Assembly (NCBI GenBank): GCA_949316235.1
Contig: OX438758.1
Coordinates: forward strand, 14,603,731 to 14,667,730
Source of the DNA: Oegoconia quadripuncta
Taxonomy: Eukaryota > Arthropoda > Insecta > Lepidoptera > Autostichidae
Length of the DNA stretch: 64,000 nt
Direction: 5' to 3'
Below, piece by piece: positions 1 through 64,000 of the stretch (position 1 is its first letter; each line of letters opens with the position of its first letter). The notes beneath the pieces are model-generated. The model saw only the letters and a list, made by a program, of their open reading frames with translations, searched no databases and was not told where the DNA came from. The position numbers and the translations under genes are program-made.

Positions 1-50
1 TTAGTATCTTAGGTTCTATAAGTATCATTTTTTTGCATTTTCCATTTTTA

Positions 51-362
51 TTAAATTTCCCCAATCAAAACCGTCCCCAAAATTATTGGTAGAAATGCTC
101 CACCTTTTTGCACAATGATACGCTTCCTTGATTTATTCTCTCCTTTCGAAATTAATTTTCTCAAAATTGTTTTATGCTTTCGTAATTTAATCTTGTCTTT
201 GTGTTTTAATGGTACCTTTCCAATTAAAATATTATAAATGCACTCACATATACAATTTATCTCATCATCCTGACAAACCTTTAACAAGGCCGTTCTAAAT
301 TTAGGTTTCAATGTTTGTAAAGCTGTCAGTAAATGTCGATGAGATGCCACTTTCCCATGCAT
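51..362 (-). CDS. Polinton PX-like small virion-type protein
   Basis: This 103-residue open frame has the layout of the small protein commonly called PX in Polintons and adintovirus-like elements. It has a basic N-terminal half with a CICECIYNIL-type motif, a lysine/arginine-rich middle, and a short hydrophobic C-terminal segment (about residues 88-100, GAFLPIILGTVL). Such C-terminal segments are thought to be membrane-active in related viruses, which is family knowledge and not shown here. It lies 71 bases downstream of the ATPase on the same strand, as expected for a Polinton. The frame is intact, although the neighbouring genes are not, so expression is doubtful. The family assignment is by remembered pattern only. 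Confidence 0.6.
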   Translation of the reverse strand: MHGKVASHRHLLTALQTLKPKFRTALLKVCQDDEINCICECIYNILIGKVPLKHKDKIKLRKHKTILRKLISKGENKSRKRIIVQKGGAFLPIILGTVLIGEI

Positions 363-433
363 TATCAGTTATTAATGTTCCTAAATTATTAAATCAATAT
401 GACTTATTTATACTGTTGTTACTCTTCGAAGCA

Positions 434-1084
434 TTATTTAGAACTGACTATAATTTCATTTGACTTGGCATATTTAAATCCTTTTTTAGGGATGTATACT
501 ATAGTGTGAACGTCAAAGGGAAAAATGTTAGTTTTGAATCTACACAAGTCATTTGTGTTTTGTTTTAAATGAACCATTAAATAACCATGAGGTTCTTTGG
601 TGGCATCTTTGTAGGCCTCTTCAACAAACTTAGAATTATCTGGATAAACTTGCCGGGCTAGGTAACGTATTTGTGTTTTATCTCTAGGATTTTTAAAGTA
701 AATTATATAACTAGAGTTCAAAGATATATCGCGCTGACCTTTTCCTTGATGAAATAAATTTTGTGTGATATAAAACACACTAACATTTCTGTGGTGACTG
801 CCTTTGGTAAAAATATCAACTATCCGACCATCTGATTCTCTCATAAGATCATCTATAAGTAATTGAGGATAATGGCCATCAAACATGCTCATATCTGGTA
901 CACCTTGGCAATATTTGACTTTTTCTAAATTATACAAACGTTGCATTTCATCATAACACCATGTAATTTGTTTGAACTCTACATCACAGACGTGCTTGCA
1001 ATTTTTAAGAAAATTAGTAACAAAGTTAGATTTCCCACAGCCACTAGGACCAGCGACTGGATGTAAAAGGATGTATGAAGTGTA
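434..1084 (-). pseudogene. Polinton A32-like DNA packaging ATPase, N-terminally damaged
   Basis: The frame contains a Walker A motif (GPSGCGKS, minus strand of 1028-1051) followed by a LLIDDLM Walker B-type segment and a VSVFYITQNLF sensor-like segment, the order seen in FtsK/HerA-type packaging ATPases of Polintons and large DNA viruses. The ATG at 946 lies after the P-loop, so the real start must be upstream. In frame, the sequence is closed by a TGA at 1085-1087 only about 11 codons before the P-loop, so the natural N-terminus appears lost or frameshifted. A 9-bp inverted repeat (1083-1091 and 1111-1119) sits exactly at this break. The protein would translocate element DNA into capsids using ATP. 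Confidence 0.8.
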
Positions 1085-1325
1085 TCATACTTGTCGCACG
1101 ACGTTCACTTAGTATGATAGGATAATCGGGAATGGAGGGTGTGAAAAATAAAAATTGTTTTTATACAAATATATTTAATTATTATTTAAAATGTAATCCT
1201 TATACATTAGAACTTAACTTACATATTTTATAATACTAGTGACAATGTCATCTATTTTAATTTGCAAAGACATTTCTAAATCGTGAACCATATTAACGCC
1301 TTACATTACAACTTAATCTAAATAA

Positions 1326-1938
1326 TTAAATCATTAGACCTACATATGTATACTTATAGTGCCCCCAAGCAACAGTATCTTGACCATTAGGTAAGATGTA
1401 GCGTTTAGTGTCACGGTATGATAATGAAATTTTATTAATTTTTTAGGTGAAAATTGTGTGCTTGATTGTTTTGAACCTGTACATTTTCGCAAACTCATTG
1501 CGTTTATTGGTTAGACAGCGTTTATAGTCCTCCAATTTTAATTTTTTGGTTACGCTCTTGTTGATACCCTTAGCTTTAGCTATTGTATTACTTGCTATTC
1601 TCATTGCATACATTTTAGAACGAAGACCAACGAATTCCATAAAAATAGCTCCATTGTTTTCATCTTTGAAACAGCCCAATCTTTTCTTGTTAATGCAAGG
1701 AAGTCCATAACGGTTGTCTATATCATAATTTGAAGTATCAAAATAATTATGTAAATCACATTTTATATCCTCATGAAGGTTGTTAGTATAAATTTGGTAT
1801 GCAAAGCTATCTGTGTCGGTATACAACAGTTTTAAATTGGATTTGAACTTATTCACCATATATTCATAATGAAATTTATACATTAATGTTTTAGAAATAT
1901 CTAGTATACAGAATCTTAAATATATAGGTTTATTATAA
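1326..1938 (-). pseudogene. Polinton DNA polymerase B, C-terminal fragment
   Basis: This is the C-terminal part of the polymerase, separated from the rest by the retrotransposon at 1939-6389. It carries the motif C catalytic signature YTDTDS with the two metal-binding aspartates, followed by the thumb-region pattern FMEFVGLRSKMYA. An in-frame TAA at 1443-1445 interrupts the gene, yet recognisable polymerase C-terminal sequence continues in the same frame for about 39 codons to a second stop at 1326-1328. The premature stop is therefore a mutation rather than the natural end. Family knowledge: these enzymes are protein-primed replicases of Polintons. Confidence 0.85.
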
Positions 1939-2459
1939 CAATAATAACAATAACAATATTTTATTGAACCGAAATAAATTACACAACTGTTGAAGCTTTG
2001 TTGTCTGTGGTAGTTAAAAACTGTGTTACAGACAACAATGTCTTCCCCATATAATTTGTACAATAAGTAAATTTTTGCCATCTAAGGGTGTAGAGTGTTT
2101 GGTAAGTATATAAATATAAGTAAATAATATAAGTATATAAAATATATTTGAATATATATATATATATAGGATATAATATATATCTACAAAATTCTTTGTT
2201 GCACTTATGTTATTTTTCTTTTATATAGTAACATATACACATAAGTTGATAGATACCTGTATACATAAATACATACCTCTATATTAATATATTTAATTAG
2301 GTTATATTCTGAATAGCATTGTAGGTATAAATTGTGCACAGCATTTGATCATTTGATTGGAAGCAGATTTATCTGGAATAATTTTACAGTAGGGCAGAAG
2401 AAAGAAGTTTTATATCATACCAGAATTACGCATTAATTACAAAAAGTTCTTCAGTAGAT

Positions 2460-5328
2460 TTATAATTCAAGGTAAGTAACCATCTCTGTATTACAACTTT
2501 GCCATTCACGCAGAGACGCTGGGTAGATATTTAATATTTTATTAATTTTATTATAAAGGAATGCTGACAGGTAGATCCTTTGTCGACGTGCAAAAGAAGT
2601 GCGACAGATTGGAGGATTGTGCACCTTGTAATTTCTACGACTATCACTAAATATATTTGGATCATAAGGTGTAAGGCAATGCTTGTACAGAGTGAGCCGA
2701 TGAATATACAGTTGACGAACTGATAGAACCTGACATTTTGAATATAGTGCTTGTGTGGGAAAACGGTAGTGGCTAAAAGTAAGGACCTTAAGCAGGGATC
2801 TTTGCGCTCTTTCCACATCAATCATAAAAGTTTTACATGCCCCTCCCCAAACTTCAATGCAGTAGCCAATGATAGATTGAGCTAGTGTGTAGTAGACGGA
2901 GCGAAGAAGTTCAAGTGAGGCTGCAGTCCTAAGTTTTTTTAAAAATCCAGATCAACTTCCGAATACGACCGGAGAGCATGATAATGTAGGGTCGCCAACT
3001 GAGCCTGTCATCAAGAATGACGCCAAGGTATTTGACAGAGTCACATTTAGAAATAGGAAGACATTCACAGGTACTATCGGAACCGATGCTGCAGGCATGC
3101 ACTTTAAGATTCATGTCGCAGGGTACATTTGATGTTAAGGCAAACTGCAGGTAAGTGGTTGCCATGCCATGCACCATTCTTAAGCCACTTTCCGCAGATT
3201 GATACACCTCATCCCATGTTCGGCCATAAAAAACTACAGCAGTGTCATCAGCATATGTGAACATCTTCCCATTCTTTAGGACCATTTGGCACAAGTCGTT
3301 GATGTATATCAGAAAAAGGCTAGGGCCGAGGACACTTCCCTGTGGCACACCAAAAGATACATTACAGTTCGAACTAACGTGTGTATCAATTTTAACTTGC
3401 TGAACTCTGTTGCTGAGAAAATCTTTGTAAATTTCCAGCGCCTTTCCACGAACACCGATGCGCTCCAGTTTATCGATAAGGGTAGGAATCGCAACCGTAT
3501 CAAACGCCTTAGCAAGATCAAGAAATACTGCTACACATTTTTGTTTGGCGTCTAGATGCTGACTAACATAATCAGTTAGAGATCCAACAGCATCAGTAGT
3601 ACTTAAACCTGGTCTAAAGCCAAACTGATTATTTGATATAAGATGATTATGATCCAGAAATTTAATTAACTGTGAATTTAGGTGTTTTTCCAATATTTTA
3701 GAAAGATCAGTTAATACTGAAATCGGGCGGTAATTATTGATACTGCCACGAGATCCTCCCTTGTGTACCGGGGTTATAATGGCTTTCTTAAAAGCTTCCG
3801 GAAACGTACCTTGCTCATAGCACAACGCTAAAAGTTTAGTTAAGGGTGGAACTATTATATCCTTTGCCATTTTTAGGAATTGAGATGAAATACCATCCCA
3901 ACCCACAGCACAATTGTTTTTAAGACCCAGTATTAACATTTCTACTTCACTGTCATCTGGAGGCAAAATAACAATAGAATTTAGGCAATGTGATATTCCA
4001 TGTCCCTGACTATTAGTATTACAAATACCACCAGTTTGTTCGACATTAGCTGCTAATTTACTTCCAATAGTTGCAAAATATTCATTTACTTTATTTACAG
4101 ATTCCAACGGTGATTCAGCAAAATGCAAAAGTTCAGAAAGTATTGACTTTGACGTTTTAATGTCAGTGATAGTTTTAACTGCATTCCAAGTTTGTTTAAT
4201 GGTTGTTGAATTTTCCAGGAGAGACCTTTCGTAGTTCATTTTTATATTCTTGAGCAATTTGTTACAAAAATTACGATACCGTCTATACGTTATCTCCAGT
4301 ATTTTGTTGTTAGGGTCTTTATTATGCCTGTATTGTAATCTATCTCTATTTCGTGCACATCGTAATAAGCCTGGGGTCATCCATGGCTTGATTATACGAC
4401 GGCGACAGGGTATGATTACTTTTTTGGTGTGCATAGATACCACCTGTGACAAAATACTAACAAACTTTGAAACTGCAACATTAGCATCTGATGAAGATGT
4501 AATGAAGGAAAAGTCAATATCTTTCAAATTCTCTACCGCTGCCAAATTGTTTGTTTTCAGGAATGTCATGTTCTTGTTGTTACGTGCAATATTTAGGCTT
4601 AAATTCAATAGGATCGTTGCGTGATCTGTAACAGACGAATCAATGACCACGGTAATAGCAGGATAAACAGTTCGTAGCATTACGTGATCTAAGCAGTTTT
4701 TCAACCTAGTGGGATATGTGTGACTCGGGAAAAGTCCAAGTTCGGATATCAGATTAAGGTAAGTCAAACTTTGTCTGTCATTACTATTATCATTAATATT
4801 GATATTAACATCACCTATTAGGGCTACAGTTTTATATGAACTTAGAGCCTGCATGATTGAGGCTATACTATTAAGAAAACTGTCTATGCATACTACAGAA
4901 GGCGAGCGGTAAGTTGCCAATATAGCAGTATCAGGTTCTATTTTGATTAGCATAAATGTTCCACCAGGATAATCCTGTTCAATTACAACACAGTTTAAAC
5001 TATCTTTAACATAAATCACAATACCATCACTTTGATTTAAATGTTTATGAGTGCAAAAAGTCGAGTAATTATCTAAGGAGGGTAAGGGTTTACGTTCATT
5101 TAGCCAGCATTCTGTCAGTATAATAATATCGACAGCAAAAGTAAATCTAGTGATTTGGGCCAAGAAACTATCAAAATTTTTATATATGCTTCGTATATTT
5201 TGTGTAATAATGTTAAGACATCTATCCGACGGATTAATGATAGAATTACACTTGTCAGTATCGCAGATATAAGCATCAGCTACAGTGACACAGTCAACAT
5301 TGTTGGAAATTGTTTTTATGGAAGCCAT
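2460..5328 (-). pseudogene. Non-LTR ORF2: endonuclease/reverse transcriptase, one frameshift
   Basis: The N-terminal third is an apurinic-type endonuclease (NIRSIYKNFD near residue 44, a GDVN motif near residue 172, and DHAT near residue 237). The reverse transcriptase follows, with the GFRP, VFLDLAKAFDTV, GVPQGSVLGP and YADD motifs, the last two marking the palm active site. After 799 residues the frame closes at 2929 in a T-run (2934-2940). The C-terminal domain continues in another frame from 2825 to 2460, so a homopolymer indel has broken the gene. It would nick target DNA and reverse-transcribe its own RNA at the nick. ORF2 starts 487 bases after ORF1 ends. Confidence 0.88.
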
Positions 5329-5815
5329 TGCAAACTAAATTTAGCTGTGGCATATCTATATGGGGACATAAAAACTACATATAATAAGTAACTGATATCA
5401 GAGGCCTTAACTAAAAAATACACAATCATATAAATTAGAATGTCACGTAAATATACGATGCACTTCCTGCTAACTTTTGCTATTATGCGCACTAGCAAAT
5501 AGTAAACATAATGCAGTATACTACAAAGAATATTGATCAATATGCTTATATATGTACATTGATCAATATGCTTATATATGTACAAAATGAAATACTTATA
5601 ATAATATAAGGAATATATATATCACATACTGTGCAGCAGACTGGGTTATTACTGATATAAATAATATTAATAAGTGCGTTTATAAATGATCGAAGTTGAA
5701 TAGTTATAATAATATATAAAATATAGAAATAATATACAGTGAAGTTAGAGTCCGAATCGCGTTTGCATAACTCAAACAAGTATTTTGCGTTTGCTATAGT
5801 GGTAAATAACGATAG
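5329..5815 (-). other. Inter-ORF spacer with 26-bp duplication
   Basis: This AT-rich spacer between the two retrotransposon reading frames contains an exact 26-bp tandem duplication (5532-5557 and 5558-5583). Nothing else was recognised. Confidence 0.5.
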
Positions 5816-6389
5816 TCAATCCTCCTTGCGCAGTTTTTCAATGATTTCCTCGTTGTCAATACGTATCGGCTTTCCTCCTTCTTCTTTACGGATGAAGACT
5901 CTCCCAAAAGAAGTCCAACAGAACTTAAATTCTTTTTCCTTAGCTAGATTCCGGGACTGAAAGTACAAACGTTGTCCTTTCAGCGTCAAACATTCGGAAA
6001 TATATATTGGTCTTAGTGGTTCAGAGATACCAAAGTGAGAGGTATTCAATTTACAGTTGCGGTTCGATTTGTTGTAGTCACGGAATTTTTTGATCAGAGT
6101 TTCTTTGGTGATCGTTCGTGAAAACTCAACAATAATATGCCTATTGGAGGTAGTATTAGATCTGGTTCTAAAAACATCCTTGATGTCATGATTAGTCAGG
6201 GATAAATTCAAGATCTTGGCTGTTTGAGAAACAATTTCACAGAGATCATTTTTGGATTCGTTTGACTTCACCGGCATGTTTCTAATTTCAATTTTTGAGG
6301 CACATTGGTTTCGCTCCAAGTTATCTATCTTTTCTTCAAGTTGTGAAATATAATGTCGGTCAGATTTTCTATAATTTTCTATATTTCTA
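5816..6389 (-). pseudogene. Non-LTR ORF1, baculovirus FP-like domain, 5'-truncated
   Basis: From the first ATG at 6319 there are 167 residues, but the open sequence upstream to 6365 reads as more of the same coiled coil (ISQLEEKIDNLERNQ). The real protein is therefore longer and its beginning has been lost. The segment starting KIEIRNMPV and running to KEFKFCWTSFGRVFIRKEEG resembles the FP (few polyhedra) C-terminal domain family found in ORF1 proteins of many lepidopteran non-LTR elements. The family role is nucleic-acid binding and chaperone activity in the ribonucleoprotein (inferred). Confidence 0.7.
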
Positions 6390-9044
6390 TATTATAAATT
6401 ACTTTTACTTTTTTTAATTGTACAGCAACTAAATTTTCTGAAAATATTGACAAGCTATGAAATTCTGGTCTGGCTATGAAACTTTCAACTCCTTGACTTT
6501 TACCACGTCTAATCCAATGTGTTAAAATATGAACTTTGACTCTCTTTTCGACATTTTCCATAGTTTTACCAAAAACAGCGTTATTCATTAATTTATAGAA
6601 ATCTTTTTCAAAGTCGCTATGTGCCGTAGTACGTACTTCAGTATTTAAATCGACATATTTTTTTAACCATCTGCATTGAATAAATTTTAAGATCCTATGT
6701 ACTTTAGTCAACTTTAATCCATTTTGAAGACATTGTATTAGAATTTGATAGTGAATTACATATTTAGATTTATTATATAATGTAGGTATAAGTTTTTTTT
6801 CTTTGCTTTTTCCCAAACAAATGTGTTCTGGGCAGAATGGGAAATCTGAGTGAGCATCGTGCAAGGTATGAGGATACTCCAAGTCTACTTCTAATATATA
6901 ACCGTGTTCAGAATTTTCTGAAATATTAAAATCAGTATGGAGATCAACCCATTCAAAACCTCCAATTGGAAGACTTTGAGACATTGCCCAACCATACAAG
7001 TTATTGGCGTCAAGATATATTAAGTAAGAGGACGGTTCTTTTTCATTGTAATCGGTCATATAAATATTGTTTGCTTTTGCATATCGATTGCTACATTGAG
7101 ATATTCCACCCCTTAGACCCTTTTTTATAAAGGCTATCATATCAAAATCAGTTAATAGTTCTAATTCAATACCGGTATACTTTAGCATAGCATCCCAACT
7201 TAAACCAGGTGCCGTATAATAATGAGCAGGATCTAAACCATAAGTTTTCAAACACACGGTACGGAAGTTTTCAAAAACATCTGTTAATAATAATACGTCG
7301 GTTTTCAAGTAAAGATTCGAATAATCACCCATATTTTTACAATTAAAATGTTTCCAAACATCCTTAGCATGATGATAGTCTTGATCGCTAATGTGACTAT
7401 CTGTGAGCAAGTTATAAAAATCTTTTTGTTCAGGTTATGATTCTACTTGAAGAGATTGATATGTATTAGCTTTATTGTGGGGAAATACCCCTTTGCGTTT
7501 TAAAAGACAAAAATCTTCTATATCGACATATGCTTTATGTAGTTCCCCAAATTGATCATCTTGAAGATTATTTGATAGATTATCTAAACTGCAAGCTAAA
7601 AACTTAAATGAATCTAGAAATCTTAATGAAAATCTTCTTCCATTAATGTTGATATGTTTTGTAAAAGAGATATATTTTTCTTTATTTTGCGAAATTACTT
7701 CTATGTCTCCCTCAAATAAATTTAAGGCGTGCACTATAAAATGGGCATCGTAATTACTGAGGTTATGGATCAAAATCGGTAAATATAGCGGTGGTCTAAA
7801 TTTTAAACTGCAATTAGAATGAACAACACCCTGGAAATCACCCGAACACCAATCATAATATAAAATGGTTTCATCGTTCAAGTAACACATATGTAACAAT
7901 TTTTGGCCATTTTAATTTTATTTTTATCCTCAGCTGTCAAAGACTTTGATCGTTTTTGAAAACAGAAGTATTTACTGATTTTTTTAAGATCATTATAAAG
8001 ATATTCCATAAAAATTTTTGCACAATAAGGACCGGTGTACGTTTTATATGTGGAAAGGTTATCATCGAAGGAACATTTAATAAAATAACCAACACTGTAC
8101 ACTTCATGTCTCTGAACATTTTGAGTATATGACTCTTGGGGGTCCAGATTACAACACTCCATACCATTTAAAAAAGCTTCGAAATCAGCATAGATAAAAA
8201 AAGGCAATTTCAAAATTTATCAAACACAAGTTTATTACTTGAAACTTCATTTCCGAGCCAGTTCTTTTTTTTTATATCACTGGTGGGGAGTTCCACTGTT
8301 ATATGTGTACAATCATTTTTTTGATGATTGTTTAGTTTTTCCTTTGTATAAAAATACAAAAGACAACCATCACATATATATATTGCATTACGTTTCTTGG
8401 AAATTTGTGAGCTCACTAACCTAGATAATTTTTTTATAAAACAGTAATGTCCACCACTCATTTGATATATATAACAAATTCATATGGTTATCTTTTCGAG
8501 ATTTTGTAAAGTACAAAGGACCTATCACTGTGCTACTTTTTGTTTGACTATTTTACTCTAACCCAAAAACATTTATGCTAATATTGTTAAGCGTTTCTAC
8601 TTTACCAATGTCTTTCAATTTTATAGGAAATGACAAATTAATAAACTATGAGTGAAGCCCATTTCAAACACTCATGATCTTTGTTCTTTACATTAATAAC
8701 TGCTTTCTTAAGTTTAATGTCATTCGGTAAATCAAGATAAGAAGAGCCGCGTAAAGGTTTAAATTTATTGACATTCATATCCAAGTATTTGTTTTCTTTT
8801 AAACTCCACCCACTATCTTTTTTCTCAAACTCTGACATTCTATTACATATAATTTCAGTGAAAGATATAAAAAAATTATCTAATTCATCACCTTCACTTA
8901 AAATCCAATTAGACGTTTGAAAATCAAAAGAATTTTGCAATTTTTTCGTTTCTTGTATAAAGTCAGCTTGGACAATGAAATTTGCCTTAAATATAGTTAA
9001 CTGCTTAATACAATCATTTAAAAGCTCAAACAAAGTATTCTTAA
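6390..9044 (-). pseudogene. Polinton DNA polymerase B, central part
   Basis: Collinear pieces in shifting frames (9033-8638, 8637-8462, 8461-8210, 8213-7878, 7899-7435, 7410-6379) make up the exonuclease and most of the palm. Visible motifs are ADFEAFL (exonuclease I), NLSNYDAHFIV (exonuclease II), LDANNLYGWAMSQ (polymerase motif A) and MNNAVFGKTMEN (motif B). At least three frame changes and an in-frame TAG within 8462-8637 show it is dead. Motif C lies beyond the inserted retrotransposon at 1443-1938, and the N-terminus lies beyond the Helitron at 12737. The last codons before 6390 read into the retrotransposon. Confidence 0.85.
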
Positions 9045-9080
9045 CTAGCAGCTGCCCGCGACTTCGTCCGCGTAGACTAC
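9045..9080 (-). other. Helitron 3' terminus: hairpin plus CTAG
   Basis: On the minus strand a GC-rich palindrome (CGCGGACGAAGTCGCG) is followed by a short spacer and CTAG, the rolling-circle termination structure of Helitrons. The next base is T of the host site. Confidence 0.88.
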
Positions 9081-9273
9081 ATGAATCAACACTTTATTAC
9101 TTTCCCACGGGAATACATTCAGCAGAAAAATTACCATGTAGAGTTTATCTCAAACAGGAAAAGACCCTGGGCAGATAACAGGTATGTGGAACAATGTTGG
9201 TGTTTTGCCAGGTAAATGAATTAAGACAGGGAACCATTAAAAGACCTTTCTGAAAAATTCTGGTTTATATTTA

Positions 9274-10640
9274 TTAAAGTACTTCCTTATAAACAACATT
9301 CTTTGCCATGTTTGAAGGTGGTAGCAATAGAACCAAACTTTGAGGTGAACTTACACGGGAGCATGCCACATAGAACTGACCGTGAGAGAAACAGTCCTGT
9401 CGTAGGTCTACTCCGGCGAATTTGAGAGTTTGCCCCTGCGACTTATTTATTGTCATGGCAAAACAGACCTTTAGTGGAAACTGAAGCCTTTTGAATTCAA
9501 AGGGAAGATCATTTGGTATTAATGGAATACGCGGTACAAACACTGTTTCTCCCTGAGCAGGTCCTGTTAAAATAGTGGCCTCTACTACGTTCCGGTGCAA
9601 AACCTTGACTTGCAACCTAGTACCGTTACAAAGTTTGGGTGGCTTTAAATTTCTCAATAACATAACAGGTGCACCCACACGTAGTAAAGTCTGTGATATG
9701 GCATACCCGTTGGGTTCAAAGTGTTCAAAAATTCTACGGGATAATTAACGGCATCGTCTGTGTTTACCACGGTATCTATTGAGCTATGAATAATCTGTTG
9801 TCCTTCAAAAGAGTTCAATAATATGTCATTGATGACCGCTGCTTGGTCGTTCTTTGGGGTCAGTATAGCTCTTTCGCATATCCACTCTATTGATTTTTCA
9901 TTAATGAGAGCAATGTCTGGATAAATTTTTGAAATCAGGTTTTCAACTGTTGTTACTGTAGTACACAGACCGGCAGGGACAGATATCATGCCATCTTTTT
10001 CGGGGTAATCACCGTTACCCAGTTTTAGCAAAAGGTCTGAAAATTGGCCGGCGGAAACATTACCTCTCATATTTTTTGATAATTTTAATATTTTGACCGA
10101 GGACCACAATTATGATCTTTTAAGACACGCTTTTATCTCATCGGCACGTGTTCCCCTTGGAACTACTGGTAGAGTTTGACGAAAGTCTCCCGCCAGCAAT
10201 ACAGTCAAACCACCCATCAATATTTTATTGCTCCGTATGTCTTGCAGCGATCTATTCAAAGCTTCTATACCTTTTTTATGGGCCATAGTACTTTCATCCC
10301 AGACAATAATTTTAGTTTTTCTTAATACTTCTGCAAATTTGCTCTGTTTTGAAATATTACATAATGGAGTTTCTACATTTGTTAAGTTAAGTGGCAACTT
10401 TAGAGCAGAGTGCGCGGTGGGACCGCCTTGCAAAAGTATTGCGGCAATTCCTGAAGAAGCCACAGCTAATGCAATATCACGTGTGACCCTTATTTTTCCC
10501 AAAATCAAATTTAATAGGTACGTTTTGCCGGTTCCTCCTGGAGCATCTAAAAAGAAAATTTGGCCCTCACTTGCATTTGCACTAGTTATTATTTGTTCGT
10601 ATACTGACTTTTGTTCATCTGTTGTAAACCCGCTAAAGCT
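9274..10640 (-). pseudogene. PIF1-like Helitron helicase fragment
   Basis: The reading begins near 10640 with a SGFTTDEQKSVYEQI Q-motif-like segment, then Walker A GGTGKT (about 10520-10540), IVWDEST (Walker B, DE), GDFRQTLPVVPRG (motif III), and near the C-terminus TINKSQGQTLKFAGVDL and FYVACSRVSSP (motifs V and VI). These are superfamily 1B PIF1 helicase motifs as found fused to Rep in Helitrons. An in-frame TAA at 10110 and a frameshift near 9680 break it. The upstream Rep domain is missing; its place is taken by simple repeats from 10660 onward. Confidence 0.88.
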
Positions 10641-10667
10641 ACCACATCATAGCTAGATTCTTGTCTT

Positions 10668-10957
10668 CGACTATGACTTTGACTATGACTTTGCGTATGA
10701 CTATGACTATGACTTTGACTATGACTTTGACTATGACTTTGACTATGACTTTGACTATGACTTTGACTATGACTTTGACTATGACTTTGACTATGACTTT
10801 GACTATGACTTTGACTATGACTTTGACTTTGACTATGACTTTGACTATGACGTTGACTATGACGTTGACTATGACTTTGACTATGACTTTGACTATGACT
10901 TTGACTATGACTTTGACTATGACTTTGACTATGACTTTGACTATGACTTTGACTATG
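10668..10957. repeat. 12-bp tandem repeat (CTATGACTTTGA)n
   Basis: About two dozen near-perfect copies of a 12-bp unit follow the helicase remnant inside the Helitron. The array gives an open frame of MTLTMTLT type, which is a repeat artefact and not a gene. Confidence 0.95.
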
Positions 10958-11560
10958 AGCCTTCGACTTTGAGCCTTCGACTTTGAGCCTTCGACTTTGA
11001 GCCTTCGACTTTGAGCCTTCGACTTTGAGCCTTCGACTTTGAGCCTTCGACTTTGAGCCTTCGACTTTGAGCCTTCGACTTTGAGCCTTCGACTTTGAGC
11101 CTTCGACTTTGAGCCTTCGACTTTGAGCCTTCGACTTTGAGCCTTCGACTTTGAGCCTTCGACTTTGAGCCTTCGACTTTGAGCCTTCGACTTTGAGCCT
11201 TCGACTTTGAGCCTTCGACTTTGAGCCTTCGACTTTGAGGTTTCGACTTTGAGTCTTCGACTTTGAGCCTTCGACTTTGAGCCTTCGACTTTGAGCCTTC
11301 GACTTTGAGCCTTCGACTTTGAGCCTTCGACTTTCAGCCTTCGACTTTCAGCCTTCGAATTTGAGCCTTCGACTTTGAGCCTTCGACTTTGAGCCTTCGA
11401 CTTTGAGCCTTCGACTTTGAGCCTTCGACTTTGAGCCTTCGACTTTGAGCCTTCGACTTTGAGCCTTCGACTTTGAGCCTTCGACTTTGAGCCTTCGACT
11501 TTGAGCCTTCGACTTTGAGCCTTCGACTTTGAGCCTTCGACTTTGAGCCTTAGACTTTGA
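10958..11560. repeat. 14-bp tandem repeat (GCCTTCGACTTTGA)n
   Basis: About forty copies of a 14-bp unit directly abut the 12-bp array and share the GACTTTGA core, so one probably evolved from the other. The array decays to imperfect copies by about 11610. Confidence 0.95.
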
Positions 11561-11639
11561 ATTTCGAATTTGAATCTTCGACATTGACTCTCTTCGACTT
11601 TGACTCTTCGACTTCAACACCAATTTGAATTTGTGATTT

Positions 11640-12470
11640 CAACCCCTACCACTATCGCAACCCGTAAGGGGTTAGCTTCAAAATAAATGTCATTTTCGTA
11701 ATCAACGTCCCAAAAAACCTAAATAACGACACCAATATAGACTTTTTGGGTATCACCCCCCGCCCCTATCTCACCCCTAGAGGGTGGGCTTAAAATATAT
11801 GTCATTTTCATAATCAACATCCCAAAAAACCTAAATAACGACACCAATATAGACTTTTTTGGTATCATCACCCGCCCCTATCTCACCCCTAGAGGGTGGG
11901 CTTAAAAACAAATGTCATTTTCATAATCAACATCCCAAAAAACCTAAATAACGACACCAATATCGATTTTATGGTTTCAACCCCCATTTCACACCCCAGG
12001 GGGCTGTTTTTCGAAAAATCTCAACTCACCCTTATCTTATTCTCTAACCCCAAGGGGTTAGCTTCAAAACAAATGGCATTTTCGTAATCAACGTCCCAAA
12101 AAACCTAAATAATGACACCAATATTGACTTTTTGGTATCAACCCCCACCCCTATCTCAACCCTAGAGGGTTAACTTAAAATAAATGTCATATTCATAATC
12201 AACATCCCATAAAATCTAAATAACGACACCATTATCGATTTTTAACCCCCATTTCACACCCCAGGGGGTTGTCCAATATAGACTTTTTTGGTAGCAACCC
12301 CCACCCCTATCTCAACCCTAGAGGGTTAACTTAAAATAAATGTCATTTTCATAATCAACATCCCATAAAACCTAAATAACGACACCAATATCGATTTTAT
12401 GGTTTTAACCCCCATTTCACAACCCAGGGGGTTGTTTTTCGAAAAATCTCAAAACATGTATTAGCTTATT
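11640..12470. repeat. Imperfect ~110-bp tandem blocks in Helitron 5' region
   Basis: A block containing AACATCCCAAAAAACCTAAA then TAACGACACCAATAT, and a CCCCTATCTCACCCCTAGAGGG segment, recurs six times (near 11704, 11815, 11929, 12090, 12202 and 12357) at irregular 110-160 bp spacing. No coding potential was seen. Confidence 0.8.
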
Positions 12471-12689
12471 TGTTCCTAGGAGTACTCTTGCGAAGTTTCG
12501 AGTCGAAAATAGTCGAAATGTCCAAGTTATACTGTTTCTTCATAAAAAACTTCCCACCCCTGTTTCACCCCCTTAAAGGGTGAATTTTGAAAAATCCTTT
12601 CTTAGTGCTCCCCTAGACCTCGTAAGGAACCTACGTGCCAAATTTGGAAACTCTAGACCCAGCGGTTTGGCCTGTGCGTTGATATGTCA

Positions 12690-12736
12690 GTCAGTCAGTC
12701 AGTCAGTCAGTCAGTTTCTTCCTTTATATATTTAGA
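12690..12736 (-). other. Helitron 5' terminus
   Basis: On the minus strand the element starts TCTAAATATATAAAGG and then a run of GACT repeats, the typical 5' end of lepidopteran Helitrons. The base before TC is A of the host site. Confidence 0.88.
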
Positions 12737-13424
12737 TTGAATTGCAGAAAATTTCTGGTGTCTCTAATTGTGTTTCTAATCTATTTGTTTTCGAAAATAT
12801 TCCATAAGTTAACACTCTGAAAGCAGATTCAATCAATTCCACGTTTTCCAATGTGTGCTGAGAGTTTAAACACTTGCTCTTATGTAAATTACTCTTTAGA
12901 TGACTAGATAAATACCTCCTTTTAATAATAACATTACAAGTTTGACACTCGTACATTTCCTCTTGATTATATGATGATGATTTTCCATGGGCAATCTGTT
13001 GTTGTTGACGAGATGTTGTTGGTACTTCTCCATCATTGAAATCGATTGGCAGCTTTCTCTTGTTTACGGAGTTTCTGAAATTAAATAGGGAAGAATATTA
13101 GAAACGATCACAACATTAAATATAATATTGAAATAAAAATACAAGCAATACAAAATACCTCTGTTTCTTGTTTACATTTACTACAATATGCTTGTAAAAA
13201 TACCCCATCAAACTCATCTCTACTATCTGAAACTACTATATTTGAGCCGTGCCCCCTACATGATCTAAAATAAGGTATAATTTCAGGATCTTCTTGTAAG
13301 ATTACAGGAAGCTGCCCCCTTGTATACCAAAGATGAATATATTTACTAAAGTTAGTTAATAGTAACGATTTACTAATTTTAGAAATATCTTCACAAGTTA
13401 AAGATAACATTGTGACTGGCAAAA
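12737..13424 (-). pseudogene. Polinton DNA polymerase B, N-terminal region
   Basis: The segment 13072-12737 has a zinc-finger-like pattern (YECQTCNVIIKRRYLSSHL with later H residues) followed by a VELIESAFRVLTYGI stretch, as in the N-terminal extension of Polinton polymerases. It reads straight up to the Helitron end, and the frame resumes on the other side at 9044. A TTTAATTTCAG acceptor-like site precedes it at about 13073. The 104-residue frame 13422-13108 (CRGHGSNIVVSD, YCSKCKQE) may be an earlier exon, but the joining phase does not work in the present sequence, so it is either unrelated or frame-damaged. Confidence 0.65.
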
Positions 13425-13930
13425 TTAAAACTAACAGAATTCAAACATTGAACAAACCTTTTATATCTAAACCCACGCCCCCATACTTAATTAAAGAAAG
13501 CCAAGCCACGATTTTAAGTATTCCTTCTCAACCTTTTCACACAGTTGATAGAGCTCTTTATCGTAAAATGAATCGTTTAAGTCCATTTTCTACAGTTGAT
13601 TTCCGTCCAATGGCTTTAAAGGACCGCGGACTTATCTTTTATGCATACAGGGTTCTAAGTGGGCGGAGGAGGGTGGGGAATGGTTCGAATTTATTGGTAG
13701 GTACCTCTCACATAAAGTCCTGTGACTTTCTACGGTAAACGGTCTACCTGTGTAGACCGTTTTTTCTTTTGAACTGAGTTTATTTAAATAAATTTAACAT
13801 TGCGTTTAAATGCAAAGCTAGCTGACGAATGGGCCAACAAGCGAACTGTCTGGTAGTATAGTGTAAATGTATATAAAAAGACTAAGGAAACATATAATTA
13901 TAACTGAATACATTATATGTATCTTTATTT
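13425..13930. other. Polinton edge or unassigned sequence
   Basis: A 31-codon minus-strand frame starting MDLNDSFYDKELYQLCEK (13586-13491) resembles the acidic start of some Polinton polymerases, but it is too short to claim. A 10-bp-stem hairpin with a 4-base loop (13738-13761) followed by a T-run is present. No terminal inverted repeat was recognised, and 13770-13930 holds nothing I can name. Confidence 0.35.
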
Positions 13931-14227
13931 GGAATGCGTCCGATGTCGCAGAAGGCTGAAACAAATGCGATTAGATATAAAAATGTGAATTCATTACGTG
14001 AGTGAGAAATGTAACCAGACGTTTTGTTTCGAGGTATTGGGAAAAACTTTGTTATATCACATGATAATTAAAATGAAAAGATGTTTAATATGTTTAAAAA
14101 TAAACAACACAAGTTTTAATTTTTCAAATCACACTGAAGATGTATTTTTATAACATTTAGACTTATCTCACAAATAAAAATTTTGCAATTTACAAAACTG
14201 TATGATAATAAAATAACTCACATCCAT
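13931..14227 (-). pseudogene. Gene A fragment (unit 0)
   Basis: Exon 1 (14222-14227) and the first 25 bases of exon 2 (to 13955) remain around a 266-bp intron (13956-14221). The rest of gene A and all of gene B are missing. The codons present carry substitutions (GCGTCC for the usual GTATCC on the plus strand), consistent with an old, non-functional edge copy. Confidence 0.85.
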
Positions 14228-14291
14228 TATGGTGACTGATTCACAAAATGTTAAAGAATGGTAAATTTTTAAGTTGTTTGGCGGTTTATAT
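13931..14291 (-). repeat. Array unit 0, partial (right end only)
   Basis: This is the leftmost copy of the ~1.93 kb array unit. It retains the start of gene A exon 2, the intron, exon 1 and the TATA region, and is cut at 13931 inside exon 2. It has the shorter 266-bp intron and GAGGTATTGG variant that are otherwise found only in unit 10. Confidence 0.92.
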
Positions 14292-14306
14292 AAACCGCCA
14301 AACAAC
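14273..14306. repeat. 34-bp perfect palindrome at unit/DIRS junction
   Basis: The terminal segment of array unit 0 (GTTGTTTGGCGGTTTAT) is followed at once by its exact reverse complement, then by the DIRS inverted repeat at 14308. Other array units carry only the left arm and continue into the next unit. Confidence 0.95.
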
Positions 14307-14307
14307 C

Positions 14308-14467
14308 GTCGTTACATCCTCGACATTTAAGTTCACCAGGTAGTCCACTCTTCTATGTACTAGGCATCATGCACAATTTCAGAGCTGAAAATGCTAAAAA
14401 AAAAAAGTACAAGTACCCTCCTCCCGCGCCCCCACCCGGCCCCGACTCGTGCGCCGAAATGTCATTC
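14308..14467 (+). repeat. DIRS left inverted terminal repeat
   Basis: About 160 bp here match the reverse complement of 19566-19723 with few differences, including the A-run and the CCTCCTCCCGCGCCCCCACC segment. Confidence 0.9.
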
Positions 14468-14584
14468 GCTTTTTTTGTGCGGGCATCAAAGCATCGAAAT
14501 TTTTTTCCTTACCAAAATTTTAAGTGAATATCTGTTGTATCGTGCGATATTACCGCGTGTGATTGTGTGGAGGTTTTTTCCGGG

Positions 14585-16338
14585 ATGGGGAAACGGAAAC
14601 ATAAGAATTTCGACGAACATATTAAAAGGAAAATAAGGCGCCTCGAAAGGCGACTTAGGATGCGTCATAAATCTAGTGACGAAGGTTAGTGACGTGATTA
14701 TTCATACTTTGTATTAATTTACTGTTCTATTTATTCTTCCGACACACACGGAATCATCTCATATACTTATCTTGCGTAGTACATGAACTACAATAAGTAG
14801 TCATACTTGGTCACATCACCGGAATTACAGAAATTTTTTTTTTTTAATCTACCGCCCAATAACATTGGATTTACATCGACTGTTTCTTTAATATTTTTCT
14901 GGATACTTTGTCTATTTTGAATTATTACGCTATAGAAATATTTAACTTTACAATAGTATCTGAAGAATTTCAGCTCAGTTATGCTTTATTATAATGAGAA
15001 ATTTAGCTCGTTTGACTGTGAACGATGATGCAAATCGTACTATGACGAGATCATGGTCGCATATTATATATAACCAGTATAAATTATTACGCTATAGAAA
15101 TACTTAACTTTACAATAGTATCTGAAGAATTTCAGCTCAGTTATGCTATATTATAATGAGAAATTTAGCTCGTTTGACTATGAACGATGATGCAAATCGT
15201 ACTATGGCGAGATCATGGTCGCATATTATATAGAACCAGTATAAATTATTACGCTATAGAAATACTTAACTTTACAATAGTATCTGAAGAATTTCAGCTC
15301 AGTTATGCTTTATTATAATGAGAAATTTAGCTCGTTTGACTGTGAACGATGATGCAAATCGTACGATGACGAGATCATGGTCGCATATTATATATAACCA
15401 GTATAAATTATTACGCTATAGAAATACTTAATTTTACAATAGTATCTGAAGAATTTCAGCTCAGTTATGCTATATTATAATGAGAAATTTAGCTCATTGG
15501 ACTATGAACGATGATGCAAATCGTACTATGGCGAGATCATGGTCGCATATTATATAGAACCAGTATAAATTTATTTAACGTGGTACTATGACGAGATTAT
15601 AGTCAAACGTATTCTTACCAATGAATACTACGGCGCGACTGTAGTTGCATACTTTCCTATCTAGTACTGTGACGTGATTACAGTCAAAATGTCATGGCGT
15701 GATCATGACTTTGGTATCCTGTACTTACAGAATCAGGAAGTCCGAGGGCCTCTTGCTCAAGATATAGAAGTCCAGGTCCGGTACCCTTATCTATTAGCTC
15801 AGATAATGCGGGCTTAAGCCCTATCATGCGGTCAGCCATAACCGTGGTCGATTACGACATAAACAAGACGAGAGATGCCACAGGGGAACCACCCGACTTA
15901 CCAGCTGGCCAAGCTCGCGTAACCGATCTCCCGGTGACAGCAGACCAGTCTTCAACTGAAAGACCGGTAGCCGCCTCAGTCGAGCCATCAACTTCTACGG
16001 CTTTACCAAGAAATATTTTAGAGGCGTTAGGCGATTCGAAGGTTAAACAGGAACTCTTCGGATCCAAAATCCATGATGACGTCTCTAAACGCTGGGGTCG
16101 GATATTATCGGAAGGTCTGAATAAGGACCAAAGTAAAGCAATTACAGATAAATTGCTGATACCGGAGAATTTTCAGCTTGTGAAGGCGCCTAAATTGAAT
16201 CCTGAAATTTCGGCTGTTCTAACAGAATCCGCTAGGAACAGGGATAAGCGCTTAGAGAAAGCTCAGCAACATCTGGGGCTAGGTATAGCCGGCCTTACTA
16301 GTGTCACGTCGAAGCTTATGGCGATGGCGACAATATAG
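14585..16338 (+). pseudogene. DIRS gag, two exons
   Basis: Exon 1 (14585-14684) starts at an ATG and encodes a very basic helix (KRKHKNFDEHIKRKIRRLER), typical of DIRS gag starts. A donor AAG|GTTAGT at 14685 and an acceptor CTTACAG ending at 15730 define a 1046-bp intron; joining them keeps one frame into exon 2 (15731-16338). Exon 2 contains the conserved gag region from ILEALGDSKVKQELFG to LLIPENFQLVKAPKLNPEI. The frame stops at 16338, while gag-like sequence (IDKIELIKKLSEIVIRLRRK) continues in another frame, so a late frameshift is likely. The splice assignment is inferred from sequence only. Confidence 0.75.
14921..15568 (+). repeat. Four 162-bp tandem repeats inside the DIRS gag intron
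   Basis: The segment ATTATTACGCTATAGAAATA recurs at 14921, 15083, 15245 and 15407, exactly 162 bp apart, with few differences between copies. Each copy contains a near-palindromic CGAGATCATGGTCG-type motif. Related motifs (GACGTGATTACAGTCA and similar) continue to 15715. Confidence 0.95.
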
Positions 16339-18160
16339 ACAAAATCGAGCTTATTAAAAAGCTTTCCGAAATCGTTATCCGACTCCGTCGAAAGCAGCAG
16401 TTCCCAAATCGACGCCCAAAACCCAATAGAGGTGAGCAGTCACATAGGCCGATTAAAATATTTTATTGATAATTGGAGATCCATTACAAGTGATCCTGTT
16501 ATTTTACAGATCGTATCTGGTTATAAGATACCTTTTAATCGGCCAGTTACTCAAATAACAGAACCAGTTAATAATGAATTTTCACTTTCAGAGAAACATA
16601 ATTTGAATTTAGAGATCTCAAAGTTAACCCAAACTAAAGCCATTTTGCCATGTGCTGATAAACCGGTCAGCTCATATCTAAGATATTTCTCACATCAAAA
16701 AGTGACGGTGAACATAGATGCATACTTAATTTGAAAGCATTAAATAAGTGTGTCGAAAGACATTACTTTAAAATGGAGGACATTCGTACAGTCACGAAAT
16801 TAATGTCCCTGTCGTGTTTTATGGCAAATATCGATCTCAAAGATACATATTTTTTAATATCGGTGCATCCTTACTATCGGAAGTTTTTAAGATTTAAATT
16901 CAACGGCCAAACTTATGAATTTCAGTGCCTTCCGTTTGGTCTACGATCAGCCCCATATGTCTTAACCAAGTTGCTGAAGCCGGTTGCATCTTTCCTTAGG
17001 AGTAAAGGGTTACTCTTAGTTGTATATTTGGATGATATTGTGTTTGGGGTATTCGTATAGGGATTGCCAAAATCGTGTTTCTGAAACAGAAACGTATTAC
17101 ACTTTCTGGGGCTGGCAATTAATACCGAAAGGAGCCACTTGTTACCAAGTCAAATTTGTACGTTCTTAGGATTCGAACTGAATTCAGTTGACATGAATAT
17201 GGGCTTACCCTTAAACAAGCGTAATAAAAATTTTATCTCTTGTTAAAGACGTATCAAAAAAGAATATTTTGACGATTAGGGAGTTCACTCAATTCGTCGG
17301 TGTCCTCACCTCAGCTTGTCCAGCCATTGCCTACGGTTGGGTATACACAAAACGTTTTGAAAGTGAGAAATATCGAGCATTACCTACAACGATCTAATGA
17401 TGATTATGACAAGAAAATGGCCATTAGTAAAGCTTTACTATCTGATTTTACATGGTGAGAAGGACATATTATGTCTTCTAAGAATCCTTTGCGTCGCGGT
17501 CAAAAGGCTTTAGAAATTTTTTCAGACGCCTCCTTATCAGGGTGGGGCGTAATGTGTAACAGGAAGCGCGCCAGCGGATTTCGGGAATATTCCATATAAA
17601 TTTTTTAGAGCTTAAAGCGGCTCTTATGGGTCTAAAATGTTCTGCAAGCGAAATGCACGATTCAGAAATTTTACTTCGTATCGATAGCACTGTAGCCATT
17701 TCATATATTAACAGAATGGGTGACGTACAGTATAATCATTTAAATGATATTACACGCGAGATATAGTTATTTTGCGAAGAGCGTCGACTGTACATTTTCA
17801 CATCATATATTAGATCGAAAGACAACACCGAAGCTGACGGAGGAGTCGAGACGCACCAATATTGATGCGGAATGGGATCTCTCACAGACTGTCTTTAGAG
17901 ACATCGTAAGCAACTTTGGACAGCCTGAGATAGACCTCTTCGCATCTCGTTTGAACAACAAATGCTCTAAGTACCTACATAACGTGGAAACGAGACCCGT
18001 CCGCCTTCAATATTGACGTGTTTACACTGGATTGGAGTAATTATTACTTTTACGCCTTCCTACCATTCTCACTTATTCTCAAATGTCTGCGTAAAATTGT
18101 CGACGATGAAGCCACAGGCATCATGGTTGTGCCTTTCTGGCCAAGTCAACCATGGTAGCC
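16339..18160 (+). pseudogene. DIRS pol: reverse transcriptase, RNase H, MT-like segment
   Basis: The first piece has GRLKYFIDNWRSITSDPVIL, the usual DIRS pol start. A frame change near 16680 leads to FMANIDLKDTYFLISVHP, FQCLPFGLRSAPYV and VVYLDDIV (catalytic YLDD). RNase H follows in broken frames near 17505-17780 (EIFSDASLSGWGV and LLRIDSTVAISYINRMG). The segment FGQPEIDLFASRLNN (17914-17958) and the next frame to about 18150 match the conserved region after RNase H in DIRS elements, linked to a methyltransferase-like domain; its PPF motif is changed to LPF. At least five frame breaks make the gene non-functional. Confidence 0.8.
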
Positions 18161-18284
18161 ATTGCTCCATTCACTGGCGTGCAAAGACCCTGTGTATTTT
18201 CATCCCGACAATCAGTTACTGATGTCTCCTTTCAGAGAACCGCATCCCTTTTGGAGAACCCTTATCCTGGTGTCGTGCCAATTA

Positions 18285-19302
18285 TCAGGGAAGCGTATAG
18301 GCGACGATCACTCAAGCCAGATACAGTAGATATTATGGTGTCTTCCCTTTCAGTAAATTCCCTAAAACAATACAATGTGGCATTGAAAAAGTGGTGGCAA
18401 TTTTTCCATTGCAGAAAATATTAACTGTTATAACGCAACCGTTCTTCAAATTCTTGAATTTTCTAACAATTCAATATAATAAGGGAGCTAGCTACTCTAG
18501 CTTGAACACTTACCGTTCTGCCCTCCGTATAATATTTGGCAAATGGTTCAGTGAGAATGACCAAGTGATAAGGTTTATGAAAGGCGTCTTTAAGCAAAGA
18601 CCTGCTTTTCCGAGGTATCAATTTACGTGGGATCCTAAGATAGTTCTTGATTTTGTAGGAAATCTATATCCAAACGATAGTTTGTCTTTAGATAGAATTT
18701 GTAAAAAGACAGCGTGTCTGCTTGCATTATCTTCAGGACAACGGGTCCAGACCCTATCCCTTATTAAATTGTCTTGCATTACATTTAATCAAGACATTAT
18801 TGAAATAATAATCTTTTATTATTATTTCAATAATTAAATAAATTTGATTAAAACTTCGGCACCTGGTCGGCTAATGCCACGTCTTATTATTCCTTTCTTC
18901 CCGATCAGGGAAGAGATTTGTAATGCAAAGGCACTTACGTCATATATTGAGATTACGAAACAGTTCCGAATGAACTCTAATACTGACCGTTTATTCCTCA
19001 CGACAAAAAATCCGATACTTAACGCAAGTTCCTCAACCATCAGTCGATGGATCAAGGGGATAATGGAAGAAAGCGGCATAGATACTGACACCTTTTCTGC
19101 CCATAGCACTCGTCACGCTTCTACGTCGGCAGCCCACCGTAAAGACGTGTCTATCGAACTAATTAAGAGAACCGCAGGTTGGACGGGCACCTCCCTTGTT
19201 TTCGCAAAATTTTATAATCGGTCTCTCTTGATGAATGATGGAGAAAGTGCATTTGCAGAAGCAGTATTTGATTGTAATAATTATTATTATAATAATAATT
19301 AA
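18285..19302 (+). pseudogene. DIRS tyrosine recombinase, broken
   Basis: The SAM-like N-terminal part (IREAYRRRSLKPDTVDIMV) leads after a frame change to LLALSSGQRVQTLSL, holding the first catalytic arginine. The second part (18844-19302) has HSTRHASTSAA (the HxxR box) and AGWTGTSLVFAKFYNR, ending with the nucleophile tyrosine. All catalytic residues of a tyrosine recombinase are therefore present, but the frame is cut at 18837 by an inserted perfect hairpin (18796-18834). The enzyme would integrate a circular cDNA without target duplication, which fits the lack of one here. Confidence 0.85.
18796..18834 (+). repeat. Perfect 16-bp-stem hairpin inside recombinase gene
   Basis: Arms 18796-18811 and 18819-18834 are exact reverse complements around a 7-base loop. 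The hairpin introduces the stop that separates the two halves of the recombinase. Confidence 0.93.
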
Positions 19303-19384
19303 GATATGTAATTTGATAAAATAAAAGTTGATTGTCAAACGTATAACCAATGTTCTAATGTTATTTCGCAAACGCGCTAAACAT

Positions 19385-19504
19385 CTACCTGGTGAACTTA
19401 AATGTCGAGGATGTAACGACGAAGTATAATTAAAGGTTAAACAAACTTACCTAAGTGAAGTTTGACTATAATTATATGAGTCGTTACATCCGAAGGCATT
19501 TAAG
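19385..19504 (+). repeat. DIRS internal complementary region
   Basis: Bases 19385-19420 are the reverse complement of the left extremity (14308-14343), and 19431-19504 that of the right extremity (19698-19771), separated by 10 bases. This spells the junction of the two ends of the circular intermediate, as in canonical DIRS-1. Confidence 0.9.
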
Positions 19505-19565
19505 AACCCTCCCATAACCCATATCCCCCACATAAGTTTGCGAAATACCAGTAAACTCTAAAGAA

Positions 19566-19771
19566 ATGACGTTTCGGCGCACGAGTCGGGGCCGGGTGGG
19601 GGCGCGGGAGGAGGGTACTTGTACTTTTTTTTTTAGCATTTTCAGCTCTGAAATTGTGCTTGATGCCTAGTACATAGAAGAGTGGACTACCTGGTGAACT
19701 TAAATGCCTTCGGATGTAACGACTCATATAATTATGGTCAAACTTCACTTAGGTAAGTTTGTTTAACCTTT
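19566..19771 (+). repeat. DIRS right inverted terminal repeat
   Basis: This repeat matches the left inverted repeat in reverse complement to 19723 and then extends about 48 bases further to the unit boundary. The extension is confirmed as element sequence by its complement in the internal region. Confidence 0.88.
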
Positions 19772-20410
19772 AAAACTTTCGAGCAAGTTTGAACATGTTT
19801 AATATGCACCTGCCCTAACCCTTTTCTTTAGTGTGAACCATTAAGGTATGATTTATTACATGAGACTAAATTTTTTCACCCTCCAAAAAATACCAACGAT
19901 TGCGCGGTGTTTTGAGCAAACGGTTTTTTCATCACGAAACTTTGGTTAATTTATAACATGATTTTGACGTTGATGGCATCTACGTTCACATAAAGAAACC
20001 AATTTTATTACAATCTCTCGATTAATTACACGAGGCTACCCAAAAACGCGAACCGTTCTGTATCACCTTATGTCACGTTCGGGTATCCCACGGCAATAAA
20101 TTCTATATTTTTTCATAAAAATTCGCGTATCTTGACAATCTTCACACGACCTCATGCACCTGCGTATCACCTTGTGTCACGATCACAATAAATTCTATAT
20201 TTTTTTCATAAAGATTCCTCATGCACCTGCGTGCTTATCACATAAAAAACCTGTCCGTTGAATGCACAATGGAATACGGTGTTGTTTTTACAAAATAACT
20301 TAGCCTAACACAACAAGAGAACTAAAAGTATACACTAACTTAATCTAACAAAAATAACTTAAATTTCTAATTAAAAGCTAACTTAATATAAACACTCACT
20401 CACTCACTCA

Positions 20411-20737
20411 CTAATTCTCTGTACTATCGTCATCCTCTTCGATTGTATAAAATTTAGGGGGCTCCATGCAATTTAGATACTGCTCATCGAAGGGCTCGTA
20501 AGCATCCATCGTAATTCCCACATCTTCATCATCATCGTATCTCCCCCATTCACCTTCTTCTTCTTCTTCATCTTCGGTCATTGCCGGCGTCAGCGGATTG
20601 TAATTCACTGGCACCCAGTCCGGCAAAATTGGTGGACTATATCCATTAGTTGTAGAGCAGTAATCCATCAAAACAAAATAACTAGCACATTCTTCACAAG
20701 TACACTGGCAACAACATGTAGTACAACAGCTATACAT
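20411..20737 (-). CDS. Gene B (unit 1): Cys-rich head, acidic tail protein
   Basis: This 108-residue protein is of a family I do not recognise. Residues 1-17 hold eight cysteines (MYSCCTTCCCQCTCEEC), which could bind metal or form disulfides. Residues 54-81 are strongly acidic (TEDEEEEEGEWGRYDDDEDV), and the C-terminus is again acidic (EEDDDSTEN). There is no signal peptide or membrane segment. The ATG at 20737 follows a TATA box (minus strand of 20818-20826) by about 80 bases. The stop codon is embedded in GTGAGT repeats. It lies 167 bases downstream of gene A on the same strand. The function is unknown. Confidence 0.7.
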   Translation of the reverse strand: MYSCCTTCCCQCTCEECASYFVLMDYCSTTNGYSPPILPDWVPVNYNPLTPAMTEDEEEEEGEWGRYDDDEDVGITMDAYEPFDEQYLNCMEPPKFYTIEEDDDSTEN

Positions 20738-20904
20738 TATAATAATATATTATTGGATGGTGTTACGTTCGGCTCAGGCTGAATGAACAGTGAATATCGG
20801 TCGAAGGCGTCAGAAGGCTTTATATACGCACAGCTACAAAACCCCCAAAGGGCGGGGGGTTTTATCGAGTGATTTATGTTGTTATTTTAATTGACAATCA
20901 CATT

Positions 20905-21640
20905 TTACTCTGTTGATTCGAAGAAGTATTTTTTGCAATCATCGCTTTCTGAAATTTGTTTAGTTATATTGAATATAACATCTCGAATGTTTTGGTATGT
21001 TTTATCATTCTCGCATTGAGTGTAATATTTGACGCGTAAATCAACATTCTTCCAATGATCTTTGATGGATATATCCTTTAATTTCTTGACATCATAAATT
21101 TCAATTTTGATGAGATGGCTGGCGTTGTTATTTGCAGACATAGATATGTAAGAAGTTCCACCATTGCTCGATTGGCTAACGGAACTTGACAAAGATGGTT
21201 TCTTTTTTTTCTTTGGTTTTTCAAAAAAATGTTCAATGCTGTTGGATAGCTTTTGAGCCTTTGGTTTCCTTTTCGCCTGTATTTCTTGATTTTCATCATC
21301 GCTTATAGAAGGGTAGTAATAATTTTTCAGAGTATAATCGAATGTATCCGATGTCGCAGAAGGCTGAAACAAATGCGATTAGATATAAAAATGTGAATTC
21401 ATTAGATACGTGAGTGAGAAATGTAACCAGACGTTTTGTTTCGAGTTATTGGGAAAAACTTTGTTATATCACATGATAATTAAAATGAAAAGATGTTTAA
21501 TATGTTTAAAAATAAAACAACACAAGTTTTAATTTTTCAAATCACACTGAAGATGAATTTTTATAACATTTAGACTTATCTCACAAATAAAAATTTTGCA
21601 ATTTACAAAACTGTATGATAATAAAATAACTCACATCCAT
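20905..21640 (-). CDS. Gene A (unit 1), promoter lost
   Basis: Exon 1 is 21635-21640, the intron 21364-21634 and exon 2 20905-21363. The coding sequence is intact and encodes the same 154 residues as units 2-6. The R1-clade element begins 35 bases upstream of the ATG and has removed the TATA box, so this copy probably lacks its normal promoter. Confidence 0.7.
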
Positions 21641-21675
21641 TATGGTGACTGATTCACAAAATGGTAAATTTTTAA

Positions 21676-23253
21676 CACCAGATGCCGCATGATGCGGCCT
21701 GCCACCACTCTTTCCAGGAGCTTACCGGCCTCATCGAGCAGAACGATGGGCCGGTAGGCTGACGGGGACTCCTCAGGGCGGCCGTCCTTCCTTAAAAGAA
21801 TGAGCCGCCCCTCCTTCCAGCAGGAAGGGAATTGACGCCGCTCCAGGCACGCGCTGAAGAGGTCCCGAAACCGGCTCTCCAGGGGGTCCAAGGCCAGAAC
21901 CAAGGCCCGCCCTGGTATGCCATCAGGACCCGGTGCCGTTTTCCTGCCGCGGAGCCGCAACAACGCAGCTCCCAATTCGCCCTCTGTCACCGGGGGGACT
22001 TCCTCGAGAGGGTCCACCCGGATCGGCGGAAGCGCCACATCGCTATCCCCGTGCGGGAATAGAGCCGCAACAACCTCAACCAGCCGTTGTGGCTGGAGGG
22101 TCTCCACTACTGGGGGTCCCTGGCCGCGGATTTTACCGCGAGCCGCAAGGTACGGGCGCCCCCAGGGGTCCCGATCCAGACCCTCCAGCATCTCTTCTCT
22201 CGCGCTGGTCTTGGCCCGGCAGATGGCCACCTGCAGCGTCTTCTTGGCCTCCTTGTAGGCCAGGCGAAGGCGCTCCTCCTCCTCCTCGTTCCGCACACGG
22301 CGGCGCCGTTGACGAACGTACGCCCGCCGGGCGGCGAAACAGCCGCGACGAAGATCTGCGATCTCTTCAGACCACCAATAGACTGCCCTTTTAGGTGGTC
22401 GGAGCCGGACGCGCGGCATGGCCGCATCGCAGATCCTCGTCATTGCCTCTCTAAAGTAGAGGGCCTCGTCCTCCGTGGTCGCCATAGGAGCAGGGAGCGA
22501 ACCCCAAGCCTCCACGATGGCCGCCTCCTCGAGGAGCTCGGTATCGAGCTTTGTGAGGGCCCAGCGGGGAAACGCCGGTGCCCTCGAGACGACGGGACTA
22601 TTGGGTGCAGAGGGGGAGACGCTGAATCGGATATAGAGGTGGTCCGACAGCGTCTCCACCTCCTCAACGACCCTCCAGTCGGAGATCGACCTCGCGACAG
22701 CAGGGGATGCAAACGACAGGTCTACTATCGACCCCCCCTGCTGCCTTACACAGGTGTTGGTGGTACCCCGGTGCAGGAGACCGAGGCCGACCGCCAACGC
22801 CCACTCCTCCACCAAGTCACCACGGACGTCCGTTGCAGGGGAACCCCAAGCCACACTCTTGGCGTTGAAGTCCCCCGCAACTATTATCGGTCGCGGCGCC
22901 GCCCTCCTGACGGCCGCCTCCAGCTCTCCGAGGAACACCTCGAACTCGTAGAGTGGTTTATTCGGGGAGAAGTACACCCCGAAAACGGTGTACTCTCCCC
23001 AGTTAGCCCCCACGAAACCGTTGCCCCTCTCCTTAACAGAGAGAGGCGAAGATCCTGCGCCACAGGCGCAAATGATTGCGACGGAGCCCTGTACGTCACC
23101 CACCCAATTGGACCGAGCGGGGACGTAGTATGGCTCCGCCACCACCGCGACGTCGCTTTGCCACTCCGCCATGGTCTGGAGCAGAAGGTCCTGAGCCCCG
23201 GCGGAGTGGTTTAAATTCCCCTGGAGGAAGAGATGTGGTCGACGATTATCCAT
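21676..23253 (-). pseudogene. R1-clade ORF2: endonuclease and truncated reverse transcriptase
   Basis: The likely start is the ATG at 23253, which overlaps the ORF1 stop (ATGGATAA), an arrangement that suggests coupled translation. The endonuclease shows LFLQGNLNHSAGAQ, VAVVAEPY, GDFNAKSVAWGS and SDHLYIRF. The reverse transcriptase begins with TAPGPDGIPG and YRPIVLLDEAGKLLE, then stops at the truncation before the palm motifs. The last codons of the open frame (to 21640) are array sequence. The region is otherwise free of internal stops. Confidence 0.88.
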
Positions 23254-25492
23254 TGACGTTGTCGACCAGCATCTCTTCCTGTCGGGACGCGCCCCGACCC
23301 ACCGTGGTTGCGACCGGGGTCCTTCCGGTCGTTGGTCTCCTCGCGGCTGTCTTGCCTGTGGGAGCACACAGTTTGCTTCCGGCGACGTGACCAGCCGGCT
23401 TGCCAGCCGCAGTACACACAGCGCACTTTGGCGTGGCTTGGCAACCGCTCGACTTATGGCCGGGGAGACCGCAGCGGTAGCAAAGATCGCTACGGTCCAC
23501 CGGCCCAGTGCACATTAGTCTTGTGTGCCCCACCTCAAGGCACCTAAAACATTTCATGGGCCGGTTCTCCAGGGGGCGGAGCTGCACTGAACTCCAGCCC
23601 ACCAGGAGGCGACCGGCTGCCAGAAGGGCCTTCGCGACGGCGACTGGGCACTGAATCCACAGGGACGAACTGCCCCCGGGATTGTCCCGTATGTCGCCAG
23701 CCTTAATTTGTTCGATGGGGCAGCGCCCCTTTTCAGCCACCGCTGCGACCACCTCCTCCTTTGAGATGGAGTCGTCCAGGCCGACTGCGCGCAGTTCAGC
23801 GCACTTCACCGGCCTGGCAACCCTAGCGTCGCCCGCGAAAACTCCACGGAGTTTCTGCGCAAAGAGGTCAGCTTGTTCAGTGCTGACCTCTTTTGGGAGC
23901 TCGATCACTCGAGCGCCCGTTACGGCGTGGCGGATTTTGAGGCCGCCCGGAATGCCTATGGCAGCCAGGTCGACCTCTTGCCTTGCCTTTGTCAAGGCCG
24001 CTTTATAGGTGGCGCCGCGCTCGACCGCCTCCTGCTGCAGTGTTATCACCACTGCTGAGGTGGCTTCGGCGCGCGGCGCCTTCTTTGCCGTCGCCTTCTT
24101 TTTCTTGGGTTGCGGCTTGGGCTGCGACCCAGGGCGCGACTGCGCGGTGTTAGGGCGGGAAACTCCCTTAGCCTTCGGCTTCTTCCGAACCACCAGGTTC
24201 CAGCCCTCCTCATGTGGAGGCGGGGCTGTAGCGGGTGGCTGGGTGTTAGATGGCGCAGGGGCGCGTTTAGCGACAGCAGCTGGCCGCATGGCAACAGGCT
24301 GCGAAGCAGATTGCCCCTGCGTGGGACCCTTGGCTCCCTTCTTCTTCTTACTCCGCGGCTTTTTGGGCTTGGCCTCACCCGCTGGAACCAAGATGATAGG
24401 CGCAGTTGCCGTTGGAACAGCAACCTGTTCCACATCCAAACAGGGCTCAGCGGATGGCGTTTTCTTTGGCCTCTTATCGTGGGCCAAGAGAGGCCTTGGA
24501 CGCTCCACACCCCTCCCCTCCAACCGTGCGTCAATCATGTTGGAGGTGCTTTGCAGAATGATCCGCGTATGCTCCTCCAACATGCTCCTGAAGAGCTCAA
24601 TTGAGGGGAGCGGCGCCGGGGCCCGCTCCTCCATTTCGACCTCGGTCGACATCGCTGGGGGTGCGGGCCTCTCCCGCACCCGCTCACTCTCCTTTCGGAG
24701 GAGGGCGACCTCCTGCCTCAGAGCCGCCACCTCGGCCTCCAGACGGAGAGAGTCCGACCGAAGGGACGTTAGCCCCCCCAAGCACTCCTCGACCATCTTC
24801 GTTCCCTCCTGCAGGGCCTTCATGTGGGTCCCCTTAAGGTGACCCGACGTGTCCCTGACCATCCTGATCAGGGCCAGACCCTTGTTGCCCGTCTCTTTTA
24901 ATTTTGTCGCCACCAGCTCGGTGTTATCCTGCACGGACAGCCCCGGAGCGATGATGGCGAGCTCCGCCTGAACAGAGCTCCGTAAACTGCGAGAGGCCGA
25001 CAGTTCCTCCGCCAGTTCCTTTTCGGCCCTAAGCTCCATCTCCTCACGCTCGTAGGCGAGGAGCTTCGCCTTGGCCGCAGCCAGACCGGCATACTCGCCG
25101 GTTGTCGTCGGCCGACCACGCGCCTTTTTGGCGTCCTTACGCCTGGACCTTGAGACAGAGTCTCTTGACCCAGACGACTCGTCTGAACTGGAGTGTTCAG
25201 ATCGACTCCGATCGCGGGACCTCTTGCCAGACAGGCTGGTCAGGGACGGAGCCCTTGAACCGGCCGTCAACGGCTTAGGCACCGTAAACTCTCCGAGTCT
25301 CTCCAAACTTACTACTGGTTGGCCCTGAGAAGGGCCTTTGAGTTGGCCCTGAGAAGGGCCTTTGGGTTGGCCCTGAGAAGGGCCATTTGGTTGGCCCTGA
25401 GAAGGGCCTTTTGGTTGGCCCTGAGAAGGGCCTTTTGGTTGGCCCTGAGAAGGGCCTTTTAAGGAGCGTAGAGAGAGTTCTCGGGAAGACAT
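23246..25492 (-). CDS. R1-clade ORF1 (gag-like, zinc knuckles)
   Basis: This intact 748-residue frame has an N-terminal tandem of about seven GPSQGQPK-type repeats, a serine/arginine stretch, a long charged helical region, a lysine-rich linker, and a C-terminal array of CCHC knuckles (CFRCLEVGHTRLMC, CYRCGLPGHKSSGC, CAVC with H and C following). The order is that of R1/TRAS/SART ORF1 proteins, which bind element RNA and help target it to specific chromosomal sites. Its stop overlaps the ORF2 start. The frame is unbroken, so the insertion is relatively young despite being truncated. Confidence 0.9.
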   Translation of the reverse strand: MSSRELSLRSLKGPSQGQPKGPSQGQPKGPSQGQPNGPSQGQPKGPSQGQLKGPSQGQPVVSLERLGEFTVPKPLTAGSRAPSLTSLSGKRSRDRSRSEHSSSDESSGSRDSVSRSRRKDAKKARGRPTTTGEYAGLAAAKAKLLAYEREEMELRAEKELAEELSASRSLRSSVQAELAIIAPGLSVQDNTELVATKLKETGNKGLALIRMVRDTSGHLKGTHMKALQEGTKMVEECLGGLTSLRSDSLRLEAEVAALRQEVALLRKESERVRERPAPPAMSTEVEMEERAPAPLPSIELFRSMLEEHTRIILQSTSNMIDARLEGRGVERPRPLLAHDKRPKKTPSAEPCLDVEQVAVPTATAPIILVPAGEAKPKKPRSKKKKGAKGPTQGQSASQPVAMRPAAVAKRAPAPSNTQPPATAPPPHEEGWNLVVRKKPKAKGVSRPNTAQSRPGSQPKPQPKKKKATAKKAPRAEATSAVVITLQQEAVERGATYKAALTKARQEVDLAAIGIPGGLKIRHAVTGARVIELPKEVSTEQADLFAQKLRGVFAGDARVARPVKCAELRAVGLDDSISKEEVVAAVAEKGRCPIEQIKAGDIRDNPGGSSSLWIQCPVAVAKALLAAGRLLVGWSSVQLRPLENRPMKCFRCLEVGHTRLMCTGPVDRSDLCYRCGLPGHKSSGCQATPKCAVCTAAGKPAGHVAGSKLCAPTGKTAARRPTTGRTPVATTVGRGASRQEEMLVDNVNG
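25316..25460 (-). repeat. Minisatellite in R1-clade ORF1
   Basis: About seven tandem copies of a roughly 21-24 bp unit (TTGGCCCTGAGAAGGGCC plus spacer) encode the GPSQGQPK repeats. Each copy contains a GGCCCTGAGAAGGGCC near-palindrome. Confidence 0.9.
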
Positions 25493-26211
25493 GTTCTGCG
25501 TAGAGTCGCAACGATCGCTTCGTAGAGTAGAGTATTGGCCTGCTGGACACCTGCGTTACCGGGTCCAGACAGTTACCAGGGTGCACCGCGGGGAGGTTCT
25601 CTACTAACGCACCCCGTTTAATATGCACCTGCCCTAACCCTTTTCTTTAGTGTGAACCATTAAGGTATGATTTATTACATGAGACTAAATTTTTTCACCC
25701 TCCAAAAAATACCAACGATTGCGCGGTGTTTTGAGCAAACGGTTTTTTCATCACGAAACTTTGGTTAATTTATAACATGATTTTGACGTTGATGGCATCT
25801 ACGTTCACATAAAGAAACCAATTTTATTACAATCTCTCGATTAATTACACGAGGCTACCCAAAAACGCGAACCGTTCTGTATCACCTTATGTCACGTTCG
25901 GGTATCCCACGGCAATAAATTCTATATTTTTTGATAAAAATTCGCGTATCTTGACAATCTTCACACGACCTCATGCACCTGCGTATCACCTTGTGTCACG
26001 ATCACAATAAATTCTATATTTTTTTCATAAAGATTCCTCATGCACCTGCGTGCTTATCACATAAAAAACCTGTCCGTTGAATGCACAATGGAATACGGTG
26101 TTGTTTTTACAAAATAACTTAGCCTAACACAACAAGAGAACTAAAAGTATACACTAACTTAATCTAACAAAAATAACTTAAATTTCTAATTAAAAGCTAA
26201 CTTAATATAAA

Positions 26212-26231
26212 CACTCACTCACTCACTCACT
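26212..26231 (-). repeat. GTGAG tract at gene B stop codon
   Basis: On the minus strand the TAG stop of gene B runs directly into four to five GTGA repeats, each of which reads as a 5' splice donor (GTGAGT). Units 8-10 have two fewer copies. Confidence 0.85.
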
Positions 26232-26556
26232 AATTCTCTGTACTATCGTCATCCTCTTCGATTGTATAAAATTTAGGGGGCTCCATGCAATTTAGATACT
26301 GCTCATCGAAGGGCTCGTAAGCATCCATCGTAATTCCCACATCTTCATCATCATCGTATCTCCCCCATTCACCTTCTTCTTCTTCTTCATCTTCGGTCAT
26401 TGCCGGCGTCAGCGGATTGTAATTCACTGGCACCCAGTCCGGCAAAATTGGTGGACTATATCCATTAGTTGTAGAGCAGTAATCCATCAAAACAAAATAA
26501 CTAGCACATTCTTCACAAGTACACTGGCAACAACATGTAGTACAACAGCTATACAT
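26230..26556 (-). CDS. Gene B (unit 2)
   Basis: Identical in protein sequence to the unit 1 copy (108 residues). It has its full upstream region: hairpin, TATATAAAG box, candidate start site TTCACT about 30 bases downstream, and an AT-rich 5' leader ending ATTATAATG. Confidence 0.72.
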   Translation of the reverse strand: MYSCCTTCCCQCTCEECASYFVLMDYCSTTNGYSPPILPDWVPVNYNPLTPAMTEDEEEEEGEWGRYDDDEDVGITMDAYEPFDEQYLNCMEPPKFYTIEEDDDSTEN

Positions 26557-26636
26557 TATAATAATATATTATTGGATGGTGTTACGTTCGGCTCAGGCTG
26601 AATGAACAGTGAATATCGGTCGAAGGCGTCAGAAGG

Positions 26637-26645
26637 CTTTATATA
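26637..26645 (-). promoter_or_regulatory. Gene B TATA box (unit 2)
   Basis: TATATAAAG on the minus strand lies about 30 bases upstream of TATTCACTG, a reasonable start site. The element is preserved in every unit carrying this region. Confidence 0.65.
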
Positions 26646-26656
26646 CGCACAGCTAC

Positions 26657-26682
26657 AAAACCCCCAAAGGGCGGGGGGTTTT
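26657..26682. promoter_or_regulatory. C-run/G-run hairpin between genes A and B (unit 2)
   Basis: AAAACCCCC, a 7-base loop and GGGGGGTTTT form a strong stem 12 bases upstream of the gene B TATA box and about 40 bases after the gene A stop. It is conserved in all units, with one T fewer in units 8-10. It may end gene A transcripts or control gene B; neither is shown. Confidence 0.6.
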
Positions 26683-26723
26683 ATCGAGTGATTTATGTTG
26701 TTATTTTAATTGACAATCACATT

Positions 26724-27459
26724 TTACTCTGTTGATTCGAAGAAGTATTTTTTGCAATCATCGCTTTCTGAAATTTGTTTAGTTATATTGAATATAACAT
26801 CTCGAATGTTTTGGTATGTTTTATCATTCTCGCATTGAGTGTAATATTTGACGCGTAAATCAACATTCTTCCAATGATCTTTGATGGATATATCCTTTAA
26901 TTTCTTGACATCATAAATTTCAATTTTGATGAGATGGCTGGCGTTGTTATTTGCAGACATAGATATGTAAGAAGTTCCACCATTGCTCGATTGGCTAACG
27001 GAACTTGACAAAGATGGTTTCTTTTTTTTCTTTGGTTTTTCAAAAAAATGTTCAATGCTGTTGGATAGCTTTTGAGCCTTTGGTTTCCTTTTCGCCTGTA
27101 TTTCTTGATTTTCATCATCGCTTATGGAAGGGTAGTAATAATTTTTCAGAGTATAATCGAATGTATCCGATGTCGCAGAAGGCTGAAACAAATGCGATTA
27201 GATATAAAAATGTGAATTCATTAGATACGTGAGTGAGAAATGTAACCAGACGTTTTGTTTCGAGTTATTGGGAAAAACTTTGTTATATCACATGATAATT
27301 AAAATGAAAAGATGTTTAATATGTTTAAAAATAAAACAACACAAGTTTTAATTTTTCAAATCACACTGAAGATGAATTTTTATAACATTTAGACTTATCT
27401 CACAAATAAAAATTTTGCAATTTACAAAACTGTATGATAATAAAATAACTCACATCCAT
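26724..27459 (-). CDS. Gene A (unit 2): spliced lysine-rich protein, two-codon first exon
   Basis: I do not recognise this family. Exon 1 contributes ATG GAT (27454-27459) and is followed directly by a GTGAGT donor. The 271-bp intron (27183-27453) ends TTTGTTTCAG, and exon 2 (26724-27182) continues in frame to give 154 residues starting MDPSATSDTFDYTL. Exon 2 alone has no upstream ATG in frame, which supports the spliced start. Features are an acidic stretch (SISDDENQE), two nuclear-localisation-like basic clusters (KRKPKAQK and KPKKKKKP), a serine-rich linker and a charged C-terminal domain (DHWKNVDLRVKYYTQ to FNITKQISESDD). A nuclear role is inferred from the basic clusters only. Confidence 0.75.
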
Positions 27460-27506
27460 TATGGTGACTGATTCACAAAATGGTAAATTTTTAAGTTGTT
27501 TGGCGG

Positions 27507-27514
27507 TTTATATA
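27507..27514 (-). promoter_or_regulatory. Gene A TATA box at the unit boundary (unit 2)
   Basis: TATATAAA on the minus strand lies 48 bases upstream of the ATG. CATT-type and TCAGT initiator-like motifs occur between them (ATCAGTCACCATAATG just before the start). The box sits in the GGCGGTTTATATAG segment that ends each unit. Confidence 0.6.
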
Positions 27515-28154
27515 GAAAACTTTCGAGCAAGTTTGAACATGTTTAATATGCACCTGCCCTAACCCTTTTCTTTAGTGTGAACCATTAAGGTATGATTTAT
27601 TACATGAGACTAAATTTTTTCACCCTCCAAAAAATACCAACGATTGCGCGGTGTTTTGAGCAAACGGTTTTTTCATCACGAAACTTTGGTTAATTTATAA
27701 CATGATTTTGACGTTGATGGCATCTACGTTCACATAAAGAAACCAATTTTATTACAATCTCTCGATTAATTACACGAGGCTACCCAAAAACGCGAACCGT
27801 TCTGTATCACCTTATGTCACGTTCGGGTATCCCACGGCAATAAATTCTATATTTTTTGATAAAAATTCGCGTATCTTGACAATCTTCACACGACCTCATG
27901 CACCTGCGTATCACCTTGTGTCACGATCACAATAAATTCTATATTTTTTTCATAAAGATTCCTCATGCACCTGCGTGCTTATCACATAAAAAACCTGTCC
28001 GTTGAATGCACAATGGAATACGGTGTTGTTTTTACAAAATAACTTAGCCTAACACAACAAGAGAACTAAAAGTATACACTAACTTAATCTAACAAAAATA
28101 ACTTAAATTTCTAATTAAAAGCTAACTTAATATAAACACTCACTCACTCACTCA

Positions 28155-28481
28155 CTAATTCTCTGTACTATCGTCATCCTCTTCGATTGTATAAAATTTA
28201 GGGGGCTCCATGCAATTTAGATACTGCTCATCGAAGGGCTCGTAAGCATCCATCGTAATTCCCACATCTTCATCATCATCGTATCTCCCCCATTCACATT
28301 CTTCTTCTTCTTCATCTTCGGTCATTGCCGGCGTCAGCGGATTGTAATTCACTGGCACCCAGTCCGGCAAAATTGGTGGACTATATCCATTAGTTGTAGA
28401 GCAGTAATCCATCAAAACAAAATAACTAGCACATTCTTCACAAGTACACTGGCAACAACATGTAGTACAACAGCTATACAT
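28155..28481 (-). CDS. Gene B (unit 3)
   Basis: An intact 108-residue copy. A single substitution changes the glycine after the acidic run to cysteine (EEEEECEWGR), a variant shared with units 4 and 5. Confidence 0.7.
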   Translation of the reverse strand: MYSCCTTCCCQCTCEECASYFVLMDYCSTTNGYSPPILPDWVPVNYNPLTPAMTEDEEEEECEWGRYDDDEDVGITMDAYEPFDEQYLNCMEPPKFYTIEEDDDSTEN

Positions 28482-28648
28482 TATAATAATATATTATTGG
28501 ATGGTGTTACGTTCGGCTCAGGCTGAATGAACAGTGAATATCGGTCGAAGGCGTCAGAAGGCTTTATATACGCACAGCTACAAAACCCCCAAAGGGCGGG
28601 GGGTTTTATCGAGTGATTTATGTTGTTATTTTAATTGACAATCACATT

Positions 28649-29384
28649 TTACTCTGTTGATTCGAAGAAGTATTTTTTGCAATCATCGCTTTCTGAAATT
28701 TGTTTAGTTATATTGAATATAACATCTCGAATGTTTTGGTATGTTTTATCATTCTCGCATTGAGTGTAATATTTGACGCGTAAATCAACATTCTTCCAAT
28801 GATCTTTGATGGATATATCCTTTAATTTCTTGACATCATAAATTTCAATTTTGATGAGATGGCTGGCGTTGTTATTTGCAGACATAGATATGTAAGAAGT
28901 TCCACCATTGCTCGATTGGCTAACGGAACTTGACAAAGATGGTTTCTTTTTTTTCTTTGGTTTTTCAAAAAAATGTTCAATGCTGTTGGATAGCTTTTGA
29001 GCCTTTGGTTTCCTTTTCGCCTGTATTTCTTGATTTTCATCATCGCTTATGGAAGGGTAGTAATAATTTTTCAGAGTATAATCGAATGTATCCGATGTCG
29101 CAGAAGGCTGAAACAAATGCGATTAGATATAAAAATGTGAATTCATTAGATACGTGAGTGAGAAATGTAACCAGACGTTTTGTTTCGAGTTATTGGGAAA
29201 AACTTTGTTATATCACATGATAATTAAAATGAAAAGATGTTTAATATGTTTAAAAATAAAACAACACAAGTTTTAATTTTTCAAATCACACTGAAGATGA
29301 ATTTTTATAACATTTAGACTTATCTCACAAATAAAAATTTTGCAATTTACAAAACTGTATGATAATAAAATAACTCACATCCAT
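28649..29384 (-). CDS. Gene A (unit 3)
   Basis: Exon 1 is 29379-29384, the intron 29108-29378 (271 bp) and exon 2 28649-29107. The protein is identical to unit 2. Confidence 0.72.
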
Positions 29385-30088
29385 TATGGTGACTGATTCA
29401 CAAAATGTTAAAGAATGGTAAATTTTTAAGTTGTTTGGCGGTTTATATAAAAACTTTCGAGCAAGTTTGAACATGTTTAATATGCACCTGCCCTAACCCT
29501 TTTCTTTAGTGTGAACCATTAAGGTATGATTTATTACATGAGACTAAATTTTTTCACCCTCCAAAAAATACCAACGATTGCGCGGTGTTTTGAGCAAACG
29601 GTTTTTTCATCACGAAACTTTGGTTAATTTATAACATGATTTTGACGTTGATGGCATCTACGTTCACATAAAGAAACCAATTTTATTACAATCTCTCGAT
29701 TAATTACACGAGGCTACCCAAAAACGCGAACCGTTCTGTATCACCTTATGTCACGTTCGGGTATCCCACGGCAATAAATTCTATATTTTTTCATAAAAAT
29801 TCGCGTATCTTGACAATCTTCACACGACCTCATGCACCTGCGTATCACCTTGTGTCACGATCACAATAAATTCTATATTTTTTTCATAAAGATTCCTCAT
29901 GCACCTGCGTGCTTATCACATAAAAAACCTGTCCGTTGAATGCACAATGGAATACGGTGTTGTTTTTACAAAATAACTTAGCCTAACACAACAAGAGAAC
30001 TAAAAGTATACACTAACTTAATCTAACAAAAATAACTTAAATTTCTAATTAAAAGCTAACTTAATATAAACACTCACTCACTCACTCA

Positions 30089-30415
30089 CTAATTCTCTGT
30101 ACTATCGTCATCCTCTTCGATTGTATAAAATTTAGGGGGCTCCATGCAATTTAGATACTGCTCATCGAAGGGCTCGTAAGCATCCATCGTAATTCCCACA
30201 TCTTCATCATCATCGTATCTCCCCCATTCACATTCTTCTTCTTCTTCATCTTCGGTCATTGCCGGCGTCAGCGGATTGTAATTCACTGGCACCCAGTCCG
30301 GCAAAATTGGTGGACTATATCCATTAGTTGTAGAGCAGTAATCCATCAAAACAAAATAACTAGCACATTCTTCACAAGTACACTGGCAACAACATGTAGT
30401 ACAACAGCTATACAT
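30089..30415 (-). CDS. Gene B (unit 4)
   Basis: An intact 108-residue copy with the cysteine variant (EEEEECEWGR), identical in protein to unit 3. Confidence 0.7.
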   Translation of the reverse strand: MYSCCTTCCCQCTCEECASYFVLMDYCSTTNGYSPPILPDWVPVNYNPLTPAMTEDEEEEECEWGRYDDDEDVGITMDAYEPFDEQYLNCMEPPKFYTIEEDDDSTEN

Positions 30416-30582
30416 TATAATAATATATTATTGGATGGTGTTACGTTCGGCTCAGGCTGAATGAACAGTGAATATCGGTCGAAGGCGTCAGAAGGCTTTA
30501 TATACGCACAGCTACAAAACCCCCAAAGGGCGGGGGGTTTTATCGAGTGATTTATGTTGTTATTTTAATTGACAATCACATT

Positions 30583-31318
30583 TTACTCTGTTGATTCGAA
30601 GAAGTATTTTTTGCAATCATCGCTTTCTGAAATTTGTTTAGTTATATTGAATATAACATCTCGAATGTTTTGGTATGTTTTATCATTCTCGCATTGAGTG
30701 TAATATTTGACGCGTAAATCAACATTCTTCCAATGATCTTTGATGGATATATCCTTTAATTTCTTGACATCATAAATTTCAATTTTGATGAGATGGCTGG
30801 CGTTGTTATTTGCAGACATAGATATGTAAGAAGTTCCACCATTGCTCGATTGGCTAACGGAACTTGACAAAGATGGTTTCTTTTTTTTCTTTGGTTTTTC
30901 AAAAAAATGTTCAATGCTGTTGGATAGCTTTTGAGCCTTTGGTTTCCTTTTCGCCTGTATTTCTTGATTTTCATCATCGCTTATGGAAGGGTAGTAATAA
31001 TTTTTCAGAGTATAATCGAATGTATCCGATGTCGCAGAAGGCTGAAACAAATGCGATTAGATATAAAAATGTGAATTCATTAGATACGTGAGTGAGAAAT
31101 GTAACCAGACGTTTTGTTTCGAGTTATTGGGAAAAACTTTGTTATATCACATGATAATTAAAATGAAAAGATGTTTAATATGTTTAAAAATAAAACAACA
31201 CAAGTTTTAATTTTTCAAATCACACTGAAGATGAATTTTTATAACATTTAGACTTATCTCACAAATAAAAATTTTGCAATTTACAAAACTGTATGATAAT
31301 AAAATAACTCACATCCAT
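30583..31318 (-). CDS. Gene A (unit 4)
   Basis: Exon 1 is 31313-31318, the intron 31042-31312 and exon 2 30583-31041. The protein is identical to unit 2. Confidence 0.72.
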
Positions 31319-32013
31319 TATGGTGACTGATTCACAAAATGGTAAATTTTTAAGTTGTTTGGCGGTTTATATAGAAAACTTTCGAGCAAGTTTGAACATG
31401 TTTAATATGCACCTGCCCTAACCCTTTTCTTTAGTGTGAACCATTAAGGTATGATTTATTACATGAGACTGAATTTTTTCACCCTCCAAAAAATACCAAC
31501 GATTGCGCGGTGTTTTGAGCAAACGGTTTTTTCATCACGAAACTTTGGTTAATTTATAACATGATTTTGACGTTGATGGCATCTACGTTCACATAAAGAA
31601 ACCAATTTTATTACAATCTCTCGATTAATTACACGAGGCTACCCAAAAACGCGAACCGTTCTGTATCACCTTATGTCACGTTCGGGTATCCCACGGCAAT
31701 AAATTCTATATTTTTTGATAAAAATTCGCGTATCTTGACAATCTTCACACGACCTCATGCACCTGCGTATCACCTTGTGTCACGATCACAATAAATTCTA
31801 TATTTTTTTCATAAAGATTCCTCATGCACCTGCGTGCTTATCACATAAAAAACCTGTCCGTTGAATGCACAATGGAATACGGTGTTGTTTTTACAAAATA
31901 ACTTAGCCTAACACAACAAGAGAACTAAAAGTATACACTAACTTAATCTAACAAAAATAACTTAAATTTCTAATTAAAAGCTAACTTAATATAAACACTC
32001 ACTCACTCACTCA

Positions 32014-32340
32014 CTAATTCTCTGTACTATCGTCATCCTCTTCGATTGTATAAAATTTAGGGGGCTCCATGCAATTTAGATACTGCTCATCGAAGGGCTC
32101 GTAAGCATCCATCGTAATTCCCACATCTTCATCATCATCGTATCTCCCCCATTCACATTCTTCTTCTTCTTCCTCTTCGGTCATTGCCGGCGTCAGCGGA
32201 TTGTAATTCACTGGCACCCAGTCCGGCAAAATTGGTGGACTATATCCATTAGTTGTAGAGCAGTAATCCATAAAAACAAAATAACTAGCACATTCTTCAC
32301 AAGTACACTGGCAACAACATGTAGTACAACAGCTATACAT
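32014..32340 (-). CDS. Gene B (unit 5)
   Basis: An intact 108-residue copy with three differences from unit 2: leucine to phenylalanine at residue 23 (FVFMDYC), aspartate to glutamate at the start of the acidic run, and the glycine-to-cysteine variant. Confidence 0.7.
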   Translation of the reverse strand: MYSCCTTCCCQCTCEECASYFVFMDYCSTTNGYSPPILPDWVPVNYNPLTPAMTEEEEEEECEWGRYDDDEDVGITMDAYEPFDEQYLNCMEPPKFYTIEEDDDSTEN

Positions 32341-32507
32341 TATAATAATATATTATTGGATGGTGTTACGTTCGGCTCAGGCTGAATGAACAGTGAATAT
32401 CGGTCGAAGGCGTCAGAAGGCTTTATATACGCACAGCTACAAAACCCCCAAAGGGCGGGGGGTTTTATCGAGTGATTTATGTTGTTATTTTAATTGACAA
32501 TCACATT

Positions 32508-33243
32508 TTACTCTGTTGATTCGAAGAAGTATTTTTTGCAATCATCGCTTTCTGAAATTTGTTTAGTTATATTGAATATAACATCTCGAATGTTTTGGTA
32601 TGTTTTATCATTCTCGCATTGAGTGTAATATTTGACGCGTAAATCAACATTCTTCCAATGATCTTTGATGGATATATCCTTTAATTTCTTGACATCATAA
32701 ATTTCAATTTTGATGAGATGGCTGGCGTTGTTATTTGCAGACATAGATATGTAAGAAGTTCCACCATTGCTCGATTGGCTAACGGAACTTGACAAAGATG
32801 GTTTCTTTTTTTTCTTTGGTTTTTCAAAAAAATGTTCAATGCTGTTGGATAGCTTTTGAGCCTTTGGTTTCCTTTTCGCCTGTATTTCTTGATTTTCATC
32901 ATCGCTTATAGAAGGGTAGTAATAATTTTTCAGAGTATAATCGAATGTATCCGATGTCGCAGAAGGCTGAAACAAATGCGATTAGATATAAAAATGTGAA
33001 TTCATTAGATACGTGAGTGAGAAATGTAACCAGACGTTTTGTTTCGAGTTATTGGGAAAAACTTTGTTATATCACATGATAATTAAAATGAAAAGATTTT
33101 TAATATGTTTAAAAATAAAACAACACAAGTTTTAATTTTTCAAATCACACTGAAGATGAATTTTTATAACATTTAGACTTATCTCACAAATAAAAATTTT
33201 GCAATTTACAAAACTGTATGATAATAAAATAACTCACATCCAT
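32508..33243 (-). CDS. Gene A (unit 5)
   Basis: Exon 1 is 33238-33243, the intron 32967-33237 and exon 2 32508-32966. The protein is identical to unit 2. Confidence 0.72.
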
Positions 33244-33948
33244 TATGGTGACTGATTCACAAAATGTTAAAGAATGGTAAATTTTTAAGTTGTTTGGCGG
33301 TTTATATAGAAAACTTTCGAGCAAGTTTGAACATGTTTAATATGCACCTGCCCTAACCCTTTTCTTTAGTGTGAACCATTAAGGTATGATTTATTACATG
33401 AGACTAAATTTTTTCACCCTCCAAAAAATACCAACGATTGCGCGGTGTTTTGAGCAAACGGTTTTTTCATCACGAAACTTTGGTTAATTTATAACATGAT
33501 TTTGACGTTGATGGCATCTACGTTCACATAAAGAAACCAATTTTATTACAATCTCTCGATTAATTACACGAGGCTACCCAAAAACGCGAACCGTTCTGTA
33601 TCACCTTATGTCACGTTCGGGTATCCCACGGCAATAAATTCTATATTTTTTCATAAAAATTCGCGTATCTTGACAATCTTCACACGACCTCATGCACCTG
33701 CGTATCACCTTGTGTCACGATCACAATAAATTCTATATTTTTTTCATAAAGATTCCTCATGCACCTGCGTGCTTATCATATAAAAAACCTGTCTGTTGAA
33801 TGCACAATGGAATACGGTGTTGTTTTTACAAAATAACTTAGCCTAACACAACAAGAGAACTAAAAGTATACACTAACTTAATCTAACAAAAATAACTTAA
33901 ATTTCTAATTAAAAGCTAACTTAATATAAACACTCACTCACTCACTCA

Positions 33949-34275
33949 CTAATTCTCTGTACTATCGTCATCCTCTTCGATTGTATAAAATTTAGGGGGC
34001 TCCATGCAATTTAGATACTGCTCATCGAAGGGCTCGTAAGCATCCATCGTAATTCCCACATCTTCATCATCATCGTATCTCCCCCATTCACCTTCTTCTT
34101 CTTCTTCATCTTCGGTCATTGCCGGCGTCAGCGAATTGTAATTCACTGGCACCCAGTCCGGCAAAATTGGTGGACTATATCCATTAGTTGTAGAGCAGTA
34201 ATCCATCAAAACAAAATAACTAGCACATTCTTCACAAGTACACTGGCAACAACATGTAGTACAACAGCTATACAT
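33949..34275 (-). CDS. Gene B (unit 6)
   Basis: An intact 108-residue copy with the glycine form and one private change, proline to serine in VNYNSLTP. Confidence 0.7.
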   Translation of the reverse strand: MYSCCTTCCCQCTCEECASYFVLMDYCSTTNGYSPPILPDWVPVNYNSLTPAMTEDEEEEEGEWGRYDDDEDVGITMDAYEPFDEQYLNCMEPPKFYTIEEDDDSTEN

Positions 34276-34442
34276 TATAATAATATATTATTGGATGGTG
34301 TTACGTTCGGCTCAGGCTGAATGAACAGTGAATATCGGTCGAAGGCGTCAGAAGGCTTTATATACGCACAGCTACAAAACCCCCAAAGGGCGGGGGGTTT
34401 TATCGAGTGATTTATGTTGTTATTTTAATTGACAATCACATT

Positions 34443-35178
34443 TTACTCTGTTGATTCGAAGAAGTATTTTTTGCAATCATCGCTTTCTGAAATTTGTTTA
34501 GTTATATTGAATATAACATCTCGAATGTTTTGGTATGTTTTATCATTCTCGCATTGAGTGTAATATTTGACGCGTAAATCAACATTCTTCCAATGATCTT
34601 TGATGGATATATCCTTTAATTTCTTGACATCATAAATTTCAATTTTGATGAGATGGCTGGCGTTGTTATTTGCAGACATAGATATGTAAGAAGTTCCACC
34701 ATTGCTCGATTGGCTAACGGAACTTGACAAAGATGGTTTCTTTTTTTTCTTTGGTTTTTCAAAAAAATGTTCAATGCTGTTGGATAGCTTTTGAGCCTTT
34801 GGTTTCCTTTTCGCCTGTATTTCTTGATTTTCATCATCGCTTATAGAAGGGTAGTAATAATTTTTCAGAGTATAATCGAATGTATCCGATGTCGCAGAAG
34901 GCTGAAACAAATGCGATTAGATATAAAAATGTGAATTCATTAGATACGTGAGTGAGAAATGTAACCAGACGTTTTGTTTCGAGTTATTGGGAAAAACTTT
35001 GTTATATCACATGATAATTAAAATGAAAAGATGTTTAATATGTTTAAAAATAAAACAACACAAGTTTTAATTTTTCAAATCACACTGAAGATGAATTTTT
35101 ATAACATTTAGACTTATCTCACAAATAAAAATTTTGCAATTTACAAAACTGTATGATAATAAAATAACTCACATCCAT
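34443..35178 (-). CDS. Gene A (unit 6)
   Basis: Exon 1 is 35173-35178, the intron 34902-35172 and exon 2 34443-34901. The protein is identical to unit 2. Confidence 0.72.
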
Positions 35179-35876
35179 TATGGTGACTGATTCACAAAAT
35201 GTTAAAGAATGGTAAATTTTTAAGTTGTTTGGCGGTTTATATAGAAAACTTTCGAGCAAGTTTGAACATGTTTAATATGCACCTGCCCTAACCCTTTTCT
35301 TTAGTGTGAACCATTAAGGTATGATTTATTACATGAGACTAAATTTTTTCACCCTCCAAAAAATACCAACGATTGCGCGGTGTTTTGAGCAAACGGTTTT
35401 TTCATCACGAAACTTTGGTTAATTTATAACATGATTTTGACGTTGATGGCATCTACGTTCACATAAAGAAACCAATTTTATTACAATCTCTCGATTAATT
35501 ACACGAGGCTACCCAAAAACGCGAACCGTTCTGTATCACCTTATGTCACGTTCGGGTATCCCACGGCAATAAATTCTATATTTTTTGATAAAAATTCGCG
35601 TATCTTGACAATCTTCACACGACCTCATGCACCTGCGTATCACCTTGTGTCACGATCACAATAAATTCTATATTTTTTTCATAAAGATTCCTCATGCACC
35701 TGCGTGCTTATCACATAAAAAACCTGTCCGTTGAATGCACAATGGAATACGGTGTTGTTTTTACAAAATAACTTAGCCTAACACAACAAGAGAACTAAAA
35801 GTATACACTAACTTAATCTAACAAAAATAACTTAAATTTCTAATTAAAAGCTAACTTAATATAAACACTCACTCAC

Positions 35877-36206
35877 TCACTCACTATTCTCTGTACTATC
35901 GTCATCCTCTTCGATTGTATAAAATTTAGGGGGCTCCATGCAATTTAGATACTGCTCATCGAAGGGCTCGTAAGCATCCATCGTAATTCCCACATCTTCA
36001 TCATCATCGTATCTCCCCCATTCACCTTCTTCTTCTTCATCTTCGGTCATTGCCGGCGTCAGCGGATTGTAATTCACTGGCACCCAGTCCGGCAAAATTG
36101 GTGGACTATATCCATTAGTTGTAGAGCAGTAATCCATCAAAACAAAATAACTAGCACATTCTTCACAAGTACACTGGCAACAACATGTAGTACAACAGCT
36201 ATACAT
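35877..36206 (-). CDS. Gene B (unit 7), extended by two codons
   Basis: A 109-residue version. One glutamate codon is lost from the acidic run (EEEEGEWGR), and a 2-base loss at the stop codon makes translation run into the GTGAG tract, adding Ser-Glu before a TGA. Confidence 0.7.
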   Translation of the reverse strand: MYSCCTTCCCQCTCEECASYFVLMDYCSTTNGYSPPILPDWVPVNYNPLTPAMTEDEEEEGEWGRYDDDEDVGITMDAYEPFDEQYLNCMEPPKFYTIEEDDDSTENSE

Positions 36207-36373
36207 TATAATAATATATTATTGGATGGTGTTACGTTCGGCTCAGGCTGAATGAACAGTGAATATCGGTCGAAGGCGTCAGAAGGCTTTATATACGCAC
36301 AGCTACAAAACCCCCAAAGGGCGGGGGGTTTTATCGAGTGATTTATGTTGTTATTTTAATTGACAATCACATT

Positions 36374-36567
36374 TTACTCTGTTGATTCGAAGAAGTATTT
36401 TTTGCAATCATCGCTTTCTGAAATTTGTTTAGTTATATTGAATATAACATCTCGAATGTTTTGGTATGTTTTATCATTCTCGCATTGAGTGTAATATTTG
36501 ACGCGTAAATCAACATTCTTCCAATGATCTTTGATGGATATATCCTTTAATTTCTTGACATCATAAA
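36374..36567 (-). pseudogene. Gene A (unit 7), C-terminal part
   Basis: This is the last 64 codons of exon 2 (from YDVKKLKDIS to the stop), cut at 36567 by the DDE transposon. The open frame continues 43 bases into the transposon, but this has no biological support. Confidence 0.9.
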
Positions 36568-37554
36568 GAACATCGGCCACTTTCCATACTTGTGTGGACC
36601 TGACTTCCAAAAATCTTGTCTAAGAATAATTTACGACGAATTAGTTATATTTAGGCTTATTAGGTGTTGTGATATAATAACGCGTGTCCTACCAGGCCAT
36701 GTTAAAAAGTTATTAAGTCAAAACACTTTTGAGGTTAGGATAGGTAGGTAACATTAGATTTCTGTAATTCTGAATTATTCTCAGACCGGAAAAAAAAGAA
36801 ATTATTATCACCAAACAGCCTAGCCGTAATTCTTATCTATGTCACGACATTAAGATAAGCAAGCTATATCGGCTGAAACGACGACGACGATGTACCTACC
36901 TACTCTAGGGCGCCCATTAAGATCATGCAAGCTTCCATCACAATCATCAGTCATATGAATGACGGAATTCAATCGAAACTAGTCTAATGGGCGCATCCGT
37001 GGGTAGTGGGTGCCACCTACCAACACACGACATGACATACTTACCTAGCTACTTAGAAACATATCCTAAAAATGTGTAAGTATATCTAGTCTGCTCTGCT
37101 ATGGTACCTTACTAGTCTAGGAAGGAAAGGAATAATAAACTTAATATGTTAGGAAGGAATTCTATATGCTAAAAAGAGTTCTGTAGAGGTTGTACCCCAA
37201 AACGTATGATTCTGGCCATGTTTGATGTATTAAAGAGGGAAGGAAGTGTTAGTTTCTTGACAGGTTTCACGATGGGGGTTTTTTTAATATAAGTAGGTAC
37301 TTAGTAATACAAGATGAGAAATGATTTGTTATTTTTTTATTGTACCTACTTACCTGCCTATTATGATGTTCCAAGTGTGCAGTAGGTAATTATTTACTTT
37401 AGTACACTACTATGTCTGCACGTGAAGTGTATAAAAGTAAATAATTACTAACTAGTTAGCAAAATAGCGATGAAATGTATCACCTCTTATCACATAGAAT
37501 ATCTAGTATGAAAAATATTCACCTATTCAAAGCAGTTTACTTAAGTTTGGATAG

Positions 37555-37657
37555 GTACAGTCGACAGCACGTCAAGTGTAACACAGGTGACTCTTATTAT
37601 CCGGCTAAGGTTTAAACTCAAACTAAAGTGTTACACTTGACATGCTGTCGACTGTAC
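37555..37657. repeat. 103-bp foldback (MITE-like)
   Basis: 30-bp arms (37555-37584 and 37628-37657) are reverse complements with one mismatch, around a 43-base loop. The arms begin GTACAGTCGACAGCA. It lies just downstream of the transposase stop. Confidence 0.85.
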
Positions 37658-37708
37658 ATGAAATGAACAAAAAGAAATAAAAATGAGCATTTTTAATTTA
37701 TATTAATT

Positions 37709-40123
37709 TTATTCTTCCTCTTCTCTTATTACTACTTCATCTAAAAATCCTGCTGGTGCTAGTATTGTATCCTGATGCCTGGCCCACCCAAGATACCACA
37801 CTATAGTCATAACATGTGCACAGCACCCTATTGTTCGACGACCAACCATACAATTACAACAGTATTCTGTAATCCCTTCCCTTCCAGACACATTGTTTTC
37901 TATTAATATGTATACATAGTATTGTTTTCTTCCAATGTGTCTGGATTTAATTTTTCCCCTTATTAATGTGTTGTCACCACTTCCTCTCAGACCATTTTCC
38001 AAAACATCAATCTGTTCCCTGCATACTTCGATTCTATATCCGCCATGGAAACGTACATGCTCTCCATAGTAAGATCGAGCTTGTCGGATCTGGTACGTCC
38101 CCAAGGCGAATAATATTAAATCATTAAATTCGAACCTTGGAAATGCCAATAAATTATTACGATCAGCTGTAATACTGACAAAACTCGATGTTCGTCTGTT
38201 CATATTGTAATCATTTATAAAATCTGCTAACATATTCGGATAATTAAGTCTTTCTCTTATGATTTCTATTATTTGTGGGTCATTGGGTCTATTTTGCAGA
38301 CGAACACCGAATCTATTTAAGAGGCTGGCAGCTATAGAAAACGTTTGCATCATAAATGGCAATGTAATGTTGCAATAATTTTGTCTTAAGATTTTAAAGT
38401 CTCTTTTAAAATATCCGTTCACCACTTCCACCACCCAACGACAGATTGTTACGCGACGACTTCTATTTGCTTGTTGGGTGGTCAGTTGATGTTCACCCTC
38501 TAAAAGAGATTCAGGCATATATGTTTTATAGCTGCAAGCCTCTAATAAATTAATGGAATCTCGAAATCCTCGGTCCAAAATAAAAATGTCATTTTCTTGA
38601 AAATATTGTCTGAGAGGTGAGTTTTCGTTTCTAAAAAGTCCTATCATAATATCTGCATCCGACGTTGTAGCTTTGTATGGGCCAAGACAGTCTAAAATGT
38701 AACCATCACTAGTCACCAGCATGAATGGTTTCAATAGATTTCTATTTTTATGCAAAGAATATGTGTCTTTTTGAAACATATAATTAGCGCTTTTATTTGT
38801 GTAGATATACGTCCCATCGCATATAATGATTACATTTTGATGATCTTCATTAAAAAGTGCATTGGGTAACATTAGATTCCGCTGCATTAATTGTTCTCGG
38901 GTTATATGGTTGATTCCTAGATTCCTCGGCACAAAATCCTGTACTAATATTTCCCTGGCTTTACCCATGAGCCTCTCTAGAGTGCGCCTTGGCACTTGCA
39001 ATAACTGTGATAACCTGTCATCAGAATCACCAGTCCTGATCTTCATTAAAAATGCACCCAGTCCCAAAAGACCTCTACGCATTTCCATGACACGAGGCAC
39101 TTCATCAATTAATGTTAAGAAATCTTGTTTAGACCTACCCAGCCAATACAGAAATAAATGTTCATCAATTTGCTCAATGCTGTGTATGCTCGAGAAATCC
39201 AGGAATGTATTAAATGCATTTACAAATGATAATGCATGTTCCACTTGTTCAGCAGTAAATAATCTTAAACTATTATTGGAATCGAACAATGTTTCCCAAT
39301 TGCCACCTTGCAGATGTTCCCTACAAACACGAGCATTTATAGGGATATAATATTTGTAATCCGACAGAATCGTTGCTCTCATTGCATCTGAAATTCTGTG
39401 CAAATCTCTGTGCTGACAACCATGGAAAATACAGTGAGAAGCAGTATTAGCTGCTCGTCTGTAACTGTTGAGAAGTATGGTTCCAGGTACTTCATCTCCT
39501 CGTTGAATAACTGGAGGAACTTCATCTCCTCGTTGAATAACTGGAGGAACTTCATCTCCTCTTTGAATCACTGGAGGAACTTCATCTCCTCTTTGAATCA
39601 CTGGAGGAACTTCTTCAGATTGCTGGCTCTCAATATTTTGCAGCATGCGATGTACGGACCTCTTCACACTCAGCCAGCAAGGGTGACACACACAATCTGA
39701 TTCAGTTACCTACAAATAATTGTATAATCAATACTGGGTATGCACTGTAGTTTATTTTTGTGAACAAGGACTTTGCTATTGTGCCTTTGTCTTATTAAAA
39801 TTATATATAATTAAGTATATAAGTTTGGGTGAGTGTGTCTCTGCTAAAGAGATTAAGTAAAGATAAATAAACAATCAATTTAAAATTACCTGATGTGGTG
39901 CAACTCTGTTTAGAATTTCATTATGTATCGCTTGCTGCAAATCGGTTGGATTCTGCCGTATAATAAGGTCACTTTGACGGTTCAATAGAGACCTTCCACA
40001 TAGAATGCACACTTGAGTGTGCCCATGAGAGGAAGAGCTGCCGGGCTCATTTTCTAATGATGAGTTAATAGCTTGTATTGCTAACTGCCAGCATGCTTCA
40101 CAAACTAAGTCCTCTTCGGTCAC
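37709..40123 (-). CDS. DDE transposase with C-terminal SWIM zinc finger (main exons)
   Basis: Two exons join in frame: 40123-39890 and 39709-37709, with a CAG|GTAATT donor and a TTTGTAG acceptor, giving about 744 residues. The first exon holds zinc-binding pairs (CEACW, CILCGRSL); the second begins VTESDCVCHPCW, repeating that module. Then come four to five VPPVIQRGDE repeats, a CIFHGC...RVCREHL zinc-like segment, and a DDE_Tnp_4-type catalytic core: D in IICDGTYIYTNKS, D in FILDRGFRDS, E in RWVVEVVNGYFK. The C-terminus has a SWIM-like finger (YCCNCMVGRRTIGCCAHVM). The frame is uninterrupted, so the enzyme may still be functional. A TTTTAG acceptor at 40124 shows that at least one exon lies further upstream. 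Confidence 0.82.
39487..39612 (-). repeat. 30-bp tandem repeat in transposase gene
   Basis: A 30-bp unit (ACTGGAGGAACTTCATCTCC plus 10 bases) is repeated four to five times in frame, encoding the VPPVIQRGDE repeats. Confidence 0.92.
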
Positions 40124-41363
40124 CTAAAAGAGAAATAAAATGTTACAATCTGCATTTTACACAGAGTACATGACATTACAGTACAATCGCTGCTGTAATA
40201 TTCTTTTTTTTAAATGAACACATTTTGTGTGGCACTTGTAGCATTTAGGGCAGTATTTTAAATCTACACTTTCATAGTTAGTAGATACTTAGTACTTCAG
40301 TAAAATCTCAATATTTTTTATGAACCATACATACAAAATAAGTGGCACCAACTACCATTCTACCAATATCTGTGATACCAGTCATTACATTCTATACTCT
40401 TGTGATCAACTTATTATCTTATCTTATTAACAAACAAATTATGTTTTATTGCACAAAAAATGTGATATTATAATGACTATTATATTTTTTATTTATTTAT
40501 TCAGGAAAAAGTTAGTCATATACCATTATACTACTATTTGTGTTACATAATACAAGCAGACCAATTTATTCCCTTTTTTGTCTATAAACAAAGTTATTCT
40601 AATGAACATCATTCTGAGACTGTTGTGCTACAAAAATAAGCTAAGACTTGAGTACATGTTAAATATTTTGTAATAATAATTTAAAAAGAACTTTATATCT
40701 ATCTACAACTCGTAGTTCTTTTATATACTTACAACACAGTTCGCCCACACTTCGCTTGTATGTGTAAAGACTTTTGGAAAAAATATCAACCGAATTGAGA
40801 TGTTTATTACAATAATTGCAAGCTCGCCTGAAAAATGTGTTTTTGGCATAGTTTGTATGACAGAAAGAAATATGAAAGTATCTTTTGAACGTGAGCAGAT
40901 GCGGGGAATTTTAATGGAGATCCTTTCTAATAATACCAACACCCTGTAACGTCCACTGCTGGACTAAAGGCCTCTCCCAGTAATAGGAGGATTTATATCA
41001 CAATCACATGCCTGGGCAGACTGGTAATCGCCAATTGTTGAACTGAGGATACCTCCTTTGATATCCTGAATATGTTGAAAGGCACAGTAAGGCAGTGACA
41101 ATTGTATTCTGCTCTGCTATCGCAGTATGGCCATATATTTTGTAAACATTAGTACTACTCTACGATGCTCCACTGAAAATCGGTTCCTTTAGCATCTGCA
41201 TCTAGTCTAAGCTGGAACCTTTTAAGGCATATATCCATTGATTTACTACTACCCGGGTAGTAGTAAATCAATGCATATATCATTTACACAATATATCAAC
41301 AGCTGTGTGCTGTAGTTTCCTATTTGAAGGTACTGGCATGTTTTATGTTTATAGTAGGTACCT
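40124..41363 (-). other. Transposase intron with SINE-like fragment
   Basis: This is mostly featureless AT-rich sequence within the presumed intron. The stretch 40944-41100 contains AACGTCCACTGCTGGACTAA and the following AGGCCTCTCCCA, a motif dispersed through lepidopteran genomes as part of SINE or CR1-type elements. A possible further exon near 40740-40850 (ACNYCNKHLNSVDIF) has a GTAAGT donor, but its phase does not fit the next exon, so it is left unassigned. Confidence 0.45.
41237..41274. repeat. 38-bp perfect palindrome
   Basis: The sequence from 41237 to 41255 is the exact reverse complement of 41256-41274, centred on CCCGGG. It lies 90 bp left of the gypsy element and is flanked by direct GCATATATC repeats. 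Confidence 0.95.
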
Positions 41364-41578
41364 AGTCATGCAGACTCTACCGCCCACGCGCTCTGCGATA
41401 GCGCCCGAGCAGACGTCCGAACCGCGGACTCAGCGCATTTTATAAGATAAGGGCTTCCTGCGTGGAGCCTGGGATTAGTTTTAAGACACAATAATAAAAT
41501 CAGTCTCTATCGAGAGGTTGACAGCTAACCTCGTCTCTTCTTTTTAAAAAGCCCTCTCTCCGAAGTCGCGACAAATCT
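41364..41578 (+). repeat. Gypsy 5' LTR
   Basis: 215 bp, matching the 3' LTR base for base by eye. An AATAAAAT polyadenylation-type signal lies near its middle. Confidence 0.93.
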
Positions 41579-41962
41579 GGCGCAGCCGGTAGGATATCCA
41601 CGTCGAAGGCTAGTGCTTGTTTGGACCCCGAAATTGGTCCTAGTACGAGTTTTTCGGCAACGTTTTAACGTTTAAACGGATATCCGACGAACCAAATAAA
41701 TAAGATTACGCGATCAAGTGAATTAAGAGATTCAGAGGTGCGCAGCTGACAATTGGAGGAAATGTGGCCGAGTCGTCTGTGAGTAAAACTTTTCACTTCC
41801 TGTCTTGTCCCATCCCTTATCCAATTTGCTGTAATAAAAAGAATTAATATAAGATATATTATAAGTATAACGATATACATAAATCGATATTGTTTTATTA
41901 ATTGAAATTGTGTACATAAATTGATACTTTTCATATAAGACTGTAAAAGTAAATTTTATAAA

Positions 41963-43213
41963 ATGAATAATATAAGATCAATTCCCACAGAACACTTAAA
42001 AATCATCCCAAACTTTGATGGGGACCAAAAATTGCTAAACTTATTTATTAAGAAATCTGAATACATAATTGATGCCTATAGAGGTGCTCTGGACGATTAT
42101 CCACAACATGTATATGTGTTTCATGCTATAACCAGCCGGCTCATAGGCAAAGCCGCCCACCTCCTCAGTGAGCGTGATGATATTAGTACATGGTCAGAAT
42201 TGAAAGAATTACTTACCCAACATTTTGTGGCCCGCGATCAGAGCAGTGCATTGCCATTGAGCTAGAAAACTTGAAAATAGCAAAAGGGGAAAGCTTTTTG
42301 GATTTTTCTAACAGAGTACAAAATGTCCGATCTAGTCTGCTGTCCAAAGTTAACCAGATTAATGATGATAATCTTAAGAGATCTAAGGTAATAATCTATG
42401 ATAACACCGCCCTTAATGTCTTTTTATATAATTTACCCGAAGACATGATCCGCATAGTGCGACTGAAAGAGTGTAAAACTCTCGAAGAAGCTCTTAAGGT
42501 TGTATTAGAGGAAGTTAACTTCCTTCAACAGTATAACGCACATAATAAAAACAAACAAAATTTTAACCCACAAGTTCAACCTTCTCAACAATTATCTAAT
42601 TACAAACCTATTTTTCCCCAAGTTAACCCCGGTTTTGCTATACAACCCAATATAAGACAGAAATTTGCCGCTCCGATTCCTAATCAAGGTTTTAGATTCC
42701 CACAACAACCCAGTAATTTTAGATTTGGAATTCCCAATCAAGGTCACAGATTCATACCATCGACCCAACAAAATTTCCAATTTGGTATTCCACGTCCTCA
42801 GATGGGATATAGACCAAACATCCCATTTAATCAAACTATGCAACCTCAACAATTTAACAGGCAAGGTCCCTCCCAAAATCGATTCAATTATGGAATTCCA
42901 CCCACAACAAAGGCGTCCCTCTGGTTTCGTAGACACCGACGTTTCTATGCGTACAGCGCCTCCGCTTAAAAATAACGCCCTACAAACAGACCCACACGAT
43001 CTATTTTACATAAATGAGAACAATGACGCCGATGAGCAGCTTGCTATCTCCAATGATGCTCAGAATTACGATGATAGTTACCCAGCACAGTATGATGATT
43101 TTTATGAAAATACTGATTTCAATGGTACGCATTACAGCCCCCAAGAAAACTTGGTACATGCCGAACCTGAAAATTTTTGTATTCAGGCCTCGGAACAGAA
43201 CCTCCCGAAGTAA
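41963..43213 (+). pseudogene. Gypsy gag, two frame changes
   Basis: The capsid-like start (LKIIPNFDGDQKLLNLFIKK) follows a 384-base leader. The reading leaves its frame near 42225, continues one frame over (ENLKIAKGESFLDFSNRVQN, then a glutamine/asparagine/proline-rich region with repeated GFRFPQQ-like segments), and returns near 42905 to end at 43213. No CCHC knuckle is visible, as in errantivirus gag. Because the net frame is kept and LTRs are identical, the two indels are either very recent or sequencing errors. A slippery heptamer for pol expression lies at 43171-43177. Confidence 0.82.
43171..43177 (+). promoter_or_regulatory. Slippery heptamer A AAT TTT for -1 frameshift
   Basis: In gag frame the sequence reads A AAT TTT, matching the X XXY YYZ rule. 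A -1 slip leads directly into the pol frame opening at 43177, 36 bases before the gag stop. Confidence 0.75.
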
Positions 43214-46200
43214 TAAATTTAAATAATAACGGCGTTCTAAAATTGCCTCATATAGAACTCCCTGAAATCAATGGACGTTTCATGATCGACACAGGTAGTA
43301 CACGATCTTTTATACGTCCAGACATAGCGGATAAGTTCTTTACCAACTATATATACCCTGAAATATTCGAAGTGGTTAGCACCCACGCTAGCAGCCATCA
43401 CAATGAAGTGGTTTATATTCCCTTACTCAAAACCTTTAAAAGCACGGACTGTCACAAATTCTATGTCTATAATGTGGATAGTAATTATGAAGGCTTGATT
43501 GGTTCCGATCTCCTGAAACAACTTGATGCTAACATCGATATGAAAAATCAGGTATTAAAAACACGAAGTGCTGAAATTCCGATAATATACAGCCCTCCTT
43601 ATGAAATTCAGCTTGATGCTCGATCTGAAACAAAGGTCAAAGTCCCTGTAGATTTGAAAAATGGCGAGGCTATATTAAATTACATAGATTTTGGTAACGG
43701 CGTGAGGGCACCCACCGCCTTAGTGAAATGTGAAAACGGTTTTGCGACCACTATTATTCAAAATGTGTCCTCTGAAAGAGTAACACTGAAGTTTTCAAAG
43801 CCACATAGAGTCGAAAGTTATGAGAGCGTGCCATGTAGGGTCAACTTTAATGAAACGAATAATTACGAAATAGACCAACTACTGAAAGAGAACCTGTCAA
43901 AATTACGCTTAGACCACATGAATAACGAAGAGCGTGTTAGAATAAGTAATTTATGCCAGGAATACAGAGATATCTTCTACTGCGAACATTTACCACTTAC
44001 ATTCACGAACCAAGTGAAACACAAAATCAGGACGTCCAATGAAGACCCTATATATATAAAGCCGTATAGACAACCGCCAACCCAAGCGGCTGAAATTAGG
44101 AGCCAAGTAGAAAAACTGCTGAAAGATAACGTTATACAGGAGTCTCACTCCCCGTGGAGTGCCCCCGTTCATATTGTTCCTAAGAAAATAGATGCTTCTG
44201 GCCAACAAAAGTATCGTATGGTCATTGATTACAGAAGACTTAATGAGATCACGACTGATGATAAATACCCATTACCCCACATTACTGATTTATTTGACAA
44301 GCTTGGCAAAAGCGCCTACTTCACTGTGCTGGACCTAGCCAGCGGATATCATCAGATAGAAATCGATGAGTCAGACCGCCCAAAGACGGCCTTTTCAACC
44401 CAATTCGGCCATTACGAATTCCTTCGGATGCCGTTTGGCTTGAAAACAGCCCCAGCAACTTTCCAGCGAGCTATGGACAACGTCTTGAGGGGTCTTCAAG
44501 GTATCCACTGCCTTATCTATCTTGATGATATCATTATATTCTCTTCAAGTCTTGACGAACATATAAACAAACTTAGGGCTATTTTTGACCGACTACGACA
44601 GACCAATTTAAAGGTACAATTAGACAAGTCTGAATTCCTTAGTAAGGAAGTTACTTACCTTGGACACACCATTACTCCTGACGGACTGAGACCCAACGAC
44701 GACAAGATTGAGGCTGTCTTGAAATATCCAGTACCAAAGACAACCACTGAGATAAAGAGTTTCCTTGGTCTTATTGGTTATTATCGAAAATTTGTGAAGG
44801 ACTTTTCTAAAATTACTAAACCGATGACAAACTGCTTAAAGAAAAACAAGAAAATTGTAATCGATGAAGAATATTTAAACTCATTTGAAAAATGCAAGGA
44901 ACTCCTGACAAACGCGCCTCTTTTGCAATACCCCGACTTTTCAAGACCCTTCCTACTGACTACTGACGCATCTAATTATGCCCTGGGAGCAGTACTGTCT
45001 CAAGGATCCGTGGGTCAGGACAAACCCATAGCATTCGCTAGCCGAACCCTGAATGAGGCTGAAACGCGTTACAGTGCTATTGAAAAAGAATTGCTGGCCA
45101 TTGTATGGGCAGTTAAACACTTCAGGCCATATTTATATGGTAATAAGTTTCTGGTTTACACGGATCACCAACCTTTAGCATGGCTCGACTCTCTTAAGGA
45201 ACCCAACACTAAACTGACTAGATGGAAATTGAGATTAGGAGAATACGACTTTGAGGTAAAACATAAGAAGGGCAAGCAGAACACTAACGCTGATGCACTC
45301 TCTCGAATAAGGTTAAATGCCTTAGATACCAAAAAGGAAGACACCGACTCCATGAAAGTAAACGTTGACGATGATGAACAAGACCTTAACGAGTATATTG
45401 AAAAGCTGACTAGTGATATAAACAAATTAGGAAAACAAATCAATCCAAATAGTCAAACCCGAACTGCTACACCAGTGTCCACATCCTCAGATTCTGAAAA
45501 AACTAAAAGTGTTAAGTCTTGTATCTCGATATCTTCAGATTCCACCCTATCTCAAACGTCATATCCGATTCCGTCTATTAGCGGTTCAGATTCTAACCAG
45601 TCTAGAACTGAAACCAAACATTCAGCCCGTGACTTAGATACTGATGGTATACCCATAATCCACGAAGCAATTGATACGAAACCTAACCAAATATTGATCC
45701 ACACCTGGTATAGAAATGAGCTTTCGGTAATTGATATATCTAACAAAAAACAGAAAATTCTTCAAGTACATTTACCTGTAAAGAAACCTGATTTAATAAA
45801 ACAGTTTTTAAAAGAATATATAAGACCTAAAGTTAAACTTTTTATATATTTCGAAGATCCCGAACATAGGCGCGAATTTTCTGAAATCTTTATTACCTTA
45901 TTTAGGAAAGGGACTGTACAGTTATTAGAATGTACTGAAAGAGTCGTATATATTGAAGATGAAAAGGAACAGGAAGCTATAATTAGAAAATATCATCAAG
46001 GAAAAACCAGCCACCGCGGTATTAAAGAAACTTTAATACATTTGAGACGCACATATTTTTGGAATAATATGGAACAAACAGTATCCACAATAATTAACTC
46101 CTGTGACGCGTGTCAAGCGATGAAATATGACCGGAAACCCTTTAAGCCTAAACTTCAATTGACCCAAACACAGACTAGCCCTTTCCAGGAAATCTTTATT

Positions 46201-47028
46201 GATTTATTCTCCATAGACGGTAAACGTTTTTTAACTATCGTGGACGCGTTTAGTAAGCTTGGGCAAGCCTTTGAAATCCCTGACCGCTCCACTCCTGAAG
46301 TAGTTAGAGCCCTCATAAAATATTTTTCTTTTTATGGAACCCCAAATAGAATCAGCGCAGACCCTGGATCAGAATTTAATAACCAACTGATGAAGGAAAT
46401 GCTGTCATTCTATCAAATAGATCTTCACATAGGGACTCCTAATAATCCCAACTCTATGGGTATAGTAGAACGTTTTCACTCTACAATTTTAGAAATATAT
46501 CGTCTCGCAAGATACGAACACAAAATTACCGATGCCGCATCTATTATGACATACGCAATAATGTCATATAACCAAACTATACACTCCACAACCGGTCTAA
46601 CCCCCTTCGAGGTCACATTTGGACATACGGAATCCAATAACCCTTTCCATGTCAATTTTGATAAACAATTCACACAACAACTTGTTAAGGAGCATTCAAA
46701 ACGAACTAGGTTTCTATACAAGCACTTAACAGATAAGATCATAGCAACAAAGGAAAGGACACGTGAGAAGAAAGGTGGGGAGACAGAGTTCAATATAAGC
46801 GAAGGAGATAATATTTATATAAAGGGAGTAAATACACGACGCAGTAAGGATAAGCCTAGGTACCAGAAAGTAATGGCTGAGGGGGAAATCGTTAGGAATG
46901 TAATCCCGGTACGCACGCAAACTCGTCACACCAAAGCACCCATTAAAGACATAAAACGCCCTTCTCAGGTTCGCCCTGTTGCTGGTCCCAGCAATGACGA
47001 TTCACGGCCTTCAACTTCAAAGGATTGA
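43177..47028 (+). CDS. Gypsy pol: protease, RT, RNase H, integrase
   Basis: An intact 1283-codon frame. Protease has FMIDTGSTRSFI near residue 35. Reverse transcriptase has FTVLDLASGYHQIEI, FLRMPFGLKTAPATF and CLIYLDDIIIFS. RNase H has LLTTDASNYALGAVLSQ and YTDHQPLAWL. Integrase has an HHCC finger (H and H before SCDACQ) and a DDE core with D in FIDLFSIDG, D in RISADPGSEF and E in MGIVERFHST. A serine-rich linker of about 100 residues separates RNase H from integrase. There is no ATG at the start, consistent with expression by -1 frameshift from gag. Confidence 0.93.
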   Translation: MYSGLGTEPPEVINLNNNGVLKLPHIELPEINGRFMIDTGSTRSFIRPDIADKFFTNYIYPEIFEVVSTHASSHHNEVVYIPLLKTFKSTDCHKFYVYNVDSNYEGLIGSDLLKQLDANIDMKNQVLKTRSAEIPIIYSPPYEIQLDARSETKVKVPVDLKNGEAILNYIDFGNGVRAPTALVKCENGFATTIIQNVSSERVTLKFSKPHRVESYESVPCRVNFNETNNYEIDQLLKENLSKLRLDHMNNEERVRISNLCQEYRDIFYCEHLPLTFTNQVKHKIRTSNEDPIYIKPYRQPPTQAAEIRSQVEKLLKDNVIQESHSPWSAPVHIVPKKIDASGQQKYRMVIDYRRLNEITTDDKYPLPHITDLFDKLGKSAYFTVLDLASGYHQIEIDESDRPKTAFSTQFGHYEFLRMPFGLKTAPATFQRAMDNVLRGLQGIHCLIYLDDIIIFSSSLDEHINKLRAIFDRLRQTNLKVQLDKSEFLSKEVTYLGHTITPDGLRPNDDKIEAVLKYPVPKTTTEIKSFLGLIGYYRKFVKDFSKITKPMTNCLKKNKKIVIDEEYLNSFEKCKELLTNAPLLQYPDFSRPFLLTTDASNYALGAVLSQGSVGQDKPIAFASRTLNEAETRYSAIEKELLAIVWAVKHFRPYLYGNKFLVYTDHQPLAWLDSLKEPNTKLTRWKLRLGEYDFEVKHKKGKQNTNADALSRIRLNALDTKKEDTDSMKVNVDDDEQDLNEYIEKLTSDINKLGKQINPNSQTRTATPVSTSSDSEKTKSVKSCISISSDSTLSQTSYPIPSISGSDSNQSRTETKHSARDLDTDGIPIIHEAIDTKPNQILIHTWYRNELSVIDISNKKQKILQVHLPVKKPDLIKQFLKEYIRPKVKLFIYFEDPEHRREFSEIFITLFRKGTVQLLECTERVVYIEDEKEQEAIIRKYHQGKTSHRGIKETLIHLRRTYFWNNMEQTVSTIINSCDACQAMKYDRKPFKPKLQLTQTQTSPFQEIFIDLFSIDGKRFLTIVDAFSKLGQAFEIPDRSTPEVVRALIKYFSFYGTPNRISADPGSEFNNQLMKEMLSFYQIDLHIGTPNNPNSMGIVERFHSTILEIYRLARYEHKITDAASIMTYAIMSYNQTIHSTTGLTPFEVTFGHTESNNPFHVNFDKQFTQQLVKEHSKRTRFLYKHLTDKIIATKERTREKKGGETEFNISEGDNIYIKGVNTRRSKDKPRYQKVMAEGEIVRNVIPVRTQTRHTKAPIKDIKRPSQVRPVAGPSNDDSRPSTSKD

Positions 47029-49719
47029 GAAGAATCCAGGTATTCTACCAATCAAGGAAGGGACGGCCCTCGTCAGTCACGATAAGTGGCTAGTATTTAA
47101 GATTCTAGATTTAAGTATAATATATGATGAGTTACAGGTTAATGTGAATGGCTATCACGATTTAAATAGGTTAGTCTACGTTCAGTTCCATAAAAATACT
47201 ACAGTCGAGCTTTCCGACATCATTCACCAAGTTGAGCATACCAAGAACATGACCATGGAACGCTATAAGCAATTAGCCCCAGACCCTAGAGTAAAGAGAG
47301 GTCTTCTTAACCCCTTAGGCTCGCTTATCAAAATCATTTCGGGAAATTTAGATAATGAGGACGCTATTAGATATGATAAATTAATCAGTAATATTAAAAG
47401 CAAAATAAAGTACAGAAAAAGATGACCTTAGTTACCGAAATGGTGGGAATTCTCCTCAATACTACAATTATTGTTAAAAACAATCTCATGCAATTAAATG
47501 ACGCTTTTAAACAAATAAATAAAAGTCTCAACAAAATTAATCAAAATCAAATGATAAATCGTCTTAGTACAATATACAGGGCGTCCCAAAGTTATGGGAC
47601 ATGAAGGGGAAGTACCTTAAATATCGTAGATAGTGAATTTTGCTCAAAGAAGACTTTATGTTATTTTTAAAAGTTAGTAATTCTGCATTCATAGATTTTC
47701 TAAAAATTACTTGCTTCGGCTGGGAATCGAACCGACTTAAATGTGAAAAAAAAAACACCCTACTTTTATGATGCCAATCGAAAGAATAGCTAAAAAATAA
47801 TAACTCTGCCTAAGTAACATAGTATTTTAAAAGAAAGGAACAACGGAATAAGATAAGAAACCATTCCGCGGCGGAGCAAGAAAACTTAATTTTCCAACAA
47901 GATGGAGCTCCGGCTCATAATAGTCGGAGAGCAGCAGATTTTCTAAATGAATGTTTTCCTACATGGATTGGTACAAATGGACCGATTAGATGGCCGGCCA
48001 GATCCCCGGACCTCACACCATTAGATTTCTTCTTTTGGGGATACGTGAAAGATATGCTATACAAAAAGCGATACGAGAACGTAGGCGAGTTGCAAACAGA
48101 ATTGTGCCATATCACATCGAGTGTTCACCATAAAATGATTAGAAAATCAACAGGCAGCGGGCTCATTAAAAGATTGGCGATTTGCGTAAGACAAGAGGGA
48201 TCACATTTTGAGCATTTAATTAATTAATTTACAAAAAAATACCTACTTAATTGACTACGGCAGTTTCATGTATGTTTTTTATTTGATTAAAATGATTAAT
48301 TTCACGTTGTTCCTTTCTTTTAAAATACTATGTTACTTAGGCAGAGTTATTATTTTTTAGCTATTCTTTCGATTGGCATCATAAAAGTAGGGTGTCTTTT
48401 TTTTCACATTTAAGTCGGTTCGATTCCCAGCCGAAACAAGTAATTTTTAGAAAATCTATGAATGCAGAATTACTAACTTTTAAAAATAACATAAAGTCTT
48501 CTTTGAGCAAAATTCACTATCTACGATATTTAAGGTACTTCCCCTTCATGTCCCATAACTTTGGGACGCCCTGTATAGTCTATTTTTACATAACTTTCAG
48601 TCCATTTGCATAAGGTTGGATGAGATTGAGACTGCTGTTGCATTTAGTAGACTAAGAATCTTACATCAATCTATAATTAATACAGATGAGCTGTCTGAAT
48701 TACTGAAATCCATTGAAACAACTGAAAAACTTGTATATCCCTCTAAACCCGAGAATTTAGTGAAAATAGAGCAAACCATAGAGCTTAAGTCTTATTATAG
48801 GAGAAATGAAATAATATTTGTATTAGAAATACCACTAGTTAAAATAGAATCGTACTTTTACTATAAAATTGTTCCCTTACCTATTTCCAAAATTTCTTCA
48901 GACCAAACCCTCATCATCCTACCTAAATACTCTTACCTCATAGTGAAAGGTTTGAAGGCTCACCCGTTGACCAAGCCATGCCGGGAGATCGAAGAGTCCT
49001 TGTTTCTCTGCCAGGAGGAAAATACCATGCTGCCAGTCGAGGACAGGTGTATTACAGATTTAATGCAATACTCCACGAACATCTCTTGCACTCAAATCCC
49101 AGTACATTATGAAGGAGTGAAAATTGAACTAATCCAGGAAAACAGATGGGTTTTATATTCAAAGAAAGGCATAGAGCTCACGCGAATGTGTGATAATGAA
49201 GTGATTAGGTATACAATAGAAGGCACTTACCTACTAACCATTGATGATAACTGTGAATTAAAAATAGCGGAATATGTTTTGCGAAGACACCGATTCGAGG
49301 GGAAACAGATGATTTACCCCAAACTGCCAATAGTGAATTTCCCGAGTAAATTATCCGTAAACACCGTATTGGATCAAAAACCAGTGAAGCTGGATGGAAT
49401 TGACCTCACTAACTTGAAGCTATTGACCTATGCTGTGAAGAAAATTCAAAGTGATAGTGAAAAGGACGTGAAAAGTGTAGTGGACATAGAAAGTATTAGT
49501 GTTGGAACAATTATCTTGTACCTTATTTTTATTATAAGTTTGTTATCATTTGTTTTACTTAGATTTAATTTATGTAACATTCGACGTCATCTGCGCCAAA
49601 AAATGCACTCAGATGACATCGAACTTAAGGAGGGAGGAGTCATGCAGACTCTACCGCCCACGCGCTCTGCGATAGCGCCCGAGCAGACGTCCGAACCGCG
49701 GACTCAGCGCATTTTATAA
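46979..49719 (+). pseudogene. Gypsy env, interrupted
   Basis: The N-terminal part (46979-47425) overlaps the end of pol and contains a furin-type site RVKR followed by a glycine/leucine-rich fusion-peptide-like stretch. A frame change near 47405 leads to 47422-47576. The gene is then interrupted by the 997-bp inverted-repeat element at 47577-48573 and resumes to 49719. The C-terminal part has cysteines, a membrane anchor (TIILYLIFIISLLSFVLL) and a tail read through the start of the 3' LTR. Insect errantivirus envelopes descend from a baculovirus-type fusion protein (family knowledge). This copy cannot make envelope. Confidence 0.85.
47577..48573 (+). mobile_element. Tc1/mariner-type element with 269-bp inverted repeats
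   Basis: Nearly perfect inverted repeats of about 269 bp (47577-47845 and 48305-48573) start CAGGGCGTCCCAAAG and are flanked by TA duplications (47575-47576 and 48574-48575). The middle encodes only the C-terminal catalytic part of a transposase (47885-48227): FQQDGAPAHNS with the second aspartate and WPARSPDLTPLDFFFWGYVK with the third acidic residue. It is therefore a shortened, non-autonomous copy. Confidence 0.92.
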
Positions 49720-49852
49720 GATAAGGGCTTCCTGCGTGGAGCCTGGGATTAGTTTTAAGACACAATAATAAAATCAGTCTCTATCGAGAGGTTGACAGCT
49801 AACCTCGTCTCTTCTTTTTAAAAAGCCCTCTCTCCGAAGTCGCGACAAATCT
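49638..49852 (+). repeat. Gypsy 3' LTR
   Basis: 215 bp. It includes the last codons and stop of env, and is preceded by the polypurine tract at 49627-49637. Confidence 0.93.
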
Positions 49853-49989
49853 ACCTAGTACCTACTGTTTATGTAATGTATGCAATATAGGCTCAATCAA
49901 TGGCACATTTTTTTTTCATAACCTATAAACAACATTACGAACAATATAGTAGATAGGTAGGTACTATTTATAAATTGTAAAAAACTTAC

Positions 49990-50127
49990 TATCATTGGAG
50001 ATATCCACTCGCAGATTACAGAGATGACTCTGGTATCAAGTTCGAAAACAAGGTGATGCCGAAGTGTGTTAACGCATATATTACAATTCACACAGTTAAT
50101 CCGTGACATATTTCGCGAATTCGGCAT
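49990..50127 (-). CDS. Possible first exon of the DDE transposase
   Basis: An ATG at 50127 opens 46 codons with a zinc-like pattern (INCVNCNICVNTLRHHL and VICEW) similar in spacing to the CxxC modules of the main transposase exons, followed at phase 0 by a GTAAGT donor. It lies on the far side of the gypsy element, which would then sit in an intron. The exon linking it to 40123 has not been found, so this is a proposal. Confidence 0.45.
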
Positions 50128-50884
50128 AGTTGCTGCTTTCACACAACACACAATTAGATACTTCGGTCTGGCTCACAAAGAACTGAGACTCCGTGAACAA
50201 TACAGAATTCCAAATCAATGGCAAGCAAAGTGTCCGGTAATAACACGCACAGGGTCGTCGTTGAAGCAGATAACGGAGTCCATAAAACAAGCAAAGGTCG
50301 CAAAAACAAAGGACAGCTAAAAATCGCACAGTACGCATCAGAGTAAACACCAAGATCGACTGCAAAGATCAATAACGCTCCATTTTTACCGCCGCGCGGC
50401 GCCCCCGTTGAGCGAGAAAAGCCCGCGTCCCCCCCCACATCGCGTTTAGTTCCTGTGACGTGACCATAGATAATTGTAGTTGCTACACGGCGTTCCATTT
50501 TGCACAAATAAATTAAATACATTTATCTTACAAAATCGTTAAATGAGAAGATCACGACTGATTATTTTTACCAGGTGAATTGATGCTACTTATTTACCTA
50601 TTTTTCTGTTTATTAAAGTATTTAATCTTGCTAGTAGAAAGGAATATACTTTTTAAATAGTGAAATGAAACGTAAAGTGGCAAGCAGGTGCGTTCAGAGT
50701 ATTTGCTCCTAATTACGAACCACAATAAATAATTTACTAAATAAAATAAATATCTTTAAAACATGGCCATGTCTTGATATAATCATTATGTATAATGAAG
50801 TAACATAAATTCATACATTTTTTCATATATTTTCCATTTTAAGACACCCTCTAGATCACTTCAGGTCCATAGTGGCCAAGATTC
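50128..50884. other. 5' region of DDE transposon
   Basis: This is the presumed promoter and leader side of the transposase gene, with a GC-rich patch (50390-50445). Several short open frames occur, but none shows a recognisable motif. Confidence 0.4.
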
Positions 50885-51426
50885 TTTCAATTTTGATGAG
50901 ATGGCTGGCGTTGTTATTTGCAGACATAGATATGTAAGAAGTTCCACCATTGCTCGATTGGCTAACGGAACTTGACAAAGATGGTTTCTTTTTTTTCTTT
51001 GGTTTTTCAAAAAAATGTTCAATGCTGTTGGATAGCTTTTGAGCCTTTGGTTTCCTTTTCGCCTGTATTTCTTGATTTTCATCATCGCTTATAGAAGGGT
51101 AGTAATAATTTTTCAGAGTATAATCGAATGTATCCGATGTCGCAGAAGGCTGAAACAAATGCGATTAGATATAAAAATGTGAATTCATTAGATACGTGAG
51201 TGAGAAATGTAACCAGACGTTTTGTTTCGAGTTATTGGGAAAAACTTTGTTATATCACATGATAATTAAAATGAAAAGATGTTTAATATGTTTAAAAATA
51301 AAACAACACAAGTTTTAATTTTTCAAATCACACTGAAGATGAATTTTTATAACATTTAGACTTATCTCACAAATAAAAATTTTGCAATTTACAAAACTGT
51401 ATGATAATAAAATAACTCACATCCAT
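50885..51426 (-). pseudogene. Gene A (unit 7), N-terminal part
   Basis: Exon 1 (51421-51426), the 271-bp intron (51150-51420) and the first part of exon 2 (50885-51149) are intact with their TATA box. Translation would run about ten codons into the DDE transposon and stop. Confidence 0.9.
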
Positions 51427-51492
51427 TATGGTGACTGATTCACAAAATGTTAAAGAATGGTAAATTTTTAAGTTGTTTGGCGGTTTATATAG
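50885..51492 (-). repeat. Array unit 7, right part
   Basis: The remainder of the split unit. It resumes with TTTCAATTTTG, directly continuous with CATCATAAA at 36567, and ends at the usual boundary. Confidence 0.95.
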
Positions 51493-52123
51493 AAAACTTT
51501 CGAGCAAGTTTGAACATGTTTAATATGCACCTGCCCTAACCCTTTTCTTTAGTGTGAACCATTAAGGTATGATTTATTACATGAGACTAAATTTTTTCAC
51601 CCTCCAAAAAATACCAACGATTGCGCGGTGTTTTGAGCAAACGGTTTTTTCATCACGAAACTTTGGTTAATTTATAACATGATTTTGACGTTGATGGCAT
51701 CTACGTTCACATAAAGAAACCAATTTTATTACAATCTCTCGATTAATTACACGAGGCTACCCAAAAACGCGAACCGTTCTGTATCACCTTATGTCACGTT
51801 CGGGTATCCCACGGCAATAAATTCTATATTTTTTCATAAAAATTCGCGTATCTTGACAATCTTCACACGACCTCATGCACCTGCGTATCACCTTGTGTCA
51901 CGATCACAATAAATTCTATATTTTTTTCATAAAGATTCCTCATGCACCTGCGTGCTTATCACATAAAAAACCTGTCCGTTGAATGCACAATGGAATACGG
52001 TGTTGTTTTTACAAAATAACTTAGCCTAACACAACAAGAGAACTAAAAGTATACACTAACTTAATCTAACAAAAATAACTTAAATTTCTAATTAAAAGCT
52101 AACTTAATATAAACACTCACTCA

Positions 52124-52447
52124 CTAATTCTCTGTACTATCGTCATCCTCTTCGATTGTATAAAATTTAGGGGGCTCCATGCAATTTAGATACTGCTCAT
52201 CGGAGGGCTCGTAAGCATCCATCGTAATTCCCACATCTTCATCATCATCGTATCTCCCCCATTCACCTTCTTCTTCTTCATCTTCCGTCATTGCCGGCGT
52301 CAGCGGATTGTAATTCACTGGCACCCAGTCCGGCAAAATTGGTGGACTATATCCATTAGTTGTAGGGCAGTAATCCATCAAAACAAAATAACTAGCACAT
52401 TCTTCACAAGTACACTGGCAACAACATGTAGTACAACAGCTATACAT
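52124..52447 (-). CDS. Gene B (unit 8)
   Basis: An intact 107-residue subtype: serine to proline in MDYCPTTNG, one glutamate fewer (EEEEGEWGR), and phenylalanine to serine in EPSDEQ. Confidence 0.7.
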   Translation of the reverse strand: MYSCCTTCCCQCTCEECASYFVLMDYCPTTNGYSPPILPDWVPVNYNPLTPAMTEDEEEEGEWGRYDDDEDVGITMDAYEPSDEQYLNCMEPPKFYTIEEDDDSTEN

Positions 52448-52612
52448 TATAATAATTATTATTGGATGGTGTTACGTTCGGCTCAGGCTGAATGAACAGT
52501 GAATATCGGTCGAAGGCGTCAGAAAGCTTTATATACGCACAGCTACAAAACCCCCAAAGGGCGGGGGGTTTATCGAGTGATTTATGTTGTTATTTTAATT
52601 GACAATCACATT

Positions 52613-53348
52613 TTACTCTGTTGATTCGAAGAAGTATTTTTTGCAATCATCGCTTTCTGAAATTTGTTTAGTTATATTGAATATAACATCTCGAATGTTT
52701 TGGTATGTTTTATCATTCTCGGATTGAGTGTAATATTTGACGCGTAAATCAACATTCTTCCAATGATCTTTGATGGATATATCCTTTAATTTCTTGACAT
52801 CATAAATTTCAATTTTGATGAGATGGCTGGCGTTGTTATTTGCAGACATAGATATGTAAGAAGTTCCACCATTGCTCGATTGGCTAACGGAACTTGACAA
52901 AGATGGTTTCTTTTTTTTCTTTGGTTTTTCAAAAAAATGTTCAATGCTGTTGGATAGCTTTTGAGCCTTTGGTTTCCTTTTCGCCTGTATTTCTTGCTTT
53001 TCATCATCGCTTATGGAAGGGTAGTAATAATTTTTCAGAGTATAATCGAATGTATCCGATGTCGCAGAAGGCTGAAACAAATGCGATTAGATATAAAAAT
53101 GTGAATTCATTAGATACGTGAGTGAGAAATGTAACCAGACGTTTTGTTTCGAGTTATTGGGAAAAACTTTGTTATATCACATGATAATTAAAATGAAAAG
53201 ATGTTTAATATGTTTAAAAATAAAACAACACAAGTTTTAATTTTTCAAATCACACTGAAGATGAATTTTTATAACATTTAGACTTATCTCACAAATAAAA
53301 ATTTTGCAATTTACAAAACTGTATGATAATAAAATAACTCACATCCAT
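52613..53348 (-). CDS. Gene A (unit 8)
   Basis: Exon 1 is 53343-53348, the intron 53072-53342 and exon 2 52613-53071. Two changes from unit 2: asparagine to lysine (DDEKQEIQ) and cysteine to serine (YYTQSENDK). Confidence 0.72.
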
Positions 53349-54045
53349 TATGGTGACTGATTCACAAAATGTTAAAGAATGGTAAATTTTTAAGTTGTTT
53401 GGCGGTTTATATAGAAAACTTTCGAGCAAGTTTGAACATGTTTAATATGCACCTGCCCTAACCCTTTTCTTTAGTGTGAACCATTAAGGTATGATTTATT
53501 ACATGAGACTAAATTTTTTCACCCTCCAAAAAATACCAACGATTGCGCGGTGTTTTGAGCAAACGGTTTTTTCATCACGAAACTTTGGTTAATTTATAAC
53601 ATGATTTTGACGTTGATGGCATCTACGTTCACATAAAGAAACCAATTTTATTACAATCTCTCGATTAATTACACGAGGCTACCCAAAAACGCGAACCGTT
53701 CTGTATCACCTTATGTCACGTTCGGGTATCCCACGGCAATAAATTCTATATTTTTTCATAAAAATTCGCGTATCTTGACAATCTTCACACGACCTCATGC
53801 ACCTGCGTATCACCTTGTGTCACGATCACAATAAATTCTATATTTTTTTCATAAAGATTCCTCATGCACCTGCGTGCTTATCACATAAAAAACCTGTCCG
53901 TTGAATGCACAATGGAATACGGTGTTGTTTTTACAAAATAACTTAGCCTAACACAACAAGAGAACTAAAAGTATACACTAACTTAATCTAACAAAAATAA
54001 CTTAAATTTCTAATTAAAAGCTAACTTAATATAAACACTCACTCA

Positions 54046-54369
54046 CTAATTCTCTGTACTATCGTCATCCTCTTCGATTGTATAAAATTTAGGGGGCTCC
54101 ATGCAATTTAGATACTGCTCATCGGAGGGCTCGTAAGCATCCATCGTAATTCCCACATCTTCATCATCATCGTATCTCCCCCATTCACCTTCTTCTTCTT
54201 CATCTTCCGTCATTGCCGGCGTCAGCGGATTGTAATTCACTGGCACCCAGTCCGGCAAAATTGGTGGACTATATCCATTAGTTGTAGGGCAGTAATCCAT
54301 CAAAACAAAATAACTAGCACATTCTTCACAAGTACACTGGCAACAACATGTAGTACAACAGCTATACAT
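54046..54369 (-). CDS. Gene B (unit 9)
   Basis: Identical in protein to unit 8 (107 residues). Confidence 0.7.
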   Translation of the reverse strand: MYSCCTTCCCQCTCEECASYFVLMDYCPTTNGYSPPILPDWVPVNYNPLTPAMTEDEEEEGEWGRYDDDEDVGITMDAYEPSDEQYLNCMEPPKFYTIEEDDDSTEN

Positions 54370-54534
54370 TATAATAATTATTATTGGATGGTGTTACGTT
54401 CGGCTCAGGCTGAATGAACAGTGAATATCGGTCGAAGGCGTCAGAAAGCTTTATATACGCACAGCTACAAAACCCCCAAAGGGCGGGGGGTTTATCGAGT
54501 GATTTATGTTGTTATTTTAATTGACAATCACATT

Positions 54535-55270
54535 TTACTCTGTTGATTCGAAGAAGTATTTTTTGCAATCATCGCTTTCTGAAATTTGTTTAGTTATATT
54601 GAATATAACATCTCGAATGTTTTGGTATGTTTTATCATTCTCGGATTGAGTGTAATATTTGACGCGTAAATCAACATTCTTCCAATGATCTTTGATGGAT
54701 ATATCCTTTAATTTCTTGACATCATAAATTTCAATTTTGATGAGATGGCTGGCGTTGTTATTTGCAGACATAGATATGTAAGAAGTTCCACCATTGCTCG
54801 ATTGGCTAACGGAACTTGACAAAGATGGTTTCTTTTTTTTCTTTGGTTTTTCAAAAAAATGTTCAATGCTGTTGGATAGCTTTTGAGCCTTTGGTTTCCT
54901 TTTCGCCTGTATTTCTTGCTTTTCATCATCGCTTATGGAAGGGTAGTAATAATTTTTCAGAGTATAATCGAATGTATCCGATGTCGCAGAAGGCTGAAAC
55001 AAATGCGATTAGATATAAAAATGTGAATTCATTAGATACGTGAGTGAGAAATGTAACCAGACGTTTTGTTTCGAGTTATTGGGAAAAACTTTGTTATATC
55101 ACATGATAATTAAAATGAAAAGATGTTTAATATGTTTAAAAATAAAACAACACAAGTTTTAATTTTTCAAATCACACTGAAGATGAATTTTTATAACATT
55201 TAGACTTATCTCACAAATAAAAATTTTGCAATTTACAAAACTGTATGATAATAAAATAACTCACATCCAT
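54535..55270 (-). CDS. Gene A (unit 9)
   Basis: Exon 1 is 55265-55270, the intron 54994-55264 and exon 2 54535-54993. The protein is identical to unit 8. Confidence 0.72.
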
Positions 55271-55967
55271 TATGGTGACTGATTCACAAAATGTTAAAGA
55301 ATGGTAAATTTTTAAGTTGTTTGGCGGTTTATATAGAAAACTTTCGAGCAAGTTTGAACATGTTTAATATGCACCTGCCCTAACCCTTTTCTTTAGTGTG
55401 AACCATTAAGGTATGATTTATTACATGAGACTAAATTTTTTCACCCTCCAAAAAATACCAACGATTGCGCGGTGTTTTGAGCAAACGGTTTTTTCATCAC
55501 GAAACTTTGGTTAATTTATAACATGATTTTGACGTTGATGGCATCTACGTTCACATAAAGAAACCAATTTTATTACAATCTCTCGATTAATTACACGAGG
55601 CTACCCAAAAACGCGAACCGTTCTGTATCACCTTATGTCACGTTCGGGTATCCCACGGCAATAAATTCTATATTTTTTCATAAAAATTCGCGTATCTTGA
55701 CAATCTTCACACGACCTCATGCACCTGCGTATCACCTTGTGTCACGATCACAATAAATTCTATATTTTTTTCATAAAGATTCCTCATGCACCTGCGTGCT
55801 TATCACATAAAAAACCTGTCCGTTGAATGCACAATGGAATACGGTGTTGTTTTTACAAAATAACTTAGCCTAACACAACAAGAGAACTAAAAGTATACAC
55901 TAACTTAATCTAACAAAAATAACTTAAATTTCTAATTAAAAGCTAACTTAATATAAACACTCACTCA

Positions 55968-56291
55968 CTAATTCTCTGTACTATCGTCATCCTCTTCGAT
56001 TGTATAAAATTTAGGGGGCTCCATGCAATTTAGATACTGCTCATCGGAGGGCTCGTAAGCATCCATCGTAATTCCCACATCTTCATCATCATCGTATCTC
56101 CCCCATTCACCTTCTTCTTCTTCATCTTCCGTCATTGCCGGCGTCAGCGGATTGTAATTCACTGGCACCCAGTCCGGCAAAATTGGTGGACTATATCCAT
56201 TAGTTGTAGGGCAGTAATCCATCAAAACAAAATAACTAGCACATTCTTCACAAGTACACTGGCAACAACATGTAGTACAACAGCTATACAT
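55968..56291 (-). CDS. Gene B (unit 10)
   Basis: Identical in protein to units 8 and 9 (107 residues). Confidence 0.7.
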   Translation of the reverse strand: MYSCCTTCCCQCTCEECASYFVLMDYCPTTNGYSPPILPDWVPVNYNPLTPAMTEDEEEEGEWGRYDDDEDVGITMDAYEPSDEQYLNCMEPPKFYTIEEDDDSTEN

Positions 56292-56456
56292 TATAATAAT
56301 TATTATTGGATGGTGTTACGTTCGGCTCAGGCTGAATGAACAGTGAATATCGGTCGAAGGCGTCAGAAAGCTTTATATACGCACAGCTACAAAACCCCCA
56401 AAGGGCGGGGGGTTTATCGAGTGATTTATGTTGTTATTTTAATTGACAATCACATT

Positions 56457-57187
56457 TTACTCTGTTGATTCGAAGAAGTATTTTTTGCAATCATCGCTTT
56501 CTGAAATTTGTTTAGTTATATTGAATATAACATCTCGAATGTTTTGGTATGTTTTATCATTCTCGGATTGAGTGTAATATTTGACGCGTAAATCAACATT
56601 CTTCCAATGATCTTTGATGGATATATCCTTTAATTTCTTGACATCATAAATTTCAATTTTGATGAGATGGCTGGCGTTGTTATTTGCAGACATAGATATG
56701 TAAGAAGTTCCACCATTGCTCGATTGGCTAACGGAACTTGACAAAGATGGTTTCTTTTTTTTCTTTGGTTTTTCAAAAAAATGTTCAATGCTGTTGGATA
56801 GCTTTTGAGCCTTTGGTTTCCTTTTCGCCTGTATTTCTTGATTTTCATCATCGCTTATGGAAGGGTAGTAATAATTTTTCAGAGTATAATCGAATGTATC
56901 CGATGTCGCAGAAGGCTGAAACAAATGCGATTAGATATAAAAATGTGAATTCATTACGTGAGTGAGAAATGTAACCAGACGTTTTGTTTCGAGGTATTGG
57001 GAAAAACTTTGTTATATCACATGATAATTAAAATGAAAAGATGTTTAATATGTTTAAAAATAAACAACACAAGTTTTAATTTTTCAAATCACACTGAAGA
57101 TGAATTTTTATAACATTTAGACTTATCTCACAAATAAAAATTTTGCAATTTACAAAACTGTATGATAATAAAATAACTCACATCCAT
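56457..57187 (-). CDS. Gene A (unit 10)
   Basis: Exon 1 is 57182-57187, the intron 56916-57181 (266 bp) and exon 2 56457-56915. The protein has the serine variant (YYTQSENDK) but keeps the asparagine (DDENQ). The splice sites are unchanged. Confidence 0.72.
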
Positions 57188-57253
57188 TATGGTGACTGAT
57201 TCACAAAATGTTAAAGAATGGTAAATTTTTAAGTTGTTTGGCGGTTTATATAG

Positions 57254-57768
57254 AAAACTTTCGAGCAAGTTTGAACATGTTTAATATGCACCTGCCCTAA
57301 CCCTTTTCTTTAGTGTGAACCATTAAGGTATGATTTATTACATGAGATTAAATTTTTTCACCCTCCAAAAAATACCAACGATTGCGCGGTGTTTTGAGCA
57401 AACGGTTTTTTCATCACGAAACTTTGGTTAATTTATAACATGATTTTGACGTTGATGGCATCTACGTTCACATAAAGAAACCAATTTTATTATAATCTCT
57501 CGATTTATTACACGAGGCTACCCAAAACGCGAACCGTTCTGTATCACCTTATGTCACGTTCGGGTATCCCACGGCAATAAATTCTATATTTTTTGATAAA
57601 AATTCGCGTATCTTGACAATCTTCACACGACCTCATGCACCTGCGTATCACCTTGTGTCACGATCACAATAAATTCTATATTTTTTTCATAAAGATTCCT
57701 CATGCACCTGCGTGCTTATCACATAAAAAACCTGTCCGTTGAATGCACAATGGAATACGGTGTTGTTT
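57254..57768 (-). repeat. Array unit 11, partial (left end only)
   Basis: The non-coding 3' flank of a last unit, cut at 57768 before gene B. It is the most diverged copy (for example CGATTTATTA and CCCAAAACGCG), consistent with an array edge. Confidence 0.94.
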
Positions 57769-58340
57769 ACCCAACTGAGATGGAGACCAAGGAGGGTAAT
57801 GTATTGACTGGTTGGTTATATGTATGCTGATGGATGTCGTCAATTGAGGTACAATAACCTTGTTTGATCTCCGCTTTCAATCAATCAATCAAATACTCAA
57901 AGCACAATTAACAAAACTACACTAAGCTTTCTTTCCTTTTAAGCGGGGGGCTGTGCCCCCCCGCTTTATTTTTCCGCCACCCCCGCTTTCTTTTTTTTTT
58001 TTTTTTTTTAGCATGGGTTGCTTCCCCGCTCTCGTTATTTTAAATATTTTAAAAGATTTCATATTTTTTTCAAAATTTTAATTAAAGTATTATTATTGTG
58101 GGGGGCTCCGCCCCCCAACCCCCGCCTGCCCTACCCCCACCCCGCTCTCGTCTCTGCATCCGCTTCCCCCTAGTAATGATGAATGCGGTCCAGAGCCCCT
58201 GACTAGATAGGCTGGTTGTAGACCACATGAACAAAAAATTTCGGTCCAGAGCTCAAATTACACCCTCTGGTGGATGGGAGGATGTGGTCTGGTAGCACCC
58301 TATAATCACTACCTACGATTGTTTCATTGTTGGACAGGTG
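57769..58340. other. Array-flanking sequence with GC-rich hairpins
   Basis: Non-coding. Two strong hairpins occur in otherwise AT-rich sequence: AAGCGGGGGG/CCCCCCGCTT (57941-57965) and GGGGGGCTCCGCCCCCC (58100-58116), with a 20-base T-run between them (57989-58009). Such paired GC hairpins often belong to a non-autonomous element, which I cannot name. Confidence 0.4.
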
Positions 58341-58344
58341 ACTG

Positions 58345-60125
58345 TTATTATGAACAGTTTAAGTTGTAAGTCCACAATTGACGTTTGTAGAATACAACAG
58401 ACGATGTCAATGATGGTGTTGGTAAGCACTGTTGTAAGTCAAATGTATAGACACCCAGAGAATCGTTGTTTTTACATAAAAAAGTGTCTAAGGCCTTTTC
58501 AGTATATGCTTGATCCTCTAACATCTTGTGTCGATCGTGTTCGCCAATTGCAGTGGTTTTGGCATTCTCATCTTGAGTACACCGAATAGTCATTTGGAAT
58601 TTGTCACACGTGACACATGTGTCTACTCTGGGTTTCTTAAATGTTAAATTTAATTTATGAAACTCCTGTCTGTAAATTTTGATGATGGTGGGTTCTCATG
58701 ATTGTCGCAATACAGTTTGTACATCTCTTGTATTGTTGAATGAGACTGCAAATACACTGCAAACTTTTTGAAGTGCTCTTCCTCGTGTAATGACTTTCGT
58801 AAGACGGGAACGAAAGGATGTGCTGTTTGATAGCTTCCCGAACAGAATCAGGTACTTTATGTTTTGGAATAAAGTTCTTTCCACGCATGTCATCAGTTTG
58901 TTTCCCAGCAGTTGACGACCTCTTTTTTAAAGCCACCGTCTTTATAAAGTTGTCAGTTTCATTTAACTTTCTTAAAATCTACATCATTTAATTTTTCCTG
59001 GTACCTAAAGATGTCAGTGGGTTGACACGTGATATGGGCTGAAACTGATGATGAGTGGTAATTTTGGTTATTTAAATAAGGGAAAATGCTGAAACACCTT
59101 ATACGACAGGATGATTTCATCAAAACCATAATAGAAGGAAGAATAGAAGGGAAAAGAAAAAGAGGCAGACCGAGATTAAAATAGTTAACAGACATTTTCG
59201 ACAAATTGCCTCTCGTTTCCCGTTCACCATCACTGAATATTTGTAAGTCTTGGTTCTAAATTTCTGTTTATCCGGATCTGAAGTACGTATTCTCATTGTG
59301 GCTTTCTTCAATTTCCATCAGTGATGCCATATATGCTGTTCTTTTTGAGTGTGAACCTAGGCTCCAGTATTCAGAAAATATAGCTTGCCTGATATTAAAT
59401 GGAAAACGTTCCTTACATTTCATTCAGCTCTAGCATCTTTCTCTCTGGAATTGATTTGCCCTTTAGAGTTTTATAAGACTTACCAAGATTTCGTAGGAGC
59501 TTTTTTTCACGTTTTAATAGTCGTAAACTGGCTTTAACTGGTATTTGTTGACGCTCTGATTCAACATCACTTGAACTTGCATTCTGGTCACTTGCATGTG
59601 GCTGATAAATGGGATCCAACACAGAATCATCACTGGAAAAATCATGTCCTCTATTGTCCATTACTGAAGAGGTACCCTGCTGAGGTTTTGATTCTGAATG
59701 TTGAAGTGCCCCTAGAAAACATATTTATCAGTCTAGCAAAGGAAGTCTTAAATAGAAACAGTGAGTTCCAATGAAAAAATAAACTATAATTTTATTCTCT
59801 TACATGAATGCTTACCAGTTAAACTATCCAGGGAACCATTACTGGACAAGTCATGTCCACTTTTGTCCACTAATAAAGATACAGTTGTTTGGCTTATAGT
59901 GTCTATTTGAAAGATGTAGATGGTTGAGGTTCCGACTCCGGTTCTGTTTGTTCATCCTCTTCTGAAAAAAATTCAAAAGATAAATAAACTAATGTATCTA
60001 CCAAAATTGGTTGTATAGTACCAGAACATTATCTTAATCCTTAAAAATAAATATCACTCACCATTATTAGTCCTTTTTTTCAGCGCAAGATTCACTAAAT
60101 TTTGTCCTCTCTTCATTCTGCTTTA
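58345..60125 (-). pseudogene. Broken multi-exon gene of an insect repeat-associated family
   Basis: Collinear minus-strand pieces match a multicopy insect family that I know only as uncharacterised. A start exon (MKRGQNLVNLALKKRTNNG with GTGAGT donor) is near 60120-60066, then an acidic exon (about 59965-59815). Next come RLLKREKKLLRNLGKSYKTL (59661-59413), RFPFNIRQAIFSEYWSLGS, KYSVMVNGKREAICRKC (59311-59150), and KHKVPDSVREAIKQHILSFP with SYESHYTRK (58936-58780). The last piece is YTFDLQQCLPTPSL with YKRQLWTYNL (58593-58348). Several frame changes, a stop before 59413 and an inserted retrotransposon scrap (59076-59185) make it non-functional. The usual C-terminal half is absent. Confidence 0.6.
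59076..59185 (+). pseudogene. Non-LTR reverse transcriptase C-terminal scrap
   Basis: About 33 codons ending IEGRIEGKRKRGRPRLK match the C-terminal tail typical of RTE/Dong-like non-LTR elements. It is inserted in the middle of the broken gene at 58345-60125. Confidence 0.6.
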
Positions 60126-60409
60126 TGAATGTGAAATAAAAAAACACTACAAAATTAATCGTCTAAACTCGATCAGTCAACAGTGATTTAAATATTGTTA
60201 AGTTAACTGGCTATATCTACATAAAAATGTAGGTGTTACTGCATTGATTCTTATGGTATGCACCGTTATTGGTAGGCATATGATATGAACACAACACATG
60301 TAAGTAAAATATCTCTGTGGTTTTATTATTCTATTATAACACTTTTTGTTCACTATTACGCTAGCTTCATTTTGCTTTTTGTTTGGCTGCAGCCGGAGTG
60401 CCCCTCGCT
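60126..60409. other. Nothing recognised
   Basis: AT-rich sequence with short open frames only; no motif, repeat or splice structure that I can support. Confidence 0.4.
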
Positions 60410-60840
60410 TGCTCCCCCTTATGTGCTTCCGCCCCGACCTCTTATTTTCTTCTTGCCGGTTGTTTGAGTGTGTGGTTCGATTCTTACTGGTTCTGGTCGT
60501 TGTATCGGCACTGAGCTGAAGGTCCTGGTGGCAATGGCTATGTGCGTGGTCTCCAAGAAGTGCTCATACACGTGGCGGTCCACCGTCACGCTCAGGATCT
60601 CCTCTGGAACGTCCGCTTCCGCCCCCTCGTCGGCCATGGTTGCGTGTTCGATGATCACTTCGCTGAGGATGGTGATTTTCGGCACCGATAGTGGTGGTCT
60701 GCGCGTGCTTTAGGAAGGACATTATGAAAATGACGTCTTGGAGCGTCAGAACCGATAGCGTGTCGTTCTCCATTACTTGATGGGTCGGAAATTGTTTTTA
60801 GGTTGTTACTCGTAGGTATCGCCTTGCTGCGTGCTCTCAT
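60410..60840 (-). pseudogene. Possible degraded open frame, unknown
   Basis: Two overlapping minus-strand frames, 60773-60685 (MENDTLSVLTLQDVIFIMSF) and 60685-60419 (ADEGAEADVPEEILSVTVDR, ending GKKKIRGRGG), could form one acidic-to-basic protein of about 118 residues after a single frame change. I recognise no domain. It may be a gag-like remnant, but this is a guess. Confidence 0.25.
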
Positions 60841-60904
60841 TCAGTTTATATGTATTATGCGTTGATTTCTTGATTTCGAGTGTAGTCTGATACAAGAGAG
60901 ATTG

Positions 60905-61330
60905 TTTTAGCCAAGGGGTGGTTTGGGAGCATTAGAGCCCTGGCAATATGTCCAGCGGCAATTTTGCTTGTTAACACAACCATTCATCCAAAAATGTGCT
61001 TTGTCGCTAAAGATGATTCTAAGGCCAAAATTGAGGACCTCTTCCAAACGCTCCGAACCCCAGTCAGCGAACAACTGGTCATTAACTTTGAGGTCCTGGG
61101 TCAGTTGGATATTCTACGGGTACAGGCCCAAGTCCTGGTGTGAAATTCGCGACAGGTAGAGTCCTTGTGCACGGCGAGGAATTGACTAACACGGATTCTC
61201 CTGCATACTCTCACGGACAGCGGCGACGTTCTCGGCCATCTGGCGTGCCTTTATGGCTGACGGCTGATTCGAATCGGTCGATTGAAATTTGGGTAACAAA
61301 CATTATCCATTTACGACTCGGTTATTAAAA
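60905..61330 (-). pseudogene. Mariner/Tc1-like transposase fragment
   Basis: In broken frames the minus strand reads LGLYPYRIQLTQDLK, then LFADWGSERLEEVLNFG, then IIFSDKAHFWMNGCVNKQNC, the region around the second catalytic aspartate of a mariner-type transposase (usually FSDEAHFWLNG). The third catalytic region is missing. It is unrelated in frame to the neighbouring mariner. Confidence 0.7.
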
Positions 61331-61470
61331 AATCACCCAAATATTGAATAAAGATTTAATTTAATAAAGATAAAGAAAGACCGAAGGCACGATCGAGGAA
61401 GGAACGAATTTCCACGCATAGGAAAATGAAGATTTTTTTTTAATCTTAATTCGCCTATAGTTATATGATA
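61331..61470. other. Spacer between mariner fragments
   Basis: Nothing recognised. Confidence 0.4.
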
Positions 61471-62290
61471 TACGAGGGGTGTTCAACATAAAGTGATAAT
61501 GAGTATGACGAGTATTATCTTTTATTTAATGTTATTTTATTTTTCGACGTAGTCACCTTTCAGGTTTATACACTTTGTATATCTTTTATCTATATCTAAA
61601 ATTCCCTTTCTAAAAAAATCTTCTTCCTTATCCCTAAAAAAATCGTGTACACCGGCGACTACTGCGTCATTATTTTCAAATTTCTGGCCCCTGAGATGTT
61701 CCTTTGACCGCGGAAATAGGTAGAAATCACTAGGAGCAAGGCCCGGTGAATATGGAGGATGTTCCATTAATTCGAAGCCAGCTTCGTGAATGGCAGCCGT
61801 CGCAACTCTGGACTTGTGCCCGGGGGCGTTATCTTGGTGAAATAAAACAACTCTAGTGAGTTTGCCACGCCGTTTCTTGTGTATTTCCTCACGCAACTTT
61901 GTTATTTGTCCTGCGTAGAAAGTTGCCGTAATAGTGGCTCCATTATTAAGGTATTCGATTATTACTACCCAATAGCTATCCCAGAAAAGAGAGTCCATGA
62001 TCTTACCGTCGGATGGAATCGCCTTAAATTTCCTCGGAGTTCGAGATGACAGTCTCTTCCAAGTCATGGACTGATTTTTCATTTCTGGGTCATAATTGTG
62101 AAGCCATGTTTCGTCCATAGTTACGAATCGAGCCAAAAATCGGTCAGAATCTTGTTGTAACAAATCCAAACAGCTTTGTGAAATTCTCAATTTTGTTTCT
62201 GCGCGTCAGAAAGCATTCTGGGCACTCAACGCGCTGACACTTTTTTCATACCCAAGCGGTCGTGTATTATGGACACTACATATGTAAAAA
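61471..62290 (-). mobile_element. Mariner element, 5'-truncated
   Basis: The left end begins after TA with CGAGGGGTGTTCAA, a typical mariner inverted repeat. The transposase occupies most of the element. No matching right repeat is visible, so the 5' side is truncated near 62290. Confidence 0.85.
61537..62290 (-). pseudogene. Mariner transposase (DD34D type), defective
   Basis: A 217-residue open part (62190-61537) has VTMDETWLHNYDPE (first catalytic aspartate), LFHQDNAPGHKS (second) and YSPGLAPSDFYLFP (third), the DD34D layout. Upstream the sequence continues as IIHDRLGMKKVSAR, a TGA in place of the usual tryptophan, then VPRMLSDAQK and a frameshift before ISQSCLDLL. The N-terminal DNA-binding domain is missing. 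Confidence 0.88.
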
Positions 62291-62569
62291 ATTGTGAATT
62301 GGTGTAATATGTGTATGTATAAAGATAATATTACATACGAAATATCATGTGGCTATTAATTTTCTATTATTTTTCAAATCACATACCTCAAGTGTTCCAC
62401 TTGGTCCTAAAATTAATATATTTTGCCTTTTCGGCAATTCCACTGGCCCTGGTTAAGGATCACTTGAAGCAGTAAAACTCTGAAATAAAGAAATTAATTA
62501 AAAAAAAAGATTTCTATATATATAATATATAATTCACATTACGATGCCCACCCAACATTTCTAATAAAA
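62291..62569. other. Nothing recognised
   Basis: AT-rich intergenic sequence without a supported feature. Confidence 0.4.
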
Positions 62570-62875
62570 TCATGCAAGCCATAATAATGTACATGCAGCT
62601 TCAATAAAGGCTGAATCGAGTCTAACTACTAAAAAAAGACTAACGTTTTGCTGTTTAATTTTTTCAAGGACAGACCTCAGTCTTATTTTGTATGCAAGTT
62701 TGGTTGTCAGTTGGGACAATTCTGCATCATTAGCTTCTAATAATATTTCAAAAGGGACTCCCTCCACTGAAAGCAAGTATACAGGGTCTGTCAGGGTTTG
62801 AACTGTAGCCAACAAGTTTAAGGACCCTTGTCTGAATGGAAAGTTAAACCTACCCAGTAGGCACCCACAGGACAC
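62570..62875 (-). CDS. Unknown open frame, possible exon
   Basis: A 101-residue frame containing VEGVPFEILLEANDAELSQL and TTKLAYKIRLRSVLEKIKQQ, which has the helix pattern of a SAM-like domain. I do not recognise the protein. There is no clear start, and it could be an exon of a larger gene or a fortuitous frame. Confidence 0.3.
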   Translation of the reverse strand: MSCGCLLGRFNFPFRQGSLNLLATVQTLTDPVYLLSVEGVPFEILLEANDAELSQLTTKLAYKIRLRSVLEKIKQQNVSLFLVVRLDSAFIEAACTLLWLA

Positions 62876-63360
62876 ATAGATAGGTAGCTACTTTATCAAC
62901 AAGTTTTCTCTGGCGTTTCCTGGGCATCTAAAAGCAAAAACAACAATTTTACTTTTGTCACAACCGTACTCAGAAAATTTGTCACAGCCGTACCCAAAGC
63001 TCTCCGTCGCAAAAAACATATTACCATGTCAATATAAAATAACATACGTATAAAGTAATTAGAGCATTATAAACAGTAATGTTTAAATTTTCACGGAAAA
63101 AAAACATTCATTATTCTATCTCTATACGTTTAACAACAATTATTAAAAAATATTGACTAAAATACTTACTTTTGAGAGTTACAAAGTAATACGGGTCTCT
63201 GCTAGCGTTAATGTCGCGCGATGGCTGACGCAATACTGTGAAACACGTTCAGTCGGGTACGCTTCTCCTCTCTCCCCTTGTACCCTCCTCTGTATTCCTT
63301 GCAGATTCGCGAATATCACGACGTCACAACTGTACCCTGGCACAACCGTACCCAGTCTAC
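62876..63360. other. Nothing recognised
   Basis: No coding or repeat feature supported. The phrase GTCACAACCGTACCCA and close variants recur three times (62956-62998 and 63333-63356). Confidence 0.4.
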
Positions 63361-64000
63361 CTATGCTAATGTTAATATATTACTTTCTTTAAATTTATAC
63401 CTAAGAGACACTCTGGGGCCCAGTTTGTAAATCGCGCGAACCGCTCGTTTCTGCAGAACAAAGACAAAAGTTATGTACGCGGCATTTCCCCACAACAGAA
63501 TGCCGTAGGTCAGTATGCTATGGAAATAACTGAAATAGACCAGCCTCGCGGTATCCACATCGGTTAAATAACGTATTTTTTTAATCGCAAACACTGCAGA
63601 ACTGGGATATGGGGACCCCACTGCAGTCCTTTATCCAATGTAATACCTAGGAACAAAGTAGTGTCCACAAGCTCCAACTTTTCGTTTTTTACTAACACAG
63701 TAGTGGCTACCTGTTTGTCATTTGGTAGTGAAAACTTCATACATTTGGTTTTTTTCTCATTAAGGAGTAGATTATTTGATATGAACCACTCAACCACCTT
63801 AGAGATAGCATTATTTCATCGTCAAGAGATGTCTGTTTTCTTTTAACTTTGAATAGCAAAGAAGTGTCATTAGCAAATATTGTTATCTCATGGTTGCCCT
63901 CGATGCAATTCGGTAAGTCATTAATATAATCAAGAAACAGAAACGGTCCGAGAATTGAGCCCTGTGGAACACCTATGCAAACTGCAGACCCTGACGATCT
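63361..64000 (-). pseudogene. Jockey-like reverse transcriptase fragment
   Basis: From the right edge the minus strand reads [20 protein letters not shown], then [11 protein letters not shown], where the usual catalytic FADD is FAND, so one metal-binding aspartate is lost. It continues with LFLGITLDKGLQWGPHI (63797-63610) and, after a frame change, AIKKIRYLTDVDTARLVYFS and FVLQKRAVRAIYKLG (63621-63361). It is the palm-to-thumb part of a non-LTR reverse transcriptase, running off the window. Confidence 0.85.

Follow-up and report, generated by a model that had tools for sequence, protein, structure and literature searches.

Tandem amplification of a two-gene unit beside a Polinton/adintovirus-like remnant in Oegoconia quadripuncta: a possible viral-type early gene pair

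Concerning small gene units that are repeated head to tail in a genome, the question is what such a unit encodes, where it came from and whether its multiplication may serve any purpose. This question is raised by a locus in the moth Oegoconia quadripuncta, analysed here in a window of 64,000 nucleotides (the whole stretch of DNA under study), for which the original prediction described an apparently undescribed array of a ~1.93 kb unit with two small genes.

Architecture and coding content of the array

Self-comparison, a search with the unit and an alignment of 13 pieces of the array confirmed this tandem array and resolved twelve head-to-tail copies, complete, interrupted or partial, on the minus strand at 13932-57768, insertions included. 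A partial copy at 13932-14292, in which gene A is cut off in exon 2, is followed by copies at 19772-21668, 25616-27515, 27516-29449, 29450-31374, 31375-33309 (unit 6, minus strand, 1935 bp, employed as the reference unit) and 33310-35244, by a unit that a 14.3 kb insertion divides in two (35245-36567 and 50885-51492), by copies at 51493-53414, 53415-55336 and 55337-57253, and by a further part at 57254-57768. Complete units measure 1917-1935 bp. The array is no chance pattern, because it consists of ordered kilobase copies at 98.1-100% identity; among the seven uninterrupted whole units identity is 98.14-100% with gaps counted. The view that two minus-strand genes were recently amplified or homogenised is supported. 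The stretch that holds the array is transposon-rich.

In the reference unit, all features of which lie on the minus strand, the alignment places exon 1 of gene A (ATGGAT) at 33238-33243, with a TATATAAA box approximately 70 bases upstream, in the end of the neighbouring unit as numbered. The intron (GTGAGT...TTTCAG, 32967-33237) is 271 bp long, the range across copies being 266-271 bp, with 266 bp in two copies. Exon 2 with the stop codon (32508-32966) encodes an acidic N-terminal part, a PIP-like motif and an NS2-like domain, and the spliced product comprises 154 aa. The spacer between the genes (32341-32507) holds the TATA box of gene B and a 9-bp hairpin with a fold z-score of -2.1, 9 of 200 shuffled sequences folding equally well. 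Gene B (32014-32340) encodes 108 aa with a Cys-rich start, an acidic composition and an LNCME (LxCxE) sequence near its end.

The expectation that the frames are intact was confirmed, as gene B is open in all ten copies that hold it (107-109 aa) and the spliced frame of gene A in all nine copies with a whole gene A, the gene being broken in the copies at 13932 (truncated in exon 2) and 50885 (cut by the insertion). The claim that each gene has its own TATA box does not hold for every copy, as gene A of the copy at 19772-21668 is without one because a non-LTR element lies directly upstream of the ATG.

The predicted similarity of coding and non-coding parts was borne out, since substitution-only columns per base amount to 0.006 for the spacer, to 0.011 each for gene A exon 2, the intron and the 3' part, to 0.021 for gene B and to 0.030 for the 66 bases on the 5' side of gene A. 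Non-synonymous and synonymous changes between copies stand at 2:1 in gene A and 6:1 in gene B, and this comparison gives no indication that selection acts between the copies of the array. Such equal similarity suits an inert, young and functionless concatemer of a small DNA or an element fragment, whose intact frames would reflect youth only, as do the 8 non-synonymous against 2 synonymous changes of both genes combined, which are as would be seen without constraint. We consider this quite unlikely, given that the founding unit possessed two intact genes, promoters and splice sites and that the family to which gene A belongs is conserved at the protein level.

Short coding units in tandem also characterise Stellate and other multicopy sex-chromosome arrays, which had been put forward as the nearest parallel. 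This parallel is not supported, since neither gene A nor gene B gave a Pfam match to the CK2-beta domain at E<=5. A related and likewise quite unlikely explanation is a multicopy, possibly W-linked locus acting as a small-RNA source or in sex-chromosome conflict, in the manner of Stellate or of the W-linked piRNA sources of Lepidoptera, with the proteins of little weight; tandem copies within transposon-rich DNA would be in keeping with it, as would the W-linked multicopy source of silencing RNAs reported from Plutella in the available text of PMC9674220, while the lack of a CK2-beta match and the retention of open frames in 9/9 and 10/10 copies, which a piRNA source does not need, argue against it.

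Predicted fold of the gene A product

In the structure model of gene A, the blocks from residue 61 onward reach mean pLDDT values of approximately 86-96. Foldseek returned 22 viral structure matches at E<=0.001, of which 20 are parvovirus or densovirus proteins and 12 bear the name NS2. One of these matches is F8S8Q7, a fragment of the NS2 protein of Helicoverpa armigera densovirus (E 2.2e-7, TMt 0.65, probability 1.00), while the full-length NS2 of this virus (F8S8R3) attained an E of only 0.054. These matches compare prediction with prediction, with query-length TM-scores of ~0.3-0.5 and an rmsd of 11-23, and identity within the alignments at E<=0.001 is 11-20%. The C-terminal domain of gene A is best described as predicted to share the parvovirus NS2 fold, a likeness of fold only. 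No named NS2 appeared in the gene A profile search, a method requiring shared 5-residue words. A Pfam scan of 20 long frames, taken from the window and from relatives, gave no parvovirus family at E<=0.001, and a scan of ten frames at E<=0.1 likewise gave none.

The gene A product is, moreover, predicted to be nuclear. In the portions of the literature available to us, densovirus NS2 is described as nuclear and without a settled molecular role, the HaDV2 protein being nuclear when fused to GFP (PMC5296992). Gene A resembles the NS2 of densoviruses (Parvoviridae) in the predicted fold of this domain, but differs in being spliced and chromosomal, in having no NS1 or VP found alongside, and in bearing an extra PIP-like N-terminal part. 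A densovirus-type gene residing in an insect genome has a counterpart in aphids, which, according to the accessible part of the published accounts, hold co-opted densovirus genes, those of the pea aphid, Apns-1 and Apns-2, acting in wing plasticity; as far as these accounts go, Apns-1/Apns-2 are modified NS1 genes with Walker motifs, whereas gene A carries an NS2-type domain, occurs in Lepidoptera and is part of a tandem pair.

The gene A family and the neighbouring remnant

A profile search recovered 72 relatives of gene A, and the 14 with species names are all lepidopteran and represent ten genera; they are labelled uncharacterised, hypothetical or unnamed, with the single exception of a 'Beta-xylanase, partial'. 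The description of the unit as apparently undescribed stands, within the searches made, for the unit and for gene B, for which the protein search found no relatives, but gene A is a member of this wider family; that neither protein was recognised agrees with the record, which holds no known function for either.

The splice site fits in many of the 72 relatives (35 FQ-type and 8 starting with M[DE], against 17 other and 12 without the landmark), and gene A is present on chromosome-scale contigs in several species. These features, together with the spread across ten genera and the co-option known from aphids in the accounts cited above, speak for one possible origin, namely an old lepidopteran host gene with its own promoter and intron, domesticated from a parvovirus-type NS2 and amplified with a new neighbour, gene B, the Polinton being adjacent by chance; such a gene may interfere with incoming DNA viruses. 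We regard this as a real though not a leading possibility. At least two family records exist in five of the ten named genera, two Spodoptera copies on different contigs are 97% identical, and Colias and Spodoptera proteins share 85-86% identity against a cross-genus median of 42.2% (63 pairs). To judge from these sequences, such dispersed records and the Colias-Spodoptera closeness are as expected of mobile cargo, which would fit better than an old host gene.

The surroundings hold a decayed Polinton/adintovirus-like element on the strand of the array, with the array placed 0.5-0.8 kb upstream of it. Two minus-strand frames of this remnant, at 54-368 and 437-1084, gave no Pfam match above the cut-off, and we take them to be pX-like and packaging-ATPase-like, respectively, of the Polinton/adintovirus type. 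The remnant also has PolB-like frames over 6382-9093 on the minus strand, that at 7438-7911 matching DNA_pol_B_2 (Pfam, E 3.2e-7), and a zinc-finger-like frame at 12735-13097 (minus strand), read as the start of PolB, resembles in part the central portion of Dendrolimus P0063. Gene A, the PolB start and pX follow one another on a single strand in the window, and they do so again in P0063, which is one automatic gene model of unknown span with a PolB-like match of 39 aa; this repeated order is a further point against the host-gene origin. Terminal repeats of the element were not located, no viral contig was found, and a search of viral contigs gave none that carries gene A, which speaks against an origin from the element. 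From these two places in all, the window and P0063, we infer that the gene A/B pair probably originated from the adjoining Polinton-like element. An integrated concatemer of a small circular DNA had also been proposed; its viral-type component gains support because of the NS2-like predicted fold and the adjoining remnant, while an integrated circle as such does not.

Candidate docking motifs and a possible early gene pair

An IxxFF- or LxxFF-like motif with a basic patch occurs in 66 of 73 gene A family proteins, and among 65 aligned rows F51 is invariant and F50 is conserved at 94%. Gln at position 1 of the pattern Qxx[ILM]xx[FY][FY] is found in none of the 66 motif-bearing proteins; PIP boxes without Gln exist. 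The conserved IxxFF-plus-lysine motif resembles the PCNA-binding PIP box and may bind PCNA, and a search for a PCNA-bound relative found none. Gene B carries LNCME at residue 88 in all ten copies; LxCxE arises in 5.2% of whole shuffles and 3.2% of two-block shuffles of gene B, and a looser flanked pattern in 7.1%. This LxCxE is a candidate Rb-family docking motif, which gene B would share with the adintovirus 'oncoid' and the early proteins of small DNA tumour viruses, although it differs from these in having no relative found and in being tandem-amplified.

Based on these findings, the explanation that we prefer, at a probability of roughly 0.4, is that the unit is a viral-type early gene pair, recently amplified in tandem beside the Polinton/adintovirus-like element from which it likely came. 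It builds directly on the array, its open frames and splice sites, the gene family, the confident domain model, the conservation of the gene A motif and the adjacency of the element. The gene A protein, with an acidic disordered N-terminal part, a motif resembling the PIP box with lysines after it, and a domain of predicted NS2-like fold, would act in the nucleus and dock on PCNA, while the Cys-rich, acidic gene B protein would dock on an Rb-family protein through LxCxE; together they would favour DNA synthesis and hence replication of the element, and tandem copies, if expressed, may be of benefit by raising dosage. A bolder and rather doubtful extension is that Polinton/adintovirus-like elements of Lepidoptera possess an early cassette in which a parvovirus NS2 domain and PCNA docking (gene A) are combined with Rb docking (gene B), and that one genome has expanded it as a tandem 'gene accordion'. 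If so, parvoviruses and Polintons would be tied by accessory genes besides those of replication and capsid, and a role would be suggested for the NS2 domain.

Should the Polinton link be true, it would represent an exchange of accessory genes between parvoviruses and Polinton-like elements, and a captured early-gene pair amplified in an animal genome. Should the host keep these genes, co-option of the densovirus type would extend beyond aphids and involve a different gene from the aphid case. The ten-genus family, whose members have in common one predicted domain and an IxxFF-lysine motif that hardly varies, provides natural variants with which the role of this domain may be tested.

Composition and homogenisation of the array

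Self-comparison of the window, together with a search using unit 6 (31375-33309) as reference, revealed twelve copies of the unit, complete, interrupted or partial, between 13932 and 57768, thereby bearing out the original prediction of a tandem array of a unit of approximately 1.93 kb in twelve copies or parts. Complete units measure 1917-1935 bp, and identity among seven whole, uninterrupted units is 98.14-100% when gaps are included. In an alignment of thirteen pieces, 54 of 1935 columns are variable and substitution density is about equal in coding and non-coding parts, as had been anticipated. Variants are common to distant copies, the same intron deletions being found in the partial copy at 13932 and in unit 11 (55337-57253), and a 10-bp deletion 5' of gene A in units 3 and 5, a pattern consistent with unequal exchange or conversion along the array.

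On the minus strand, the unit consists of TATATAAA, ATGGAT, an intron of 266-271 bp (ends GTGAGT and TTTCAG) and exon 2 with the stop of gene A, followed by 167 bp of spacer, in which lie a 9-bp hairpin and another TATA box, then gene B and a 3' region containing AATAAA. Short direct repeats of 16-21 bases, spaced 67-104 bases apart, were observed in the 3' region of gene B (31663-31835). Gene A encodes 154 aa and gene B 107-109 aa, and the frames claimed to be open are so in all nine whole copies of gene A and all ten of gene B. The proposal that each gene has its own TATA box holds for the unit plan but not for unit 2 (19772-21668), where that of gene A was removed by a non-LTR element (21669-25615) with an endonuclease frame and a second long frame bearing 24-bp tandem repeats. 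The gene B TATA box is kept in units 9-11, with one base altered directly after it.

Also inside the array is a DIRS-like element (14293-19771) with inverted ends (14308-14466 and 19565-19723), a reverse transcriptase (16662-17057) and, presumably, a recombinase, while the insertion splitting unit 8 includes an errantivirus-like LTR element (41364-49852) whose 215-bp ends are identical and which has an open pol frame (43171-47025) and, at 48559-49716, a frame matching the Baculo_F envelope. With indels and the unit 8 stop change left aside, the nine whole copies of gene A differ by two non-synonymous and one synonymous change and the ten of gene B by six and one; there is therefore no sign of purifying selection within the array, which is too young to tell.

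The gene A family and its predicted fold

Of the two proteins singled out for database searching in the original prediction, gene A has relatives but none were found for gene B in the protein search. A single-sequence search with gene A returned 16 relatives at E ≤ 10 (weakest 2.7e-10), and a profile of 17 sequences returned 72 at E ≤ 1, the closest being P0001 (63% identical) and the weakest, P0072 (E 0.02), doubtful. The latter (254 aa) shows the SHLIKIE core towards its C terminus but differs in the N-part. A species is named for fourteen of the 72, giving ten lepidopteran genera (Choristoneura, Cydia, Eumeta, Tuta, Plutella, Spodoptera, Chilo, Colias, Dendrolimus and Operophtera), taxonomy having been checked for three species. 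Many DNA-translated relatives read through the acceptor, with FQ preceding exon 2, and Choristoneura and Cydia records start with MD, as the splice predicts; the splice site thus looks old. An automatic rule assigned 35 relatives to the FQ type (a few of them doubtfully), 8 to M[DE]-start and 17 to other forms, among them P0001, which looks FQ on visual inspection; 12 lacked the landmark.

The gene A model drew on an alignment of the window protein with 64 relatives; the other eight of the 72 were excluded as short or odd. A disordered N-part limits mean pLDDT to 77.7 and pTM to 0.54; pLDDT is at least 90 in 83 of 156 residues, nearly all C-terminal. In a viral structure library 22 models matched at E ≤ 0.001, of which 20 are parvoviral or densoviral by name, one is nameless and one comes from a Musca hytrosavirus; twelve are named NS2, a non-structural protein of parvoviruses and densoviruses. 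The best match is a Helicoverpa armigera densovirus NS2 fragment (E 2.2e-7, TMq 0.54, TMt 0.65), while the full-length NS2 record under that virus name reached only E 0.054; the weak side of the matches lies in rmsd (11-23) and TM by query length (0.32-0.54). A solved-structure library gave no significant match. Based on this comparison, which sets prediction against prediction, gene A very probably (approximately 85%) has an NS2-like fold. The gene A domain is also matched (E 3.8e-4) by the hytrosavirus protein B2YG54, whose source is a large DNA virus of insects, so this fold may extend beyond parvoviruses.

In the published literature covered, which lay mostly outside subscription journals, neither an NS2-type gene family in Lepidoptera nor such an array was found. 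In the parts of the literature available, endogenous densovirus genes elsewhere are described as VP1, NS or modified NS1, and aphids are said to have structural and non-structural densovirus-type genes, whereas gene A is NS2-type by predicted fold.

The Polinton-like neighbour and possible mobility of gene A

The window's first 13.1 kb contains a decayed Polinton/adintovirus-like element on the same strand as the array. Its minus-strand frames, whose names we partly assume, are pX-like (54-368), ATPase-like (437-1084) and a zinc-finger-like PolB start (12735-13097), separated from the array start by two further short frames; PolB pieces are also present, one with a DNA_pol_B_2 match. The stretches 10113-10646 and 10661-11614 of the remnant hold a frame for a PIF1-type helicase (E 3.9e-57), together with long tandem repeats of 12 and 14 bp.

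A Dendrolimus kikuchii relative, P0063, unites in one gene model gene A, then a segment similar to 12735-12845 (36% over 39 aa, with E 4e-5 in a pairwise comparison and 0.001 by tblastn) and lastly pX (64% identical to that of the window over 103 aa). Order and strand agree with the window, but P0063 is one automatic prediction of uncertain extent, and Polintons occur frequently. We consider the chances of a Polinton origin of the unit to be evenly balanced. In the sections available, bidnaviruses are described as combining parvovirus NS1 and capsid genes with adintovirus-type PolB (PMC11071296) and 'oncoid' genes are reported in adintoviruses (PMC11071296, PMC10812802), so parvovirus/adintovirus exchange has precedent; NS2 does not occur in the main text of PMC11071296.

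Five named genera have at least two gene A records (for Cydia, judging by two locus names and by seven contigs within a single entry), and the two Spodoptera copies, on different contigs, are 97% identical. Colias (a butterfly, P0051) and Spodoptera (a moth, P0043/P0048) proteins are 85-86% identical, against a cross-genus median of 42.2% (63 pairs, 12 named proteins) and a maximum of 61.9% outside this pair, and fall within one six-row group in a 63-row tree, which omits ten short or odd entries. These observations fit horizontal movement of gene A, with Colias/Spodoptera as a candidate transfer.

Putative docking motifs and a proposed role

An NSIDxFFExPKKKK-like stretch was found in the disordered part of gene A in 66 of 73 proteins (the 72 and that of the window), using a pattern that required a basic patch after the motif. 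In a 65-row alignment F51 is invariant, F50 is conserved at 94%, K57 at 92% and I47 at 80%. The motif has the form of a PIP box, the PCNA-binding motif, lacking the usual Gln in all 66; PIP boxes without Gln exist. In RNASEH2B, the FF pair matters for location with PCNA, according to the part of the source available (PMC11731006). Judged from these sequences, docking of gene A on PCNA has perhaps an even chance. Gene B opens with a Cys-rich stretch and includes an acidic part; all ten copies carry LNCME, an LxCxE sequence, close to the end. The Rb-binding motif LxCxE arose in 5.2% of shuffles of the whole protein and in 3.2% of those done in two blocks, with a looser flanked pattern in 7.1%, so that by itself it is weak evidence; docking of gene B on Rb is a tentative and rather doubtful proposal.

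What the analysis establishes is that the tandem array is young and carries two intact genes, that gene A belongs to a lepidopteran family whose splice site is consistent, and that the confident model of its domain is similar to parvovirus NS2. The main rival reading is a gene kept by the host for an antiviral role. On the reading that we prefer, namely a role in replication, gene A would act at replication sites via PCNA and gene B would meet an Rb-family protein, the two jointly favouring DNA synthesis, and tandem amplification would raise the dosage of both.
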